Of a DNA stretch of 64,000 bases, positions 1-64,000 are shown piece by piece. The position numbers were made by a program, and so were the translations under genes. Source of the DNA: Paludibacteraceae bacterium (lineage in GTDB: Bacteria; Bacteroidota; Bacteroidia; Bacteroidales; Paludibacteraceae); assembly GCA_017447875.1 (NCBI GenBank), contig JAFSMP010000040.1:62001-126000 (forward strand), read 5' to 3'. The number at the start of each line of letters is the position of its first letter. Positions within the stretch are counted from its first letter, which is position 1. The notes beneath the pieces are model-generated. The model did no database searches, was not told where the DNA came from, and saw only the letters and a program-made list of their open reading frames with translations.

Positions 1-654
1 GTTGTGATGGCACGTAACTTGCTGTTCAACGGTGATTACAACACCCTCTGCTTGCCGTTCAGCCTGAGCGCAGAACAGTTGGCTGCAGAAGACTGCCCGC
101 TGAATAACTTCAAACTCAAAGTATTTGACTACTCGACTGTTGTGGGCGACGAGTTGCAAATCGCAATCGCCGGCGCATCGAGCATTGAGGCGGGTCAGCC
201 GTACTTCGCAGCTTACCAAGGTGCAGCTGTTGATAACAAGGCACTCCACCTCTTCAAAGATGTAGTGATCTCTACTAACGAGGCAGGTAAGAAGGAGAAT
301 GGTCAGGTAACCTACCAAGGTGTTCTGAATCATGACGTATTGCCTAACCAATCTGCAAATTCTGCAAATCCGGAGATCCTCTACCTTGGTGCAGGTAATA
401 AGATCTACTGGCCGAGTACAAATGTGCCTATCAAGGGCTTCCGCGCTTACTTCAAGGTAGATTATTCCTCAGCGCCTAACGGTGCACCGGTTCGTCCGCA
501 TATGTCCGCTCGCATCGTCGAGCACGCAGAGATGCCGACCGGTCTGGAGGGTCTGCAAGGCAACGAGCAGGTTGTTAAGATGCTTGAGAACAACCAAGTC
601 ATCATCATCCGTAACGGAGTGAAGTACTCGATCCAAGGACAGAAGATACTATAA
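1..654 (+). CDS. C-terminal part of a secreted surface protein (5' end outside window)
   Basis: The frame is open from the first base, so this is the tail of a longer gene. The segment begins with an all-beta region around 'YNTLCLPFSLSAEQLA', a wording I associate with the last domain of large secreted proteins of Prevotella-like Bacteroidales. The final 26 residues (ending KYSIQGQKIL) form the short C-terminal module shared by six other proteins in this window (a basic/hydrophobic lead, G or N, then VIII-R-x-G-x-x-Y and G-Q-x-I). The stop codon is followed at once by a heptamer repeat array and a 40-residue peptide gene. Role: probably exported and held at the surface; the ligand or substrate is unknown. 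Confidence 0.75.
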   Translation, partial: VVMARNLLFNGDYNTLCLPFSLSAEQLAAEDCPLNNFKLKVFDYSTVVGDELQIAIAGASSIEAGQPYFAAYQGAAVDNKALHLFKDVVISTNEAGKKENGQVTYQGVLNHDVLPNQSANSANPEILYLGAGNKIYWPSTNVPIKGFRAYFKVDYSSAPNGAPVRPHMSARIVEHAEMPTGLEGLQGNEQVVKMLENNQVIIIRNGVKYSIQGQKIL

Positions 655-682
655 TGTTGAATGTTTAATGTTTAACGTTGAA
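655..682. repeat. Heptamer tandem array (4 units, TGTTGAA/TGTTTAA type)
   Basis: Four consecutive 7-base units directly after the stop codon of the upstream secreted protein, ahead of the small peptide gene. One of about 20 such arrays in the window. Confidence 0.8.
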
Positions 683-692
683 AGGAAAAATT

Positions 693-815
693 ATGAAAAC
701 AAACAAGTATATTCAACCTATTGTTGAGGTTTCCTCCGTTCAAGCGATCTATACCGTGCTCAGCGAGTCTAATCCGTTTGACTGGGGAGGATCATCGATT
801 GAGGATCCGGTATAA
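693..815 (+). CDS. Small YIxPxxEV peptide, 40 aa
   Basis: ATG-initiated 40-codon frame starting MKTNKYIQPIVEV and ending in an acidic/Gly tail. It matches the layout of the 55-residue peptide at 44399 (MEKKIYISPLTEV). Both share M-x(4)-Y-I-x-P-[IL]-x-E-V and lie just downstream of a large secreted protein carrying the same C-terminal module. Short peptides with this N-terminus are frequent in Bacteroidales; I know of no established function. No signal peptide or membrane segment is visible. Coding status rests on recurrence of the pattern and of its position. Confidence 0.6.
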   Translation: MKTNKYIQPIVEVSSVQAIYTVLSESNPFDWGGSSIEDPV

Positions 816-846
816 CCTCTCCCCCAACGCGCAAGCGTTCGATCCT

Positions 847-876
847 CAGCGACACGGCCATTTGGTCGTGTCGCTG
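847..876. repeat. REP-like palindrome upstream of RAYT gene
   Basis: 30-base near-perfect palindrome: two 14-base arms beginning CAGCGACACG, one G-T wobble, two-base loop. 26 of 30 positions match the palindrome at 2061-2090 on the other side of the transposase gene. RAYT transposases are known to be flanked by the REP sequences they recognise. Confidence 0.75.
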
Positions 877-909
877 TAGCAAAGAGGGAAAAAATCACTT
901 CGTCGCCTT

Positions 910-929
910 GTCGGAGATTATTCTCCGAC
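910..929. repeat. Small hairpin element in RAYT leader
   Basis: Perfect stem GTCGGAGA/TCTCCGAC with loop TTAT. The surrounding 33 bases (898-930) recur at about 1370-1402 inside the RAYT reading frame with only three differences. Confidence 0.75.
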
Positions 930-948
930 GTAAAAACACAGATCCGCT

Positions 949-2055
949 ATGCCAAATTATCTGCAACGCAAACAAGGACACGACTATTCAGACCGAGGAA
1001 TATACCTGATAACAGCTACGACCACCGATCGACTACCGCTATTGGGTACGCTCGTAGGTGGCATTGAAGACGCTCAGGTTGAACCGACACCTATAGGCAA
1101 AGCGGTCATTGCGGCTTTTCAGGATATCGAGCGGCAGATGCTCGCCCGTACGGGTTGTAAAGTGCAGGTTCTTCAATATCAGCTGATGCCCGATCATTTT
1201 CACGGGATACTCTTCATTCATGATCAACTCCCCCAGAAATGGAATCTCGGGCGGATTATTCGAGGATGGAAAGTGGCGTGTACGCATACGTATTGGCAAG
1301 AACGAGCGGATGATAGCAGCAATGCTGTGGGCGAGAAGAATCTCGCCCAAGACAACGAACCGCAGAACCCTTCGTCGTCTTATCGGAGATTATTCTCCGA
1401 TGTTGACAATACCACCAGTCCATCCCTTTTTACTCCATGCTATAATGATCGGCCGTTGGTGGAGAAAGGACAGTTACAGGTATGGATCAATTATCTGCAT
1501 GATAACCCGCGCCGCTTGGCGCTCAAGCGTGCCAACCCTGATTTATTTCGTATCTATACCTCGCTTCAGCACGGTAATCTCTCATTCCGGGCGCTTGGTA
1601 ACCGATTCTTATTGGAGTATCCCGAACGCAAGGTCGTGCAATGCTCGCGTCGCATGACGCAGGAGGAGATTGACCGCAAACGCGATGAATGCTTGAGAGA
1701 GTCAGCACTTGGCACTGTTTTTGTCAGCGCTGCAATTTCAGAAGGCGAGAGACAAATATGCAGGGCCATACGAGAAACGGGAGGCCGGTTGATTATCCTT
1801 CTGGAAAAAGGATTTCCTCAACCGGATGATCCGCGATATGCGTATTTCAAACCGCAGGGGGTGTACTTTGAAACTTGTGCGGCAGGTAAGATGCTGCTAC
1901 TGGATTTTGATGATGAGCAATTAGACCATTCTTCTATTGAGGCTAAGGTGATAAGCAAAGCCGGGAATATTCCCCATAACTCTTTGCGTTATCGTTTTCT
2001 GGCTCTTAACGGTATCGCTGAAGAGCTCTGCTCAGAGTGTGTCAGAGGGTTCTGA
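949..2055 (+). CDS. REP-associated tyrosine transposase (RAYT, IS200-like Y1) with C-terminal Rossmann-like domain
   Basis: HUH single-strand transposase: residues about 10-125 carry the Y1 fold with the HUH motif in 'MPDHFHGILF' (H-F-H, about residue 84); the probable nucleophile tyrosine is in 'WINYLHDNPRRL' (about residue 182). Between them lies a variable insert (about 127-152) whose DNA is two small perfect hairpins. Residues about 255-335 (FVSAAISEGERQI ... GRLIILLEKGF ... GKMLLLDF) look like a Rossmann/SLOG-type domain, which I recall as usual in Bacteroidales members of this family. The gene is bracketed by matching palindromes (847-876, 2061-2090). RAYTs are normally domesticated single-copy genes that process REP sequences rather than move themselves. 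No promoter of the common type was located upstream. Confidence 0.85.
   Translation: MPNYLQRKQGHDYSDRGIYLITATTTDRLPLLGTLVGGIEDAQVEPTPIGKAVIAAFQDIERQMLARTGCKVQVLQYQLMPDHFHGILFIHDQLPQKWNLGRIIRGWKVACTHTYWQERADDSSNAVGEKNLAQDNEPQNPSSSYRRLFSDVDNTTSPSLFTPCYNDRPLVEKGQLQVWINYLHDNPRRLALKRANPDLFRIYTSLQHGNLSFRALGNRFLLEYPERKVVQCSRRMTQEEIDRKRDECLRESALGTVFVSAAISEGERQICRAIRETGGRLIILLEKGFPQPDDPRYAYFKPQGVYFETCAAGKMLLLDFDDEQLDHSSIEAKVISKAGNIPHNSLRYRFLALNGIAEELCSECVRGF
1329..1348. repeat. Hairpin element inside RAYT reading frame
   Basis: Perfect 8-bp stem GGGCGAGA/TCTCGCCC with loop AGAA, encoding GEKNLA at about residues 128-134. The encoded pattern parallels GDKNIA from the hairpin at 33592-33611 in the DUF3987 gene. 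Confidence 0.75.
1382..1401. repeat. Second hairpin element inside RAYT reading frame
   Basis: Perfect stem ATCGGAGA/TCTCCGAT, loop TTAT; with its left flank it is a near copy of the noncoding hairpin at 910-929. Read in frame it encodes part of the linker at residues about 145-151. Confidence 0.75.
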
Positions 2056-2060
2056 TCCAT

Positions 2061-2090
2061 CAGCGACACGGTCAGATGGCCGTGTCGCTG
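2061..2090. repeat. REP-like palindrome downstream of RAYT gene
   Basis: 30-base palindrome starting five bases after the RAYT stop codon; arms begin CAGCGACACGG, two-base loop, one wobble pair. Partner of 847-876. It may also act as the transcription stop for the gene. Confidence 0.75.
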
Positions 2091-2462
2091 TCGGTTTTTA
2101 GGGAGAATTGGTCAAAAATTAGCCGATATTATCAAAAATTATTAGCTCAATTCGATGAATTCGTGAACAATTATTTGCATATATCATTTTTTTGTCTCCC
2201 CTCTCCCCCATACCCCTACACCCCTCTACGAATACGAATAAGAAAAACCCTGCTCGAAGTGATTTCGGGCATTTTTTATGGACGTGCCTCAGTCGTTCTT
2301 GGGGCGTTCTCGGAAGATGGTCCCGTGATGCTCCTGTTCTTCATAGCACATTCCAAGGCAATTACCAACCACCTCTTCTATGTCTCATATTTCTATAAAT
2401 TGTTTGCTTTTTGTGTCTTTTTAACAAAAACGACACTTTTTCGTTCGAATTATTGACAAAAA
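2091..2462. other. Intergenic stretch with no recognisable gene
   Basis: About 370 bases, AT-rich with a pyrimidine-rich run near 2195-2230. Open frames here lack family features or a start site, and one overlaps the transposase end out of frame. I see no RNA gene. Confidence 0.5.
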
Positions 2463-2494
2463 TTTGCGTATTTCTTTTTTTTTGTGTACCTTTG
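2463..2494 (+). promoter_or_regulatory. Bacteroidetes-type promoter for the 2556 gene
   Basis: TTTG at 2463-2466 and TACCTTTG at 2487-2494, spacer 20, about 60 bases before the start codon. Confidence 0.8.
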
Positions 2495-2555
2495 CACACT
2501 TTTTGTAGTATATAGATTACAAATTAATAATATTAGTTACAAAATGTATTAAGGT

Positions 2556-4997
2556 ATGAAAAAATTCTTTACACTCTTTGTGGCATTTGTTGCTCTGAGC
2601 GTTTATGCCGGCGATCTGAAGATCGGTGTAAACGACGCTAGTCAAAAGAATGCTCCTGTTTATGGCCCTGATGCAGATCGTTATCAGTACCATAATCAAA
2701 CGATTTATTCGGCTTCCGAATTGACGGCTTTAGTTGGACAAAAAATCACAAAAATTACGTTCTATCAGAAAAGTACGTATAATAAGCCGGCTAAGGATTT
2801 TGAGAACGTTCAAATCAGTATTATGGAGGTAAGTGGAACTACTTTCGCTTCAACGGATTTTATGGCTACTTCCGGAGCTACTGTAGTTTACACCGGTTCA
2901 TTGGCGGCTAGTACAACTACCGATCTGGAAGCTGTACTCACCACTGAATACGAATACGGAGGAGGCAACTTGCTGATTGATGTACAGAAGACTCAGCCGA
3001 GCGGTGGCGGATATGCCGGCTCAAGTTGGAAGGGTTTCCAGGCTTCATCTGTTACAGGTGCAACATTGTATGGAAGAGGAAGTGCAAGTGGGCTTCCGAC
3101 AGAAGGAACGATCAGCAATTACCGCTTTGATGTTCTCTTCACCTACGAAGAAGCAGCCGCTCCTGCTTGCGCGAAGATCACATCCCTTACGGCATCGAAC
3201 ATTACCGCCAATAGCGCTACCCTTACTTGGGCATCCGAGGCCGAGAATTACCAGTTCGTATGTGTGCTCAAAGGTCTTGAACCCGCCTGGGACGGAGTAG
3301 CCGCTAAGGCCGTAAAGACCGTCGCCCTTGATACGCTCAAGTCCAATACCGAATACGATTTCTATGTGCGTTCGTTCTGTAGCGAGACCGAGCAGGGTAC
3401 GGCGAAGAAAATATCGTTCAAGACCGAACTCTCTTGCTTCGCTCCGACGATGCCTACTGTTGCTGAAGAGACGATTACCGCTGAGAGTGCTGTCGTTTCG
3501 TGGCATGCTTCGGGCAAAGGCGAGACCCAATATCAAGTTACCTACGGTGCATACGGTAGTGAACCCGATTGGTCCAAAGCTACCCTCACTTCCGAGCTGA
3601 GTGCTACGCTCACAGGCCTCAATGCTGCTTCGGCTTATCAGGTGTGGATCCGTTCCTACTGCTCGGCGGACGACCAGAGTGATGCCGTTACCGAGTATTT
3701 TACTACCAAGTGCGGTACTGTCAAACTGCCTTTCAATGATGACTTCAGTGCCGGTATCGACTGCTGGACAACGAAGGACCTCGCCGGCTACTCCGAAGTA
3801 AGCGCCCTTGGCCAGTTTAAGTTCGCTTGGGCAGCTACGCCTCCCTACCAAACGATCATTACACCGGAATTCATCGCTTCGGCGAAACAGGTTAGTGTGA
3901 CTTTCCAATACAAAGCACACCAATCTACCTATACCGAATCATTCAAAGTCGGTTATTCGACTACTACCAATAGCCTCGAATCCTTCACGTGGAGTGATCT
4001 GGTAGAAACGAATAGTACCTCGTTTGAGACCTATTTCGATGTCCTCCCCGCCGGTGTGAAATATGTGGCTATCCAGTGCTGGTCCAATAACCAATATTAC
4101 CTCTATATCGACGATTTCAGCGTGGCTGAGTACGAGGCACCGAAATGTCCGGCTCCGAAAGACCTCAAAGTAAGCAACATCGCAGCCAAGACTGCAACCC
4201 TCGCATGGACCTCGGAGGCTTCCGCATGGAAATACCAACTCTCTGCAGACGGCGAGAACTGGGGTGAGGCACAAGCGGCTGCAACCAATCCGTTTGAACT
4301 CTCCGGTCTCAAGGCCAACACCCTCTATTATGCCCGCGTACAAGCAGACTGCGGTGAGAATGGCGTGAGCGAATGGACCGATGCTGTCTCCTTCCGTACC
4401 GAGTGCGGTGCATTGTCACTGCCGTACGCAGAAGGCTTCGAGGGCGCTGAGGCAAACGCACTGCCGTCCTGCTGGGCTCGCGTTTCTACGGACGAATTCC
4501 CTGCAGTCTTTGTGGACAATTTCTACTATACCAAGGCTTACGAAGGTTCAAAGAGCCTCAAGTTCTATGGCTATGAGATTAACCAGATCGCTGTCCTGCC
4601 GGAACTCGAAGGCGCACTGAGCAAAGTAACTCTGTCCTTCTATTATACCGCAACGGACGACGCTGAGGCTCCTGTTGCTTATATAGGATATATCACCAAC
4701 CTCGCGGATGCTACGTCCTTCGTATCTGTCAAGACCCTCGCTGCTGCCTCGGAGTATACCCAGGCACAAGTGAACTTCGAATCCGCTCCTGCAGGTGCAC
4801 GAATAGCGATCCGTTACCAAGGCGGAACATACTTTGGCTCGCTTTTTGTGGATAATGTAGAAATCAAGGAGGCTTCGGCTACCGCTATCGAGCGTACTAC
4901 GGTTAATAACAAAGCCGTAAAACGTGTCATCGACGGACAAGTAGTAATCATCAAGAATGGTGTCCTCTACAATATCCTCGGCTCCGAAATAAAATAA
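2556..4997 (+). CDS. Secreted fibronectin type III / jelly-roll surface protein, 813 aa
   Basis: Signal peptide 1-18 (MKKFFTLFVAFVALSVYA). Residues about 20-200 are a beta-rich N-terminal domain also present in the next gene. Fibronectin III-like domains follow at about 205-290, 295-384 and 530-615; each starts with 'xxLxxSNITANSATLTW'-type strands and contains Y-x-F/V-Y-V-R-S-[YF]-C. Jelly-roll-like (MAM/carbohydrate-binding style) segments, with 'LPFNDDFSAG', 'LPYAEGFEGA' and '[LY]IDDFSV/FVDNVEI', lie at about 387-528 and 618-777. The last 26 residues are the window's shared C-terminal module (VIDGQVVIIKNGVLYNILG). Two bases separate it from the next gene's leader codons, so both are probably one transcript ending at 8068-8099. 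Likely a cell-surface binding protein; ligand unknown. Confidence 0.8.
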   Translation: MKKFFTLFVAFVALSVYAGDLKIGVNDASQKNAPVYGPDADRYQYHNQTIYSASELTALVGQKITKITFYQKSTYNKPAKDFENVQISIMEVSGTTFASTDFMATSGATVVYTGSLAASTTTDLEAVLTTEYEYGGGNLLIDVQKTQPSGGGYAGSSWKGFQASSVTGATLYGRGSASGLPTEGTISNYRFDVLFTYEEAAAPACAKITSLTASNITANSATLTWASEAENYQFVCVLKGLEPAWDGVAAKAVKTVALDTLKSNTEYDFYVRSFCSETEQGTAKKISFKTELSCFAPTMPTVAEETITAESAVVSWHASGKGETQYQVTYGAYGSEPDWSKATLTSELSATLTGLNAASAYQVWIRSYCSADDQSDAVTEYFTTKCGTVKLPFNDDFSAGIDCWTTKDLAGYSEVSALGQFKFAWAATPPYQTIITPEFIASAKQVSVTFQYKAHQSTYTESFKVGYSTTTNSLESFTWSDLVETNSTSFETYFDVLPAGVKYVAIQCWSNNQYYLYIDDFSVAEYEAPKCPAPKDLKVSNIAAKTATLAWTSEASAWKYQLSADGENWGEAQAAATNPFELSGLKANTLYYARVQADCGENGVSEWTDAVSFRTECGALSLPYAEGFEGAEANALPSCWARVSTDEFPAVFVDNFYYTKAYEGSKSLKFYGYEINQIAVLPELEGALSKVTLSFYYTATDDAEAPVAYIGYITNLADATSFVSVKTLAAASEYTQAQVNFESAPAGARIAIRYQGGTYFGSLFVDNVEIKEASATAIERTTVNNKAVKRVIDGQVVIIKNGVLYNILGSEIK

Positions 4998-5016
4998 TTT
5001 GATGAAAATATATTGT

Positions 5017-8000
5017 ATGAAAAAGTTCTTTTTATTCCTCGCTGCAGCCTTGTTCTGCACGAGTATCAATGCCGATCAGGCAGTCAACGTCAACTACAGC
5101 GCAAATGCTACACAAGACCGTTTCCCTATTGATGGCGATAACGTCAGCGAGGGAGGGCGCAAGACACAAGCCATCTACCTGGCAGACCAACTCAAAGCCA
5201 TCGCTGTCGGTAGTGAAATCAAGGCGCTGACCTTCTACTCCTCCCAACAAAATCAATCTTGGGGTAAGGCTGAGTTCAAAGTATCTCTCGCTAAGACGGA
5301 TAACTCCTCCTTCCCAAATACATCAGGAGCATGGGCTACCGCTTCGGACGAAAGCACGCTTACCCAAGTGTATGATGGTCCTCTGTCTGTAGCGGATGGA
5401 GAACTGATTATCAATTTCACCACTCCGTACGCCTACGAGGGAGGTAATCTGCTTATTCAGGTGGAAGTGTCGAGAGCAGGCACCAGTTCTATACCTTCTT
5501 TCTATTCCGCAGCGAATACGGCTTACCTGATCAAGTACGCCTATAGCGGCTCTTCCCGCAAGAACATGCAGCCGAAACTCACGCTGGTCATAGCAGATGG
5601 CGGTACGGATCCCGTCAGCCAAGACTGTAAAGCACCTACTGCGCTTACGGTAGAATCTTTTACGGAGTCAACAGCTACTGTTTCCTGGAAAGGCGAAGCT
5701 TCGCAGTATCAGTACTGCCTCGCATTCGAAGGCGACCAGCCCGACTGGAAAGCTGCTAAACTTACGGACCAAAAATCAGTCACGCTGTCCGGTCTCTATG
5801 ACGAGCAGAAATATTATCTCTACGTACGCTCCTATTGCTCCGCAACAGAAGTAAGTGAGGCTGTAAAAGCTACTTTCAAGACGGCTTGTACCCGTCTGAA
5901 CGTGCCTTGGATAGAGACCTTCACGCGCGATGCAGCCGGTAGCGAGACAGCCGGCGATGTGGCTCCGGAATGCTGGATCATCTCCTCCGCGAATCCTGCC
6001 GTATCTATCGTAGCTGTGAAAGAAGATGACGGTAGTGGTGAAATGATACCTACCGGAGAACAATTCCTTCAGGCACGTGGAGGTGGCGCTACTTCCGCTC
6101 AGGTGTTTGCACTTCCTCTCTTCAATGCTAAACTGGACACCTGCGAACTGGCGTTTGACTACTATACCAACGTGGTCAGCGAGGACTATGGTTCGTTGGA
6201 AATCGGTTATATGACCAACCCGGCTGATGCTTCTACGTTCGTCTCCTTACAGAAGTTAGAGCAGGTTACAACCGGCAAACACGTGGTATTCCCCTTGAAT
6301 GTCCTGCCCGCAGGAATGCAGTACATTGCCTTCCGCTATGCCGGAGGTACCAGTAATTTCGGCCGTGCGTCATTGGATAACTTTATCTTGGCCGCTATCG
6401 GTAAGTCCGGTGACGTCGATCCTGCCGATGAAGATATCCCCGATGCCGGTATCTATGCATTGAACTATTGCGAGGCTGCGTTCACATGGTATGCAAACAA
6501 CTCGTCTGCTTTTGCAATCGGTCTGTTCAATGCGACAAGCCAACAGTTGGTAGCAGGTATCACTCCTACGGAGAGCGAGTGTACCCGTTTCGCATACGAA
6601 GATGGTGTATCAGTTTCGTCGGAGAGCATACATTACTGCTCTACCAAATGGATTCTCAATGTAGAGGATGAGGGTATGCAACGTGGCGATGCTTGGGCAA
6701 GCAGCGTTCAGAACATCGGTACTGCTACCTCGCCTATCCTGGGGCTGAATCCCGGTGACTACCAAGTACAGGTATATGATTTGGTACAAGGCGAATCCGG
6801 CTATGCAAAAGGCGATTTGCTGGCAACTATTCCGTTCACATTGGTATCCAAAGAGGTGAAGAATCTGAAGGCTGTTGTAGCCGAAGACAAGGCCACCGCT
6901 ACGCTCACTTGGGAAGCTCCTGAGTTCGGTCAAGGCGAGCGTCTTTACGTACGTGTATGGGCCGGTGAGACGGTAGCTTATGATAATTTCAACACGAGTG
7001 ATCGTCCGGAAAGCCCGCTGGCCGTCAATGTGGTAGACGGCAAGACTTATACCGCTATCGTACAGGTAATTGATAGGAATCAAAACCCGCAGGGACCGGA
7101 GGTCCAGACCGCATTCACCGTAGGTACCAACAACTACGATCCGAAGAACCCGAACGCAGAAGTCTTTGGAGGCGATAACGTCACCTTCTCTTGGACCGCT
7201 ACTGCTGAGGCTGATCGCTATGTCATCACGCTCTACTGGGAAGGCGAGTTCTATACGAACCTCACTGTGTCCGGCACGAGCAAAACGACTACTATGCCGA
7301 AAGACGGTACCTGGTCTTGGACCGTACAGGCCTTCAACCAAGGTTCGAACGGTAATTACTTCGAGGCTTCGAATGTAATCGCCGGTAATGACTTCGTATC
7401 CAAAGCAGCAGACATCCCTGAAGATGCAATCGTACTCGAAGTGGCGGACTTCAATGCCCTCCTGATTGACCAGAATAGCCAGTATTACCAGCCGGGTAAG
7501 AACGGATGGGTTCTCGTCTTCCGCTCTAACGATGAAGGCTACGCAGGCTATCCGATCGTATGGTTCCTCATCTATACCGCTAAGGAACGCGCTATCTCCG
7601 GCGTATATAACGTTGCACGCGCTAACATCGACCTTGAGAGCTGTCTGCTCATTCCGGACGTCAATGCAGAACCGAGTGACTACATCCTTGGTACCGATGC
7701 AGAAGTACGTCTTACATTTGACGGCTACGATGACGAGAAATATGAGAGCGGCTACGTCCTCGCTTACTATACCGGTTCCTTCCGTCTTGTAGGCAACGAC
7801 GGTAAGACCTATGTAGCTAAGTTCATGGAGCAGTTCTGCTACTCCGGTAACTTCGACCAATACAATGCCGGTAATGCTTCGTACGAAGGTATGTATGACG
7901 AGGATCCGGACTATGATCCGTTCCGGGCTATCGAGAATATCGTAGTTCCTGCCGAAGGCGTACAGAAGATCCTCCACAACGGTCAGTTGTACATCCTCCG

Positions 8001-8043
8001 CGACGGCAAGATCTACAATGCCGTAGGTACTCTGGTAAAATAA
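5017..8043 (+). CDS. Secreted fibronectin type III surface protein, 1008 aa
   Basis: I place the start at 5017 (MKKFFLFLAAALFC, a good signal peptide) rather than the in-frame ATG at 5002, by analogy with the 2556 gene. Residues about 20-200 repeat the N-terminal domain of the upstream protein, followed by a fibronectin III-like unit, a jelly-roll segment ending 'ASLDNFILAAI' (about 470), several further beta domains including more fibronectin-like units (about 620-800), and a final domain before the shared C-terminal module (HNGQLYILRDGKIYNAVG). The pair reads as paralogues with reshuffled domains. The stop is followed by a strong bidirectional terminator. Confidence 0.8.
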   Translation: MKKFFLFLAAALFCTSINADQAVNVNYSANATQDRFPIDGDNVSEGGRKTQAIYLADQLKAIAVGSEIKALTFYSSQQNQSWGKAEFKVSLAKTDNSSFPNTSGAWATASDESTLTQVYDGPLSVADGELIINFTTPYAYEGGNLLIQVEVSRAGTSSIPSFYSAANTAYLIKYAYSGSSRKNMQPKLTLVIADGGTDPVSQDCKAPTALTVESFTESTATVSWKGEASQYQYCLAFEGDQPDWKAAKLTDQKSVTLSGLYDEQKYYLYVRSYCSATEVSEAVKATFKTACTRLNVPWIETFTRDAAGSETAGDVAPECWIISSANPAVSIVAVKEDDGSGEMIPTGEQFLQARGGGATSAQVFALPLFNAKLDTCELAFDYYTNVVSEDYGSLEIGYMTNPADASTFVSLQKLEQVTTGKHVVFPLNVLPAGMQYIAFRYAGGTSNFGRASLDNFILAAIGKSGDVDPADEDIPDAGIYALNYCEAAFTWYANNSSAFAIGLFNATSQQLVAGITPTESECTRFAYEDGVSVSSESIHYCSTKWILNVEDEGMQRGDAWASSVQNIGTATSPILGLNPGDYQVQVYDLVQGESGYAKGDLLATIPFTLVSKEVKNLKAVVAEDKATATLTWEAPEFGQGERLYVRVWAGETVAYDNFNTSDRPESPLAVNVVDGKTYTAIVQVIDRNQNPQGPEVQTAFTVGTNNYDPKNPNAEVFGGDNVTFSWTATAEADRYVITLYWEGEFYTNLTVSGTSKTTTMPKDGTWSWTVQAFNQGSNGNYFEASNVIAGNDFVSKAADIPEDAIVLEVADFNALLIDQNSQYYQPGKNGWVLVFRSNDEGYAGYPIVWFLIYTAKERAISGVYNVARANIDLESCLLIPDVNAEPSDYILGTDAEVRLTFDGYDDEKYESGYVLAYYTGSFRLVGNDGKTYVAKFMEQFCYSGNFDQYNAGNASYEGMYDEDPDYDPFRAIENIVVPAEGVQKILHNGQLYILRDGKIYNAVGTLVK

Positions 8044-8067
8044 TCAGCCATGCATGGCTGATAAACT

Positions 8068-8099
8068 AAAAATGGCTCCCGCTGTGGGAGCCATTTTTG
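8068..8099. terminator. Bidirectional rho-independent terminator
   Basis: AAAAATGGCTCCC, loop GCTGT, then GGGAGCCATTTTT: perfect stem with A-run and T-run on the two sides, placed between the convergent genes ending at 8043 (+) and 8101 (-). Confidence 0.9.
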
Positions 8100-8100
8100 T

Positions 8101-8394
8101 TTACCGCAATTCTATTCTGCGGCTTACCGTTTCACCATTGACTTTTGCAAACAAGCGGTACGTACCGCGTTCCAGTTCGAACTCTACAAAGTTACCACGC
8201 TCTTTTTGGAGTAACTTGCCTTGCATCGAGTAAATACGAGCCTCCTCCATATAAGTTGATGTCACTACCAGCGTGTTCTCGCGGAAGCGAACAGTGAAGT
8301 TGTCATTGTTTTTTGCGGCATCCGCGAAACTTACTCCTGCCAACAGGCAGATACTTGTCAATAGAATCAAACTAACATGCTTAATACTTTTCAT
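8101..8394 (-). CDS. Small secreted protein made of a T9SS sorting-domain-like fold, 97 aa
   Basis: Signal peptide about residues 1-26 (MKSIKHVSLILLTSICLLAG...). The remaining ~70 residues read like a type A T9SS C-terminal domain: 'EEARIYSMQGKLLQKE', then 'VEFELERGTYRLFAKVNGE', then a basic final strand. Such domains normally sit at the end of a cargo protein; here the domain is essentially alone. It has its own promoter and shares a terminator with the convergent surface gene. Possible roles are a decoy or regulatory sorting signal, or an unrelated small beta protein; I cannot decide. Confidence 0.65.
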   Translation of the reverse strand: MKSIKHVSLILLTSICLLAGVSFADAAKNNDNFTVRFRENTLVVTSTYMEEARIYSMQGKLLQKERGNFVEFELERGTYRLFAKVNGETVSRRIELR

Positions 8395-8471
8395 AGTTTG
8401 TCCTTTCTTTTAACAGTAAATACTAATACCTTTTAATTACTATAGATCCCGATCACTATCGAAATCCGGTG

Positions 8472-8503
8472 CAAAATTACTGCCTTTTTGCGACACCTGC
8501 AAA
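8472..8503 (-). promoter_or_regulatory. Promoter for the 97-aa secreted protein
   Basis: On the minus strand TTTG (8500-8503), 20 bases, TAATTTTG (8472-8479), about 78 bases before the start codon. Confidence 0.75.
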
Positions 8504-8707
8504 TAAAAATGCATAAAAATGATAAATTTCCACAAAATGACCATTCGACTTGACAAAAAGTGACAACTCCTTCCGACGCACTGACATTTTGCTATTTTCG
8601 TTTGACAAAATCCGGGTCTTTTGTACCCCTCTTTTGCCGGCTTATGTTCTGAAAATCGCTCATTTTGCCTGCAAAATGTAGAAATTTATACTTTTATTGT
8701 GTAAAAA

Positions 8708-8739
8708 TTTGCACAATTCCTTTTTTTGTAGTACCTTTG
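8708..8739 (+). promoter_or_regulatory. Promoter for the BRO-like gene
   Basis: TTTG 8708-8711, 20 bases, TACCTTTG 8732-8739. It overlaps the longest possible frame, which argues for the downstream ATG at 8805. Confidence 0.8.
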
Positions 8740-8804
8740 CACCAACTATGCGTGTATCCCGCCCACCCACTCGCACGTATAGGTACATACAAAAGTTTAA
8801 AACA

Positions 8805-9671
8805 ATGAGCCAAGAAACGCACATACAATTGTTTGAGAACGCGAAGATTCGCGTCGTATGGGATGACGAGCAGGAGAAATACTTCTTCTCGGTAGTTGAC
8901 GTAGTAGGTGTATTAACCGAAAACGCTGATTATCAATTAGCTCGAAATTACTGGAAGGTCCTTAAGCACCGCCTTGTAAAAGAAGGAAATGAAACGGTTA
9001 CAAATTGTAACCAGTTGAAATTGCCAGCCCCTGATGGCAAAATGCGGTTAACCGATGTTGCTGATTTAGAGGGCATTCTGCGTATTATTCAGTCGATCCC
9101 GAGTAAGAAGGCTGAGCCGATGAAACGCTGGCTGGCACAGGTTGGAAGTGAAAGAATACAGCAGATGATTGATCCGGAGCGCTCTATCCAACAAGCAGTT
9201 GCGGATTATAAGAAACAAGGATATTCAGATAAATGGATTGCAAACAGGGTAAAGTCCATAGACGCTCGAAATGAGTTGACCAACGAATGGAAGCGAGCGG
9301 GGCTGCAAGAAGGCAAGGATTTTGCGATATTGACAGATTTGATCACAAAGACTTGGAGTGGAAAAACGACGAAAGAATATAAGCAGTTCAAAGGTCTTAC
9401 GAAAGAAAATTTGCGGGACAATATGTCCACCATAGAATTGGCGCTTAATACGTTAGCAGAAGCTTCGACAACGGAGATCTCCAAGAGAAAGAATCCGAAA
9501 ACCATGCAACAAAACATGCAGGTCGCCAAAGAAGGAGGTAATGTAGCGAAAGCGGCTCGGCAACAATTAGAAAACACCATCGGCGAAAGTGTTGTTTCAC
9601 CGATCAAGGCAAGCGATTATATCCGACCAATAGAAGACGGTCAAGCGCAAGAACTACCATTTGAGGACTAA
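8805..9671 (+). CDS. BRO/antirepressor-like DNA-binding protein, 288 aa
   Basis: Residues about 5-105 have the Bro-N pattern (NAKIRVVWDDEQEKYFFSVVDVVGVL ... RLTDVADLEGILRIIQSIPS), a fold found in phage antirepressors and in DinD. The middle (about 125-215) resembles the second half of the same protein class ('DKWIANRVKSIDARNELTNEW', 'DFAILTDLITKTWSGKTTKEYK'). The start is chosen at 8805 because the promoter covers upstream in-frame codons. Thirty-nine bases after the stop comes the first orphan copy of the surface-protein leader. Probable regulator of phage or mobile-element origin; its target is unknown. Confidence 0.75.
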   Translation: MSQETHIQLFENAKIRVVWDDEQEKYFFSVVDVVGVLTENADYQLARNYWKVLKHRLVKEGNETVTNCNQLKLPAPDGKMRLTDVADLEGILRIIQSIPSKKAEPMKRWLAQVGSERIQQMIDPERSIQQAVADYKKQGYSDKWIANRVKSIDARNELTNEWKRAGLQEGKDFAILTDLITKTWSGKTTKEYKQFKGLTKENLRDNMSTIELALNTLAEASTTEISKRKNPKTMQQNMQVAKEGGNVAKAARQQLENTIGESVVSPIKASDYIRPIEDGQAQELPFED

Positions 9672-9690
9672 GCAAAGAATAAGATAAAAA

Positions 9691-9788
9691 CTAAAAAATA
9701 TAAAAATATTATGAAAAATTACAACTTAATCAGTCGGCTATTATGCCTCACCCTTCTCACCCGCGGTGTCGGACAGATGTTGGGATAA
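9691..9788 (+). pseudogene. Orphan signal-peptide leader, copy 1 (25 aa frame 9711-9788)
   Basis: The frame begins MKNYNLISRLL, ends with GVGQMLG and then a stop. The DNA from the A-rich upstream region to GGACAGATG matches copy 2 (11843-11946) almost throughout, and its first half matches the true leader of the 1860-residue protein (12841-12897). The sequence breaks off at what corresponds to the signal peptidase region, so this is a leader without a body. Confidence 0.75.
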
Positions 9789-9886
9789 AAAACCTCAAAT
9801 ACTCCGCTATAGACGCCGTATTCCCCTGCCAAATCCCTCTTTTTGAGAAAAAAATTGAAAATATTTTTACGTTTTTCGGCATTTTT

Positions 9887-9918
9887 CTTGCGGATGTCGA
9901 TTTTTTTTTGTAACTTTG
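9887..9918 (+). promoter_or_regulatory. Promoter for the DUF262 gene
   Basis: CTTG 9887-9890, 20 bases, TAACTTTG 9911-9918. The transcript would begin inside a CGCCCGA/TCGGGCG hairpin (about 9919-9937). Confidence 0.75.
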
Positions 9919-9988
9919 CGCCCGATTTGTTCGGGCGCGTATGAGAGACACGCACGCAAGCAATCTGGTTAGTAAGAAATAGAACATA

Positions 9989-11821
9989 ATGATCATCATT
10001 AATGAGGACTACAACATGAACACGAAAATTGACAGCACTCCAGAAATTCTGCAAACGATATATGAGGATTATCGTATGGGGAAATATATTGTTAACCGAC
10101 GTTATCAACGTAAACTAGTATGGACAAGAGCAGAGAAACAAGCATTTATAGACTCCATCTATAAGCGCTTTTCTGTTCCGTTGATTCTTCTTGCTAATGT
10201 CAAAAGCAACGATGACAAAGACAAATATGAAATTATTGACGGATTGCAACGTATGAATGCTTTTTGTGCTTTCATTGAGAACGAATTCGGTTTGATGCTA
10301 AATGGGGAAGAACGATATTTTGATTTACAGACATTAGCAACAACAAAGGATCTATTGGAGACCGGCGAATTAAAACAAAATACGCCTATTTTGGATCGTA
10401 CCATTTGCAGGGAAATGGTATCGCAATATCAAATGCCTATTTCCCGTATTCAGGCGGAGGAGAAAGAGATTGACGAGATTTTCCGCCGTATCAATTCATA
10501 TGGTCGTCGTTTGTCATACCAAGAGTTACGCCAGGCTGGAGCGACATCTGCTTTTGCTAGTTTGGTACGTCAATTGGCTGCAGAGATACGCGGCGACTCA
10601 TCTGATAACGACCAACTGGAATTAAGCAAGATGAAGAATATCAGTATTTCCAGTAATCGTCTTGATTATGGAATAGCAGTAGATGATATTTTCTGGGTAA
10701 GAGAAGGAATAATTACGAGCAAAAACATCCGTATTTCTAGGGATGAGGAATTAATTTCGCACTTAATAGCGTTTATGCTGGTTGGAAATAGTTATTGCCC
10801 CACTCATCGCGTACTAGATAAGATATACCAGCAAAACATTATCTATATCAATGAAGACCTTCCTTTAAACTTGGATGATTTAATTCGTAGCAAGAATGCA
10901 GAAGTTCTAAGGGCTCAATTTATGGAAACGATGTCCATTATTCGCCATGCATTAGATTTATATGGGAAGGGGTTCCGGCAGTGGATGTTTGGCAAAGTGG
11001 ACGGAAGAGGGGCATTCCGTGCTTTCCAAATTTTGTTCTACGCCATCTATCTTTTTATATCAAAAGAACATAAGAAAATTAAAGATTATACCATCTTGAT
11101 AAATGGAGCCACAAACATTGCAAAGAATTTCAATTGCCTGCATGATAATTGGACACACGACGATGTAATGCAATCCATCAATAGCATTCAAGGCAATATC
11201 CGTAATGCTTTTACAAGTAGAGATGGAGAAAATGTAGCATTGGATGATTGGTCGTTCGAAATAGAATCACTTTTGCGCCGTTCCAAAATTGAAGGCTCTC
11301 AGTATGATTTCAAAATGGGTTTCCGGAATATTCAAAATGGCACGTTCAATCGTGGATTGGTTGAGAAATGTGTTGAGATTCTTACTGCTGAAGTGAACAA
11401 GGGTCCCCACACTACCGGCTATGTACTTGTTGGTATCGCGGAAGCCAAGGACATTGAGGCGTACAAGAAATTCTATGGCATCACTTCTAAAGTTCTTCCA
11501 TATCAAAATACAAATTTATATCCAATCGGGTTGGATAATGAAATCAACCGTTTTTACGATGGCAATGCAGATCATTTTATTCGTGATTTAAGAGCAGTGG
11601 TTGAGAAAACGCCCGTAACTGTTGAAGTACAAAGTTACATTATGACGCACCTTAAGTTAATTACTTTTCAAGGCAAATCAATTTTAATGCTACGATTAGA
11701 ATCTCAAAATTCGCCTATTTTCTACGGCAATGAGTTGTATGAGCGTAAAAGCAATGACACCATTAAGGCTCAAAATGCAGCCGAAGCGGGTGCTATCATT
11801 GCTAGGTTCAATAATAATTAG
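9989..11821 (+). CDS. DUF262 (GmrSD/ParB-like) protein fused to an AlbA_2/Schlafen-like domain, 610 aa
   Basis: N-terminal DUF262 domain: 'NRRYQRKLVW' (about 36-45) and 'EIIDGLQRMNAF' (about 81-92), the equivalent of the DGQQR motif in GmrS, BrxU and SspE-type proteins that sense or cut phage DNA. The middle has 'EEKEIDEIFRRINSYGRRLSYQELRQ', also typical of DUF262. The C-terminus (about 425-608) resembles the AlbA_2 domain: 'EGSQYDFKMGFRNI', 'TTGYVLVGIAEAKDIE' and 'KSILMLRLESQNSP'. The DNA is visibly more AT-rich than the surface genes around it. Start could instead be 10016 (MNTKID). It has its own promoter and sits between two leader copies. Antiphage function is inferred from the family. 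Confidence 0.8.
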   Translation: MIIINEDYNMNTKIDSTPEILQTIYEDYRMGKYIVNRRYQRKLVWTRAEKQAFIDSIYKRFSVPLILLANVKSNDDKDKYEIIDGLQRMNAFCAFIENEFGLMLNGEERYFDLQTLATTKDLLETGELKQNTPILDRTICREMVSQYQMPISRIQAEEKEIDEIFRRINSYGRRLSYQELRQAGATSAFASLVRQLAAEIRGDSSDNDQLELSKMKNISISSNRLDYGIAVDDIFWVREGIITSKNIRISRDEELISHLIAFMLVGNSYCPTHRVLDKIYQQNIIYINEDLPLNLDDLIRSKNAEVLRAQFMETMSIIRHALDLYGKGFRQWMFGKVDGRGAFRAFQILFYAIYLFISKEHKKIKDYTILINGATNIAKNFNCLHDNWTHDDVMQSINSIQGNIRNAFTSRDGENVALDDWSFEIESLLRRSKIEGSQYDFKMGFRNIQNGTFNRGLVEKCVEILTAEVNKGPHTTGYVLVGIAEAKDIEAYKKFYGITSKVLPYQNTNLYPIGLDNEINRFYDGNADHFIRDLRAVVEKTPVTVEVQSYIMTHLKLITFQGKSILMLRLESQNSPIFYGNELYERKSNDTIKAQNAAEAGAIIARFNNN

Positions 11822-11842
11822 AACATTCCCCGAATAATAATT

Positions 11843-11946
11843 AACCACAAAAATATAAAAATATTATGAAAAATTACAACTTAATTAATCGGCTATTATG
11901 CCTCACCCTTCTCACCCGCGGTGTCGGACAGATGTGGGCGATGTAA
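11843..11946 (+). pseudogene. Orphan signal-peptide leader, copy 2 (26 aa frame 11866-11946)
   Basis: Same as copy 1 but ends GQMWAM and then a stop; GQMWA is exactly the end of the signal peptide in the intact protein at 12865. The dinD gene starts 27 bases later. Confidence 0.75.
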
Positions 11947-11973
11947 GTTAAGATTTTTCATACTATTAAGAAT

Positions 11974-12834
11974 ATGGATAGTCAAAGTATATTGACATAT
12001 AAATCGACATTCGATAGCATCATGCACGAAATTACGGCAGATGATGGATCAACGATGGAGGTTTGGTACGCGCGCGAGTTACAAAGCGTGTGCGGATATT
12101 CACGTTGGGAGAACTTTGCGGTAGCTATCAACCGTGCCAAGGATGCATGTAAATCGCAGAAAATCAGTGTTGATGATCATTTTCGTGACGTCACGAAAAC
12201 GATACCGATGCCCAAAGGTGCACAGAAAAAGATTGAGGATATTCTTCTAACCCGTTATGCCTGCTATTTGATCGCACAAAACGGCGATCCGAAGAAAGAA
12301 GAGATTGCTTTTGCGCAAAGTTATTTTGCCGTTCAGACACGTAAGGCAGAACTGATAGCTGAGCGTTTGATGCTCCAACAGCGATTAGAAAAACGCGAAG
12401 AATTAAGAGCATCTGAGAAGCGTCTCTCGCAAAACATTTATGAACGTGGTGTGGATGATAAGGGCTTTGGACGTATCCGGTCTAAAGGAGATGCAGCTCT
12501 ATTCGGAGGCGTAACAACGGAGCAGATGAAGAAACGTTTGGGCGTAAAGAGCGGAGCTTTAGCAGACCATCTTCCGCAAGTAACTATTGCCGCAAAGAAC
12601 TTGGCGACAGAAATGACAAACTTCAATGTAGAAGCAAAAGATTTGCATGGAGAGCCATCTATTACAACGGAACATGTACAAAACAATCGTACGGTGCGGA
12701 ATATGTTAGGCGAGCGTGGCATAAAACCGGAGTTACTACCACCAGCAGAGGATATCAAAAAAGTAGAACGCCGTGTTGCCAAAGAAGAAAAAGCCTTAGA
12801 AGAATCGCAAAAATTACCCAAGGTGAAAGAATAA
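11974..12834 (+). CDS. dinD: DNA damage-inducible protein D homologue, 286 aa
   Basis: Resembles E. coli DinD (about 274 aa) over its length: 'WYARELQSVCGYSRWENFAVAI', 'RAKDAC', 'ISVDDHF', 'LTRYACYLIAQNGDP', 'AQSYFAVQTRKAEL', 'RLEKREELRASEKRL', 'NNRTVRNMLGERGIKPELLPPAEDIKKVERR'. E. coli DinD is SOS-induced and blocks RecA strand exchange. No gap or frameshift. It follows leader copy 2 and ends 30 bases before the leader of the 1860-residue surface protein; I see no promoter between them, so the two may share a transcript. I saw no recognisable LexA box, but Bacteroidales boxes are not well known to me. Confidence 0.88.
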   Translation: MDSQSILTYKSTFDSIMHEITADDGSTMEVWYARELQSVCGYSRWENFAVAINRAKDACKSQKISVDDHFRDVTKTIPMPKGAQKKIEDILLTRYACYLIAQNGDPKKEEIAFAQSYFAVQTRKAELIAERLMLQQRLEKREELRASEKRLSQNIYERGVDDKGFGRIRSKGDAALFGGVTTEQMKKRLGVKSGALADHLPQVTIAAKNLATEMTNFNVEAKDLHGEPSITTEHVQNNRTVRNMLGERGIKPELLPPAEDIKKVERRVAKEEKALEESQKLPKVKE

Positions 12835-12840
12835 GATAAC

Positions 12841-12897
12841 AAACCACAAAAATATAAAAATATTATGAAAAATTACAACTTAATCAGTCGGCTATTG
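12841..12897 (+). repeat. Leader repeat, copy 3 (functional copy)
   Basis: Direct repeat of 9691-9745 and 11843-11900: an A-rich upstream region with AAAAATATAAAAATATT, then the first ten codons of the surface protein. Homology resumes at about 12963 (CCTCACCCTCGG to CAGATGTGGGCG) after an extra stretch of roughly 70 bases that copies 1 and 2 lack. Confidence 0.75.
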
Positions 12898-15800
12898 TCA
12901 TATAGCCATGAAAAACAATCACCGCAGCGCTTCGCCCGCTATGCGGCAATGCTACTCATGCTCCTCACCCTCGGTGCTGGACAGATGTGGGCGGATAATG
13001 CCGGCCTTAAAGATTGTTATTTAAGGTATAGCAAGAATGGTTCAGAGACAACAGTAACAACCTCAGAAGGCACTACGACAGGCACAGAATCTACATTAAA
13101 CGAAGTTACTTCGCTTTCCATTACAGGAATCTGGATTAAGAACTGGACAAACTCGGGAACAGGCATTAGTGGAAACCAAGTATGTTATATGATATGGAGC
13201 ACCCATGGTGGAGATGGGTCTTGGAATTATCTAACAACAACCTCACAAGGATCATATAGCGGAAACACAAGGGAAGACTCTTGGACGGGTACGATTAATA
13301 TTGTTACTTCTTCTACTCCCTCCGATGAATACTACTTAAACTATTATTTTGAATCATGGTATTCCGGAGGAGAAGGGAATCATTACCTTCCTGGCAATTC
13401 TGGGAAATCCAAATTACACTACAAGGTTCTCCCTCCGAATCCTAGTTCAATTTCTGTATCTGCAACTTCCGGTTCTATTGGAGGTTCTGGAACGGAAAAC
13501 GCTCCATATCTAGTTCAGTACAATGGGAGTCTATCTCTTTCGGCTTCGGGAACTCGGTCATTTGATGACCCCAACTCAAGTTTATATGTAAAATACGGTA
13601 ATGCTAGTTATAGTAGTACTGCAACGAAAACCATATCTTCAATTACATCTACTGATGCTCAATACATTGATGTAGAAATTAAATACTATAATAGTAGCGC
13701 CGAACTATCATCAGCGACACCGAGAACTCAACGAGTTTATTACAAAGTGGCAAGTTATGCTATTACATTAGACGATAATGGCACTTATCAAGAGGATGGT
13801 AGCGCAACAGCGGCATATTTGCGTAGCACGTTAACGGGAATAACTGCTCCACAGCGTACCGGTTATCACGTAGATGGCTACTATGGAGAAGCAGGACTGA
13901 CTACGCACATATCTGACACAAGCGGTAACTTGCAGGCAAATAAAACAGTAAGTTCAACTGCTTACACCAATGGTAGTAGTCAGTGGGTTAAACAATCCGC
14001 GACAACTCTATATGCCAAGTGGGCAGCGAATACGTATGATATCAATTTGAACGCTAATGGCGGTTCTGGAGCAGCAAAGGTGGTTACGGTTACTTATGAC
14101 GCTTCGCTTCCTACGACGCTGAAAGGCGGTGGGGCACTTACTGCACACACTCGTACCGGTTATAACTTCGCAGGTTATTGGGACAACACGACAAGTGGTA
14201 CCAAATACTATAATGCGGATTTGAGTACGAATACCAACTGGAACAAGACGACGGCAGATCCTCTTTATGCACATTGGTCAGCCAAGAGTTACACCGTAAC
14301 GCTGGATAAGCAGACGAGTGCGGAGGGATATGGAGGAAATACAGGTACTATTGGAAATCAGACGGTAACTTATGATGCCGCACTTCCGGTGCTGAGCGGA
14401 ACAATGCCTACTGCCGCTAACGGCTATGCGTTCATGGGATTCTATAGCAAGACTGGTGGGGCAGGTACTAAGTTCATTAATGCAAATGGTACATGGGCTG
14501 TAACCAATGTCACCGACACAGTCAGCAGTAGTACTTGGGTAAAAGACGGAGGTATTACCCTCTATGCTTACTATAAGAAAGCAGAGATTACGGCTATTAC
14601 ATTTACCGGTGGACCAATTGTGGCGCCGAGCACGTCGAAGACGGTCACTGCAACGATTAGTCCGACACCGACAGGTACGACGACTATTTGCTGGCGCGTG
14701 TTCTATAACAATGATAACCTCCTTGATCCGCAGCCGACCTTTACACCTGCGAACGCACAAGGCAATTCGGTAAGTTTCATATCACCGGCTGCAAGTGGTA
14801 TGTACAAAGTAGAAGCAGTATTGCATCTTGGTAGCGGCTGTGAAGGTACAACACTGGATTCTGTTGTGGCTAACTTCCAAGTAGCCGGTGAACATGAGGT
14901 AACGGTACAGTATAAAGATGCAAGCGGCAATACGATTCAGGCGTCCGGCTCTGTTACCGGTAAGCCGTTAGAGTGGTCGAGTGGTATTGAGGCTCCTGAG
15001 ATCTTCGGTTATACTTTCCACCACTGGTTAGCAGGAGATGGTGTGACTCTGAGTGAGGATGGCACAAATGCCAAGACAGGCGCTCGTGCTGACTCCAGCT
15101 TAGTATCCCCCATTTATATCAAAGCCGTTTATGACGGTCGTTTGACAGCGGTTTACAGCCAGAACCAAATGATCTATTTCAAGAATACATTGGGCTGGGA
15201 TAATGTGTTCGTGAACTTCCACACGGGTAATGCATGGAACAATGAAGGCAACGGTTCCGGTTCGCCGAAGGGTGTAGGTAATAGTGGTTTAACACCTCGT
15301 AATAAGCACATGATTCAGATTGGTGAAAGCGATGTATATTACTACGATTACGGCGCAGAAAGCATCGATCCGAGCTTATATATCTCGTTCACCAACAAAT
15401 CCAGAGATGGTGTTGCTGAGTTCTGGGGTGATAATCCGGACGGTATCGCTGTAGTTTATCCGGCGAACTATCCGGATGCTATCAGCACGGACAAATCTGA
15501 TGAAAACGGTTTCAAGGCAGCTACGCCTATGTTCGTTCCATTATCTGGTATAGATCCTGTTGCGGCCAATGTCACCTCAACCGGTAAGGCTAACTACTAT
15601 AATGCCGGTTATTGGACAATGTACACACCGGGTACGGGTTATACTTTGGAGATTTACTATGATAGCGACGAATCCTCCTGTATCCAATCTATTCCGTTTA
15701 CATCAGAAGATGATTTGATGCCGATGAGTGCAGTGGTTGACTTGGAGGCAAATTCTACCTATCGTTACCAGGTACGTCGTGGCGGAACGGAATCGGCAGG

Positions 15801-18447
15801 TATCTATTATGGTAATACCGGTACAATGACTTACGCAAATCATGGTGTAGGAACCGGTTGGATTATGGAGAATACGATGGCAGGTGGTTTCAAGAAAGCG
15901 AAGATTACTACCAATGCTGCGGGTAACTACACCTTCAATCTGAGTTATTCACCCAATGCTTCCAGCGAGTATCGTCTGCGTATGGAGGTGGATTATCCGA
16001 TTGCAGATGGTGACTACCGCTTGATTTATACCGATGCAACACGTGATAGTGGAACTCGCTATAAACCATCGGCAATTGTAACGAAAGCAAACAATAGCAA
16101 AGATACCGTTTCGTTCTTTATCCGTCCGAGTTCATCACCGGTTCTGAAGATACAGCAAGCAAGCGTTACCAATGCCGGTGTTATCACTTGGGGTGACCTT
16201 AGCGATATATCCAGTTCGGTTAGCAGTTTGTCGAAGGATAGTGTGTATAACATCTGTCTGACGATGAACGGTAGCGGTGTTATCTCTGTAGAGAACGTAG
16301 AGGCGTACACCGGTAACTTCTATATCCGTACAAATGCAGCAGGTGCCAGCAAGTGGGATAACTACAGAAGTTCAGACCACCTGATGACTTATTCCGAGTA
16401 TTCAGCTACGAACGCTGACTATAGTCACTATTTCATGGCTTATGTAGGTAATGGTACGAATGTCAAGTTCGTGGTAGCGAATGACTATAGTCCGTGTATC
16501 TCGGATACTATAAAGGTACAGACATACCGCGATGGAGATGCTTCGCATGTCAATGTAGATGGCGATATCCAAGCTGATGCTAATGTACGCTTTATGTGGA
16601 ATAGGCACAACAACGGCGCTTACCGTGCATACTTGGCTGCGGCTAAGAGTGATGGTTCGAAGTTCCTTGTACTTCGTGCTAACTCTAATACAGACCTTAT
16701 GGACGAGAACGGTAATGCGTTGATTAACTCTGCTAATAGTGGAGAGGCCGGTTATAACCACAAGGCTCCGGATAACTCGATGCAGTTTATCGATAACGAG
16801 AACTGGATCTATGAGACAACCGTTAAGATTAAACCGGGTGCTTTATTGAAGTTGTATGCGAACTTCCACAATGCAGACTTCTACTATAAAGGTGAGAATA
16901 ATGACACCTTCGATGAAGACAATGCTATCCAGCTTCTTGGTGGTTCCGGTGATGCAGAGAAGATACGTGTTATCTATGACTTCAAGACCGACCGTTTGGT
17001 ATCTGCTTGGATGCCGACAGGAGACATTGATGAGGTAAAAGAGATTTATGCCGACGTCATGTTTGTTCGTGAGCATCAAGGAGATATAGAGCAGTTGACC
17101 TTCTCGAAGGGAGACGGAGAAACCATGGGTGCTATTACTAAGATAGAAACGGCTTATGGTGTATTGCGTTTTAATAAGTGGACGATTAATAACAAATCGA
17201 AAGAAGGTGCTCATGCTGTATTAGATCCGTTACTCTCTCGCTATGTGCGTGACCTGTTCTACGTATCCTTCCCGTTTAAGGTAGCGATGAACGAAGTATT
17301 CGGTTTCGGTACGTACGGCAAGCATTGGATCATCGAGTACTATGATGGTGAAGCCCGTGCAGCGAATGGTTTCTGGGCAGATACTCCGACCTATTGGAGA
17401 TTCGTTACAGACCGTAGGGGTAAGTATTTCGAGCCGAACCAAGGATATATCATCGCTTTGGAATTGGATGAAATGGACGAGGATTCCGAAGTATGGGATA
17501 ATAACGTGGAGAATGTTGAGTTGTACTTCCCGTCTTATGGTACGATGGGAGATATCACGAATGAAACATTAGTGCATACTTTGCCGTCACATGCGTACGA
17601 TCCTGCTGCTCATCCTGGTCATTCTGATGATCGTTCTATTGCAGATAGCCATTGGAATGTAATGTCTGTACCGACATATGTCAATACGAGCAGTGTGGAT
17701 TTCGCTAACACGACGTGGACAGCTACTCGCCCGAGTTTCCTTTATGAATGGAACTCCAATGATAACACGCTGACAGCTCGTTCCGGAAGCGGTTATACCT
17801 ACCACGCTATGCATGCGTATATGGTACAGTATAATGGCAATGTGACATGGACTTCTACCAGCGTTACGCCTGCATCTGCTCCGCGTCGTAACCCGGAGGC
17901 TCCTAAGGACGTTGAATTCCGTCTCGAGTTGAGTATGAACGAGCAGATGGCAGACCAGACCTTCGTCCGCTTGAGCAACGAGGAAGTCAGTGCAGGCTTC
18001 GCTTTCGGTGAAGATATGTCGAAAGAGTTCAACAAGACTCGCTCGAATATCTATACCTTCATTGGTACTGAGAAGGTAGCCGGTAACGTTCTGCCGATGA
18101 GCGAGCAGACAACGGTAGTACCGGTAGGCGTTATCGTGAAGACAGATGGCGACTATACCTTCGCAATTCCGGAAGGAACGAGTGGAGTAGGTGTAACGCT
18201 CTTCGATAGCGAGACCGGAATCCGCACGAGCCTTAGTGCTTTGGATTATACGATTGCGCTGACGGCTGGCACGTACAATAACCGCTTCGTATTGGAGATC
18301 TCGCCGATCAAGCCGATAGCGACTGGTGTTGAACAATCACAAATGACCAATGACCAAACACCAATCAAGAAGGTCTTGATCGATGGTCTCTTGTACATCG
18401 TGAAGGATGGTAAGATGTTTGACGCTCGCGGAGCGGTAGTAAAGTAA
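12865..18447 (+). CDS. Giant secreted surface protein with InlB-type repeats, 1860 aa
   Basis: Long signal sequence: a basic N-region to about residue 30, then 'YAAMLLMLLTLGAGQMWA' ending near residue 49. Residues about 295-570 hold Listeria-Bacteroides (InlB B-type) repeats: 'YDINLNANGGSGAAKVVTVTYDA', 'RTGYNFAGYW', 'LYAHWS' and repeats of these; another is near 675-745 (EVTVQYKDASG). The long middle has no family I can name. The C-terminus is the shared module (KVLIDGLLYIVKDGKMFDARG); immediately before it, residues about 1823-1835 are encoded by a heptamer array. Likely an adhesin-like surface protein. With no promoter after dinD it probably depends on upstream transcription. Confidence 0.8.
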   Translation: MKNYNLISRLLSYSHEKQSPQRFARYAAMLLMLLTLGAGQMWADNAGLKDCYLRYSKNGSETTVTTSEGTTTGTESTLNEVTSLSITGIWIKNWTNSGTGISGNQVCYMIWSTHGGDGSWNYLTTTSQGSYSGNTREDSWTGTINIVTSSTPSDEYYLNYYFESWYSGGEGNHYLPGNSGKSKLHYKVLPPNPSSISVSATSGSIGGSGTENAPYLVQYNGSLSLSASGTRSFDDPNSSLYVKYGNASYSSTATKTISSITSTDAQYIDVEIKYYNSSAELSSATPRTQRVYYKVASYAITLDDNGTYQEDGSATAAYLRSTLTGITAPQRTGYHVDGYYGEAGLTTHISDTSGNLQANKTVSSTAYTNGSSQWVKQSATTLYAKWAANTYDINLNANGGSGAAKVVTVTYDASLPTTLKGGGALTAHTRTGYNFAGYWDNTTSGTKYYNADLSTNTNWNKTTADPLYAHWSAKSYTVTLDKQTSAEGYGGNTGTIGNQTVTYDAALPVLSGTMPTAANGYAFMGFYSKTGGAGTKFINANGTWAVTNVTDTVSSSTWVKDGGITLYAYYKKAEITAITFTGGPIVAPSTSKTVTATISPTPTGTTTICWRVFYNNDNLLDPQPTFTPANAQGNSVSFISPAASGMYKVEAVLHLGSGCEGTTLDSVVANFQVAGEHEVTVQYKDASGNTIQASGSVTGKPLEWSSGIEAPEIFGYTFHHWLAGDGVTLSEDGTNAKTGARADSSLVSPIYIKAVYDGRLTAVYSQNQMIYFKNTLGWDNVFVNFHTGNAWNNEGNGSGSPKGVGNSGLTPRNKHMIQIGESDVYYYDYGAESIDPSLYISFTNKSRDGVAEFWGDNPDGIAVVYPANYPDAISTDKSDENGFKAATPMFVPLSGIDPVAANVTSTGKANYYNAGYWTMYTPGTGYTLEIYYDSDESSCIQSIPFTSEDDLMPMSAVVDLEANSTYRYQVRRGGTESAGIYYGNTGTMTYANHGVGTGWIMENTMAGGFKKAKITTNAAGNYTFNLSYSPNASSEYRLRMEVDYPIADGDYRLIYTDATRDSGTRYKPSAIVTKANNSKDTVSFFIRPSSSPVLKIQQASVTNAGVITWGDLSDISSSVSSLSKDSVYNICLTMNGSGVISVENVEAYTGNFYIRTNAAGASKWDNYRSSDHLMTYSEYSATNADYSHYFMAYVGNGTNVKFVVANDYSPCISDTIKVQTYRDGDASHVNVDGDIQADANVRFMWNRHNNGAYRAYLAAAKSDGSKFLVLRANSNTDLMDENGNALINSANSGEAGYNHKAPDNSMQFIDNENWIYETTVKIKPGALLKLYANFHNADFYYKGENNDTFDEDNAIQLLGGSGDAEKIRVIYDFKTDRLVSAWMPTGDIDEVKEIYADVMFVREHQGDIEQLTFSKGDGETMGAITKIETAYGVLRFNKWTINNKSKEGAHAVLDPLLSRYVRDLFYVSFPFKVAMNEVFGFGTYGKHWIIEYYDGEARAANGFWADTPTYWRFVTDRRGKYFEPNQGYIIALELDEMDEDSEVWDNNVENVELYFPSYGTMGDITNETLVHTLPSHAYDPAAHPGHSDDRSIADSHWNVMSVPTYVNTSSVDFANTTWTATRPSFLYEWNSNDNTLTARSGSGYTYHAMHAYMVQYNGNVTWTSTSVTPASAPRRNPEAPKDVEFRLELSMNEQMADQTFVRLSNEEVSAGFAFGEDMSKEFNKTRSNIYTFIGTEKVAGNVLPMSEQTTVVPVGVIVKTDGDYTFAIPEGTSGVGVTLFDSETGIRTSLSALDYTIALTAGTYNNRFVLEISPIKPIATGVEQSQMTNDQTPIKKVLIDGLLYIVKDGKMFDARGAVVK
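18334..18368. repeat. Heptamer array inside coding sequence (CAATGAC type, 5 units)
   Basis: Five 7-base units read in frame as part of the linker just before the C-terminal module of the 1860-residue protein. Confidence 0.8.
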
Positions 18448-18448
18448 C

Positions 18449-18500
18449 GAATTAGTGAATTAGAGAATTAGGGAATTAGTGATTTTCGAATTAGCGATTA
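18449..18500. repeat. Octamer array (GAATTAGN type)
   Basis: Six or so 8-base units directly after the stop codon of the 1860-residue protein and just before the 113-residue gene. Confidence 0.8.
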
Positions 18501-18510
18501 TAAAAATATT

Positions 18511-18852
18511 ATGAAAAAGTTAGTAATGATAATCATGGCGGTAGCGCTGATAGCGCTGCCGACCATGGCGCAAGAGGATCAATGGCAGTCCACCTCTTCG
18601 ATGCAAGGTTCCGGTAGTACATACTCTTCGCAAGTAACGGCTGTTGGAGCTACCGACGTGAACAGTATGGCAACGACGACACAGAGTTATTCATCTTCTT
18701 CTCAGGGCCCTAGCAGAGCGAAGAAATTCGATACTGGTGGTGAGACCGGACAGTCAGAAGAGTTCCCTCTCGGCGATGCTGTATTGCCGATGCTCTTATG
18801 CGCAGCCCTTTTCTGCGGATTCATTGCCTTACGCAGAAAACGCTCCGCGTAA
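18511..18852 (+). CDS. Small exported protein with C-terminal membrane anchor, 113 aa
   Basis: Signal peptide 1-20 (ends LPTMAQ), then a Ser/Thr/Gln-rich low-complexity stretch (about 21-80), then 'FPLGDAVLPMLLCAALF' leading into a hydrophobic segment and the basic tail RRKRSA. Motif, membrane segment and Arg/Lys cluster give the three-part layout of sorting signals such as PEP-CTERM, though the motif itself differs. Similar 'P-[IL]-G-D ... LL ... RRKR' tails occur in other Bacteroidales exported proteins as far as I recall. Follows the giant protein and is probably cotranscribed with it. Function unknown. Confidence 0.7.
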   Translation: MKKLVMIIMAVALIALPTMAQEDQWQSTSSMQGSGSTYSSQVTAVGATDVNSMATTTQSYSSSSQGPSRAKKFDTGGETGQSEEFPLGDAVLPMLLCAALFCGFIALRRKRSA

Positions 18853-18880
18853 AAACGTTAATCGGTTTAACCCTTAGTAG

Positions 18881-18912
18881 CAATAATAGCCGGCGCATGT
18901 CGGCTATTATTG
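18881..18912. terminator. Stem-loop terminator
   Basis: Perfect 12-bp stem CAATAATAGCCG/CGGCTATTATTG with an 8-base loop, 28 bases after the stop of the 113-aa gene; the following T-run is weak. Confidence 0.65.
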
Positions 18913-18970
18913 TGTATCTATACCCAAAATTGCCAAAAATGAGCCCAAAAGACATTTTTTCGCCAAAATA

Positions 18971-19002
18971 TTTGCACATTTGATTAATTTGTTGTAATTT
19001 TG
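18971..19002 (+). promoter_or_regulatory. Promoter for the AAA ATPase gene
   Basis: TTTG 18971-18974, 20 bases, TAATTTTG 18995-19002. Confidence 0.8.
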
Positions 19003-19052
19003 CAGCGGATTTGAATTTTATTACTTTTTAATAATTATAAAATAATAAAAAT

Positions 19053-20183
19053 ATGAAGGCAGTAGATAATCCATTTGTAATCAGTGGTTATGAGGGAGCA
19101 CATTTCTTTTGTGACCGCGTTTTAGAGACCGAACAACTGCGTCATGAGATAGCGAATGGCAACAATGTGGCGCTTATAGCTACCCGCCGTATGGGCAAGA
19201 GTGGGTTAATTGAGCATTACTTCTCTCAGCCGGAAATACAGGCGCGTTATTATACGTTTTTTATTGATATCTACGATACTAAGTCGCTCCGTGAGTTGGT
19301 GCGCAAACTGAGTCGTGAGATACTTATCCGCTTGAAACCCTTCGGAGCACGGGCTATCGAGCGGTTCTGGCAGACTATGCGCTCCATTCAGTCGGGAATG
19401 AGTTTTTCGCCGATGGGAGATCCTACCTTCAATGTACAAATAGGTGATATCAAAGAAGCAGAAACGACCTTGGATGAGATATTCCGTTATCTGGAATTGG
19501 CAGACAAACCCTGTATCGTTGCCATTGATGAGTTTCAGCAGATTGGTAAGTATCCTGAGAAAAACATTGAAGCTACACTCCGTACGTATGTGCAGCGATG
19601 TCATAATGCGCAGTTTATCTTCTCGGGCAGTCAGCGCCACACGATGAGTACGATGTTTACCAGCGCCTCGCGCCCCTTCTATCAGAGCGTATCGCTGATG
19701 CATATAGGCAGCATCGACATGACTACCTATGATGCCTTCGCCAAGGCGCTTTTTGCAGAAGGTAACCGTACCTTGGCAGACGGAGTAACAGAAGCCGTCT
19801 ATGCCCTCAGCCGCGGTGTGACATGGTATACTCAGAAACTCTTTAATGTGCTGTATGGCTTTACGCACGAAGGTGCCACGTGCGAGGTGGAGCATGTAGA
19901 AGAGGCCTTGGATTATATTCTTAAGACGCAATCTTACGTGTATGAAGAGACCATTTCTCGTTTGCCGGAGAAGCAGACGATGGCGCTTGTCGCTTTATCC
20001 AAGAGTGGTCCGACAAAAAGTATTACATCAGCTGCTTTTGTGGAAAAATATGCGCTGCAATCATCCAGTACTGTCCAGTCGGCGATGAAGGGCTTGATGG
20101 AGAAAGATTTCGTGACACAAGAGAAAGGAGTCTATTCTGTCTATGACATCTTTATGGACTACTGGATTCAGAGAGTGTATTAA
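19053..20183 (+). CDS. AAA+/STAND-type ATPase with winged-helix C-terminus, 376 aa
   Basis: Resembles the prokaryotic ATPase_2-like family. Walker A 'ATRRMGKSGL' (43-52), Walker B 'CIVAIDEFQQI' (154-164), a sensor-like segment 'AQFIFSGSQRHTM' (about 186-198), and a C-terminal winged-helix-like region ('ITSAAFVEKYALQSSSTVQSAMKGLMEKDFV'). Single-gene unit with its own promoter. Family members are numerous in Bacteroidales genomes, often without known function; some relatives act in defence or as regulators. No partner nuclease lies beside it. Confidence 0.8.
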   Translation: MKAVDNPFVISGYEGAHFFCDRVLETEQLRHEIANGNNVALIATRRMGKSGLIEHYFSQPEIQARYYTFFIDIYDTKSLRELVRKLSREILIRLKPFGARAIERFWQTMRSIQSGMSFSPMGDPTFNVQIGDIKEAETTLDEIFRYLELADKPCIVAIDEFQQIGKYPEKNIEATLRTYVQRCHNAQFIFSGSQRHTMSTMFTSASRPFYQSVSLMHIGSIDMTTYDAFAKALFAEGNRTLADGVTEAVYALSRGVTWYTQKLFNVLYGFTHEGATCEVEHVEEALDYILKTQSYVYEETISRLPEKQTMALVALSKSGPTKSITSAAFVEKYALQSSSTVQSAMKGLMEKDFVTQEKGVYSVYDIFMDYWIQRVY

Positions 20184-20251
20184 GTTCAATCATGCATCTA
20201 TTAGTTCTACGGCTGGATGTATAACCAGATTTATTAGGGGATGCGGAATAA

Positions 20252-20283
20252 AGGTGAGAGGTTATAGGTGATAGGTTACAGGG
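20252..20283. repeat. Heptamer array (AGGTTAT type, 4 units)
   Basis: Units AGGTGAG, AGGTTAT, AGGTGAT, AGGTTAC between the ATPase gene and a terminator. Confidence 0.8.
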
Positions 20284-20312
20284 AAAAATCGCTCGAAAGG
20301 GCGATTTTTTTT
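20284..20312 (+). terminator. Rho-independent terminator after the ATPase gene
   Basis: AAAAATCGC, loop, GCGATTTTT followed by more T residues. Confidence 0.8.
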
Positions 20313-20319
20313 GCAAACT

Positions 20320-20351
20320 CTTGCATATATCAAAAAAAAGCAGTACCTTTG
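20320..20351 (+). promoter_or_regulatory. Promoter of hipBA pair 1 (extended conserved type)
   Basis: CTTG 20320-20323, 20 bases, TACCTTTG 20344-20351. The spacer (CATATATCAAAAAAAAGCAG) is nearly identical in the promoters at 22014, 59847 (minus) and 61292. Confidence 0.85.
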
Positions 20352-20422
20352 CAGCGGATTTTAAAATATCATAGAATATAGAAGATATATTACATTACTA
20401 TACTATAAGATAGATTACGCAT

Positions 20423-20740
20423 ATGTCAAAGAGCACAATAGCCACTCACTTGCCGCGTCGAGCGGAGCAGAACTTACGGATCGTAGGCGAGCAGATTCGT
20501 CTTGCGCGCTTGCGCCGGGATTTGAGTATAGCGCAGATAGCCGAACGGGCAAGTTGCAGCGAGCTAACCGTTATGCGTGTAGAAAAAGGTACACCCACAG
20601 TCGCCATCGGCATCTATCTGCGTATCCTTTTTGCGTTAGGACTTGACGAGAGTATCCTCTTCATCGCTAAAGACGACGAGATGGGACGCACATTACAAGA
20701 CTTGGACCTTAAAAACCGCCAAAGAGCATCAAGGAAATGA
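20423..20740 (+). CDS. hipB: HipB-like antitoxin/repressor, 105 aa
   Basis: XRE helix-turn-helix at about 18-75 ('GEQIRLARLRRDLSIAQIAERASCSELTVMRVEKGTPTVAIGIYLRILFALGL'). Overlaps hipA by four bases (ATGA), the usual arrangement of type II HipBA modules, where HipB binds the operator and neutralises the kinase. The long leader (about 70 bases after the promoter) could hold the operator, but I see no clear palindrome. Confidence 0.85.
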   Translation: MSKSTIATHLPRRAEQNLRIVGEQIRLARLRRDLSIAQIAERASCSELTVMRVEKGTPTVAIGIYLRILFALGLDESILFIAKDDEMGRTLQDLDLKNRQRASRK

Positions 20741-21966
20741 AATACATACAAATAAATATAGAAGCGAAAGGATTCCCCAAGACAGAATTTGTCGGGACAC
20801 TGGGGCATGATATGATACGCGGCAATGCGACGTACCAGTGGGAGTTTGATGGTCAATGGTTGCAAAAGCATCGGCAAACTCGACTGAGCGGAGACCTGCA
20901 GAATGCGGGAGGTCCGCAGTACGGCACAGGCCGTCTGTTCGGTTTTCTGCAAGATGCTATGCCGGATCGATGGGGAAGACGGTTGATAGATAAGCGGGAA
21001 CGGCTGTTGGCCGCACAAGAAGGGCGAGCTCCACGGCATTTGACGGACATCGATTATCTGACCCAGATCAATGATACCACCCGCATGGGAGCTTTGCGAT
21101 TGAAAGACGGAGAGCGGTTGTTCGGCACCGAATATGCGGATACTCCGGTTCCGCCTCTTACGCATCTGCGTGAGTTCGTGGATATGGCGCAGGAGTATGA
21201 GCGGCAGGACGAGCAGGGAGGCTCTATCCGCGAGGAGTGGTTGCTGAATATCTATAAACAGGGTTCTTCTTTAGGTGGCGCGCGTCCGAAAGCAAATGTG
21301 CGTGACACGGATGGCTCGTTGTGGATAGCCAAGATTCCGTCCGTTAATGATGATTATGATGTGGCATTATGGGAGTTCTGGGCGCACAAGATGGCTAGTC
21401 AGGCAGGTATTGACGTTCCGGAAATGCGCTTGTTTTCCTTGCCTGGACAGAAATACCATACCTTATTGTCGAAACGTTTCGATAGAGACGTCGAGCAGCG
21501 TATCCATTTTGCTTCCGCGATGACGCTCTGTGGGTTACAAGATGGAGCAGATGTAACTACAGGAAACGGATATCTGGATATCGTGGATGTGATAGTCGGT
21601 AATGCAGGCTTTGTCGATCCACAATCCGCATTGGAACAGTTGTACCGACGTGTGGCCTTTTCTATCGCTATCCGCAATCATGATGATCATTTCCGCAATC
21701 ATGGATTTCTATTGACAGAGCAGGGATGGGTTTGGTCGCCGGCTTATGACCTTAACCCCTCCGATTTTAGCACGCAGAGTCTGCTTATCTCGCGTGATAG
21801 CAATGAGTCGTCGTTAGACGTACTGTTAGCAGCAGCCGGAGATTATATGTTAACCACTGACCGCGCTCAGCAGATCATCAACGAAGTCCGTACCGCCATG
21901 ACCCATGCCCGTCCAATAGCCCATCAATGCGGTATCTCCGGCCATGAAATGACGCGGTTTCTCTAA
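20737..21966 (+). CDS. hipA: HipA-family serine/threonine kinase toxin, 409 aa
   Basis: Full-length HipA with N-terminal subdomain ('GTGRLFGFLQDAMPDRWGRRL'), Gly-rich loop 'SSLGGARPKA' (177-186), ATP lysine in 'LWIAKIPS' (about 199), catalytic loop 'NHDDHFRN' (314-321) and metal-binding Asp in 'SPAYDLN' (D338). Family members phosphorylate targets such as glutamyl-tRNA synthetase and cause growth arrest. All key residues are intact. The stop overlaps two TCTAATC heptamers (21962-21975). Confidence 0.87.
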   Translation: MKYIQINIEAKGFPKTEFVGTLGHDMIRGNATYQWEFDGQWLQKHRQTRLSGDLQNAGGPQYGTGRLFGFLQDAMPDRWGRRLIDKRERLLAAQEGRAPRHLTDIDYLTQINDTTRMGALRLKDGERLFGTEYADTPVPPLTHLREFVDMAQEYERQDEQGGSIREEWLLNIYKQGSSLGGARPKANVRDTDGSLWIAKIPSVNDDYDVALWEFWAHKMASQAGIDVPEMRLFSLPGQKYHTLLSKRFDRDVEQRIHFASAMTLCGLQDGADVTTGNGYLDIVDVIVGNAGFVDPQSALEQLYRRVAFSIAIRNHDDHFRNHGFLLTEQGWVWSPAYDLNPSDFSTQSLLISRDSNESSLDVLLAAAGDYMLTTDRAQQIINEVRTAMTHARPIAHQCGISGHEMTRFL

Positions 21967-22013
21967 TCTCTAATCGAAAAATGCTTTTTTCTTTCGACTT
22001 TTTTCTTTTATCT

Positions 22014-22045
22014 CTTGCACATATCAAAAAAAAGCAGTACCTTTG
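22014..22045 (+). promoter_or_regulatory. Promoter of the DUF4105-like gene and downstream set (extended type)
   Basis: CTTG 22014-22017, 20 bases, TACCTTTG 22038-22045; spacer differs from the hipBA promoter at one position. Confidence 0.85.
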
Positions 22046-22121
22046 CACCTTCAAAGTGCAAAGCTGATGACTTTACCCTTTGCCACGTTTTTTGACTAAT
22101 CCAAACATAGGATAACGAAAT

Positions 22122-23015
22122 ATGAAAAAAGGGCTATGTATAGTATCTTTTTTATTCGCCTCAATGACGTTGTGGGCGAATGCGGACTCATTGTCTGTAG
22201 CCGAACGCAATGCCGCGCAGGGCTTCAACGACACTATTGACCGTCTTGCTCCGGATTTCGTGACGGTGAGTCTGTGCATCGCTGATCCTACAGATCAGAA
22301 TCAAGACTATCTGGGAATAACCGGTCATGCATTTCTGCGCCTACAATGTCCAACTTTTGATTTGGATTATTGCTTCAGTTACGAGAGTGAGAGAATCAAA
22401 GGACAATTGTGGGACTATTTGACTGGCAAACTGAAGATGGGGATGCGTGGAGTTCATACAGATGAGTATGTGGAGGACTATCGAGTTTGGAAACGTGCGG
22501 TGCATGAGTATCATATCAATATGCCACCGGAAGCAGAACAACGCTTGTGGGAACAGATGGATAACCACATGCTGAATGAGCGAGAGATGCAGATGGATCT
22601 TATTAAATTCGGCTGCACCAATACGTTACTTCGTTATGTAGAGCGATCTCTGCTCCCTGATACGATAGCTTATCAATGGCCGGAGAAATTCTATACCAAA
22701 TCGGCTATGGAGATAGCGGAGGAGCATTTGGAGAATTATCCTTGGACAACATTAGGGCTGAGACTTACCACAAGCGATGAAATAAACCGTCTTAAGACCC
22801 CTAAAAAGAAAGTACTTTTCCCGACCGACCTGCTCGAAGTTTGGTCTCAATCCACGATTAATGGTGAACCCCTCCTAACTTATGTGGGCGATTTGGTGGA
22901 AGCAGAGCCTGTAATTGTAAAGAAACCCTGGTTCACACCGCAGCTATGCGGAATATTGCTCTTGATATTCTTGGTTGGAGGAATAGCATTTGCTATCATG
23001 CGAAAACGAAAATAA
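22122..23015 (+). CDS. DUF4105-like exported membrane protein, 297 aa
   Basis: Signal peptide about 1-20 (ends TLWANA), a globular domain with 'GITGHAFLRLQCP ... DLDYCFSYES' (about 66-90), the type of segment seen in DUF4105/Lnb N-terminal periplasmic proteins, and a C-terminal membrane helix (about 271-292, 'LCGILLLIFLVGGIAFAIM') with basic tail RKRK. Probably faces the periplasm or outer leaflet, anchored at the C-terminus. It leads the run of same-strand genes containing the condensation-like, decarboxylase, ACP and ligase genes; eight bases separate it from the next start, where a heptamer array begins. Confidence 0.65.
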   Translation: MKKGLCIVSFLFASMTLWANADSLSVAERNAAQGFNDTIDRLAPDFVTVSLCIADPTDQNQDYLGITGHAFLRLQCPTFDLDYCFSYESERIKGQLWDYLTGKLKMGMRGVHTDEYVEDYRVWKRAVHEYHINMPPEAEQRLWEQMDNHMLNEREMQMDLIKFGCTNTLLRYVERSLLPDTIAYQWPEKFYTKSAMEIAEEHLENYPWTTLGLRLTTSDEINRLKTPKKKVLFPTDLLEVWSQSTINGEPLLTYVGDLVEAEPVIVKKPWFTPQLCGILLLIFLVGGIAFAIMRKRK

Positions 23016-23020
23016 ATCGC

Positions 23021-23048
23021 CAATGACCAATCACCAATCACCAATAAA
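23021..23048. repeat. Heptamer array supplying a start codon (CAATGAC/CAATCAC type)
   Basis: Four units; the ATG in the first unit (23023) is the likely start of the condensation-like gene and the array encodes its first residues (MTNHQSPIK). Confidence 0.8.
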
Positions 23049-24180
23049 GAGGTTCCCTCTTTTGCCTTTCTCCCAACTGGTGTATGATATTCCCTGTTGG
23101 TGGCGGCATGTGTATCGATTTCCTTTTACATTTTTATGGAAAGACGGCGCTAAGGAGAAGGTGCGTATAGAGAAGGCAGTACGTTCTGCGCTAACGAACC
23201 ACCCGGTGTTTCAGATGCGAACCGATTGGCGTGGTAGGCAATATACTGCTCCACAGAATGATATAGTACATGGCCCGTATCATGACATAGATATTTTGGC
23301 TGATGGCGATGATGTAATCATAAACATGACGGTTAGCCGTATCTTAGGTGACGGCCGAAGTGGCGAGATACTAATGGATGATATCCGTCGTGCGTATAAT
23401 GGCGAATCATTAAAACCGGATGACTATTGGGGTTACCTCGAGTATATTGAGCAACAGAAGCAATTACAGCATTATGCAGATAGTAAGGTTTGGTTGGAGA
23501 ACGAATTTACGGACGATTCCATTCCCGTGCGTCCTACGTTAGATAGACCATTATGGACATTATTCTCGCCTAAAGTGGGTGTGTATCAATCAGACTATTC
23601 AGATTTACATCAATCTTTATATAGTTTTGCCAAAGAGCATGTTCTCTCTTTGGACGGCTTTTTCTCGCTGTGCGCCGCTTTAGCTATTGCCGAATATTGC
23701 GGAACAGACGCTGCGGCGCTTACTTGGGCCTATGAAGGCCGTGAACGACCGGAAGAACAACGTATCTTTGGATCTCTCCATCGCGACATCCCCTTCCAAA
23801 TCAAAAATTTGAAATCAGAAATCAGAAATCATAAATCGGATTTGATCCGCGAAGCTCGTAATCAAATCCGCTCCGGTATCGCGCATAGTGATTTCCCCTA
23901 TACACTCACTAAACCATTTACAAAACGTTGGAATTATGCAGTCAATGTGCTACGTGTAGAAGATGAGCATGAATTGATTAAACTCTTACCGCAGCCGGTA
24001 GAAATACTTCCTTCTTCGCCGCAGAAATATGCCTATGCGCTCTTGGATGTCGAGATTCATGAGTCTTTCGACCATCTGCATATCGTCTACCGCTACTCTG
24101 CGACGCATTATAAGGAATCGTCCATCCGCCGCTTTGCCGGCTTAGTAAGAAAATACGCGGAGTGGCTGCTGACAGAATAG
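23023..24180 (+). CDS. Condensation-domain-like (CoA/ACP-dependent acyltransferase superfamily) protein, 385 aa
   Basis: Resembles a free-standing NRPS condensation domain: 'PLLPFSQLVYDIPCWW' at the N-terminus, 'ALTNHPVFQMRTDW', the HHxxxDG position at 105-111 reading S-R-I-L-G-D-G followed by RSGEILMDDI, and 'AALTWAYEGREREE..'-like strand 'LTWAYEGRERPEEQRIFGSLHRDIPF'. The DG pair is kept but both His are replaced, including the usual catalytic one, so either chemistry differs or the protein binds rather than catalyses. Start 23023 is the first ATG after the upstream gene; 22990 is possible but overlaps. Residues 259-272 come from a heptamer array. Context (decarboxylase, ACP, AMP ligase) suggests acyl transfer from ACP to an amine or lipid; inferred. 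Confidence 0.6.
   Translation: MTNHQSPIKRFPLLPFSQLVYDIPCWWRHVYRFPFTFLWKDGAKEKVRIEKAVRSALTNHPVFQMRTDWRGRQYTAPQNDIVHGPYHDIDILADGDDVIINMTVSRILGDGRSGEILMDDIRRAYNGESLKPDDYWGYLEYIEQQKQLQHYADSKVWLENEFTDDSIPVRPTLDRPLWTLFSPKVGVYQSDYSDLHQSLYSFAKEHVLSLDGFFSLCAALAIAEYCGTDAAALTWAYEGRERPEEQRIFGSLHRDIPFQIKNLKSEIRNHKSDLIREARNQIRSGIAHSDFPYTLTKPFTKRWNYAVNVLRVEDEHELIKLLPQPVEILPSSPQKYAYALLDVEIHESFDHLHIVYRYSATHYKESSIRRFAGLVRKYAEWLLTE
23798..23839. repeat. Heptamer array inside condensation-like gene (AAATCAN type, 6 units)
   Basis: Six 7-base units read in frame, adding roughly 14 residues rich in Lys, Asn and Ser. Confidence 0.85.
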
Positions 24181-24194
24181 TTTGTAATTACGAA

Positions 24195-25325
24195 ATGAAA
24201 GAAGAAAACCCCATATTAACTATTAAATCGCTTCTAGCCGGAGATGCTGCTCTGCGAGACCTCGTTGAGCAATCCCTGCAGCAAGCGGCGCAGGCGAATC
24301 CCCATCTGCGCACCAATCCTGTGCGTACGGTGGACGATTGGTTCGCCTATCTGGAGCATTTCCTGCACCATATGCCGTGGCAAACTATGGACATCGGCGA
24401 AGATGCCTCTTTCTTCCGCCGCATAGATCAGAACATCGGCTATTTCTATTTCCTTTTGGACCAGCCGCTCGACGCGCTCAAAGACCATGGCTATTGGTAT
24501 CCGTCTCTCCAATACGAGCCTCGTATTGCCGCATGGTTGGTGGAGTACAACAAAGCATGGGGCGAGTGGCTCAGCAGTCCCGACAGTTGGAAAGATGAGT
24601 ATTACCAATTGGCTCGCACCGACAGCCGCTTTGAACTGGATTCCGACCGCTATGAATCACCGGATAACTGGCATTGCTGGAATGATTTCTTTGCCCGTAA
24701 ACTAAATTTTGAAATCATAAATCATAAATCAAAAATCGTCTCTCCTTCCGACGGCGTGATAATGGATTTTCCGATTAAGACGATGAGTGCCAATTCGCCG
24801 CAAGCCTTATTAGGCGATAGTCCTTACGCGCACCGTTTCGAAGATGGAAAGGCAATCCATCTCGTCCTCGATGTCTTCGACTACCATCGTTTCCATGCGC
24901 CCTGTGCCGGCACGATCGTTGAGCAAAAGATTATCCCGGGTATTCACGCCGGAGGCGGCATCATCATATGGGATGAGGCAGAGCAGCGCTACCGTTATGA
25001 CCAACTCGGTGCTACGGGTTTCCAATCGATGGAGACGCGTGGCGTCTTAGTATTGGATACGCCTGATTTCGGTTCCATCGCGCTTATCGCCGTCGGCATC
25101 CAGCAGGTGAGTTCCGTAGTCTGGTCATCAAATCTAAAATCTAAAATCGAAAATCAAAAATCGAATACCGTACACAAAAACGACGAATTAGGTCGTTTTG
25201 AATTCGGCGGCAGTGACATTATCCTTCTCTTCGAACAAGGCAAAGCACCGCGTTTTGAAATAGGAAAGACGGTGAAAGTAGGGGATAATTTGACAAAAAA
25301 GGCAGAAAAACATAGAAAAGTGTAA
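24195..25325 (+). CDS. Phosphatidylserine-decarboxylase-family (pyruvoyl) enzyme, 376 aa
   Basis: The C-terminal two thirds follow the PSD pattern: 'WNDFFARKL', 'SPSDGVIMD', 'LLGDSPYAHRFEDGKAIHLVLDVFDYHRFHAPCAGTI', 'VLVLDTPDFGSIALIAVGIQQVSSV' and 'LGRFEFGGSDIILLF'. The Gly-Ser at 339-340 is where these proenzymes cut themselves to form the pyruvoyl group, and it is intact. The extra ~150-residue N-terminal region resembles the PSDC extension of PSD-related amino-acid decarboxylases (for example PsiD-type), not the short bacterial Psd of ~220 aa. Substrate unknown: an amino acid, its ACP-bound form or a serine lipid are all possible. Two heptamer arrays are read in frame (about 173-182 and 312-323), the second close to the processing site. 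Start 24195 is preferred over 24162, which would overlap the upstream gene. Confidence 0.75.
   Translation: MKEENPILTIKSLLAGDAALRDLVEQSLQQAAQANPHLRTNPVRTVDDWFAYLEHFLHHMPWQTMDIGEDASFFRRIDQNIGYFYFLLDQPLDALKDHGYWYPSLQYEPRIAAWLVEYNKAWGEWLSSPDSWKDEYYQLARTDSRFELDSDRYESPDNWHCWNDFFARKLNFEIINHKSKIVSPSDGVIMDFPIKTMSANSPQALLGDSPYAHRFEDGKAIHLVLDVFDYHRFHAPCAGTIVEQKIIPGIHAGGGIIIWDEAEQRYRYDQLGATGFQSMETRGVLVLDTPDFGSIALIAVGIQQVSSVVWSSNLKSKIENQKSNTVHKNDELGRFEFGGSDIILLFEQGKAPRFEIGKTVKVGDNLTKKAEKHRKV
24712..24739. repeat. Heptamer array inside PSD-like gene, first (AAATCAT type)
   Basis: Four 7-base units in frame between 'FFARKL' and 'SPSDG'. Confidence 0.85.
25130..25164. repeat. Heptamer array inside PSD-like gene, second (AAATCTA/AAATCGA type)
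   Basis: Five 7-base units in frame, about 20 residues upstream of the autocleavage Gly-Ser. Confidence 0.85.
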
Positions 25326-25394
25326 AAAAAACTTGTATAAATCGATAGAAAAGTGTAAAATCTATGTTGTATCGTAGAAGAGGAATTGATTTTT

Positions 25395-25418
25395 TGATAA
25401 CTAATCACTGATAACTAT
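25395..25418. repeat. Heptamer array (TGATAAC/TAATCAC type)
   Basis: Three 7-base units in the gap between the PSD-like gene and the ACP gene. The same gap also holds a 16-base direct repeat (ATAGAAAAGTGTAAAA at about 25313 and 25349). Confidence 0.65.
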
Positions 25419-25439
25419 AGATATGAAACGCTATGCATT

Positions 25440-25682
25440 ATGACTAAAGAACAAATTATACAAACCACGAACTCCTTTTTCATCGGCAAACTGGATTTTG
25501 AAGCATCGCAAATATATCCCGATGCGGAACTGCGTCGCGACCTCGGCATCAGTAGCGTGGATGCCGTAGCTATCGCCTCTTTTGTACAAAAGACCTTCGG
25601 CTGTGCCATCGTGATGGCGGAAATCAAAGCCATCATCACGATACAAGATCTCTATGACTATATAGAAAATCATCAAGGATGA
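25440..25682 (+). CDS. Acyl carrier protein, 80 aa
   Basis: Typical length and helix pattern. The phosphopantetheine site is 'DLGISSVDAV' (34-43), with Ser39 as the attachment residue in place of the common D-S-L context (here S-S-V). It is not the fatty-acid ACP by context: it lies between a PSD-family decarboxylase and, one gene later, an AMP-forming ligase, so a dedicated carrier is likely. Start 25440 is chosen because the ATG at 25424 closes after six codons. Confidence 0.82.
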   Translation: MTKEQIIQTTNSFFIGKLDFEASQIYPDAELRRDLGISSVDAVAIASFVQKTFGCAIVMAEIKAIITIQDLYDYIENHQG

Positions 25683-25766
25683 TGGTGTATGGTGTGCATA
25701 TTTCCGAAAAATACGGAAAGATTTTTGAATTATTTCCGCGAAACAATGACATTTTTTGCATTTTTA

Positions 25767-25798
25767 TTTGCATATATTCCAGAAAAGTTGTAATTTTG
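25767..25798 (+). promoter_or_regulatory. Promoter for the AbiEi-like gene
   Basis: TTTG 25767-25770, 20 bases, TAATTTTG 25791-25798. Confidence 0.8.
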
Positions 25799-25824
25799 CA
25801 GCGTTTTTGGAATGAATCGCATAT

Positions 25825-26442
25825 ATGACATACACGCAATTCTATAATCAGTGGCACTTGTTGGGCTGTTTTTCGATAAACCAAGTGCATGCTATAGTAC
25901 CGACTTTCAATAGGTCAAACTTGTATCAATGGCAGCAAGCCGGGTACATTGTTCAACTTCGGAAAGGGTGGTATGCGTTTGCGGACTACCTGCGGCAACC
26001 GGACTATGCGCGCTATTTTGCAGGGAAGTTATGTGCGCCGTCGTACATTAGCCTGCATACAGCCTTGTCATTTTACGGTATCATTCCTGAAGCCGTGGTG
26101 GAGATAACGAGCGTGACGACGCAAAAGACATGCCGATACGAGAATGCGTTTGGCCAGTTCAGTTATCAGACGATACGTCCGCGTTTGTTTTGGGGCTTTG
26201 AGCCTAAGACGATGCGGGATGGAAAGCAATATATGATGGCTACACCGGAGAAGGCGATCATCGACTTGCTGTACCTCTATCCACAATATGCGACAGTAGA
26301 AGAGATGCGGGAGTTGCGATTGGATGAGGAATGGATACAGGAAGAGTTTGACAAAGAGCGGTTGATGGGTTATGTGGAGCGGATAGGAAGCCCAATTATC
26401 ACTAAAAAGGTGCGCTTGCTGCTAAAAGCGTATGGTATCTAA
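25825..26442 (+). CDS. AbiEi-like transcriptional regulator/antitoxin, 205 aa
   Basis: N-terminal winged helix ('FSINQVHAIVPTFNRSNLYQWQQAGYIVQLRKGWYAF', about 16-53) followed by the AbiEi-type core: 'YISLHTALSFYGIIPEAVVEITSVTTQKT', 'FGQFSYQTIRP', 'YMMATPEKAIIDLLYLYPQYATVEEMRELRLD'. AbiEi normally pairs with the nucleotidyltransferase toxin AbiEii; none is nearby, and the next gene is the AMP ligase six bases on. With its own promoter it could be an orphan regulator of the ligase operon. The stop codon lies in a short heptamer array. Confidence 0.75.
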   Translation: MTYTQFYNQWHLLGCFSINQVHAIVPTFNRSNLYQWQQAGYIVQLRKGWYAFADYLRQPDYARYFAGKLCAPSYISLHTALSFYGIIPEAVVEITSVTTQKTCRYENAFGQFSYQTIRPRLFWGFEPKTMRDGKQYMMATPEKAIIDLLYLYPQYATVEEMRELRLDEEWIQEEFDKERLMGYVERIGSPIITKKVRLLLKAYGI

Positions 26443-26460
26443 AAACTGATGACTAAAAAC
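26440..26460. repeat. Short heptamer array spanning stop and start codons (TAAAAAC/TGATGAC)
   Basis: Three units; the first contains the AbiEi-like gene's stop and the second the ATG of the ligase gene (26449). Confidence 0.6.
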
Positions 26461-27996
26461 TATCTTGACATATTAGCGGAGACCATCCGCAATAACTGGG
26501 ATCAACCGGCATTGACGGATTTTTACCTTACAGAAGACGGCAAATCCCAAGACACCTCGCGCGGTAACCATTATACCTACGGCGAGATGTACGAAAAAAT
26601 CGTACACGTGGCGGATTTTCTGACCAATCTGGGTTTGCAAAAAGGCGATCACATTGCCATCTGCGGCGCGAACTCTGCGCATTGGGTAATCGCGTATCTC
26701 GCTATCGCTAAGATGCAAGGTGTGTCTGTGACTATCATGCACTCGCTCCAACCTGACCAGATTGCGCAATTAATCGATTTCTCCGATGCAAAAGCGCTAT
26801 TTGTGGATGCGGAGTTATGGATGGAGTTGAAAGAGAAATCTTTACCGCAGGTGAAGAATGTGATTGGTTTGGAAGAATGGGGCATTTTGCGTGGCGAGAA
26901 GGTTAAAATCCCGAATCGTAAATCCCAAATCGAGAATCACGAATGCGGCTGGCCGGTATTCGAACCTAATACATTAGCGCATATCTGTTTCACCTCAGGT
27001 ACGACAGGCAAAGCGAAGGGCGCAATGTTATCTTTCGAGAACATCAGTTCTACCACGTGGTGTGTCAAAGCCGCATATCCTATCCGTAAAAACAAGAAAA
27101 TACTTTCCTATTTCCCATTAGCCCATGCTTTTGGTTTGGGATTGGAGATTGTAGTTCCGTTAGTATCCGGGGCAAGTATTTTTGTGTACCGAGACGAATT
27201 GCGCATAGAGAAAATCCCCAAAGCTATGCGAATTGTAAAACCGTATTTAGCGGTTATGGTGCCCATGATGTTGTCAAAGATTGCAGAAGGATCCATATTA
27301 AAATTGCTATTGTTGCGATTGCTGGGAATAAATTATATTGTTGTTGGAGGAGCTGGCGTCCCCGCGAGAATTGGTAAATTCATGAAGCGCATGCACATCC
27401 CTATTGCTCCCGGATATGGGATGACGGAGACTGTGGCTTTGATCTCTCTGATTACTCCTGATACGTATAGGGTAGGTGCTTCCGGAAAAGTATGTGATGC
27501 TCTTGAATGCCGCATCGCCCCTAATGGCGAGATCCTTGTCAAAGGCGAAAACGTTATGCTGGGCTATTACAAAGACCCCGAAGCCACAGCCGCTAAAATC
27601 GACAAGGACGGCTGGTTGCATACCGGCGATAAAGGCCATTTGGATGAAGACGGCTATCTGTATGTAGAAGGCCGTTTGGAGCAGGATATCATTGTGCTCC
27701 CTAACGGCGAGAACATCCGTCCGGATAACATCGAGGCGTTCATCAATGCGATGCCCGAAGTGAGAGAGTCTATTGTGCTGGCACGAGAAGGAAAACTGGT
27801 AGCTATCGTCGTTCCAGATTTGAAAATCATAAATTTGAAATTTGAAATCATAAATATAGGAGAGTTGCGCCGCAACATTCTCCGCGCGATCAATCCGCAG
27901 TTGCCTCTGTTTAGTCAGTTGTATGACGTCGAGATCACGGATGAGCCTTTACAGAGAACGGAAAAGCAGACGATAAAGCGGTATCTTTATTCGTAA
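26449..27996 (+). CDS. AMP-forming acyl-CoA/acyl-ACP ligase, 515 aa
   Basis: ANL-superfamily enzyme: P-loop 'FTSGTTGKAKG' (181-191), 'GYGMTET' (322-328), 'LHTGDKGHLDEDGYLYVEGR' (390-409) and a C-terminal Lys-rich end ('RTEKQTIKRYLY'), one lysine of which should be the adenylation lysine. Most like long-chain fatty-acid ligases. With a separate ACP upstream, a plausible role is loading an acyl group onto that carrier. Heptamer arrays encode residues about 153-167 and 457-470, both in surface loops by position in the family. Ends in an octamer array. Confidence 0.82.
   Translation: MTKNYLDILAETIRNNWDQPALTDFYLTEDGKSQDTSRGNHYTYGEMYEKIVHVADFLTNLGLQKGDHIAICGANSAHWVIAYLAIAKMQGVSVTIMHSLQPDQIAQLIDFSDAKALFVDAELWMELKEKSLPQVKNVIGLEEWGILRGEKVKIPNRKSQIENHECGWPVFEPNTLAHICFTSGTTGKAKGAMLSFENISSTTWCVKAAYPIRKNKKILSYFPLAHAFGLGLEIVVPLVSGASIFVYRDELRIEKIPKAMRIVKPYLAVMVPMMLSKIAEGSILKLLLLRLLGINYIVVGGAGVPARIGKFMKRMHIPIAPGYGMTETVALISLITPDTYRVGASGKVCDALECRIAPNGEILVKGENVMLGYYKDPEATAAKIDKDGWLHTGDKGHLDEDGYLYVEGRLEQDIIVLPNGENIRPDNIEAFINAMPEVRESIVLAREGKLVAIVVPDLKIINLKFEIINIGELRRNILRAINPQLPLFSQLYDVEITDEPLQRTEKQTIKRYLYS
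26906..26947. repeat. Heptamer array inside ligase gene, first (AAATCCC/GAATCNN type)
   Basis: Six 7-base units in frame just before the adenylation motif region. Confidence 0.8.
27817..27858. repeat. Heptamer array inside ligase gene, second (AAATCAT/AAATTTG type)
   Basis: Six 7-base units in frame within the C-terminal subdomain. Confidence 0.85.
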
Positions 27997-28025
27997 TAAC
28001 GTAACGACGTAATTACGGGATTACG
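27992..28025. repeat. Octamer array (CGTAATTA type)
   Basis: Four 8-base units; the stop codon of the ligase is in the first unit. Confidence 0.8.
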
Positions 28026-28062
28026 ACAAATAACATCATCAACCCCTCAAAACATCCTCTTT

Positions 28063-28803
28063 ATGAAAATCGGAATAGTCGGATATTATTGGTTAGATAC
28101 GTGGATTCTGGCGAATGTCATCCAACTTGTAACACAGGACTTCTGCAAACGATTTCTCAATATGCAGAATGATCCTTGTGGCCGTCAGTATGACCAGATG
28201 ACACAAGCCGCCCGTTCGTGCTCCGCGAACATCGCCGAAGGAAACTCGCGCCACTATACTTCGCGCGAAACCGAGATGAAACTGACGGATGTCGCTCGCG
28301 CAAGTCTCTCCGAACTAGCCAACGATTATATTAATTGGCTGCTGCAAGATGATCAGTTGCCATGGTCGGACAAGTCCGATCAATACATCGCTGTCGCGAC
28401 CCTTCCGCTTGATACGCCGGACTATAAAGATGATGTGCAGTACCAAAGTTCAAAGCATATTCTCGCGCAAAAGCATAAGTTCGACTCATGGCTGAAAACC
28501 GATGATTCCATGCAGGCCGCGCGATGCATATTAGTGCTATGTAATCGTCTCACGACGATGCTGAATAAGCAGATGGAGAAGCAATTATCTGCTTTTACCG
28601 CCGAAGGCGGCTTCACCGAAGCGCTTAGCAACGTGCGTCTCGAGCATCGTAAGCAGGAAAGTCTTTCGAAAGACGCGCCGCAATGCCCTGTTTGCGGCAA
28701 ACCGATGCTACAGCGCATCGCGAAGAAAGGCGCCAACTCCGGCAAACCCTTTTGGTCCTGCAGCGACTATCCTAACTGCACCGGAACAAGAAAAATGGAA
28801 TAA
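28063..28803 (+). CDS. Four-helix-bundle protein with C-terminal topoisomerase-type zinc finger, 246 aa
   Basis: The body resembles the S23 intervening-sequence/four-helix-bundle family ('YDQMTQAARSCSANIAEGNSRHYTSRETEMKLTDVARASLSELANDY', about 45-92). The end (about 209-246) is a C4 zinc finger of the topoisomerase I type: C-P-V-C-G-K-P-M then 'GKPFWSCSDYPNCTGT'. I recall this combination as the 'four helix bundle suffix domain' family. Nucleic-acid binding is likely; the biological role is not known. Flanked on both sides by octamer arrays. Confidence 0.8.
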   Translation: MKIGIVGYYWLDTWILANVIQLVTQDFCKRFLNMQNDPCGRQYDQMTQAARSCSANIAEGNSRHYTSRETEMKLTDVARASLSELANDYINWLLQDDQLPWSDKSDQYIAVATLPLDTPDYKDDVQYQSSKHILAQKHKFDSWLKTDDSMQAARCILVLCNRLTTMLNKQMEKQLSAFTAEGGFTEALSNVRLEHRKQESLSKDAPQCPVCGKPMLQRIAKKGANSGKPFWSCSDYPNCTGTRKME

Positions 28804-28812
28804 AAATCGGTT

Positions 28813-28846
28813 CATAATCCCGTAATTACGTAATCCCGTCATTACG
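28813..28846. repeat. Octamer array (CGTAATCC/CGTAATTA type)
   Basis: Four 8-base units between the zinc-finger gene and the DUF3737 gene. Confidence 0.8.
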
Positions 28847-28864
28847 AAAAAATCTGAATGCAAA

Positions 28865-29584
28865 ATGCTAATCTCTGACCAATATTTTGACGGCGAACGT
28901 CCTCTCTACGAGTCGCGCAACATCCGCTTGGAACGCGTGACCATCGGCGAAGGCGAGTCGGGGCTGAAGGAATCCCGGCATATCGAGGCCGTGGATTGTG
29001 AGTTCGAAGGCAAGTACGTTATCTGGGAATGCGAAGATGTCGAGTGCCGCAACTGCCACTTCGCCGAATCGGACCGGGCACCGCTGTGGTACAATCGCAA
29101 TATCCGTCTCTTCGACTGCATCATCGATGCCCCGAAAGCCTTCCGCGAGATAGACGGACTGACGCTTGAGCGCATAAAAATCACTGATGGAGCTGAAACC
29201 TTTTGGCACTGCCGCAACGGACAAATCGCTGACCTCAAAATGGAGAACGGGCTGTATGCTTTTATGCATGCGGAAGGTCTCCGTATCAGCCAAGTTTGGC
29301 TGATGGGAAAGTACATCTTCCAATACGCCCGCAATATTGAGATCCACAACGCTGTCTTCGATACCAAAGATGCCTTTTGGGAGTCCGAGAATTGCACCGT
29401 CTATGACTCCGACATCAAAGGAGAATATCTCGGCTGGTATTCCCGCAACCTCCGTCTTGTGCGTTGTCGTATATCCGGCACGCAGCCCCTCTGCTATTGC
29501 GATAACCTCATCCTCGACCACTGCACCTTCGCTCCCGATGCCGACCGTGCGCTGGAGAGGAGCAGTTATACCGTAATCCCGTAA
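28865..29584 (+). CDS. DUF3737 family beta-helix protein, apparently shortened, 239 aa
   Basis: Right-handed beta-helix protein: repeating strands such as 'SRHIEAVDCEFEGKYVIWECEDVECRNCHF', 'KAFREIDGLTLERIKITDGAETFWHC', 'GKYIFQYARNIEIHNAVFDTKDAFWESENCTVYDSDIKGEYLGWYSRNLRLVRC', ending 'LCYCDNLILDHCTF'. From memory, family members run some 40 residues further with a conserved C-terminal strand set; here the frame ends SSYTVIP, with the last codons and stop supplied by an octamer array. So the C-terminus seems replaced. Biochemical role of DUF3737 is not established. Confidence 0.8.
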   Translation: MLISDQYFDGERPLYESRNIRLERVTIGEGESGLKESRHIEAVDCEFEGKYVIWECEDVECRNCHFAESDRAPLWYNRNIRLFDCIIDAPKAFREIDGLTLERIKITDGAETFWHCRNGQIADLKMENGLYAFMHAEGLRISQVWLMGKYIFQYARNIEIHNAVFDTKDAFWESENCTVYDSDIKGEYLGWYSRNLRLVRCRISGTQPLCYCDNLILDHCTFAPDADRALERSSYTVIP

Positions 29585-29605
29585 TTACGTTGTCCCGAAA
29601 TTACG
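29572..29605. repeat. Octamer array ending the DUF3737 frame (CGTAATCC/CGTAATTA type)
   Basis: Four 8-base units; the first two encode the final residues and the stop codon. Confidence 0.8.
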
Positions 29606-29661
29606 ACAATTCGCTTAAAATGGAGAAAAAATCACTTTTCTTCATTTTTTTTGTCAAATTA

Positions 29662-29693
29662 TTTGGTTATATCTAAAATTATTTGTACTTTTG
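29662..29693 (+). promoter_or_regulatory. Promoter of hipBA pair 2
   Basis: TTTG 29662-29665, 20 bases, TACTTTTG 29686-29693; this rules out translation starts before about 29700. Confidence 0.8.
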
Positions 29694-29718
29694 CGGCGGA
29701 TTTATAGATATATCTAAT

Positions 29719-30069
29719 ATGATAGACTTGTATTTAGCATCGGACAAGGTCCTTTTAAAAGAAATAGGACAGAAGATAAAGCGCTTGCGCGTAGCGGCTA
29801 ATGTATCTCAAAAGGCGCTCGCGGAGCGGAGTGGAGTATCGGCTTTCAGCATTAGTCAGATAGAGAACGGAAGCAATCCTTCGTTGCTCACATTGCTGAT
29901 GATACTGCGTGCGCTAAATGCGCTGAATATGCTCTACTTGTTTTTCGAAGAAGAGCAATTGGATCCTATCGCGATGGCGGACTATCTAAAGTCTCATCCG
30001 CAGCCCAAACGAGCCAGTTCTTCTAAATCATCTATAGTTCAACCTTCAAAACCTGAATCAGAATGGTAA
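29719..30069 (+). CDS. hipB: HipB-like antitoxin/repressor, pair 2, 116 aa
   Basis: XRE helix-turn-helix ('IGQKIKRLRVAANVSQKALAERSGVSAFSISQIENGSNPSLLTLLMILRALNAL', about 16-70) followed by a Ser/Lys-rich tail. Start at 29719 (MIDLYLASDK) because the promoter lies over earlier in-frame codons. Overlaps hipA by seven bases. Low similarity to the pair-1 HipB beyond the fold, so the two modules probably do not cross-neutralise. Confidence 0.82.
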   Translation: MIDLYLASDKVLLKEIGQKIKRLRVAANVSQKALAERSGVSAFSISQIENGSNPSLLTLLMILRALNALNMLYLFFEEEQLDPIAMADYLKSHPQPKRASSSKSSIVQPSKPESEW

Positions 30070-31337
30070 ATGCTGAAGTGTTCTTATGGGGCGAGCGCTT
30101 AGGAGCGCTCGCATGGGATGAGCGCCGTAATGTGGCTGTTTTTCGCTATGATGAGAATTTTGCCACAAAGGGCATTGAGCCGTCCCCATTAATGATGCCG
30201 GTGGTAAGGAATAAGATTTATGAGTTCCCGGAATTACGTAGTAATACGTTTAGTGGCCTTCCTGGATTGCTTGCTGATGCGCTGCCGGATGCTTTCGGTC
30301 GGGCGTTGTTGGACAAATGGCTTGTTTCCGTAGGTAAATCGTTTGCTAATCCTATTGAGCGTCTCTGCTATCAAGGCAAGCGAGGCATGGGAGCCTTGGA
30401 GTTCGTGCCGGCATACGCTGATTATCTGGAGAAATCGGAAAAATTGGAGGTTGATTCGCTGATAGAAGTGGCTAATCAGGTCCTCCAAAACAAAGAGGAT
30501 TTCCACACGAATCTGCAAACGGATACACAAGAGGCGATCGCTAATATAATCAAAGTCGGCACCTCCGCCGGAGGACAGCGGGCAAAGGCTGTCATCGCTT
30601 ATAATGACGCGACCGGTGAAGTGCGCTCCGGACAGACTACTGCGCCGGAGGGCTTCGACTATTGGCTCATCAAACTCGATGGCGTGACCAATAAAGAACT
30701 TGGCGATCAGATGCATTTTGGTGAGATAGAATACGTCCATTACCTCGTGGCCAAAGCTGCAGGCATCAATATGACCGAGTGTCGTCTCTACCGCGAGCAC
30801 GACCGGGCGCACTTCATGACCCGCCGTTTCGATCGCGTCAACGGCCATAAACTCCATATGCAGACGCTCTGCGGTATTGCCCACTACGACTTTAATATGC
30901 TGCACGCCTATTCGTATGAGCAGGCTTTCGGCATCATGCGCCGCTTGCGACTTACGTATCCCGAAGCGGAAGAGTTCTACCGCCGTATGGTATTCAATGT
31001 GGTCGCTCGCAATCAGGATGACCACACGAAGAATACCTCCTTCCTTATGAACCGCAAAGGCGAATGGCGTCTCTCGCCGGCGTACGATATGTCCTGGGCA
31101 TATAACCCGAACGGCGGATGGACGGCTACTCACCAGATGTCTATCAATGGCAAGTGGGATTCCATCACCCGCGAGGATCTGCTCACCCTCGCTTCCGAGA
31201 TGAATGTCAAGCACGCCAAGCAGATCATCGACCAAGTCGTCGAAGCCGTCGCTCAATGGCCCCAACTCGCCCGCGAGCACTCCGACATCCCGCAATCCAC
31301 TATCGACCTTATCGAACGTACGCATGTGTATGTATAA
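30063..31337 (+). CDS. hipA: HipA-family kinase toxin, pair 2, 424 aa
   Basis: N-terminal subdomain 'NTFSGLPGLLADALPDAFGRALLDKWL' (61-87), Gly-rich loop 'GTSAGGQRAKA' (166-176), ATP lysine in 'YWLIKLDG' (K204), catalytic loop 'RNQDDHTKN' (316-324) and 'SPAYDMS' (D342). All active-site residues are kept. A different subfamily from the pair-1 HipA, judging by insertions and motif spacing. The unknown gene at 31368 follows after 30 bases and could be part of the same transcript. Confidence 0.87.
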   Translation: MVNAEVFLWGERLGALAWDERRNVAVFRYDENFATKGIEPSPLMMPVVRNKIYEFPELRSNTFSGLPGLLADALPDAFGRALLDKWLVSVGKSFANPIERLCYQGKRGMGALEFVPAYADYLEKSEKLEVDSLIEVANQVLQNKEDFHTNLQTDTQEAIANIIKVGTSAGGQRAKAVIAYNDATGEVRSGQTTAPEGFDYWLIKLDGVTNKELGDQMHFGEIEYVHYLVAKAAGINMTECRLYREHDRAHFMTRRFDRVNGHKLHMQTLCGIAHYDFNMLHAYSYEQAFGIMRRLRLTYPEAEEFYRRMVFNVVARNQDDHTKNTSFLMNRKGEWRLSPAYDMSWAYNPNGGWTATHQMSINGKWDSITREDLLTLASEMNVKHAKQIIDQVVEAVAQWPQLAREHSDIPQSTIDLIERTHVYV

Positions 31338-31367
31338 TTTTTGGATCTTTTTGGATTTTTTTGACCG

Positions 31368-32537
31368 ATGTTAGAAAATCATATTTTTGATGACCATATG
31401 CGCTACGAATCGCATCGTTTCATCTATTCCCCCGTGGATGGAGAACCCGTTGAAATGGGCGGTTTTCTGGGTGCAGCGGTCCTTGTGGCGCTGTTGGTGG
31501 ACACTCCCGAAGGCGATGCGCGCGGCATTGCCGTCGATAGCCCCGAGCAGCGCGAGCAGTTCTTCTTGCGCTATGATCGTGAAGTAAGGCGCGACGATTG
31601 GGGATACCTCGAGGCGGAGATTCGGCAACTCCGCGATTCATACGTTCAATTCGCCGTTGGTGAGACCCAATTGGCGGATATATGCCCGAATGTACGGTTG
31701 TTTAGTTTGGTACTGGAGCTTCTTACGGACTATATGCATCGCTTGGTCATGGAGGTGTACTGTGAGCACATCTGGGAGTACCAAGGCTGGGAGAGTCCTT
31801 TTGATCAATGGCTGTGGAAAGCCGCGCAGGCGGAAACGCGTCGGCAACGCTATCTTCATGTCGATTGGACCGATATGGCGTTGGTTGCCGAACTCGCTGA
31901 TTTCCCCGATGAAACCGAAGGAATCACGCTTCCTACTTTCTTCTTCGAAGGCGAAAAAGCCACCGACATCATGGAGCGCTATCTCCAATGGATCTCGGAC
32001 GAATATATCGCGATGAAGCAAGAGCTACCCGGCGCCAAAATCACTTCTGCCGACCGCAAATATATCTTCTCGCAGGAAACCGATTGGACCTTCCTGTCCG
32101 ATGAGATCGACCAATTATCGCCGTCTGAATGCAAAGAATGGCAGCGATGGCAGCGCGAATGGACCTCCTTCCTTACCGACCGACTTTTGCCCCAAAAAGA
32201 AATCCGCTTCTGGGAGACCGATGTGCCGGAAGAGGTGCAAGCACATCTCCTCTACCATCTCCAACTCATGGAGCAACATCCTGCCCATTTCCGGGACCTC
32301 ACTACTGCCGTCTATGCCATGCGCCAACTCGGATATATCCGCCGCAAATGCACCGACCATGACATCCGGCAGTGGCTTAGCGAGCACCTCAAAATCAACT
32401 ATACGGAGCGCAACAACGCCTCGCAGTTCCGGCGTGCCATGAAGGAACATGGTCGCTACACGCCGGAAGTGCGAGACGAGGTGATGGAGCTCGAGTCTAT
32501 GGGTTATTTCCGCTTTCAGACTCCCACAGAAGAATAA
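31368..32537 (+). CDS. Uncharacterised acidic protein, 389 aa
   Basis: I do not recognise the family. The protein is rich in Glu, Asp, Trp and Tyr, has no signal peptide or membrane helix and looks largely helical. Notable stretches are 'HRFIYSPVDGEPVEMGGFLGAAVLVALLVDTP' at the start and a C-terminal 'RDLTTAVYAMRQLGYIRRKCTDHDIRQWLSEHLKINYTERNNASQFRRAMKEHG' that resembles a DNA-binding or mobile-element helical domain only loosely. Codon usage resembles the housekeeping genes. Overlaps the 3' end of the convergent gene at 32497 by 41 bases. Confidence 0.65.
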   Translation: MLENHIFDDHMRYESHRFIYSPVDGEPVEMGGFLGAAVLVALLVDTPEGDARGIAVDSPEQREQFFLRYDREVRRDDWGYLEAEIRQLRDSYVQFAVGETQLADICPNVRLFSLVLELLTDYMHRLVMEVYCEHIWEYQGWESPFDQWLWKAAQAETRRQRYLHVDWTDMALVAELADFPDETEGITLPTFFFEGEKATDIMERYLQWISDEYIAMKQELPGAKITSADRKYIFSQETDWTFLSDEIDQLSPSECKEWQRWQREWTSFLTDRLLPQKEIRFWETDVPEEVQAHLLYHLQLMEQHPAHFRDLTTAVYAMRQLGYIRRKCTDHDIRQWLSEHLKINYTERNNASQFRRAMKEHGRYTPEVRDEVMELESMGYFRFQTPTEE

Positions 32538-32898
32538 GCCGCACAAAAATATCAAACTGCCCGATAATCCGTTTCCCTGTCACTGGGTCGGCATGCCCTT
32601 TCGCCTGCCGTACCCATCGTTCATACAACTCCTTATACCTCGGATGTTCGACATCGTGAATAATACGTGATGTCTCTTGACATGCAACTTGCCATTTGTT
32701 GCGCTGTACTTGCTCTGCGGATGTCCGCGGACTCCGCTTGTAATCCCGCTTATCCCTCGCAAATGCCTCTTTCGGGCCGCATTTGATAATCGTACCATCC
32801 GGTAAACGGAATTTTTTCTGTCGCATCACTATGCGATCTTTCGTACTGAGTTTGCCGGTCAAATCATCAATCCCGGCGGCTGTTGTGAAAATTGCCAT
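32497..32898 (-). CDS. Hypothetical protein, 133 aa, paired with the DUF3987 gene
   Basis: Basic in the first half ('KFRLPDGTIIKCGPKEAFARDKRDYKR', 'SAEQVQRNKWQVACQETSRIIHDVEHPRYKELYERWVRQAKGH'). Its start region shares the leader ATTAAAAACAATTAACATT directly before ATG with the DUF3987 gene at 34597, and both are preceded by the same hairpin repeats, so they look like parts of one mobile or REP-like locus. Function unknown. The tail overlaps the convergent gene. Confidence 0.6.
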   Translation of the reverse strand: MAIFTTAAGIDDLTGKLSTKDRIVMRQKKFRLPDGTIIKCGPKEAFARDKRDYKRSPRTSAEQVQRNKWQVACQETSRIIHDVEHPRYKELYERWVRQAKGHADPVTGKRIIGQFDIFVRLILLWESESGNNP

Positions 32899-33271
32899 AA
32901 TGTTAATTGTTTTTAATGGTTAATAATTATAGTTTTTTTTAGTATTGTGCCTTTCTCGCTCATTCTTGAGCGAGCCTCATGTCATTGTGCATTTTGGTCA
33001 TTCCTGGCTTCCAACCCTTAGTTGTTCCTTGGTTCATCCTTTGTTCTACCTTAGTTATTGCCCTTCCCATCGCCTACCTGTTCCCTATCTGAAACATTTG
33101 TCCCTTACGTCGGATACCATCCGACTCTCTATGTCTATTGCCGGTGGATGCCATCCGCCGATTTTCGTCATGACGGTTTGACGGTTTCTATCGCCTTTTT
33201 ATGCTTTCTTTTACTGTTCAATATGCTGATTTCGTGTGCTTTGTCTGGAAACCGTCAAAACCGTCAAACCG
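32899..33271. other. Intergenic region with hairpin and inverted repeats, no gene seen
   Basis: Contains the leader repeat (32898-32916), one copy of the CTCGCTCA/TGAGCGAG hairpin (32955-32974) and the left arm of a 17-base inverted repeat (33171-33187). Open frames on both strands look non-coding. Confidence 0.55.
32955..32974. repeat. Hairpin element with ATTGTGCCTTT flank
   Basis: Perfect stem CTCGCTCA/TGAGCGAG, loop TTCT. The copy with flanks (32940-32996) matches 34628-34682. Confidence 0.8.
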
Positions 33272-33274
33272 TCA
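33171..33274. repeat. 17-base inverted repeat (TGACGGTTTGACGGTTT)
   Basis: Left arm 33171-33187, right arm 33258-33274, exact reverse complements. The right arm includes the stop codon of the DUF3987 gene, so the structure may serve as its terminator. Each arm is itself a short direct repeat of an ACGGTTTG-type unit. Confidence 0.7.
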
Positions 33275-34597
33275 TCCTACTTTTCGATATCTTCCGTGCT
33301 CCAGTTTGATAACGATCCCTTCTTCTTGCCATTTATCATTCCATCTTTCTGCGGTTCTTTCGGATATGCCTTGTGTTTTGGCTTCTTGAATAAGCTCTTT
33401 TCTTTCGAAAGTACCCTTCAGTTGTTCAAACAGCACCTTCCTCTGGTCCAGCGGCTTGATCTCCGGCACCACCTCCTGCGCATCCCCGTCTATCATCCGG
33501 TACGCCGCCGCCATATGCAGCAGCATCTTATTCCCGATCATCTCCGCCGTCTCATAGTCCTCATCCCAACATAGGAGCGTATTGTGCCTTTCGGCGATAT
33601 TTTTATCGCCGCTCTCTTTGTTCATTGTCCCGGCATTGAATGCCGGCATTTCTCCGTCCGTTTCGTCCGCATTCGATGCGGACATTCCCCTCATCGCGCT
33701 TAGCACCATCGCGATCCGCTCTATCTGCACCGCCATTCGTATCACCGCTGAGTGGAAGTTCTCGCCCAGCAACCCGATCAGTGTCGCATACTCCGTCTCT
33801 AGATGCTCGCCTAACCGCTCTTTCTGTGCCTCCGTCAGGCTCCATTCGCGCTCTCCCTCTTCCATCAATCGCGAATAGATACGCGATAATTCCCGTCCCA
33901 CCTGCCTCGGAATAACGCTCTGTCCGCCTTTCGATTGTACATACCGCTTGTCAAAACCGTTCGTCCCGCGGATCACCACCGTCAGCAATCGACTGAAATA
34001 ACCGTTCTCCACGCTGGGTACCAACGCCTTATACTGCCCGAACGTACCCGTCAGCAGCATACTCAACCTTGGACACTTGATCTCCGACGCGCCCTTCACA
34101 CGGTTCCGACTTATCGTTTCGTGCTCCGCAGCCTTACGCAAGGCTGTGTTGTAGTTCGCCGCACCCGCCTTCCAGATGTCGGTGATTACGCTTCCCTCAC
34201 TCTCGTGCATGTATCCGCAGCCGCCTTGCTCATCCAGCGCCTTGTAGAAAGCCGCCAACGTACTGTCTCCGGCAATCAGCATCGGATACTGCTCATCCAC
34301 CACCCGCACCATCTCCAGCGCCTGGTTAGCAATTCCCTTACCGCTCGCCGCAGCCGCCAAGATGAAACATTGCAGGTTCGCGTAGTACTTCTTACCTGTC
34401 GGACCGTACCGAAAATACAGATTAGGTACGCACGCACTCGCAGCCGCAAGCGTCGCCATTAGGATAATGTCCTTCTCCTCCGGCGTACTCGCCAGCGAAA
34501 TCATCTGTTGTACACTCTCAGGAAGTTTCTGCATGTCGAGATGCTCGACGATGCGGAGGTCTTCCTGTCCCTCCATCGAATTAATGTTTTTAATCAT
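33272..34597 (-). CDS. DUF3987 (YfjI-like) protein, 441 aa
   Basis: Matches the DUF3987 family common in Bacteroidetes mobile and accessory regions: 'EKDIILMATLAAASACVPNLYFRYG', 'YYANLQCFILAAAASGKGIANQALEMV' (a P-loop-like 'AAASGKG' at about 83-89), 'YMHESEGSVITDIWK', 'RNRVKGASEIKCPRLSMLLTGTFGQYKALVPSVENGYFSRLL'. The C-terminus (about 400-440) is a winged helix ('GISERTAERWNDKWQEEGIVIK'). Residues about 303-340 are a low-complexity linker whose DNA is three perfect hairpins, one carrying the same flank as the intergenic hairpins. The family may be primase/helicase related; role here unknown. No integrase or VirE-type partner is in view. Confidence 0.78.
   Translation of the reverse strand: MIKNINSMEGQEDLRIVEHLDMQKLPESVQQMISLASTPEEKDIILMATLAAASACVPNLYFRYGPTGKKYYANLQCFILAAAASGKGIANQALEMVRVVDEQYPMLIAGDSTLAAFYKALDEQGGCGYMHESEGSVITDIWKAGAANYNTALRKAAEHETISRNRVKGASEIKCPRLSMLLTGTFGQYKALVPSVENGYFSRLLTVVIRGTNGFDKRYVQSKGGQSVIPRQVGRELSRIYSRLMEEGEREWSLTEAQKERLGEHLETEYATLIGLLGENFHSAVIRMAVQIERIAMVLSAMRGMSASNADETDGEMPAFNAGTMNKESGDKNIAERHNTLLCWDEDYETAEMIGNKMLLHMAAAYRMIDGDAQEVVPEIKPLDQRKVLFEQLKGTFERKELIQEAKTQGISERTAERWNDKWQEEGIVIKLEHGRYRKVG
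33592..33611. repeat. Hairpin element inside DUF3987 reading frame
   Basis: Perfect stem CGGCGATA/TATCGCCG, loop TTTT, preceded by GTATTGTGCCTTT, the same flank as the noncoding copies at 32955 and 34642. Encodes GDKNIA (about 330-335). Confidence 0.8.
33630..33646. repeat. Hairpin inside DUF3987 reading frame (second)
   Basis: Stem CCGGCAT/ATGCCGG, loop TGA, encoding part of MPAFNAGT. Confidence 0.7.
33665..33683. repeat. Hairpin inside DUF3987 reading frame (third)
   Basis: Stem GTCCGCAT/ATGCGGAC, loop TCG, encoding part of SASNADE. Confidence 0.7.
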
Positions 34598-34745
34598 AAT
34601 GTTAATTGTTTTTAATTGTTAATTTTAGTATTGTGCCTTTCTCGCTCATTCTTGAGCGAGCCTCATGTCATTGTGCCTTTCTCGCTCATTTTTGAGCGAG
34701 CCTCATGTCATTGTGCATTTTGACGACATCTTTGTCGCCACTCTC
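34598..34745. repeat. Leader repeat and tandem hairpin elements upstream of DUF3987
   Basis: Leader repeat 34598-34616; two tandem 40-base units each with a CTCGCTCA/TGAGCGAG hairpin (34642-34661 and 34682-34701, separated by CCTCATGTCATTGTGC); then a related imperfect hairpin (34723-34740, GACGACA then TTGTCGCC) whose flanks align with the coding copy at 33592. Confidence 0.8.
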
Positions 34746-34998
34746 CGCATGGCTTTTTAAACCATTTACTACTAATATATGTCGCCCTCCAACCTCTTTC
34801 CGTATATCCCTCTTTCCTGTTTTACCACTCATGCAACAGTAAAACATCTTCTATGCGCCTCATTTTCATCTATTTACAAAAACCTATTTCCCTGCTGTTG
34901 CAAAATCAGGCAGGAATTTCGGCGCTTTTTATCAGGTGGAATTTTTGTAAGATTAAATTAGCAAAATTTAACTAAATTCTATTTTTTATATCGAAAAC
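34746..34998. other. Intergenic stretch with no recognised gene
   Basis: About 250 pyrimidine-rich bases then AT-rich sequence leading into the promoter of the 3056-residue protein. One 60-codon frame is present, without family features. Confidence 0.5.
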
Positions 34999-35030
34999 CT
35001 TGCTTATGTCAGAAAAATGTTGTATCTTTG
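34999..35030 (+). promoter_or_regulatory. Promoter for the 3056-aa surface protein
   Basis: CTTG 34999-35002, 20 bases, TATCTTTG 35023-35030; leader of about 130 bases. Confidence 0.8.
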
Positions 35031-35163
35031 CGCCGCTTTTTATCGGCGCATGTGTATACGTGCGTATATGTGCGAAAAATGGCATAGGATTTGTACGAGA
35101 AAAATACAAAAGACAATAAATAAACCCAAGATAAATAACGAAAAAAATTAAGGTGCAAAAAAT

Positions 35164-38100
35164 ATGAAAACAAAACAAAATTTTAAAATGAAAAAGAAAT
35201 TATCGCAAACATTTTTGCGTTTGTTGATGGTGCTATTGGTGCTACCGATGGCAATCGTGAATGCGTGGGCTGGTGGCGGCGGAACGCACTATATCAGTGC
35301 GACTACTGCCGACCCGGCGCAAGGCTTGGTGTATCTGAGTACAAGCAATCAGGCATCTGTCCCGAACAGCAGTTTCAAGAATTATCAGCCGGGCGGCAGT
35401 ATGTTAGGAAGTTCTTCATATGCAGACGACAGCGATCGTAATGGGTGTTATATAGAAGGTAATGGTGAGGGCTGTACACCTTCGACGGAGTATTACTGGG
35501 CAAGACCTGCGCGTGGCTACGTATTCAGCGGAAACTGGGGACCGCGTCCGATTGGAACCTCTGGAGCGAATAGTGGATTGGGTTATACTGCGCATCCGTC
35601 TTCTGCAACAGGAGGGTGTAATACTGCAGATGAACTTAACTTAGGTCCTTGGACTGGTGTCGCTGATGGGATACAGAGTTCTGCAGGTGGTTCTGCCGCT
35701 ACTTGGCAGCGACCGATTGCTTATTTCTCTCCAGCTACAAAGTATGTGATTACTTACGCCATTCCTGCTGGTGGATCCTATTCGGTGCATTATGGGTATA
35801 TCACTACTTATGACACTGGGATAGAAGAAACTGGAGGAAATCATGTATGGAAATTTAAGGACGACGGCTTTGATTTTACGATGACCACTGCGACCGAAGA
35901 GGCACGGGTAGAGGACTCGTATGCGGCGGATACTATCATCTTGTCCGTTCCTTCTGCTGCAACCAGTTTCTTGGGTTGGTATGAGGGTGAAACGAAAATA
36001 TCCGAAAGCAAGACCTATACTTATACGGCGCACGCTAATGTGACCATCAGTCCCTTGTTCAAAGAGATTGGCTGGGGCGATGCTTCCGGCGATCTGACGG
36101 TCAATGTAGGCACCGGTACAGAGGCAGAATTGAGTACCTATGACGGCAAGGTTGTCTATGTGGCATGTCCTACTTTGATTGGTCCGTGGACTTCTTCCGA
36201 CTTTACCATCACGTCCACGGCACTCTCCAATAGTTATGGCTCGATAGCGTTAGGTGCTGCAACCTTAAATACAACCGAGAACCGCTTGGAGATTCCGTAT
36301 TCCTTTACGGCTACTCACTGGGGAGGTATCAGCGTGGATGTTACGGTGACTCCTGCTTATGGAGAGCCAAAGGTGTTTACGATTGCCTGCTCCTCGGAAG
36401 AAGTGGTAGGTTATGAAGCTTGTATCGAGGAAAGTGGAGTTCGTACGCATACCGGCACGTTGGCTGCGATGATGGCGCAGGCGAATACAATGGACAACAA
36501 GCCTACCGTCAAATTAATGAACAACGGTGTGACGATAACGACACCGGTTTCTTTCACTAAGTCTATGACTTTCGATGTTAATGGTAAGGTACTGACCGCT
36601 AACTGCGCATCGGCATTCTCTATTGATGCAGAAGGAATAGATGTTCAGATTATTGATGGTAGTTTTACGCAAGTAGGTGAAATTCATACTTCGTACGCTT
36701 CTACTGATCCTGTTAGTGTAGTTACCTTTACGAAAGCTGCTAAGTTGACGATGCAAGGTGGTACACTATCTGTGGAGAATACCGGTGCAGGCGCTGCTTA
36801 TGGTGTGGATGTGCAACAAGGAAGTATCTTCTATTTGACGAATGGAGATTTGACGGTAACGGCAAGCACGGGCAACGCACAGGGTGCGCATGTGGCAACC
36901 GCAAGCGATTATGCGACCTTCAATGGCGGTTCGATTGCTGTTTCCGCACCAACGAATGCGTATGGTATGTGGTCTGCCGGTCAGAGCAATATTACCGATG
37001 CCGCTATTACGGTAGAAACAACTACCGGCGCGAATGCATACGGCTTGTATGTGAATGGCGGAACTTCTACCATTACAACTACTGATTTTTCTGTAAATGC
37101 GAAGACAACCAGCGCCTATGGTGCTTACGTGAATGCAGGTCGTTTGAATTTTAATGGCGGTAAGTTGACTGTAGAAGCGGTTAGTTCAAATGTCTATGGC
37201 GTGCATATTGCGGCAGGTGCTACGGCGATGATGCAGCAAGGAGCAAAAGTAACGGCTGAGGCAACCGGCGTAAGCGGCACGCAAGTGTTCGGTATTAATA
37301 ACCTCGGTACAGTTAGCTTGAATAACCTTAGCGTGACCGCTACTTCTCCGACGAACTATGCTACGGCGGTGAACTCTGCAACCAGTGCAGTATCTACCAC
37401 CATTGAGGATGGTACTTATACCGCTAATACAGAAACCGGATATGCATATGGTCTGCATCACCAGTATGGTACGCTCAATGTTGATGGCGGTACTTTCAAG
37501 GGTATTGTTAAAACAAGCGGAACCGGTGCCTACGGCGCACGTGCGGCTGCCAATGCCACGATTGCCAACGCAACCCTGCTTGGCGAGACAAGAGGCACAG
37601 CCGGTACGGCGTACGGATTCGTTGGCGGTGTGGCAAACAAGACCGTCACGCTGACCAACTGCGACATCACCGGTAAGTCCAATACTGCCTCGGCATATTC
37701 CATTTATTCGCGTACTAATGTAACAGCTACGGGCTGTACGCTGACTGCCACCACATTAGGTTCTGATAAAGCATACGGTATGTATGCAGAGTCAGGAACA
37801 AACGCATTGACGAATGGCAATGTTACCGTTACAGCGCAAACTGTCTCGGCGTATGGCGTGTACCACAAGGCAGGAAGCTTGACAGTCAATGGTGGTACGT
37901 ACGCTGTTGAGGCCAAGCAGGCATCTGCAACAGCCGCGCAAAATTCCGCTTTGTATGGTATCTACAATGAGGCAAACCAGACAACAACGGTGACGAACGC
38001 CACATTCAATGTCCTTGCTTCAAATGCCGCTTATTCGCAGAATGTGTATGGCGCTTGTATCAACGGTACGTTGAACAGTATGGGTGCCTCGTATACAGCA

Positions 38101-41100
38101 CAAGCGAAACTGAATGTGTTCGGTATATGGGGTAACACGGCTTCCACGCTGAATCTGTCGAACAATACGGTCTCTGCTACGGCAACCAACGGCACGAAGA
38201 GTTATGGCGTATATGCCAAGAAGAACTTCACGATAGATGGAGATGTTATAAGTGCTCAAGCTACCACCACGGATGTATATGCGATGTATTTCGATGCTAC
38301 TTCAGTTGGCGAAGTAAAAGGCGGCAAGTTCAAGGCGGTCGGAAATAACACGAACACATTTGGACCGTTGAACGCTACAGCTACAGCAGGCAATGTGCAG
38401 TTGAAGGGTGGTGTGTATGACACCAATACCAACCTTGCCAAATATAAGGCTACGGGGTACAATATATATAATATTGATGATACCGAAGCCGATTATGCTG
38501 CAGGTTACCACTATGTGATAGCGACCGAGAACCCGAGTCCGTATGTATGTAAGATAGTAGGTGGCGCACATTATACCACCCTCGAGGCGGCATTCCAGTA
38601 CGCAAAGGATAATGCGGATCAAAACTGCACCATTGTGCTAACGCAGGATTATACACTGCCTGCCGGTGACTATGAGTTACCGTCTAACGCCACTTTACTT
38701 ATCCCGCATCTTGTGGGACAAGAGACAATATACGGAGTGGGAACGGATGATCGCAACAAGACTACTACTGCGAAAGACGTAGTTGAATTTATGCGTCTTA
38801 CCTTGGCCGCAAATGCCAAGTTGAGTGTGTCCGGAACGATTGAGGTAAGCGCTCAGATGTACTGTCGTGAAACGGGAACCATTAGTTATATAAACGGTCC
38901 GTACTCTCGTATCTATATGAATAGCGGTAGTTTGATTCAACTAAACAGCGGTGCGGTTCTCTATGCTTGGGGAAAAGTTACCGGTTATGGTGAAATCAAA
39001 GTGAAGAGTAATGCGGAAGTGCATGAGATGTTCAAGATTTACGGTATGCCGTCTATGAGTAACCTGGCTTCTTCTTATACCGGTAGCGCTAATACGGCTT
39101 ACCCGAATGGATATAGGTTCTTCCCTGTTCAGCAATATGAAATCAGTAATATCGAAGTTCCAACTACTTATTACTACAATTCTCGTTTAGTGTGTGGTAT
39201 GAGTAACTATTACAAAGGAGTTGTCGGAATAGGTTATAACAAGGACGATAATATCCGAGTGGTGGGTACACAGAATGCGCTATTCTTGGTAAATGATGAT
39301 AATGAGTCTTCGTGGGTACGCAAAAGCTACAGCAATAGTTATATGGTATGGGAGGCAAATAGTAGTGCACAACTTGGTTCTTTAGCTATCGTGATGGAAG
39401 AAGCATCTATGAACTCTGCCGACTATATCTTGCCGATATCGACCAATATGAAGATCCATATTTTGGATGGTAACTTCGAGATTACGCAGAGTGCGCAACT
39501 ATTGCCCGGTTCGCAAATCGAAATCAATAAGACCGGTACGCTTACTATCAATAAACTAGACAGTAAGAATCACGACATCAATCTTTACGTGTATGATGCG
39601 GATCAAAGCACGTTTAATACGAAGCCTGATGCCTTGTTGAATGTACATGGTAAAATTGATGTGAAGGGTAGCTTGTTTACCACTAAGTCTATTGCGAATG
39701 GAACCAACGCGACCAATGGCGCGAATATCTACTCAAACAATGCCGATGCGGGTACCATTACGTTCAATGCGAATGCTCCTACTGAGGATACTGTTAAATT
39801 GATAACGAGTATAGGTGGTTCTGCTACCTCTCCAACTATAAATACAAGATCTGTCGAAATGGAGCCGGCTAAACTGAAGAATGGCGATGGTACTTATGTA
39901 GAAACCGCTGGTACGCAGTCTGATCAAGCATGGGTATATATCACCGGCACATGGCAAAAGACTTATACCAACGGCTGCTTTGAGGTTATCGGCTCTACCG
40001 TGTATGCAAAACCATCTGAGTATGTGGCGTTGACAAATACGACAAAGGACGCCAATGATAAGTGGATTGGTGTTCCGGAAAGCAATCATACCTATGCTGC
40101 AGAAGGAGACAAAATCCTGATTTTGATGGACGAGTGCCAATGGTGGGAGGTAGAGACAACTTCTGATCCGACTGTATTCGAGTGTAAGAAATCCGGCTAC
40201 GAAGGATTCTACTATTACGACGAATCGGCTTCCAAATGGAAACTCAAGACCGTCAATGTTACCTTCTACATGAAAGAGGAAGGTACGGATACGAAGGATA
40301 AAGTGATTGTAACGGACTATAATGGTATTCCGGATCAATCGGTTATTGCATCCAACCCGGAAAAGGCCACGACCGATGCAGCTACCTATACGTTCTATGG
40401 TTGGAAGAGTAGTGTTTCCGGCACAACTTATAACTGGACAGCTACTCTGGAAACCGCAACGGTAGACATGAGCTACCGCCCTGTATTCACGGAGAATCCG
40501 CGACACTATACGGTAACGTTCAAAGCAGCAAATAACGGTGCTGATGTACCGGTTGAGTATGCTTATGGCGAGACCCCGTCTTACACGCCGGTTAAAGACG
40601 CAGATGCGCAATATACGTATTACTTCCAATATTGGTTGGCAGATGATGATGTAACGCAATATGCGAAAGATGCTACACTGCCTACTGTCACAGGAAAGAC
40701 TTCCTATACCGCCGTTTGGTCACAAACCGTGAACAAGTATTCGGTTATTTGGAAAAACGGAGAGGAAACTCTTGAGACCGACACCAAGCAGGCATACGGA
40801 GCATCCGTATCGTACGATGGCGAAACACCTACCAAAGAGGAGGATGCAAACTTCGCATACACACATGACGGCTGGTCGCTGACAGATGGCGGCGAGAAGC
40901 TGTCATCGATGCCTACTGTAACCGGCGAGATGACGTTCTATGCACACTATAGTACTACTCCGCGCTATAAGGTGACCTTCGCTAACTACGATGGTACGGT
41001 GCTGCAGCAAGAGCAGGTAACGGCCGGTGTTGAGCCTATATATAATGGATTAACGCCCGGGCGTGCGCGCGACTTAGATGGCTTCTATCTCTTTACGGGT

Positions 41101-44100
41101 TGGAAGAATAACGCAGGTACCTATTACGCGAAGGATGCTACTCTGCCTGCTGTTACCGGCAAGGAGACCTTTACGGCGCAGTACGACTACGTGAACGAGT
41201 TGTATCTCATTACGCTCAATAATGTAGATGGTGCAGGTGCTTCTTGGTCCGGCAAGTTCGGTGTAGGTTCTACGCCGTACTACAACCGCGATAACAATGA
41301 TGTCGCTGTTGAGCCGACCAAAGCAAGTACGGCGCAATACGAGTACACCTTCTCCGGTTGGAGCCCTGCATTGGTTCCTGTTGCCGGGGAGGCAACCTAT
41401 ACTGCACAATTTGAGCAACATACCAGAAAGTATAACATTACCTTTGCGAATTTGGACGGCAATGGCGCTTTTCAAACGATTGAGGTAGAATATGGTACGA
41501 CGCCTGTTTGTCCGGTTGCACCTGAAAAAGCAACGGCTACCCATACCTATGAGTTCTTGGGTTGGGACAATACGCTAGTTCCGGTAACCGGTGAAGCAAC
41601 CTATACTGCGCAGTTTAGCGCAACCGGCACTCCGCGTGAGTTCCCGATCACTTTCGATCCGGATAATGGAGTAGATCCTATTGTGGTAATGAATGTAGCT
41701 TACGGCGAAACACCGGTATATAACAACGGAACAAATCCGACCAAGGCAGGTGATGCGGCCAATACCTATACCTTCTCGGGTTGGACACCGGCTATAACGG
41801 CTGTCACCGGTCCGGCTGAATATACAGCACAGTATACGCCGACCATTCGTACGTTCACAATTACATTTAAGGATAACTCTGGTAATACAATCAAAACAGC
41901 CGTGTTGCCGTATGGCGCAACACCTTCGTGCGACCCGAGCAAACCGATAGACTACGAGAATAAGAAGTACTATACATATAGTGCTTGGTCGCCGGCTATC
42001 GCAACGGTTACTGCTGACGCTACTTATACTGTGACCTATACGCAGAATAACTTAGTGGCTACGGTTACTCCGGAAGGAGGAGATCCTGCACCTAAATCTA
42101 CATTGGATAATGCGATATCTGCTGCAAATGCCTCAAGTAACTCCGTTCTGAAATTGTATAGTAATGTTACGGGTACGAATAACAAAGAAGTCAGCGGAAA
42201 CTTCACCCTTGATTTGAATGGTTGTACGATTTCTCTTACTACCTCCACAACATCCAGCACACGATTGTTCTATGTAACAGGCTCTTTGACTGTCATGGAC
42301 TCGGGTGAAGGCGGTAAGATATCCTATTCGGGCTCCGGTAATGCGAATTATTACACGATATATTCTCAGAATAGTACATCCGTGATTACTATCAATGGCG
42401 GAATTATCGAGGCTAAGAAAACAGGTGGTTCTTCGAGCAGAAATGCAGCACCGTTGTATATGAATCGTGGTGATGCATATATCAATGGCGGAGAACTCAT
42501 TGCCACCAGTACCAAAAATGCGTATGCAGTGTATGATTACTCGGAAGATGTGGTAATAACCGGTGGTAAGTTCAAGGCAAGTGGAAACAGTACTGTGCGA
42601 ATATTCTCAAGCGGAAGCTATACGAATGTATCCGGTGGTTACTTTTCTTCCGACAACTTTAGTTCTGCAAGTCTTGCTTCCGGTAAAATTAAATGTATCG
42701 TACCTGAATTCGATCCGGCAAAGGCAGAAGGCTACATCTACAAAGTTGCTCCTGGTTTTGCTATCACATGGAAGAACGAAGATGCAACCATCAAGACAGA
42801 AAACTGGGAAACCGGTATAACACCGGTATATACCGGCTCAGAACCTACAAAGGCTAATCCGGGACAATATGTGTACAACTTCACGGGATGGACACCTACC
42901 ATAACCCCTGTTTCTGCTGCAGCCACCTATACAGCTGCGTACGACGTCATCGGTATCAACGCCAACGATTCGGATACGCCGGTTGAGGTAACAGAGAATA
43001 CGACGATGACCACAACGACGGTGACTGTTTCCGGTACGTTGGATGTTCAATCCGGTGCAACCCTGACCACAACGAACCTCATCCTTGAGGCTTCGGCCGG
43101 CAACTCCGGTCAGTTGACAGGTGCAGGTACGATCAATGCTACCAATGTCTATTACGACCTCAAACTCAATACCGAGGCTCGTCACTGGCATGCGTTTGGT
43201 GTACCTTGGAACGTGGACGTGACGGCAAATCCGATGATTGAGGTAGAGACCGGTCGTACGCTCGTTGTGGGTCGTGATTGCGAGATCATCTATTATAACG
43301 GCGAGACGCGCGCCTCGCAAGGTCCGGGTGCGCATTGCTGGGAATATTTAAAGCATTATAGCGGAGATGGTCATGTTGATGTCATGACACCTGGTAAGGG
43401 TTATATGATCGCCTTCACGAGTGCCGTACAGACCGTTCGTCTGACCAAAGCATCCGGTGCTCCGATCTTCTTTGCCGGATCGAATAGTGTCATCGGTGGA
43501 GCCGGTGAAGACGGCGGATGGAATGCAATGGCCAACCCGATGGCTTATCATGCTACGCTGAATGCCGGTCCGACGGTTGGTTACGTACATGACGGCGGTG
43601 AGATAGGCAGCGACGGTTATACGCCGTATGATATCAGCGGTACGAGATATATCGTCGGTAAGATGGTATACGTACAGGCGACCGAGAATGCTTCGATCGT
43701 TGTCAATCCAGCAGGTGCAGCAGGTGATATGACCATTGCTTCTGCTCCGAAACGAACCAAAGCTGAGTCTGTGGCTACGAAGAAGTATCTTGCCCTGAGC
43801 GACTATTATGCAGTCTCACTCTCTAATGGCGACAAAGCCTCGAAAGTATATGTATTGCCTGAAGAGAATAAGGTGGACGAGTATGTCATCGGACATGACT
43901 TGAGTCAGTTCAGCATGAATGCTACGAAACCGCAGATATGGGTAGATCGTTATGACACCAAATTAGCGTTGAATACGACCGCTCCGATAGCTGAGGTGGC
44001 TGACTTCCCGGTTAGTATCTATGCACCGACAGCAGGAGAGTACATGATCAGCGTTCAGAACTCAGCTATCAGTGATGAATACACTGCGTATGTCACACTC

Positions 44101-44334
44101 GATGGACAGGCAATCTGGAACTTAAGCAATAGCGACTATACCCTATCGTTGCCGCAAGGAACGAGCACGCAGTATGGTATCCGCTTAAGCGCACATGCTC
44201 CGCAGATTGCTACGGGTCTTGACGAGGCTGTCGTAGATGCGAAGGGCGAGACACGCAAAGTTGTGATCAACGATAAGGTCTTCATCATCCGCGGCGATCA
44301 GGTATACAGCGCTGATGGACAATTGGTAAAATAA
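35164..44334 (+). CDS. Giant secreted repeat protein (beta-helix-like and InlB-type repeats), 3056 aa
   Basis: Signal peptide with basic lead and 'FLRLLMVLLVLPMAIVNAWA' (cleavage near 36; an alternative start at 35188 keeps it). Residues about 440-1105 are beta-helix-like repeats of about 30 residues with a recurring 'AYG[AVLM]Y' turn and 'NGG[TSK]' ends, like pectin-lyase or autotransporter passengers. About 1780-2295 hold eight InlB-type repeats ('YTVTFKAANNG', 'FAYTHDGWS', 'ATYTAQF'), and a ninth lies near 2530-2592; a second beta-helix-like stretch is at about 2300-2500. The end is the shared C-terminal module (INDKVFIIRGDQVYSADG). Likely one of the longest surface fibres of the cell; target unknown. 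The stop is followed by an octamer array and a YIxPxxEV peptide gene. Confidence 0.8.
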   Translation: MKTKQNFKMKKKLSQTFLRLLMVLLVLPMAIVNAWAGGGGTHYISATTADPAQGLVYLSTSNQASVPNSSFKNYQPGGSMLGSSSYADDSDRNGCYIEGNGEGCTPSTEYYWARPARGYVFSGNWGPRPIGTSGANSGLGYTAHPSSATGGCNTADELNLGPWTGVADGIQSSAGGSAATWQRPIAYFSPATKYVITYAIPAGGSYSVHYGYITTYDTGIEETGGNHVWKFKDDGFDFTMTTATEEARVEDSYAADTIILSVPSAATSFLGWYEGETKISESKTYTYTAHANVTISPLFKEIGWGDASGDLTVNVGTGTEAELSTYDGKVVYVACPTLIGPWTSSDFTITSTALSNSYGSIALGAATLNTTENRLEIPYSFTATHWGGISVDVTVTPAYGEPKVFTIACSSEEVVGYEACIEESGVRTHTGTLAAMMAQANTMDNKPTVKLMNNGVTITTPVSFTKSMTFDVNGKVLTANCASAFSIDAEGIDVQIIDGSFTQVGEIHTSYASTDPVSVVTFTKAAKLTMQGGTLSVENTGAGAAYGVDVQQGSIFYLTNGDLTVTASTGNAQGAHVATASDYATFNGGSIAVSAPTNAYGMWSAGQSNITDAAITVETTTGANAYGLYVNGGTSTITTTDFSVNAKTTSAYGAYVNAGRLNFNGGKLTVEAVSSNVYGVHIAAGATAMMQQGAKVTAEATGVSGTQVFGINNLGTVSLNNLSVTATSPTNYATAVNSATSAVSTTIEDGTYTANTETGYAYGLHHQYGTLNVDGGTFKGIVKTSGTGAYGARAAANATIANATLLGETRGTAGTAYGFVGGVANKTVTLTNCDITGKSNTASAYSIYSRTNVTATGCTLTATTLGSDKAYGMYAESGTNALTNGNVTVTAQTVSAYGVYHKAGSLTVNGGTYAVEAKQASATAAQNSALYGIYNEANQTTTVTNATFNVLASNAAYSQNVYGACINGTLNSMGASYTAQAKLNVFGIWGNTASTLNLSNNTVSATATNGTKSYGVYAKKNFTIDGDVISAQATTTDVYAMYFDATSVGEVKGGKFKAVGNNTNTFGPLNATATAGNVQLKGGVYDTNTNLAKYKATGYNIYNIDDTEADYAAGYHYVIATENPSPYVCKIVGGAHYTTLEAAFQYAKDNADQNCTIVLTQDYTLPAGDYELPSNATLLIPHLVGQETIYGVGTDDRNKTTTAKDVVEFMRLTLAANAKLSVSGTIEVSAQMYCRETGTISYINGPYSRIYMNSGSLIQLNSGAVLYAWGKVTGYGEIKVKSNAEVHEMFKIYGMPSMSNLASSYTGSANTAYPNGYRFFPVQQYEISNIEVPTTYYYNSRLVCGMSNYYKGVVGIGYNKDDNIRVVGTQNALFLVNDDNESSWVRKSYSNSYMVWEANSSAQLGSLAIVMEEASMNSADYILPISTNMKIHILDGNFEITQSAQLLPGSQIEINKTGTLTINKLDSKNHDINLYVYDADQSTFNTKPDALLNVHGKIDVKGSLFTTKSIANGTNATNGANIYSNNADAGTITFNANAPTEDTVKLITSIGGSATSPTINTRSVEMEPAKLKNGDGTYVETAGTQSDQAWVYITGTWQKTYTNGCFEVIGSTVYAKPSEYVALTNTTKDANDKWIGVPESNHTYAAEGDKILILMDECQWWEVETTSDPTVFECKKSGYEGFYYYDESASKWKLKTVNVTFYMKEEGTDTKDKVIVTDYNGIPDQSVIASNPEKATTDAATYTFYGWKSSVSGTTYNWTATLETATVDMSYRPVFTENPRHYTVTFKAANNGADVPVEYAYGETPSYTPVKDADAQYTYYFQYWLADDDVTQYAKDATLPTVTGKTSYTAVWSQTVNKYSVIWKNGEETLETDTKQAYGASVSYDGETPTKEEDANFAYTHDGWSLTDGGEKLSSMPTVTGEMTFYAHYSTTPRYKVTFANYDGTVLQQEQVTAGVEPIYNGLTPGRARDLDGFYLFTGWKNNAGTYYAKDATLPAVTGKETFTAQYDYVNELYLITLNNVDGAGASWSGKFGVGSTPYYNRDNNDVAVEPTKASTAQYEYTFSGWSPALVPVAGEATYTAQFEQHTRKYNITFANLDGNGAFQTIEVEYGTTPVCPVAPEKATATHTYEFLGWDNTLVPVTGEATYTAQFSATGTPREFPITFDPDNGVDPIVVMNVAYGETPVYNNGTNPTKAGDAANTYTFSGWTPAITAVTGPAEYTAQYTPTIRTFTITFKDNSGNTIKTAVLPYGATPSCDPSKPIDYENKKYYTYSAWSPAIATVTADATYTVTYTQNNLVATVTPEGGDPAPKSTLDNAISAANASSNSVLKLYSNVTGTNNKEVSGNFTLDLNGCTISLTTSTTSSTRLFYVTGSLTVMDSGEGGKISYSGSGNANYYTIYSQNSTSVITINGGIIEAKKTGGSSSRNAAPLYMNRGDAYINGGELIATSTKNAYAVYDYSEDVVITGGKFKASGNSTVRIFSSGSYTNVSGGYFSSDNFSSASLASGKIKCIVPEFDPAKAEGYIYKVAPGFAITWKNEDATIKTENWETGITPVYTGSEPTKANPGQYVYNFTGWTPTITPVSAAATYTAAYDVIGINANDSDTPVEVTENTTMTTTTVTVSGTLDVQSGATLTTTNLILEASAGNSGQLTGAGTINATNVYYDLKLNTEARHWHAFGVPWNVDVTANPMIEVETGRTLVVGRDCEIIYYNGETRASQGPGAHCWEYLKHYSGDGHVDVMTPGKGYMIAFTSAVQTVRLTKASGAPIFFAGSNSVIGGAGEDGGWNAMANPMAYHATLNAGPTVGYVHDGGEIGSDGYTPYDISGTRYIVGKMVYVQATENASIVVNPAGAAGDMTIASAPKRTKAESVATKKYLALSDYYAVSLSNGDKASKVYVLPEENKVDEYVIGHDLSQFSMNATKPQIWVDRYDTKLALNTTAPIAEVADFPVSIYAPTAGEYMISVQNSAISDEYTAYVTLDGQAIWNLSNSDYTLSLPQGTSTQYGIRLSAHAPQIATGLDEAVVDAKGETRKVVINDKVFIIRGDQVYSADGQLVK

Positions 44335-44338
44335 TAGT

Positions 44339-44370
44339 CGTAATAACGAAATAACGTAATTACGTCATAA
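44339..44370. repeat. Octamer array (CGTAATAA type)
   Basis: Four 8-base units between the 3056-residue gene and the 55-residue peptide gene. Confidence 0.8.
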
Positions 44371-44398
44371 AGATTAAACAATTTAAATTATTACGATT

Positions 44399-44566
44399 AT
44401 GGAAAAGAAAATCTATATCAGTCCTCTCACAGAGGTAATGCCGTTAGGAAGCGATATCATTATGCAGGTCTTTGGGCCGGCTAGTGTGCCGAGTGATTCT
44501 TTCAAAAATAATGCGCCAAGCATAAAGGCACCTGCATTGGGTAATGATTCTGTGGCGGTGTTTTAG
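44399..44566 (+). CDS. Small YIxPxxEV peptide, 55 aa
   Basis: Starts MEKKIYISPLTEVMPLG, then 'SDIIMQVFGPASVPSD' and a short polar tail. Same pattern and same position (downstream of a module-bearing surface protein, across a tandem-repeat array) as the 40-residue peptide at 693. A strong terminator follows. No signal peptide seen; function unknown. Possibly a precursor peptide or a small regulator of the upstream gene; both are speculation. Confidence 0.65.
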   Translation: MEKKIYISPLTEVMPLGSDIIMQVFGPASVPSDSFKNNAPSIKAPALGNDSVAVF

Positions 44567-44595
44567 GATCGCTTAGTTCAAGCGATTAATCGGAA

Positions 44596-44639
44596 GAAAG
44601 ATAGCAAGTGCGTAATTGCGCTTGCTATCTTTCATTTTT
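44596..44639 (+). terminator. Strong rho-independent terminator
   Basis: Stem GAAAGATAGCAAG/CTTGCTATCTTTC (13 bp), 12-base loop, followed by ATTTTTT. Confidence 0.9.
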
Positions 44640-44691
44640 TGCACTATATTTGTAGCAAAATGCACTTTTTTTGCATTTTTTTTTCAAAAAA

Positions 44692-44723
44692 TTTCGTTAT
44701 TTGATTTTTTTATTGTAACTTTG
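44692..44723 (+). promoter_or_regulatory. Promoter of the 44749-59618 gene run
   Basis: TTTC 44692-44695 (imperfect -33), 20 bases, TAACTTTG 44716-44723. Confidence 0.7.
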
Positions 44724-44748
44724 CACGCTTTTATGTGCAAAGGTATAT

Positions 44749-47700
44749 ATGAGAAATAAATATACTATATTTTTATTGTCATTCGTGCTCGCTCTCGCGT
44801 GCATGTATGCTACGCCGGTGTGGGCTGAGGGAAGCGGCTTGAGTTGCGGCGACCCTATAGAGATGGGGCGTAGTTATAATGCGCACATCTCCGGACCGGA
44901 TACAGTATGGTATGTGGCTAATACGTTTGATTTGCCGCTGACGGTAAAATACTACCCGAATGACAGTAAGGCTGCTCCGGATTTGTATCTGGACTTCAGT
45001 TGTACTCCGGGTGTTTACGATGATTCTATCATTTGCAGCCTTTTCTGTATGGAAAATGCAATTGTTCCTATGCCGTATCATATAACGCCGGCGTGGAAAT
45101 TGGACGAGAATAACCATCCCTATTATGAAGTAGCCATGGGCGAATGGTACAGAAATGTGTTGTTAGAGCATGGTATCAGTTATAATGTGGCGGTATATAT
45201 TAAGGCTGTTTATTATGGAGTAGGTGATATTGAACTTACGCCCGATGCGGAGTTCTCTCAATGCATGGAGACGGAGGATTGGCTTTTGTTCGACCGCGAA
45301 CTTCCCGTTGCGGCAGATGATGGTGAGACATTCTTTATTGCTCCGTATGCTAACTGGGCGGATGATTCGGTTCGCTATATTTGGCGGGGAACTGAGCCGG
45401 CTTTGGTCGTTTTTGGGACAACATGTAAATTTGATCCGACAGATGATATGGACGATCGTCGTATCGATGTGATGAATATGAAGGCGGGTAGAGATACGGT
45501 GAAGCATACTAATGAGGATATCACTTATTATATGACGTACATGACGAACCCGAACAATACAGCTAAGGGCGGTATCTTTTATGTAAAGGTATTCAGCGAA
45601 GACACTGGCACATTGAAAGTGGAGCGTATTCCCGCAACGCCTCCCGGCGGAGATGCAACCTTGCTGAAATATGGGGAAGCAGTCAATGTGTACAGCAACG
45701 ATACATCACGGCTATATGCCATTCCCAGTAGTTGGGTGAAAGACCTGCGATTCATGACTCCTACTGATCATATCTTCAAGATGTATGTCGGAACTACACC
45801 GAGTTTCACGCTGGAAGATGCTTTTGCTTCTTATCGGTTCGACAAGACCGATAGCGGACATGAGTTGCGCTTGTTTGCAGCTGAGATGTCTTCTCTGCAG
45901 GCACGTAGGCTTGGAAATGAAAATTATTTATACATCCGTTTCCAGTGTGCAGATAATACCACCGTTAAGCCGATGTTATGGACTCCTTCTGATTGTGAGA
46001 AGAAAGCAAAAAGAATCAAAATAGGACAACAGTTTGACGTGGCTGCCAAATCAGATGTTATCTACAGTTTGTATTACGAGGAACTGCGAGGTGGAGAAAT
46101 GTCTGTGGCGTGGACCAGTATGCAAACTACCTGCTCGTTATATATCGCGGATACTTGTGTCGTGCCGAATTCCAGTTCAGGCCGTGTATTTTATGTCAAT
46201 ACAGTGCCTAAGAACGGCCGTGTCACCTGCCCTCAAGAGACGGTTGATTCATGGGCCTCTTATGTTGATCCGGACGGTTATCTGTATGTCCGGTTCTATT
46301 CACAAGGCAAGGCGAAGATAACAGTGAATTCTACTGCACCGGAGGAGACGGATCCGATTTGCAATCCGTATGACTCCATTTTGGCCGTTACAGCTTGGGA
46401 TTCGTGCGAATGGAAAGGGACAGTGTACAAGGAAAGCGGAATCTATACCAAAGACGGTAATATGGATCCGGAAACGGGATGTCTGGACACCCTTTTCACC
46501 TTGGCGCTGACTATTCATAAGACTAATTTCGATGCGCAGACCTTGACCGGGTGTGACACGATTGAGTTTGGCGGAAAGGCTTATACAGAGGGAGGTGACT
46601 ATGTGGATACGACTTTCACATCGGCAGGGGACCGTATCATTACCGCGTTGTCCCTTACTATCCGTCATTCGTCCTCTTCGGATACCGCAGCTACGGTATG
46701 CGGTGCTCTGGAGTGGCATGGCAAATGGTATGACGCCAGCGGCGATTATAATGATACCTTGCTCAATATTGCCGGTTGTGACTCGGTTCGCACGCTGCAT
46801 CTGACGGTCTATGAGCAGCCGGAAAATGTAGATACAACCGCAGTAGTGTGGGATAGCCTGGTATGGAATGGAACAACGTATAAGCAAAGCGGTGATTATC
46901 CTATCGAGATGAAGGATATGAACGGTTGCGATTATTGGTACACTCTCCATCTGACCGTTCATACTACGGCTTATGACATTTATACGGAGACCCGATGCGA
47001 CAGCATTGTGTATAATGGCAAAAAATATACCGTGAGCGGTGAATACAAGGATACCGTACTTGCCGAGGATGGCAACCGTACGATTACGACGCTTAGTTTC
47101 ACGATTGCCAAGTCGAGTCTTGCTGAAGTGAATGTCGTTGTTTACGAGCCCTATCTCTCGCCGAGCGGAAAGACCTATACTGAGGATGGTGATTATATCG
47201 ATACGATTGCAAACATTGCCGGATGCGACTCAATCATTACGACTCATCTAACGATGAAGGGTACCACCAGTGTTACGCTCGATCCGTTGTCCGGATGCGA
47301 CCGGATAGAGTACGAGGGCAAGACTTATACGCAAAGCGGTACATATAGCGATACAACGTACGCCGTAGATGGTCATCGCACGATCACAAGCGTCACCATG
47401 ACCATCGGACATACGACTTACGGTGAAGAGAGTATCTATAAGAAAGGCTCCTATACTTCTCCGCGCGGAAACGTATATACCGAGTCCGGCGATTATACCG
47501 AGACCGTCACCAATATAGCAGGATGCGACTCGATCATCACACTGCATATCACAATTGGTCATGTTATATACGACACGGTCTATTTCTGCCGCGGCTACAA
47601 CCGTGAGCACGAGGAGCAGATCAATGAGATTCTTATCCGTCGTTATCTGCCGTATACTTATGAAGCACCGTTAATGGCGGATTATCGGGAAGGCGTAGTG

Positions 47701-48063
47701 ATCGAGATCAACGACCGGCAGGCGCTGGTGAATTTCCATCAGGCAGAGAGTAACTTACGCAACCATTACACGAATGGTCTGACGCCGATCGAGTCGATCA
47801 CATGGAGTATTCGTTATTCCGGTCAAAGCGGTTATACCCCAATCGTGGTGGCTGAAGCGCAACCCCAATGGATCGATATGGGCACGATAGCTGTGCAGAT
47901 CATGTTCCGCTGCGGAGAGGTGTATAATAATGCCTTCCCGATGGGTGTTGAGGAGACGGAGGTTTCCGGTCAAGTCGTTAAACGGATTATGAACGGACAA
48001 GTGGTGATTGTCCGCGGAGGAGCGGTGTATACGTTGATGGGACAACGTATTGGTAATTGGTAA
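44749..48063 (+). CDS. Secreted protein with CDSI-type repeats, 1104 aa
   Basis: Signal peptide about 1-26 (ends TPVWA). The first ~535 residues are beta-rich with no family I can name. From about 540 to 950 come repeats of 60-70 residues built on 'C-D-[ST]-I-x-[YF]-x-G-K-x-Y-T-x-[SG]-G-x-Y-x-D-T' and 'N-I-A-G-C-D-S-I-I-T-x-H-[LI]-T', a repeat class I know from Bacteroidetes T9SS cargo. The C-terminus is the shared module (MNGQVVIVRGGAVYTLMG) but runs on to Q-R-I-G-N-W because a heptamer array replaced the natural end. First gene of a run of six on this strand. Confidence 0.8.
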   Translation: MRNKYTIFLLSFVLALACMYATPVWAEGSGLSCGDPIEMGRSYNAHISGPDTVWYVANTFDLPLTVKYYPNDSKAAPDLYLDFSCTPGVYDDSIICSLFCMENAIVPMPYHITPAWKLDENNHPYYEVAMGEWYRNVLLEHGISYNVAVYIKAVYYGVGDIELTPDAEFSQCMETEDWLLFDRELPVAADDGETFFIAPYANWADDSVRYIWRGTEPALVVFGTTCKFDPTDDMDDRRIDVMNMKAGRDTVKHTNEDITYYMTYMTNPNNTAKGGIFYVKVFSEDTGTLKVERIPATPPGGDATLLKYGEAVNVYSNDTSRLYAIPSSWVKDLRFMTPTDHIFKMYVGTTPSFTLEDAFASYRFDKTDSGHELRLFAAEMSSLQARRLGNENYLYIRFQCADNTTVKPMLWTPSDCEKKAKRIKIGQQFDVAAKSDVIYSLYYEELRGGEMSVAWTSMQTTCSLYIADTCVVPNSSSGRVFYVNTVPKNGRVTCPQETVDSWASYVDPDGYLYVRFYSQGKAKITVNSTAPEETDPICNPYDSILAVTAWDSCEWKGTVYKESGIYTKDGNMDPETGCLDTLFTLALTIHKTNFDAQTLTGCDTIEFGGKAYTEGGDYVDTTFTSAGDRIITALSLTIRHSSSSDTAATVCGALEWHGKWYDASGDYNDTLLNIAGCDSVRTLHLTVYEQPENVDTTAVVWDSLVWNGTTYKQSGDYPIEMKDMNGCDYWYTLHLTVHTTAYDIYTETRCDSIVYNGKKYTVSGEYKDTVLAEDGNRTITTLSFTIAKSSLAEVNVVVYEPYLSPSGKTYTEDGDYIDTIANIAGCDSIITTHLTMKGTTSVTLDPLSGCDRIEYEGKTYTQSGTYSDTTYAVDGHRTITSVTMTIGHTTYGEESIYKKGSYTSPRGNVYTESGDYTETVTNIAGCDSIITLHITIGHVIYDTVYFCRGYNREHEEQINEILIRRYLPYTYEAPLMADYREGVVIEINDRQALVNFHQAESNLRNHYTNGLTPIESITWSIRYSGQSGYTPIVVAEAQPQWIDMGTIAVQIMFRCGEVYNNAFPMGVEETEVSGQVVKRIMNGQVVIVRGGAVYTLMGQRIGNW

Positions 48064-48096
48064 TAGGTTATTGGTTATAGGTTATAGGTATAGGTT
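48049..48096. repeat. Heptamer array spanning stop and start codons (ATAGGTT/ATTGGTA type)
   Basis: Seven units (one short by a base) that encode the last residues and stop of the upstream protein and end exactly at the ATG of the next gene. Confidence 0.85.
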
Positions 48097-49371
48097 ATGA
48101 AAAAGACGATATTAGGCATAGTAATGATGATGGCAACCGCGCTGATGGCGCAGCAGCCGACTTTGGCTCCGAAATGGAGCTCATTGTGCGACTCGACGCA
48201 GCGTATATTGGACTTGCCCTATTACTATTGTGAGTGTACAGAATCAGCCAGAGCGTTTGCTTTTCCGTACGAAGGAGAAGTGAAAGACACCATGTGGTTC
48301 ACGGCTACGATGGAAGACCTGCGTCAAGGCGTTTCGGCATACTGGTTCTCCAATAGTTCGGTGACGATGGAGGTGTACGCGTTCTGCACCAGCAAAGTGC
48401 CGACCATCACGCTGACCGTCGGACCGAACCAGATGCGGGATATTGACGTAGCGAAGATCAATAAGAAACTGGACGAGATGGGCGATCTGGCCACCTCGGT
48501 AGATAAGATGAATCCGCATATGCGCGTTTATCCGAATAACGGTGGTTCCGGACATGTCTATTGCTATCCGTATGACCAAGGTCCGCTCTCGACGTGCGAA
48601 GAACCGCTTCCGCTGCGTCCGGGTATGACTTATGTTTGCGACAAAGAGCAGAACGCCTATCGCATGGAGTGGTCCAGCATCGCTTCGTCCGGTAAGGCCT
48701 TTGTGCATTGGAAACAGAAGAATAACAGACCCTGCGAGGTATGGCTGACCTTGGATAGTTGTACCGGCGAAGAGATTGGTCGGGCTACCTTGTCGGATTC
48801 GCTGCATGTCTATCAACTCGATTCGGCGAAGTTAGTCGATGCCCGCAAGGCGAAACGCTGCATATGGTTGCATACCAAGCACGGCAAAGAAGCACCGGGA
48901 CGTGTCTATTACTACAATAACCCCAAATACGAAGAGCCGCTGGCGCCGGTGAATAAGAAGACCTGTGCCGGTAAGACTTTTACCCAAAATCTGCGTGTCT
49001 ATGATTCCGATACGACCTTCGTGGATACGATCTGGATTGCACGTGATACGCTGCAGACGCAAGAGGTATCGTTCTCCTTCACCCAACCGAAGTTAGAATT
49101 CGACACCGTCTATGTGCAACCGACCGACTTAAGCCGAGGCTATATCTACAAACCCTCAGGAACGGTATTGAAGGAGTATGGAGATATCCAAGTGGAGATC
49201 AAGAAAAAAAACACCTGCACCCGCCTCGTACAAGTGACGGTATTGATGCCCGAAGGGTATGATTATATCCAATCCGGCAGCGAGCGGAGTTGCAAATACA
49301 TCCAAAACGGAAAGCTATTCATCTATATCGATGATCGCATATATAATGTCTTGGGACAAGAGATTAAATAA
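48097..49371 (+). CDS. Secreted protein with shared C-terminal module, 424 aa
   Basis: Signal peptide about 1-18 (ends TALMAQ). The body is beta-rich with eight or more Cys residues in the exported part and segments such as 'YYCECTESARAFAFPYEG' and 'GRVYYYNNPKYEEPLAPVNKKTCAGKTF'; no family recognised. The last 26 residues carry the shared module (IQNGKLFIYIDDRIYNVLG). Sits between two other large exported proteins in one run, so probably part of the same surface assembly. Confidence 0.72.
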   Translation: MKKTILGIVMMMATALMAQQPTLAPKWSSLCDSTQRILDLPYYYCECTESARAFAFPYEGEVKDTMWFTATMEDLRQGVSAYWFSNSSVTMEVYAFCTSKVPTITLTVGPNQMRDIDVAKINKKLDEMGDLATSVDKMNPHMRVYPNNGGSGHVYCYPYDQGPLSTCEEPLPLRPGMTYVCDKEQNAYRMEWSSIASSGKAFVHWKQKNNRPCEVWLTLDSCTGEEIGRATLSDSLHVYQLDSAKLVDARKAKRCIWLHTKHGKEAPGRVYYYNNPKYEEPLAPVNKKTCAGKTFTQNLRVYDSDTTFVDTIWIARDTLQTQEVSFSFTQPKLEFDTVYVQPTDLSRGYIYKPSGTVLKEYGDIQVEIKKKNTCTRLVQVTVLMPEGYDYIQSGSERSCKYIQNGKLFIYIDDRIYNVLGQEIK

Positions 49372-49413
49372 CAAAATTAACAAGCAATAATTATTAACTA
49401 ATCAACTATTTAC

Positions 49414-52400
49414 ATGAAGAAGTTTTTCTTATGTACCATGGCGTCTATGGTGACTGTCTTTGCGATGGCTATCGGACGTAATGATGGTAGTACAAAAGCG
49501 AATGCGAAGGAGTTTGATTGGGACAAGGGCGTGACACATACCGGTGGTACCCTCTGGTACCGCGTGGACTTAGCTCCGCTCTATGAGGAGGAGAACCCGT
49601 CTCTCACCCTCTACCTGACCAACCCGAGCAACGTAGTTGACGATTCGGTTAAAGTGAGTATGCAGGCAACGGTAGCCGGTCAGGAGGAATCCAAAGACTA
49701 CACGATTGCAGCGCGTCAGTACAAGACGTACACCGCGAACGCGAAGGCGTTGATTACGCTCAGACAGAAAGAGATCTATCTGACACTCACCACCAAAGCG
49801 GCAACACCCGGTGGCTCAACAACCATCAAACTTAGCGCTAAAGTGTTTGAAGCAGCGGATCTGGATGAGACCTGTAAGGATGCCCGTACGCTCAAGTGGG
49901 GCGAGACGGCTGTTCAGAACCCGATGTATTCGGCATGGTGGAAAGTGAGCCTGAAGCCTATCAAAGATGTAGAGGGCTTCGACGCACAGGTGACTATTAA
50001 GAACACCGGTTCGAAGACCGTCAACCTGAAGATGGGTCAGTCCCTTGACTGTCCGTCCTCCGGTATGACCAAACGTGAGTATGAGATCCCTGCCGGTGAG
50101 TCGATCGTGAAGAAAGTACCGCGTGACATGATCGCGTCCGTACAACCCGATGAACTCTATTTCGGCGTCGAGAACGTAGAATCGCAGGTGAGCATGCTCG
50201 TAGAGAAAGTGGCTCAGCCGATTGAATACGTCATTCCGGAAGCGAACAAAATGCCGGGTGTGAACCTGCACGTGACCGATACGCTCGTGCCGCTGCCGGT
50301 AGGTACGACGCTGTATAAGATCAGCGTAGCCGACATGGACTCGATGGCGAAATACGAGCCGGAGTTCACCTATCGCAATGTCGGTTCGACGCCGGCTAAG
50401 GTGACGGTTCAGATGTCCTTTACCCGTCCTACCAAGAGTACGAGTGATACCGAGTATGACCTGGCAGAAGGCGCAGAAGAGATCGTGGTTTACAAGAAGA
50501 ACATGCTCGAGGGTATGGACGGTGTAGACTCGATCTACCTGCTCACTACTGTAACCGGTACCGTTAATTTCTACGGCCGTTTCAAACACGTACGTGAAGG
50601 TAAGGCTTGTAAGACCAATATCGACTTCAACTGGGAGACCGGTCATACGCAGGAAGGTCGTACCACGCAGTGGTATGCCATCAACGTGGCGGACGCCCGT
50701 GACCGACTCAAAGATATCATGGTCTATGTCAATAACCAAGGTACGGCATCGGCTAACCTGAAAGCTTCGATGGCTTTCTCCTGCCCGTATATCGACTTGA
50801 CGGAGATGAGCCGTACGATTGCTAAGAATGATACTGTTTCCCGTCGTCTCGGTTTCTCTTCCTATGCGATGATGTCCGATACAATCTGGATTGGTCTGGA
50901 GACAAACCAGGATATCAAGTTCTGGGCAGATACAGTAGACGCACAGAAGAAAGCGGAAGTAGATACGCTCTGCTTGAAAGCGGTTACATTTGATTGGACG
51001 CAAGGCGTGCAGCAGGAGGCTAATGATACGGTTTGGTATCTTCTTAAGATGGACTCCGTACGCGAGTTGTCCAAGTTCCCGACTGTAGTAGTAGAGAACA
51101 TGAGCAGCACGGCGGACGCTGTAATCACGGCAGAGATGTCGCTCGAGTGTCCGGATTCGATTGAGAATGAGCAGCATAGTATTACTATCAAAGCTGCGGA
51201 TACTTACAGCCGGAAGATCACTCGTAACATGTTCGAGAATATCGTACAGGATGAGATCTACCTGCGCGTCGTTTCGACCCAAAAGATCTCACTCCGGATT
51301 CGTATGAACGAAGAGGCAGAAGGTTCGACTTGCGGTTCGGCTATCCCATTCAACTGGGTTTCCGGTAACAGCCAGGCTGCGGATGCTAACCTGTGGTACA
51401 AGGTCGATCTGCGCGAGGTAATGAAGAGCACGGATGATCTGCGCCTAACGATAGAGAACAAGGATGCAGGCCAATGCAAGGGTGTAGGTCAATTGACCTT
51501 CGGTTGCCCGGATGAAGAAGCTCCGTCGACACAGTCGTTTACGCTGAACGGCAAGCAGACGAAGACCATCTTCCGTGAGCATAGCTCGCTGCAGTTGCTG
51601 CCGGATAGCGCTATCTATATCAACCTGCAAGGTAACACCGCGATGCGTATCAGCGCAGAGCGCGTAGCGGCAGGTGCGTTCGATCCGATCTACAATAGCG
51701 GTCTGAGTTTCGATACGATCTATCTGGATACGAAACTGTACACCGATCCGACGGTTGCTACCGGATGGTATATCGTACCGGCATCGGAACTGCAGGCACT
51801 GCGTACGCTGAACGAGAACGAGGCGCTGACGCCGAAGATCTACCTGGCTAACGAAGGAACCAGCGACTACGATGTTACCATCGAGGCTGCATTCGCCTTC
51901 CCCATCACGGAGAAGATGATCACGAAGAAAATCACCGTTCCGGCTAATCAGGAGATTAACCACTCGTTGGACTACAAACTCTTCTCGCAGATACTGACTG
52001 CCAAGGTAGGAGATAAGAATAAGTTCGACTCGATCGTTGTTCGTATCACTATCCCGGCTGAGGCAATAGGTAAAGTGAAATTCCGCTCGGAGTATGCGAA
52101 AGCTTACGGCGGTAACCGCAAAGAGGCAGCTATACCTATCACGCTTGGTAACCAGTTCACCCAGTCACCGAATACGGAGATCTGGTATAAGATTAGGACC
52201 GCTGATTGGAAGAAGAAAGACCTCTACGGTAAGAGTCTGCATATCGCTACCAAGAATGCCGGCAAGGGCAATGCTACCATCAACGTAGTAGTGAACGACG
52301 GTATCTTGTCGAGCGAAGATATGCTCATGGAGCGCGGTGAGCGTACGATCAAGAAAGGTGAGTCCCGTTCGCATAACGTACCGGCTGAGGCTGTTTACGG

Positions 52401-54870
52401 TCTGGGTAACGTAGAACTCTATATCAAGGTCAAGACCAACGACTCGCTTGTGATCTCCACTTCGTTCGGTAACTATAGCGCGAAAGCTGCTGATCCGAAT
52501 CAGCAGAAAGCAAAACTCGTCGTTCCGAACGTGGTATATGAGTTGCCGAAGGATACGGATATGTGGTTCCAGATTTGTATGCCGTATCTCCACTATCTGT
52601 ATAAAGGCGAGAATATCAGTAATTATATCTACTCGGATTCCAGTGCGCTGTCGTACGAGTTGGAGGGTAATGAAGAGGCTAAAATTACAATCACGGCTAC
52701 GTTCAATGACACTCTCAACTATAATATACCTGAGCGCACGCGTATAGTTAACAAGAGCAAAACCGAGCGTAAAGGACGCCGTCTGCTGAGCGACCTGCTC
52801 TCGGAGGCTATCAGTAGATACGGACGTGGCAATACCTTAGATATCACCTCCTTCGAGGATACCTATATCGATAGTATGCTCCATCGTTTCGTGACTCGTG
52901 ACTCTGTGACGCTGTACTACCGTGTTCGTTCCACTCGGGCAATGAAGTTCTGTCTCCATATGCCGCAGGTAACGGGAGATGAATACCTCAACCCGACACG
53001 TTTCGACTGGGAGCATGGTTATGTCAACCCGGCGAAGAGAACGGACTATGTGCTTGTCAATATTGATAGCACGCGTGTACCGCAAGGTAAGGATCTGAAG
53101 ATCCATATGCTGAACTGGACCAACGTACCGTCCAAGGTGGAGGCTACTATCTATAAGGCAGAGAAAGAAGGTGCCGGAGATGACTTTGGTACCATCACCC
53201 GAGTTATCGATGGTGATACGGATACGATTAAAGTCATCGAGCGTCAGTTCTTAGCCGATATGGGTTGGCCGAACCTGATGATTAAATATTATTCGGATAC
53301 CACTACACATGTATGGGCTGAGCCTACTGACCCGCTCAAACGTGATACAGTGGACACCGCTATTGTGGCATTCGTATGTCCGAACACCGTTTATACTACC
53401 CGTTATGACGGCTATGCAAGTCATATGATTGGTCCGAAGGGCTGGGAAGAGGTTATCCCGTACGACTCGATCAACAAGAAAGAGGCGAAGATAACGACCT
53501 ATATGATCTCCTTCGATGTTAAGCCGTTGCAGGAACCGAACCTGCTCTCTATTGACTCGCTTAAGAACAAGCCGACTATCCAACGTGGTGCTACGGTAGA
53601 TGCTTCTGCCGCTACGACGGAGATCTTCAACTGGCTCAAGACGAGACAAGGCGATGCGCTGGTAGGCGACACGCTGCAACCGGTAGCCGGTCCGGATAGT
53701 ATCAAGTGGGAGTATAGTTACGACGGTACGACCTTCACGGACTTCCCGACACCGGTACTGACTTCGGCATCGATCGCATTGCGTTACAGAGTGCTCACCG
53801 AGTGCGACTCGACTCTCTATAGCGATACGTTCATCAACGTGATTCGCGATACGCTCGAGAAGATCGACTACTGCGGTCCGTTCACTTGGGAAGGTGTGAA
53901 ATATACGACCGACACCTTGGATTCGGCCGTTTACCACTTACCTCCGGGAGGTTTTGACAGTATCGCTTATCTGAAGTTAACCATCAAACCGGTGGTTCTG
54001 GCCAAAGAGGTGGTTAATGCTTGCGATCCGACCTACGTATGGCCGTTCAACGGTAAGACCTACACGGCTACCACGACTCCTACCGAGTATACGGATACCA
54101 TCGAGGCAACCGACGGATGCTATAATGTATGTACGCTCAACCTGACCTTCGTGCCGATTGAGACGAGTGTTAGTCTTTCCGAGTGTAACGAGTATTACTG
54201 GAAAGAGGTAGACGAGACATATTACAACGATACGACGGTGATCAAGACACTCCTCACGGAGGACGGCAAATGCGACAGCACCGTTACATTGACCGTTAAG
54301 ATCAATCATCCGACTGTACGCACGCTCTCGATTGTATCGAAGTACGGCGACCGTCTGTTGATGATCAACCGTAACGAGATCAATGACAGTAAGGATATGG
54401 ATATCTATCTGGATCTGGATAAAGACCAAGATAGCGTGAAATGGTATATGGAGGCAACACCGAACGATATTTATCTGACTTCGGGTTACTACCTGACCAA
54501 CCCCGACGGTTCTCAGAACGGTAAGTATATCCAACCGGGTAAGACGTACTATGCAAGGATCTTGTATAGAGGTGGTACCACTTGCGGATACAAGGCTGAG
54601 ACCAAGCACTATACCACAGGTAAGGCTGCTGCGGCTCCTGCACTTGTTCCGTCGCTCGCTCGTCCGGGAGAAGACATCCGTGTCATCAACCTCAATCCGG
54701 ATGAGACCACGACCATCCGCATATATACTACGGAAGGTCTTATCCAGGGTACTTACACTGTTCACGGTGAAGAGTCCTTCGCGATCAAAGCTGCTAACGA
54801 ACACGGTTTCTACCTGGTAGAACTGAAAGCGGAGAGCATCAAGTCAACCTTACGTTATATCGTTAAATAA
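49414..54870 (+). CDS. Giant T9SS cargo protein with tandem modules, 1818 aa
   Basis: Signal peptide about 1-19. Residues about 30-1250 consist of roughly eight tandem modules of 125-150 residues ('FDW..G.....TLWYRVDL', 'NxGTxxAxLKxSMxFxCP', 'YxR.I.RNMFE', 'DTIWIGLET'), diverged but alignable by eye. About 1440-1620 hold repeats like those of the 44749 protein ('CGPFTWEGVKYTTDT', 'CDSTVTLTV'). The final ~75 residues are a classical type A T9SS sorting domain: 'ARPGEDIRVINLNPDET', 'TIRIYTTEGLIQG', 'GFYLVELKAES', ending TLRYIVK. This is the only protein here with the full sorting domain. Expected to cross the outer membrane through T9SS and be surface attached. Confidence 0.85.
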   Translation: MKKFFLCTMASMVTVFAMAIGRNDGSTKANAKEFDWDKGVTHTGGTLWYRVDLAPLYEEENPSLTLYLTNPSNVVDDSVKVSMQATVAGQEESKDYTIAARQYKTYTANAKALITLRQKEIYLTLTTKAATPGGSTTIKLSAKVFEAADLDETCKDARTLKWGETAVQNPMYSAWWKVSLKPIKDVEGFDAQVTIKNTGSKTVNLKMGQSLDCPSSGMTKREYEIPAGESIVKKVPRDMIASVQPDELYFGVENVESQVSMLVEKVAQPIEYVIPEANKMPGVNLHVTDTLVPLPVGTTLYKISVADMDSMAKYEPEFTYRNVGSTPAKVTVQMSFTRPTKSTSDTEYDLAEGAEEIVVYKKNMLEGMDGVDSIYLLTTVTGTVNFYGRFKHVREGKACKTNIDFNWETGHTQEGRTTQWYAINVADARDRLKDIMVYVNNQGTASANLKASMAFSCPYIDLTEMSRTIAKNDTVSRRLGFSSYAMMSDTIWIGLETNQDIKFWADTVDAQKKAEVDTLCLKAVTFDWTQGVQQEANDTVWYLLKMDSVRELSKFPTVVVENMSSTADAVITAEMSLECPDSIENEQHSITIKAADTYSRKITRNMFENIVQDEIYLRVVSTQKISLRIRMNEEAEGSTCGSAIPFNWVSGNSQAADANLWYKVDLREVMKSTDDLRLTIENKDAGQCKGVGQLTFGCPDEEAPSTQSFTLNGKQTKTIFREHSSLQLLPDSAIYINLQGNTAMRISAERVAAGAFDPIYNSGLSFDTIYLDTKLYTDPTVATGWYIVPASELQALRTLNENEALTPKIYLANEGTSDYDVTIEAAFAFPITEKMITKKITVPANQEINHSLDYKLFSQILTAKVGDKNKFDSIVVRITIPAEAIGKVKFRSEYAKAYGGNRKEAAIPITLGNQFTQSPNTEIWYKIRTADWKKKDLYGKSLHIATKNAGKGNATINVVVNDGILSSEDMLMERGERTIKKGESRSHNVPAEAVYGLGNVELYIKVKTNDSLVISTSFGNYSAKAADPNQQKAKLVVPNVVYELPKDTDMWFQICMPYLHYLYKGENISNYIYSDSSALSYELEGNEEAKITITATFNDTLNYNIPERTRIVNKSKTERKGRRLLSDLLSEAISRYGRGNTLDITSFEDTYIDSMLHRFVTRDSVTLYYRVRSTRAMKFCLHMPQVTGDEYLNPTRFDWEHGYVNPAKRTDYVLVNIDSTRVPQGKDLKIHMLNWTNVPSKVEATIYKAEKEGAGDDFGTITRVIDGDTDTIKVIERQFLADMGWPNLMIKYYSDTTTHVWAEPTDPLKRDTVDTAIVAFVCPNTVYTTRYDGYASHMIGPKGWEEVIPYDSINKKEAKITTYMISFDVKPLQEPNLLSIDSLKNKPTIQRGATVDASAATTEIFNWLKTRQGDALVGDTLQPVAGPDSIKWEYSYDGTTFTDFPTPVLTSASIALRYRVLTECDSTLYSDTFINVIRDTLEKIDYCGPFTWEGVKYTTDTLDSAVYHLPPGGFDSIAYLKLTIKPVVLAKEVVNACDPTYVWPFNGKTYTATTTPTEYTDTIEATDGCYNVCTLNLTFVPIETSVSLSECNEYYWKEVDETYYNDTTVIKTLLTEDGKCDSTVTLTVKINHPTVRTLSIVSKYGDRLLMINRNEINDSKDMDIYLDLDKDQDSVKWYMEATPNDIYLTSGYYLTNPDGSQNGKYIQPGKTYYARILYRGGTTCGYKAETKHYTTGKAAAAPALVPSLARPGEDIRVINLNPDETTTIRIYTTEGLIQGTYTVHGEESFAIKAANEHGFYLVELKAESIKSTLRYIVK

Positions 54871-54875
54871 GAATA

Positions 54876-54881
54876 GGAGGT
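54876..54881 (+). promoter_or_regulatory. Unusually clear Shine-Dalgarno site
   Basis: AGGAGG six bases before the ATG at 54888. Most genes in the window lack such a site; it fixes the start of the outer-membrane protein gene. Confidence 0.8.
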
Positions 54882-54887
54882 AGCACA

Positions 54888-56321
54888 ATGAAGACAATGA
54901 AAACAATTCTGATTGCAGCCACCCTGATATGCGCAACTGCCGTGTCGACTATGTCGGCACAGCAGGCTGCAGCGCCCGCACACCAATGGAAAGTAGCCCT
55001 TGGCGACACCGTGATGATCAAACGCGAGTGCACCAAATACCTCACGGGAGAAACTCCTTCGTCCTGGGTTTATACCAAACCGCATACGGTAGGTCAGTTG
55101 GGAACCAAACGTTTCCCCGAAGGCGTGCTGCTGTTTAATATCAACTCGTGGATCTGCGAGGAGTGCTTAACGCCCGTTCATCCGCGTGAGCAAGAGGCTC
55201 AGCGCCAGGCTCAACAGGCCGGACAAGCTCAACAAGAGGTGACCGTACAAGAGTCTGAGGCAGTAGTAATCAAAGAAGAGACAGAGCAACAAGCCGCTGC
55301 TCGAGCAGAGGAAGAAGCTGCTGCCGCTGCAGCAGCACTGGCTGCTCAAAAGGCTGCAGAAGAGGCTGCCGCTCAGGAGGCCGCTGCTCAAGAGCAGAAA
55401 CCGACCGTGGTGGTAGAGCAAGTGAGGGGTGACTCAGTAAAGTCGCAACAGAACTTCAAACACGGTTATGACCGTTTCACCATCGGTGTTCGCGGCGGTG
55501 CTTCCGGTCTGCTCCACAAAGTGGAGAAAGGTAACTGGCAATGTGGTTTCGATGTATTGCTCGACCTGCAATATGCACACTATTGGGCAAAAGACGGTCG
55601 TCCTGTCGATCTCGGTATTATCACCGGCCTGAGTCTCGGTTATGCACAGAGCGGCATGAAGGCAGATGTCAACTCGCAGTTTACGCAGTATGATGACACC
55701 GATCCTTCCTTCCCGATGCACATCGACTATGACATCCGTGCCGACAAAGTGACGGAGAAAGACGGACAGCTCCAGTTGGAGATCCCGCTGATGTTCTCGC
55801 TCCTGCATGAGAACGGTTTGTTCTTTAACATCGGTCCGAAATTCATGATCCCGGTTTATACTCCGTTCAACCAGAAGATCACGGATAATGAGAACACCTA
55901 TATCTCTGCTTATTTCCAGGAAATCGGTGTGCCTGTTAAGAACGAGGTGATCACCGGTATCTTGCGTGATGACCAGTTCAAGCAGAGCGGAAAGGATAAC
56001 GGTAACCAGTTTTCCATCAACATCCTGTTAGGTGCAGAAATCGGTTACGAGTGGATCCTGAAGAGCGGTAACTCGCTCGGCTTGGGTGCTTATGCTAACT
56101 ACTGTGTATATAACAGCTTCAAGAATAACACCAGCAACGACCCGCTCATCAAGGTTACTCCTCCGCAGGGCGCAGATGCTGCAAGTGTAGAGGTGCTGTC
56201 TGCTACGAAGACCTATGCTAACAAACTGGGTTATTTCGACGCAGGTGTGAAGTTGGCTTACCACTTCAACTTCCCCAAGAAGAGGAAAGTTAGTACCGAC
56301 GCTACTAAATTGTTCGAATAA
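54888..56321 (+). CDS. Outer-membrane beta-barrel protein with Ala/Glu-rich coiled coil, 477 aa
   Basis: Signal peptide (ends STMSAQ). Residues about 25-100 form a globular part with 'SWICEECLTPVHP'; about 100-180 are an Ala/Gln/Glu-rich stretch likely to be coiled coil; about 195-477 look like an 8-12-strand outer-membrane barrel ('FTIGVRGGASGLLHKV', 'LGIITGLSLGYAQSGMK', 'LQLEIPLMFSLLHENGLFFNIGPKFMIPVYTPF', 'GAEIGYEWILKSGNSLGLGAYANYCVY', 'YFDAGVKLAYHFNF'). Placed 17 bases after the T9SS cargo gene, so it may anchor or assist the upstream surface proteins. Relation to PorT/PorP-type barrels cannot be decided by eye. Confidence 0.72.
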   Translation: MKTMKTILIAATLICATAVSTMSAQQAAAPAHQWKVALGDTVMIKRECTKYLTGETPSSWVYTKPHTVGQLGTKRFPEGVLLFNINSWICEECLTPVHPREQEAQRQAQQAGQAQQEVTVQESEAVVIKEETEQQAAARAEEEAAAAAAALAAQKAAEEAAAQEAAAQEQKPTVVVEQVRGDSVKSQQNFKHGYDRFTIGVRGGASGLLHKVEKGNWQCGFDVLLDLQYAHYWAKDGRPVDLGIITGLSLGYAQSGMKADVNSQFTQYDDTDPSFPMHIDYDIRADKVTEKDGQLQLEIPLMFSLLHENGLFFNIGPKFMIPVYTPFNQKITDNENTYISAYFQEIGVPVKNEVITGILRDDQFKQSGKDNGNQFSINILLGAEIGYEWILKSGNSLGLGAYANYCVYNSFKNNTSNDPLIKVTPPQGADAASVEVLSATKTYANKLGYFDAGVKLAYHFNFPKKRKVSTDATKLFE

Positions 56322-56325
56322 GCCA

Positions 56326-56979
56326 ATGACGATACTATGTATCGAAACTAGTACATCGGTCTGCTCGGCCGCCATCTGTAAGGATGGCGTGCCGGCAGAA
56401 CAATGTATTTGCCGCGAAGGTAGCAATCATGCTCGGTTGCTACCTCGTTATATTGAGTATCTGCTCCAATACGCCAAGGACCACCACCTCACCATCGAGG
56501 CGGTTGCCCTAAGCGAAGGACCCGGCAGTTACACCGGTCTGCGTATCGGAACCTCCACCGCCAAAGGACTGTGCTACGGACTTAATGTCCCACTCATTCC
56601 CGTTCCGACATTGGAGATACTCAAACTTGCATCCGGCATCCAAGAAGGAATATTAATTCCCATGATCGATGCAAGGCGTATGGAAGTATATACGCTTATC
56701 AACGAAGAGACGAAAGCAGTCGTTGTAGAAAACGAAGAGAGTCTGTATGCAGGAGAAGAAGCGGTTAATTATTTTGGCGACGGAGCAGCTAAGTGTGCGA
56801 AGATCTTCACCAAACCGAATTGGCATTATATCCCGGACATCGTGCCTGAAGCACAATTCATGGGTGCGTTAGCGGAAAGTGGAAAGAAGAAAGTGGAAAG
56901 TGTGGATCTTGCCTACTATGAACCCTTCTATCTCAAAGAGTTCGTAGCCGCACCAAGCCATGTGAAAGGACTGAAATGA
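56326..56979 (+). CDS. tsaB: tRNA threonylcarbamoyladenosine (t6A) biosynthesis protein TsaB, 217 aa
   Basis: TsaB/YeaZ: 'ILCIETSTSVCSAAICKDG' at the N-terminus, 'HARLLPRYIEYLL', 'AVALSEGPGSYTGLRIGTSTAKGLCYGLNVPLIPVPTLE' and 'PMIDARRMEVYT'. Partner of TsaD and TsaE in making t6A37 in ANN-decoding tRNAs. Four bases after the outer-membrane gene and overlapping porW/sprE by four (ATGA). Confidence 0.92.
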   Translation: MTILCIETSTSVCSAAICKDGVPAEQCICREGSNHARLLPRYIEYLLQYAKDHHLTIEAVALSEGPGSYTGLRIGTSTAKGLCYGLNVPLIPVPTLEILKLASGIQEGILIPMIDARRMEVYTLINEETKAVVVENEESLYAGEEAVNYFGDGAAKCAKIFTKPNWHYIPDIVPEAQFMGALAESGKKKVESVDLAYYEPFYLKEFVAAPSHVKGLK

Positions 56980-59618
56980 GAATTTCAAATCTCAAATATC
57001 AAATCTTCAATATCATCATCCTTTCGATGATGATCTGCTCTTGTTCTACCCAGAAAAACACATGGGCGACTCGGTCGTACCATCAGACGAAAGTCCAATA
57101 TAACATTCTCTTTAACGGGAATATCGCATACGAAGAAGGCCTCAAAGCCATTCGTGATGCCAATACCGATGATTACACGAAGGTGCTTAATCTGTATCCC
57201 GTGAGCAATCATCAAGCGGCGCAGGCCAGTACCTCGCAGATGGATAAGACCATCGAGAAATGCCGCAAATGTATAAAGTTGCATTCTATCAAAGCGAAAC
57301 CGAAACGCGATCCGAAGAAAGCCGGTGACCCCAAGTATAAGTTATGGCTCCAGAATGAGGAGTTTAACAACAAGATGGGCTTGGCATGGATCCGTTTGGG
57401 CGAAGCTGAATTTCATAAAGGTGATTTCCTCGGTGCAGTCAGCACGATGAAATACATCATCAACCATTACCAGAACGATCCCGACATGATCGCGCAGGCA
57501 CAATTATGGATCGCACGTGCGTACGCGGAGATGGGTTGGCAGTACGAAGCGGAAGATATGTTACAGCGCGTGCAGATCGACGCACTGAGCAAGAAACATG
57601 CACGTCTATACTCTGCCGTCAAAGCCGATGTGCTGTTGCACGGTCAGCAGTACCATGCCGCTATCCCCTTCGTCAAGATCGCTATCCCGTACGAGAAACG
57701 CACCGTCTATCGTCCGCGTTTCGCCTATGTATTGGGTCAACTGTACGAGAAAGAGAACAAACGTGAAGAGGCAATCCAATCCTATAAATCCGTTGTGCGT
57801 ATGGCACCACCGGTGGAGATGGAGTTTAATGCCCGTATCCGTATGGCGGAACTGGGCGGCAAGAACAGCATCCGTAAGTTGCGCACGATGTCCAAGCAGT
57901 CCAAATACAAAGACAAACTGGACCGTATCTACGGTTCGATGGGAAATATTTACTTGGCTGCCAACGACACCGTCCATGCGCTCGAGATGTACCAACTGGC
58001 CATCGAAAAAGCGACGGAAGCCGGACCGGCAAAGGCTGCGGTGCTCATTCAAGCCGGAGATATTTATTATACGCAACGGGACTATGTCAATGCCCAACCG
58101 TGCTATCGCGAGGCAGTGACGATCCTGACCGCAGAAGATGAACGATTCGCCCGTATCCAGAAACGCTCGGAGGTGCTGGACGAACTGATCGTAGCCTATA
58201 ACCAGGCCGAACTGCAAGACTCGCTGGTGAGCCTGAGTAAGAAGAGCGAAGAAGAACAGCGGGCCATCGTCGAAAAGATCATCGCTGATCTGATTGAAGC
58301 CGAGAAAGCCGATTCTGCCCAACAGGCTCAGGCGGCACGCGAGATGGCACGAGGAGACGGTGGACTGCGTAGCGTCAATACGGCGAACATGTTAGGCGGT
58401 GGCGGTCAGAAGGGTGAGTGGTATTTCTATAACCAGCAACTGATCAAACAAGGACGCCAGGAGTGGCAACGCCGGTGGGGAAACCGTCCGTTGGAGGATA
58501 ACTGGCGCAGGAAGAATAAACAGGTGGTGATGAATGAAGATATGGGTCTCTCGCCGGACGATATACCATCCGATGAGAATGACTCTACGATGACGGACTC
58601 CCTAAGCACTAATTCGCCTGTCTCTAAACGTTTAGAGACCGACACCCATAAGCCGGAGTATTACCTGCAGCAGATCCCGCGTACACCGCAGGACTTCGAG
58701 GTATGCGACAGCCTGTGGCGCGAAGCGATGATAGCGCTCTATTATATCTACCGCGATAAGTTGGAAGATGAATCGTTGGCTAAGGCAACGCTGGACGAAC
58801 TGGTGGAGCGTTTCACGGGTCACCCGGCGCTGGACGATATCTTTGAAGAAGAACGGCTTCGTGCGTTGCGCAACGACCCGGAGTATATCGCCCGGATGCA
58901 ACGGATGATAGCCGAGCAAGACTCGCTCTATGCCCTCACCTATGCGGCATACACCAAAGGGCAGTATAAGACCGTCAAGGCCAATACAGCTAAGTTCCAA
59001 CAGTTCGCAGAACGGTCTGACAGTGAAACGATCCCACAACGCAGTGGTCTCGCTTCTCATTTCCTGTTCCTCAATGCTGTCTCTGTGGCACGTACCGAAG
59101 GACAGCAAGCGTTCATCGCGGAACTGCAGACCCTCGTCGAACAGTACGGAGAGACCGAGTTAGGGTCGATGGCTAAAGATATGCTTGCGATGATGGGACA
59201 AGGTATGGAGAGTAAGAAAGGCGGTGCAACCGGTAGTTTGGCAGACTTGCGCGACAAGACTGCGGATACGCAAGATAAGGCAGATGAGACCGACGCACAG
59301 CAACAACAGTGGTCGGAAGACCGTAAGCAAGCGTCTGTTGTATTGCTCATCCTGCCTACGGCGGACGAACAGGCACTGAACGAACTGCTTTACGAGGTGG
59401 CACTGTTCAACTTCTCGCAGTTCCTTATCCGTGACTTTGACCTGCAGAAGATGCCGGTCTTCGGCGAAGGAAGTGCCCTCCGTATCAGTGGATTTGCCGA
59501 TATGGACGAAGCAGAATGGTGGATTGACCTCATTCGCAAGAACGCAGAGATGCAGCAGGTACTGATAGGAATAGAAATAAAGGCAGTAACCGAAGTTAAC
59601 CTGCCTTTATTAAAATAG
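56976..59618 (+). CDS. porW: T9SS-associated TPR lipoprotein PorW/SprE, 880 aa
   Basis: Lipoprotein signal (hydrophobic segment, then I-C-S-C with C23 as likely lipidated residue) followed by a long TPR array (about 130-420: 'GLAWIRLGEAEFHKGDFLGAVSTMKYIINHY', 'ARAYAEMGWQYEAEDMLQ', 'LGQLYEKENKREEAIQSYKSVV', 'YGSMGNIYLAANDTVHALEMYQLAIEKA') and the family's later parts 'GEWYFYNQQLIKQGRQEWQRRWGNRPLEDNWRR' (about 485-520) and 'YYLQQIPRTPQDFEVCDSLWREAMIALYYIYRDKLED'. Length and order match SprE/PorW, needed for type IX secretion and gliding in relatives. Residues 2-14 of the signal peptide are encoded by a heptamer array. Cotranscribed with tsaB; a hairpin at its end acts as terminator. Confidence 0.88.
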   Translation: MRISNLKYQIFNIIILSMMICSCSTQKNTWATRSYHQTKVQYNILFNGNIAYEEGLKAIRDANTDDYTKVLNLYPVSNHQAAQASTSQMDKTIEKCRKCIKLHSIKAKPKRDPKKAGDPKYKLWLQNEEFNNKMGLAWIRLGEAEFHKGDFLGAVSTMKYIINHYQNDPDMIAQAQLWIARAYAEMGWQYEAEDMLQRVQIDALSKKHARLYSAVKADVLLHGQQYHAAIPFVKIAIPYEKRTVYRPRFAYVLGQLYEKENKREEAIQSYKSVVRMAPPVEMEFNARIRMAELGGKNSIRKLRTMSKQSKYKDKLDRIYGSMGNIYLAANDTVHALEMYQLAIEKATEAGPAKAAVLIQAGDIYYTQRDYVNAQPCYREAVTILTAEDERFARIQKRSEVLDELIVAYNQAELQDSLVSLSKKSEEEQRAIVEKIIADLIEAEKADSAQQAQAAREMARGDGGLRSVNTANMLGGGGQKGEWYFYNQQLIKQGRQEWQRRWGNRPLEDNWRRKNKQVVMNEDMGLSPDDIPSDENDSTMTDSLSTNSPVSKRLETDTHKPEYYLQQIPRTPQDFEVCDSLWREAMIALYYIYRDKLEDESLAKATLDELVERFTGHPALDDIFEEERLRALRNDPEYIARMQRMIAEQDSLYALTYAAYTKGQYKTVKANTAKFQQFAERSDSETIPQRSGLASHFLFLNAVSVARTEGQQAFIAELQTLVEQYGETELGSMAKDMLAMMGQGMESKKGGATGSLADLRDKTADTQDKADETDAQQQQWSEDRKQASVVLLILPTADEQALNELLYEVALFNFSQFLIRDFDLQKMPVFGEGSALRISGFADMDEAEWWIDLIRKNAEMQQVLIGIEIKAVTEVNLPLLK
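56981..57015. repeat. Heptamer array inside porW signal-peptide codons (AATNTCA type, 5 units)
   Basis: Five 7-base units beginning two bases after the start codon; read in frame they give the N-terminal part of the lipoprotein signal. Confidence 0.8.
59579..59608 (+). terminator. Terminator at the end of porW
   Basis: Stem AAAGGCAG/CTGCCTTT around a 14-base loop, overlapping the last codons of porW and followed by ATTAAAA. Confidence 0.7.
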
Positions 59619-59637
59619 TCGGGAAGACGTGATTCGA
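59619..59637. repeat. 19-base copy of the tRNA-Pro 3' end
   Basis: Identical to 59746-59764, the discriminator plus acceptor and T-arm end of tRNA-Pro, 127 bases away in the same orientation. Such a duplicate can be a leftover attachment site or a broken tRNA gene. Confidence 0.7.
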
Positions 59638-59745
59638 CAATTGCGAACAGCCATTGTTCGGAATAATCGTTCGAGCGAAGCGAGATAAGAACACGCGTAG
59701 TTCAAATCCGTCTAACAAAAAGGACGGTCAGAGACCATCCTTTTG
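59638..59745. other. Spacer between tRNA 3'-end copies, with terminator hairpin
   Basis: Contains AAAAGGA/TCCTTTT hairpin (about 59716-59745) placed as the tRNA-Pro terminator on the minus strand, and 'GTTCAAATCC' (about 59699-59708), a T-loop-like piece suggesting a second broken tRNA. No gene. Confidence 0.55.
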
Positions 59746-59819
59746 TCGGGAAGACGTGATTCGAACACGCGACCTCCGGTCCCCCAGACCGTTGCGCTAC
59801 CGGGCTGCGCCACTTCCCG
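59746..59819 (-). tRNA. tRNA-Pro (anticodon GGG)
   Basis: On the minus strand: acceptor CGGGAAG/CTTCCCG, D arm GCGC/GCGC around AGCCCGGTA, anticodon loop CTGGGGG (T33, GGG at 34-36), T arm with TTCGAAT loop, discriminator A. One anticodon-stem end pair is a mismatch. CCA is not encoded. Promoter at 59847-59878. Confidence 0.92.
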
Positions 59820-59846
59820 CGCTGCTTTGATTTTCAAAAGCGGGTG

Positions 59847-59878
59847 CAAAGGTACTGCTTTTTTTTGAATTATGCAAG
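59847..59878 (-). promoter_or_regulatory. Promoter of tRNA-Pro (extended conserved type)
   Basis: Minus strand CTTG (59875-59878), 20 bases, TACCTTTG (59847-59854). Two differences from the hipBA promoter over 32 bases. Confidence 0.85.
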
Positions 59879-59893
59879 TTTTTAAGCAAAATA

Positions 59894-61237
59894 ATGACAA
59901 AAAAATTTTATATTGAGACATACGGATGCCAAATGAACGTTGCGGACAGCGAAGTGGTGGCGGCTATCCTCCAAACCACTGATGCCGAGTTGACCGAGAA
60001 ATGGGAAGAGGCAGACATCATCCTGCTGAACACCTGTTCCATCCGTGACAACGCCGAGCAGAAGGTCGGTGCCCGTCTTCGTGAGTTAAAGGCGCACCTG
60101 CGAAATCATAAATCACAAATCACAAATCACAAATATCACTCCGATAATCCACGAGTGATTATCGGAGTGATTGGCTGTATGGCGGAACGTATGGGTCAGG
60201 AATTGATCGATGAGTACGATGTGGATTTTGTGGCAGGACCGGATGCATACCTCGATATCCCGAATCTGTTGGCGCAATGCGAGCAGGGACACAAGGCGAT
60301 GAACGTGCAACTCAGTACCACGGAGACCTATCGTCAGATCATCCCGTCCCGTATCGGTCGCTCCATCAGCGGTTTTGTCTCTATCATGCGCGGATGTAAT
60401 AACTTCTGCTCCTACTGCGTCGTACCTTACACCCGTGGTCGCGAGCGGAGTAGGGACGTAGAGTCTATCCTCAATGAGGTACGCGACCTGCAAGCCAAGG
60501 GATACAAGGAAGTGACCCTCCTCGGCCAAAACGTCAACTCCTATCATTTTGAGGATATCGACTTTGCCGACCTATTAGAGATCGTTGCTGATGCCGTACC
60601 CGATATGCGTATCCGCTTCACGACGAGTCATCCGAAAGATATGAGTGATAAGACGCTTGAAGCCATCAGCCGGCATAAGAACCTGTGTAAATTTATCCAT
60701 CTGGCGGTGCAGTCGGGTTCGAACCACATCCTCAAACTCATGAACCGTAAGTACACGCGGGAGTGGTACCTGGACCGCATCGCGGCTATCCGGCGTATCC
60801 TACCCACCGCTGCCATCAGTACCGATATCTTCTGCGGTTTTCACGATGAGACACTCGAAGATCACGCGCAGACCTTGAGCCTGATGCGCGAAGTGGGTTT
60901 TGACTCGGCGTTTATGTTCAAGTACTCCGAGCGTCCCGGTACGTACGCGCAGAAGCACCTTCCGGACAATATCCCCGAAGAAGAGAAGATACGGCGTCTG
61001 AACGAGATCATCGCGTTGCAGACACAGTTGTCGCTTGAGTCCAACCAACGGGAGATCGGCAAGACGGTAGAGGTGCTCGTAGAAGGCTTCTCCAAACGCA
61101 GTCATGACGACATGTACGGACGTACGGAGCAGTACAAGACGGTGGTCTTTCCGCGTACCGACCAGAAGATAGGAGACCTCGTGCAAGTACGTGTTTTGGA
61201 AGCCTCTGCAGCTACTTTACGAGGAGAAATCGTGTAA
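59894..61237 (+). CDS. miaB: tRNA-2-methylthio-N6-dimethylallyladenosine synthase MiaB, 447 aa
   Basis: Radical SAM methylthiotransferase making ms2i6A37. UPF0004 domain with C12, C48 and C95 for the auxiliary cluster ('TYGCQMNVADSE', 'LLNTCSIRDNAEQKV', 'VIGCMAER'); radical SAM Cys at 168, 172, 175 ('RGCNNFCSYCVVPYTRGRERSR'); C-terminal TRAM domain (about 380-447). Between the second and third cluster Cys a heptamer array adds about 11 residues (70-80), lengthening a loop that is short in relatives. No promoter of the usual type was seen on this strand. Confidence 0.93.
   Translation: MTKKFYIETYGCQMNVADSEVVAAILQTTDAELTEKWEEADIILLNTCSIRDNAEQKVGARLRELKAHLRNHKSQITNHKYHSDNPRVIIGVIGCMAERMGQELIDEYDVDFVAGPDAYLDIPNLLAQCEQGHKAMNVQLSTTETYRQIIPSRIGRSISGFVSIMRGCNNFCSYCVVPYTRGRERSRDVESILNEVRDLQAKGYKEVTLLGQNVNSYHFEDIDFADLLEIVADAVPDMRIRFTTSHPKDMSDKTLEAISRHKNLCKFIHLAVQSGSNHILKLMNRKYTREWYLDRIAAIRRILPTAAISTDIFCGFHDETLEDHAQTLSLMREVGFDSAFMFKYSERPGTYAQKHLPDNIPEEEKIRRLNEIIALQTQLSLESNQREIGKTVEVLVEGFSKRSHDDMYGRTEQYKTVVFPRTDQKIGDLVQVRVLEASAATLRGEIV
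60103..60137. repeat. Heptamer array inside miaB (AAATCAC type, 5 units)
   Basis: Five 7-base units in frame, encoding part of a Lys/Asn/His-rich loop in the first MiaB domain. Confidence 0.9.
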
Positions 61238-61291
61238 AAGTACACGAAATACGTAAAAAAACAAGAATATTTGCATTTTTTTGCCAAAATA

Positions 61292-61323
61292 TTTGGCTAT
61301 ATCAAATAAAAGCAGTACCTTTG
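61292..61323 (+). promoter_or_regulatory. Promoter of the greA operon (extended conserved type)
   Basis: TTTG 61292-61295, 20 bases, TACCTTTG 61316-61323; shares the ATATCAAAnAAAAGCAG spacer with the hipBA, DUF4105 and tRNA-Pro promoters. Confidence 0.85.
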
Positions 61324-61369
61324 CACTGAAAACAAATAAATTTTCATAGTTAAGGTTTAGGTTTAATGG

Positions 61370-61402
61370 CGAAAGGAGGCTGTGAAGTTTCCTTTCGTTT
61401 TT
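61370..61402 (+). terminator. Terminator-like hairpin in the greA leader (possible attenuator)
   Basis: Perfect stem CGAAAGGA/TCCTTTCG followed by TTTTT, only about 45 bases after the expected transcript start. A second weak hairpin with TTATTTTTTT follows (61414-61434). A 12-codon frame (61366-61404) crosses the stem. Confidence 0.5.
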
Positions 61403-61434
61403 AAACAAAAAAGAGGCAAAAGCCTTATTTTTTT

Positions 61435-61533
61435 ATGACTGACGACACGAAAAATACCCTTCCGGACTTAACGGATTTGGAGGAAGTTCGCAAAGCTATC
61501 ATCGCGAACGAGATACTTAATAGAAAATATTAA
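61435..61533 (+). CDS. Small protein upstream of greA, 32 aa
   Basis: Frame MTDDTKNTLPDLTDLEEV... ending in 'RKAIIANEILNRKY'. The tail [IL]RKA[IV][IL]xxxIL[NK]R[KP][YF] is one I recall from many small Bacteroidales proteins. Twelve bases before the greA start. Function unknown; likely translated given the tail pattern. Confidence 0.6.
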   Translation: MTDDTKNTLPDLTDLEEVRKAIIANEILNRKY

Positions 61534-61545
61534 TACAACATATAT

Positions 61546-62016
61546 ATGGCAGTAACGTACATGACCGAAGAAGGTCTGCAAAAATTGAAAGACGAGCTCC
61601 AGCAACTGGAGACGGTGGAGCGCCCTCGTGTGATTGCCGCTATTGCGGAGGCACGTGAGAAGGGTGACCTGAGTGAGAACGCGGAATATGATGCCGCGAA
61701 AGAGGAACAAGGAATCTTAGAGAGTAAGATCGCGCATATTAAAGCCAAACTGGCTGAAGCGCGTGTGCTGGACACCAGCGATGTACAGACAGACGAGGTA
61801 CAGATCCTCACCAAAGTGCGCGTACGCGTGCTCAAGACCGGTAAGGAGAAGACCTATCAACTGGTGACCGAAGGAGAGGCGAACTCGCTGGAAGGTAAGA
61901 TCGCGGTGACCACCCCTATCGCCAAAGGACTGATGGGTAAACGCGTAGGCGATATCGCACAGGTACAAGTGCCCGCAGGATTGATGGAATACGAGATTTT
62001 GGAGATTTCATTATGA
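61546..62016 (+). CDS. greA: Transcription elongation factor GreA, 156 aa
   Basis: Standard length. N-terminal coiled coil with the acidic tip 'EAREKGDLSENAEYDAAKEEQ' (about 35-55) that reaches the RNA polymerase active site and stimulates transcript cleavage, and the C-terminal domain ('KTYQLVTEGEANSLEGKIAVTTPIAKGLMGKRVGD'). Overlaps the HIT gene by four bases. Confidence 0.95.
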   Translation: MAVTYMTEEGLQKLKDELQQLETVERPRVIAAIAEAREKGDLSENAEYDAAKEEQGILESKIAHIKAKLAEARVLDTSDVQTDEVQILTKVRVRVLKTGKEKTYQLVTEGEANSLEGKIAVTTPIAKGLMGKRVGDIAQVQVPAGLMEYEILEISL

Positions 62017-62420
62017 CAATTTTTACGAAAATCATCAAAGGCGAGATCCCGAGTTACAAAGTAGCCGAGGATGAGAAGAACTACGCCTTCCTGGATATCA
62101 ATCCACTGGTGAAGGGTCACACGCTGGTGATTCCTAAGTTGCCGGAACCCGAGAGCGATTACCTGTTCGACCTGACGGACGAGCAGTACGCCAGCCTGAT
62201 GGCATTCGCGAAGAAAGTAGCGAAAGGTCTGAAGGCTGCAACGGGTTGCAAGCGTGTCGGTGTAGCCGTGCTGGGTATGGAGGTGAACCATGTACATATT
62301 CACCTCGTCCCGATGAATTCGGAGAAAGATATGCTTTTCACCAACCCCAAACTATCCCTCCCGGCAGAGGAGATGGCGATCATCGCCAACTCGATAGCCG
62401 AGGCGGTTGAGAAAAACTAA
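62013..62420 (+). CDS. HIT-family nucleotide hydrolase, 135 aa
   Basis: Histidine triad 'HVHIHLVP' (93-100; three His at 93, 95, 97) and N-terminal '[40 protein letters not shown]'. HINT-type purine nucleoside phosphoramidase or AMP-lysine hydrolase is likely. Translationally coupled to greA. Its stop overlaps the convergent psuG stop. Confidence 0.92.
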
Positions 62421-63325
62421 CACATTTTGGCTGCTGTCAAGGCAGCCAATTTTGCGTTATTAAGCACCAGTTGGATGTTCGCCGCAAGGCTGTCACCGCC
62501 GGTCAGGTCCTTCACTTTAGCCAATAAGAAAGGTGTGCATTGTTTTCCGTGCACGCCTTTTTTGTCGGCTTCGGCGAGTGCCTGTTCGATAGCGGCATTG
62601 ATGACGTCTGCCGGCATGGAGTACTCCTCCGGAATGGGGTTCGTCACGAGCATTCCGCCTTTCAGTCCGCAGTCCAGTTTCGCTTGGAAAGCTGCTGCCA
62701 GTTCTTCGGGCGTATCGATGCGATAATCCACACCGAAACCGCTGTGACGCGTATAGAATGCCGGTAACTCGTCCGTACCGTAACCGATGACCGGTACGCC
62801 TTTGGTCTCCAGGTACTCCAGCGTCAAGCCTAAGTCCAGGATCGACTTAGCCCCTGCGCAGATGACCATGACCGGTGTCTGCGCCAGTTCTTCAAGGTCA
62901 GCCGAGATGTCGAAAGTCTGCTGTGCTCCGCGATGTACACCACCGATACCACCGGTGGCAAACACCTTGATACCTGCCATCGCTGCGATGATCATCGTCG
63001 TGGTGACCGTCGTAGCGCCATCGGCCTTACGGGCGATCAGCACTGGCAAGTCGCGACGCGAAGCTTTGGTGACCTCTTGCCCTTTCTTACCCAGATACTC
63101 GATCTCTTCGGGCGTACAACCCGCCTTCAGTTGACCACCGATGATAGCGATCGTAGCCGGCACCGCACCGTTCTCACGGATGGTCTGCTCCACGCGCAAG
63201 GCGGTCTCCACGTTCTGTGGATACGGCATCCCGTGACTGATGATCGTCGACTCGAGCGCCACTACCGGCTTACCTTCTTTCAATGCTGCCTGAACCTCAG
63301 GCGATATAGATAGATACTTATTCAT
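62417..63325 (-). CDS. psuG: Pseudouridine-5'-phosphate glycosidase, 302 aa
   Basis: PsuG motifs: '[18 protein letters not shown]' (22-39), '[33 protein letters not shown]' (about 103-135), '[37 protein letters not shown]' and '[14 protein letters not shown]'. Breaks pseudouridine 5'-phosphate into uracil and ribose 5-phosphate. Overlaps the kinase gene upstream by four bases, giving a kinase-glycosidase pair for pseudouridine breakdown. Confidence 0.94.
62425..62454 (+). terminator. Terminator after the greA-HIT operon
   Basis: Stem TTGGCTGC/GCAGCCAA, 7-base loop, then TTTTG; located inside the 3' end of psuG. Confidence 0.7.
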
Positions 63326-64000
63326 AATAATATATTCGCAATATCCGGATTCACTGCTTTGGAACTCATCAGGGTGGCGCGTGCTGCCATCAGGCCGTAC
63401 TGGGCGGTTTGCGGGAAGTCGATGCCTTTGGCATGGGCGTACACCACGCCGGCTAAGAACGCGTCACCGGCACCGGTGGTGTTAACGATGTCACCCGGCA
63501 GAGTGGGGTATAACCATTCTTCCGCGGCATTCCGGCAATAGACGCCGTCCGGACCTAAGGTGATATATACATGGGCCACGCCGAGGTTCAATAATGCCTG
63601 TGCCGCTTCGGCATAGGTGGCGGTCTCGGTGACAGCCAGCGCTTCTTTGAGGTTCAGCTTGAGCGTATGCAGGTACGGTAACTTGCATTTGCGTAAGGCA
63701 TTAACCACCCTATGTGCCTTCGTCGAACTGACGCCGTCTATGAACAGCGGAGCCGTCACGTTCTCCATCAGCCAGCGGATCGAGTCTTCGGTCACGTTCG
63801 TATCGGCCACTACGTACTCCGACAGGTTGATCTCTCCGCTGCGTTTGGCGAGCCACTCCGGCGTGATCGAACGGATGGCTTCGGTATCTGCCACAGCGGC
63901 TATCATCTCTCCTCCGTGGTTATTCAGACACAGATAGACACCGGAACGCAGACTGCTCACCCGCTCCGACAGATGCACATCGATGCCTTGCTGCTTGCAG
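63322..64000 (-). CDS. psuK: PfkB-family sugar kinase, probably pseudouridine kinase (5' end outside window)
   Basis: The frame remains open to the window edge, so the N-terminus is missing. Contains '[24 protein letters not shown]', '[18 protein letters not shown]', the anion-hole and catalytic motif '[16 protein letters not shown]' and a C-terminal helix set. Partner of psuG by overlap; PsuK phosphorylates pseudouridine to the PsuG substrate. Gene name rests on this context. Confidence 0.82.

Follow-up and report, generated by a model that had tools for sequence, protein, structure and literature searches.

What are the arrays of 7- and 8-base units that lie between and inside the genes of this bacterium, how do they arise, and how do they come to stand in the reading frames of conserved proteins? 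The question is raised by a 64,000-nt stretch of DNA, here called the window, which was analysed at its full length. The host lives in the gut and is uncultured; tiny, mostly 7-letter repeats of the same kind are found in its relatives as well.

Short arrays in the window and in the genus

The original prediction placed about 20 arrays of 7- or 8-base units in the interval 18334..60137. TRF, run over the window with a minimum score of 30, returned 57 rows, 31 of which have periods of 7, 8, 14 or 16 and fall at 25 places, with 21 places inside that interval. Ten of these 21 also pass a more stringent scan (+1 per match, -2 per mismatch, score >=12; background of 10 third-order Markov shuffles), the remaining places being individually weak (Table 1). 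The strict scan finds seven arrays of period 7, one of period 8, six of period 14 and two of period 16 in the window, each against 0.1 expected; period 21 contributes two arrays, period 10 one, and the remaining periods between 2 and 30 none. The array excess in the window is confirmed as real. At least eight arrays had been predicted to be read in frame in conserved genes, and ten places do lie inside open frames. That the arrays are a known RNA family was rejected: Rfam at gathering scores yields one tRNA in the window and no match in three further stretches of the same genome.

Table 1. Array sites in the window (all on the + strand). Strict-scan positions are given with their period; "weak" marks sites that are weak when taken alone.
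Position	Array and context	Placement	Evidence
653..682	AATGTTG heptamer, 3' end of first open reading frame, outside the interval	between genes or at gene end	TRF, strict (7: 653-679)
18330..18365	CAATGAC-type heptamer, in frame near end of 1860-aa protein	open frame	TRF; weak
18449..18482	GAATTAGN octamer, directly 3' of stop of 1860-aa gene	between genes or at gene end	TRF, strict (8: 18449-18479)
20252..20282	AGGTTAT/AGGTGAG, intergenic	between genes or at gene end	TRF; weak
21960..22013	TCTCTAA and CTTTTTT stretches, end of HipA-like gene and beyond	between genes or at gene end	TRF; weak
23015..23045	CAATGAC/CAATCAC heptamer, between Lnb_N-domain and Condensation-like genes	begins at stop codon; first ATG of Condensation-like gene may fall inside	TRF, strict (7: 23020-23045)
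23798..23837	AAATCAN, in frame, Condensation (PF00668) protein	open frame	TRF, strict (7: 23811-23837), Pfam
24712..24737	AAATCAT, in frame, PSD-like protein (PS_Dcarbxylase PF02666), loop 1	open frame	strict (7: 24712-24737), Pfam
25130..25165	AAATCNA, in frame, PSD-like protein (PS_Dcarbxylase PF02666), second loop	open frame	TRF, strict (7: 25130-25162)
26905..26944	RAATCNN, in frame, AMP-binding (PF00501) ligase	open frame	TRF, Pfam; weak
27831..27848	AAATTTG, in frame, AMP-binding (PF00501) ligase	open frame	TRF; weak
28815..28846	TAATCCCGTAATTACG 16-mer/octamer, intergenic	between genes or at gene end	TRF, strict (16 alone: 28815)
44339..44370	CGTAATAA octamer, directly 3' of stop of 3056-aa gene	between genes or at gene end	TRF; weak
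48047..48098	ATTGGTA/ATAGGTT heptamer, spanning end of 1104-aa gene and following gap	between genes or at gene end	TRF, strict (7: 48049-48089)
52889..52910	TCGTGAC, within 1818-aa open frame	open frame	TRF; weak
56874..56902	GGAAAGT, in frame, TsaB (Pfam assigns the TsaD family PF00814), loop 4 of comparison	open frame	TRF, strict (14 alone: 56875)
56981..57015	AAATATC/AAATCTC, first codons of TPR gene (PorW/SprE-like, a name taken from the original prediction)	open frame	TRF, strict (14 alone: 56981)
60103..60134	AAATCAC, in frame, MiaB (Pfam Radical_SAM, UPF0004, TRAM)	open frame	strict (7: 60103-60134), Pfam

The excess was expected to extend over the genome, and a per-period count gives 57 period-7 arrays in 456 kb of its 2246 kb, with 23 observed against 0 expected from shuffles in a 284-kb part. 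Period 7 ranks first among periods 4-24 in eight of nine genomes sampled from the genus, the exception being G056, where it is not the commonest (two arrays). It is also the most frequent small period in each of the three Bacteroidales kinship groups that were sampled. That the arrays reflect chance or an artefact of metagenome assembly is scarcely credible. The members of the genus are apparently metagenome drafts, and in about 21 kb from each of four cultured Bacteroidales the strict scan finds no period-7 array, but this reading is already contradicted: shuffles yield about none, the arrays lie within open frames of housekeeping genes, and identical insertions are found in independent assemblies (RimO in genomes G103 and G112; further sites common to G090/G136, G090/G078 and G078/G128).

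Reading frame and exchange of arrays in protein loops

Units of 7 and 8 bases are coprime to 3, so whichever forward frame is read, a pure array encodes the same cyclic peptide, and it is consequently open in all three or in none. AAATCAC, AAAGTCG and GGAAAGT are free of stops in the forward direction; AAATCAT, AAATCTA and CAATGAC are not. In both arrays of the PSD-like protein the unit is altered exactly at the positions where the pure word would read TAA, which directly supports the selection against stops that had been proposed. Copies within genes preserve the frame and avoid stops.

In MiaB, TsaB, RimO and the PSD-like protein, a loop that lacks repeats in some species is occupied by unrelated repeat families in others, and different species hold different families or none at the same sites. 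For loop 1 of the PSD-like protein (readable at 9 of 13 loci) the window has AAATCAT, its four closest orthologues have four other heptamer words, and four more distant orthologues show no visible array. RimO loop 2, readable at 18 of 31 loci, measures 6-8 aa in 13 and is filled in five, by four families. Relatives carry AAATCTC, AAAGTCG, GTGGAAA, AAAGACA or hairpin repeats of about 16 bp in the MiaB loop, and AAATCNA, AAAGTCG or AATCACC types, or no array, in TsaB loop 4. Orthologues were anticipated to differ by the size of an array; in addition to such empty or differently filled loops, TsaB loop 1, readable in 35 genes, is 11 aa long in 11 of them, whereas six have 18 aa (+21 bp) and period-7 DNA in every case. 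A strict 21-bp quantum fits TsaB loop 1 and MiaB and is ruled out by array loops of 17, 19-21 and 27 aa. These between-species comparisons, which rest on one genome per species, indicate that arrays are gained and exchanged for others.

It is very improbable that the arrays are kept for a function, whether they bind proteins on DNA or RNA or serve as useful peptide linkers. Their siting beside stops and starts resembles that of TAACTGA repeats, for which one report suggests a translational role (PMC4679880), but the unit sequence is not conserved per site between species, sites are empty in relatives, and one site accepts heptamers, hairpin repeats or the 33-bp unit described below.

In a 57.7-kb alignment of a close species pair, 14 array sites comprise six conserved, eight replaced and none that differs in unit number only. 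The proposal that the arrays are slippage hotspots, in the sense of a varying number of units, finds no support in this pair; among more distant species there are 21-bp length steps, such as gain or loss of whole units might leave. For comparison with phase-variation (contingency) repeats, whose unit number varies within a species and switches a frame or promoter, the pair supplies the same 0 of 14 between species. Some of the replaced sites retain a similar core word, as local turnover would leave.

Dispersed composites and candidate enzymes

Some composites are present as identical copies at many unrelated sites, and their copy number bursts in single genomes. One composite core has 92 copies in 28 of 121 congeners (control 0), 53 of them in three genomes (19, 19 and 15), with a variance/mean of copy number across genomes of 10.6. 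It is part of a sharp-ended 33-bp unit with direct internal repeats, found in 57 flank contexts. The unit is dispersed in frame across unrelated genes: of 33 scorable copies 28 lie within genes, in a single orientation and codon phase, and in single genomes it occupies 12-17 places, inside housekeeping proteins resembling MetK, RsgA, ArgRS, LysRS, RimO and TsaB. Of 101 genomes, seven have between them 13 copies of a 27-mer, mostly with unrelated flanks; its reversed control gives 0. Net gains at filled sites are unequal, with one codon versus eleven in MetK and about +27 bp in RimO and RsgA, and part of the target is therefore replaced. By eye, neither terminal inverted repeats nor target-site duplications are seen in the 57 contexts or in eight comparisons with array-free relatives, and no cleanly empty site bears such a duplication.

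Local slippage alone is insufficient, because the core occurs 92 times and stands, as a sharp-ended unit, in so many flank contexts. A purely local origin, in which the polymerase slips by a preferred 7-nt step from a chance seed, mutated units spread within the array and nothing is copied between sites, is unlikely. It would account for the rank of period 7 in the three kinship groups with units differing by locus and lineage, for the match of periods 14 and 21 to multi-unit slippage, and for the core words retained in the close pair; it also agrees with two papers that report the dominance of heptanucleotides and propose that the polymerase contacts 7 nt (PMC4679880, PMC4692102). However, identical 27-33-bp composites with sharp ends at unrelated sites, the genome bursts and the close pair argue against it, and for the 33-mer it is contradicted.

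The window's own genome contains no copy of the 33-mer core. Sites of the 33-mer in other species include an alpha/beta hydrolase and TsaA; at the corresponding sites this genome has an AAATCAC array (L005) and an AAAGTCG array (L047). A comparison of composites spanning 583 of its 2246 kb found a composite of 37-40 bp that L036 has three times, one of 30 bp common to L392 and L035 and one of 28 bp common to L384 and L246, all with unrelated flanks, and the apparent evidence of copying in this genome rests on these few shared composites. Simple one-word arrays at two loci, such as the 25 bp of AAATCAC common to L047 and MiaB, could have arisen independently. Unit identity inside genomes is 3.3% (permuted mean 1.8%, maximum 3.0%). 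Between TsaB loops of one gene, 11 of 206 loop pairs share a 10-mer (permuted mean 2.25, maximum 7), while for words of 13-14 bp the four sharing pairs of 206 merely equal the permuted maximum. Gene conversion between neighbours was rejected, since pairs less than 1.5 kb apart and distant pairs of the same genome share units at similar rates (3.9% versus 3.4%). A phage origin was likewise rejected: three consecutive AAAGTCG units occur in 27 viral stretches versus 24 for the reversed control, no clear excess, and the 33-mer core, in a query one base longer than that used for the genome counts, is absent from the viral stretches searched.

A dedicated mobile system, such as a RAYT-like HUH single-strand transposase or an RNA-templated reverse transcriptase, is quite unlikely to move the cassettes, although a sharp-ended unit and copy-number bursts are what it might produce. 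Y1_Tnp scores above cut-off in 9 of 18 genomes, including G000, G090, G136 and G128; G000 and G136 encode proteins (371 and 407 aa) that bear the motifs MPDHIHI/MPDHVHI and DNPRR and reach 39.8 and 35.0 bits against the REP-associated tyrosine transposase model NF047646 (cut-off 80). However, Y1_Tnp has no match in G078, which holds 19 copies, or in G103, G112 and G106, and three of five RAYT-like genes inspected by eye adjoin different hairpin repeats of their own. Reverse transcriptase (PF00078) is found in 4 of the 18, including G078, and was rejected as the driver, since it was not found in G000, G090 or G136. The lack of target-site duplications and inverted ends also speaks against such a system. 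G000, G090, G136 and G078 are drafts, 77-86% complete, and among these reverse transcriptase and RAYT searches of draft genomes no enzyme is tied to repeat spread. Of the small mobile system suggested at the outset, the dispersal of some composites stands and the mobilising enzyme was not found in the genomes searched; the original interpretation is partly supported.

The explanation favoured here, and considered probable, is that words arise locally and that pieces are copied to tolerated sites by a putative mechanism. The arrays would be members of a population of short repeat cassettes that extends through the genus, with 7-bp words in the majority beside others of 8, 11 and about 16 bp and the 33-bp composite, occupying presumably dispensable DNA, namely intergenic linkers and variable protein loops. 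New words may originate where DNA is duplicated or slips locally, preferably by about 7 nt; pieces of arrays would then be copied elsewhere by template switching or another insertion process that partly replaces the target, and selection would retain stop-free, in-frame pieces read as hydrophilic loops. A host function need not be supposed. Alternatively, and held only tentatively, an undescribed copying process may write preformed 20-60-bp cassettes into expressed genes, with the 33-bp unit, which lacks inverted ends, as its clearest product.

Known repeats and the growth of protein loops

Heptamer repeats were thought to be undescribed in Bacteroidales, and this does not hold: they are known in Bacteroidetes, where Paludibacter propionicigenes, for example, has two TAACTGA sets, and in most genomes no long simple repeat is as common as the heptanucleotides (Mrazek et al., 2007, cited in PMC4679880). 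For in-frame heptamer cassettes in Bacteroidales no description was found in the open-access literature searched. According to the same paper, heptanucleotide long simple sequence repeats (LSSR), cyanobacterial STRRs and TAACTGA repeats have 7-bp units, are mostly intergenic and patchy between species, and are present in a few Bacteroidetes, Paludibacter among them (PMC4679880). The arrays described here share with LSSR and STRRs a 7-bp tandem unit above chance; unlike all three, they also occur within the reading frames of housekeeping genes, one family can take the place of another at a given site, and different sites have composites in common. They are not TAACTGA repeats, doublets of which are absent from the window and 20 further stretches of its genome. 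In the GGGNATC heptamers of Xanthomonas and Nostoc, too, some positions are fixed and others variable, and two relatives have them mostly between the same gene pairs with different length and sequence; those heptamers, in contrast to the present arrays, are described as G-rich, quadruplex-forming and intergenic (PMC4692102).

The closest known parallel is the Rickettsia palindromic elements (RPE), which have entered many unrelated genes: almost half of 44 copies lie in open frames, and 11 of 12 homologues are in frame (PMC10969869). The 33-mer is similarly dispersed in frame. RPE measure about 150 bp and are by name palindromic, whereas the units here have about 20-60 bp and no inverted ends. 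Having by eye neither terminal inverted repeats nor target-site duplication, the 33-bp unit also differs from MITEs. REP/RAYT systems resemble it in comprising short repeats without genes of their own, and about half of the genomes tested have a RAYT-like gene (G090 and G136 do, G078 does not), but by eye no hairpin is evident in either the heptamers or the 33-mer, and hairpins next to an HUH transposase are the mark of REP.

As judged from sequence, the repeats appear to lengthen loops of housekeeping proteins without breaking the proteins. In one genus with more than 100 genomes, the same enzyme loop is found empty, with one repeat or with another, and the growth of bacterial protein loops becomes a testable question. 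The findings suggest that bacterial short tandem repeats can disperse as pieces as well as growing and shrinking where they stand, and that a sequence of 33 bp can multiply with no transposon ends in evidence. If the undescribed copying process exists, few known dispersing DNA units would be as small as the 33-bp unit, which would keep supplying new protein loops.

Period-7 arrays in the genome and its relatives

Tandem arrays of 7-bp words are found well above chance in the window and in the genome from which it comes. With TRF, 25 places in the window carry arrays of period 7, 8, 14 or 16, 21 of them inside the array-bearing interval. A stricter scan (match +1, mismatch -2, score at least 12, compared with shuffles) returned seven period-7 arrays and one period-8 array in the window, each against 0.1 expected, and 10 of the 21 interval places passed at period 7, 8, 14 or 16. 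In 284 kb of the genome, including the window, there are 23 period-7 arrays against 0 expected and 19 of period 14, every other period giving at most 7; 456 kb yielded 57 period-7 arrays. Seven is the commonest period in eight of nine genus genomes sampled, the exception (G056) having 2 arrays. Period-7 arrays were also counted in stretches around MiaB from 80 named genomes. The 11 closest hold 38 over 225 kb (a figure inflated by the choice of stretches via an array-bearing gene), a second group of 20 has 22 over 373 kb, and the other 49 together have 33 over 915 kb. The closest 11 come from metagenomes and bear the title uncultured Bacteroidales; the RUG names of most of them we take to mean rumen. 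The next group is titled Paludibacteraceae or Bacteroidales. Four cultured Bacteroidales of the set have no period-7 arrays in approximately 21 kb each. The phenomenon is widespread, with an approximately two- to fivefold higher density among the closest genomes. Counts of the AAATCAN triple are 6 for the window's own genome and 0 to 63 per genome among 121, being above zero in 55 (reversed control mostly 0 to 4, once 13).

Dominance of heptanucleotides, and the idea of a polymerase contact, are already described in PMC4679880 and PMC4692102, and the former includes a Bacteroidetes heptamer, TAACTGA. No description of in-frame heptamer cassettes swapped between loops was found in the open-access literature searched. 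The window arrays match simple heptanucleotide repeats by their 7-bp unit. In-frame spread into genes is known for RPEs (PMC10969869); the structure of the window arrays, and of the 33-bp unit described below, sets them apart from RPE, MITE and REP elements.

When the unit length is not a multiple of 3, the forward frames of a pure array all read through the same cyclic peptide, and so the array is open in each of them or in none. AAATCAC (KSQITNH) and AAAGTCG (KVESRKS) are open; a TGA lies in the complement of AAATCAC, and AAATCAT and AAATCTA carry one stop per 21 bp. The PSD-like gene (PS_Dcarbxylase domain) has arrays of these last two words, and both stay open because the unit changes exactly at the stop point, to ...CAT AAA TCA AAA ATC... 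in place of TCA TAA and to ...AAA ATC GAA... in place of ATC TAA. The suggested selection against stops is directly supported at both arrays, and thus accounts in part for the variable seventh base.

Turnover of repeats in orthologous loops

Among 110 MiaB loci scanned, some representing one genome twice, 96 were read and 14 misfitted the search motif. The NTC-to-AER stretch measures 46-57 aa in 11 named close relatives, filled by AAATCAC, AAATCTC, AAAGTCG, GTGGAAA, AAAGACA, hairpin repeats of ~16 bp or degraded forms of these; in 68 other named loci read it measures 40-44 aa in 58 and 45-53 aa in 10, one of which (L147) holds an AAAAGCC array. Four loops were compared in TsaB (38 distinct genes out of 41 loci): loop 1 is 11 aa long and array-free in 11 of 35 readable genes and 18 aa in six, all six with period-7 DNA of different words, and further lengths exist. 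Array-sized differences between orthologues had been proposed as a check, and short array-free loops beside filled ones supply them. RimO loop 2 (31 loci, 18 read) has 6 aa in 12, 8 aa in one and fillings from four families in five, although two 33-mer cases among these may be one event; nine more genomes, one a repeat, gave four empty and four filled loops. PSD-like loop 1 could be read in 9 of 13 loci: five different heptamer words occupy it in the window and in the four orthologues nearest to it, and in four more distant orthologues no array is visible. These comparisons show repeated gain and replacement of repeats at tolerated loops.

Recent change was followed in the close pair G102 and G103, aligned over 57.7 kb at 96-97% identity apart from a single block of 13 kb (92%). 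An array of period 7 or 8, scoring 10 or more, is present in one or both genomes at 14 sites, of which four are identical, two differ by substitutions only and eight are replaced, with different arrays in both species at three and an array in one species only at five. Within 200 bp of the replaced sites, flank identity is 95.5-97.8% for five sites and 86-89% for three; one of the five retains 73% sequence identity and may be a case of plain divergence. None of the 14 differs purely in unit number; slippage hotspots of varying unit number, originally suggested, found no support in this pair. A similar core word survives at some replaced sites, and such replacements look like concerted turnover.

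Dispersed units and other repeat families

A 27-bp composite, first found in a pair of TsaB loops from a single genome (L151), occurs at 13 places in 7 of 101 genus genomes, six of them in G078 (reversed control 0). Its flanks are unrelated, except at RimO in G103/G112 and in a duplicated intergenic segment of G078 (two copies). The 18-bp core has 92 copies in 28 of 121 genomes (variance/mean per genome 10.6), concentrated in G078 (19), G090 (19) and G136 (15), which makes 16, 17 and 12 places once copies within 200 bp of each other are merged; it was not found in the window's own genome. From 94 site windows at 83 loci, including double fetches and orthologues, 57 sites were distinct by flanks, a sieve through which distant orthologues may slip. 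Conservation, fixed inside the core by the search itself, jumps at the left edge (0.33 to 1.65 bits) and drops through 1.16, 0.62 and 0.10 at the right, delimiting a 33-bp unit of ATGTACAA[A/G]G, the core and [A/G]AAGG. We found no description of it in the open-access literature searched.

One open frame is clearly longest at 33 of the 57 sites (24 are ambiguous), and 28 of these 33 copies, a few being pairs within one gene, lie on one strand in one phase, reading VQ[R/G]DNVQCTK. Since the unit is open in all six frames, the skew points to selection for a hydrophilic reading or to a phase-aware process. The hosts, named by reading the sequences rather than by family search, look like MetK, RsgA, ArgRS, LysRS, RimO, TsaB, TsaA, a GltD-like protein and T9SS C-terminal domains. 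Several of the last carry the same DNA in another frame (YKGTMYNVQGQ), which makes such a domain a possible source of the unit. Sorting domains ending GTMYNVQG, with this DNA in the other frame, were seen in L286/L439, L288, L440, L457, L407 and L399.

At two of the sites where other species carry the unit, the window's own genome has heptamers: DKSQITNHK (AAATCAC) in an alpha/beta hydrolase-like protein and EKSKVESK (AAAGTCG) in TsaA, which has no insert in a more distant relative (L124). Among the composites with unrelated flanks in the window's own genome, one of 37-40 bp stands at three sites in an 11-kb part of L036, one of 30 bp in L392 and L035, and one of 28 bp in L384 and L246. The search that gave them returned 527 place pairs with a common 18-mer and unrelated flanks, 45 of period 7, 5 of period 8 and 467 not periodic, many of which look like promoters. 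Unit identity within genomes is about twice the between-genome value, above all 1000 permutations. Loops of one TsaB gene have 10-mers in common in 11 of 206 loop pairs (permuted genomes: mean 2.25, maximum 7); for 13-14-mers the count equals the permuted maximum.

A second family has ~16-bp units that join an invariant word (GGTCTNNCAG) to a very small hairpin, its stem (by eye GCGAAGC, GTGAAAC, TCCGCAGGA, GGCGAAGCC) varying with matching changes on both sides. It was seen in L245, L246, L243, L031, L036 and L047, in the MiaB loop (L051, L072, L077, L112) and in TsaB loops (L112, L114, L265, L271), sharing protein loops with heptamers; the linker word is genome-dependent. Period 11 is raised in several sampled genomes, and 11-bp arrays of GTGGTCGCGAG type adjoin RAYT-like genes in L464, L465 and L467. 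The window's 40-bp hairpins resemble GAAAGGCACAATAC hairpins adjoining a RAYT-like HUH gene in L467 (further loci L465, L466), possibly forming a REP/RAYT system of the genus.

Positions of arrays and repeat features in the window and in other loci of its genome
Feature	Position	Remarks
Array-bearing interval	18334..60137	
PSD-like gene, two array loops	24712, 25130	
40-bp hairpin repeats	34630-34720; around 32943-32990	minus strand ...GAGCGAGAAAGGCACAAT; two places share 54 identical bp
Intergenic motif TTTGCATATATCAAAAAAAAGCAGTACCTTTGCA and variants	20326, 22020, 59850; also L031, L036, L042, L241, other own-genome loci	loci unrelated; resembles strong Bacteroidetes promoters, with TTTG boxes
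30-bp stretch of 10-bp units (TTGTTTGAGG type)	L241:5352, L036:8514	two unrelated sites

Possible routes of copying

Copying by template switching would account for target replacement and for the words in common, but not for sharp ends; a transposase would explain the sharp ends, but not target replacement. No target-site duplication was seen in comparisons with array-free relatives. We lean towards template switching for the heptamers; for the 33-bp unit either may apply. The small mobile system originally envisaged would fit the dispersal of the 33-bp unit and a few composites to many unrelated sites; as its enzyme, reverse transcriptase was rejected, as its distribution (4 of 18 genomes, G078 among them) does not track the bursts of core copies. 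The window's own genome encodes a RAYT-like HUH protein, and Y1_Tnp scored above cut-off in 9 of the 18 tested, drafts in which the absence of an enzyme is weak evidence; other hairpin repeats adjoin three of five RAYT-like genes read.

In the proposed sequence of events, words would be made as DNA is duplicated or slips, preferably in steps of ~7 nt. Pieces then stand at many unrelated sites, as comparison shows for the 33-bp unit and a few composites, and targets are partly replaced, as array-free relatives show: in MetK they have one codon where the filled version has eleven. Frame, phase and stop avoidance suggest that harmful readings would finally be removed by selection.
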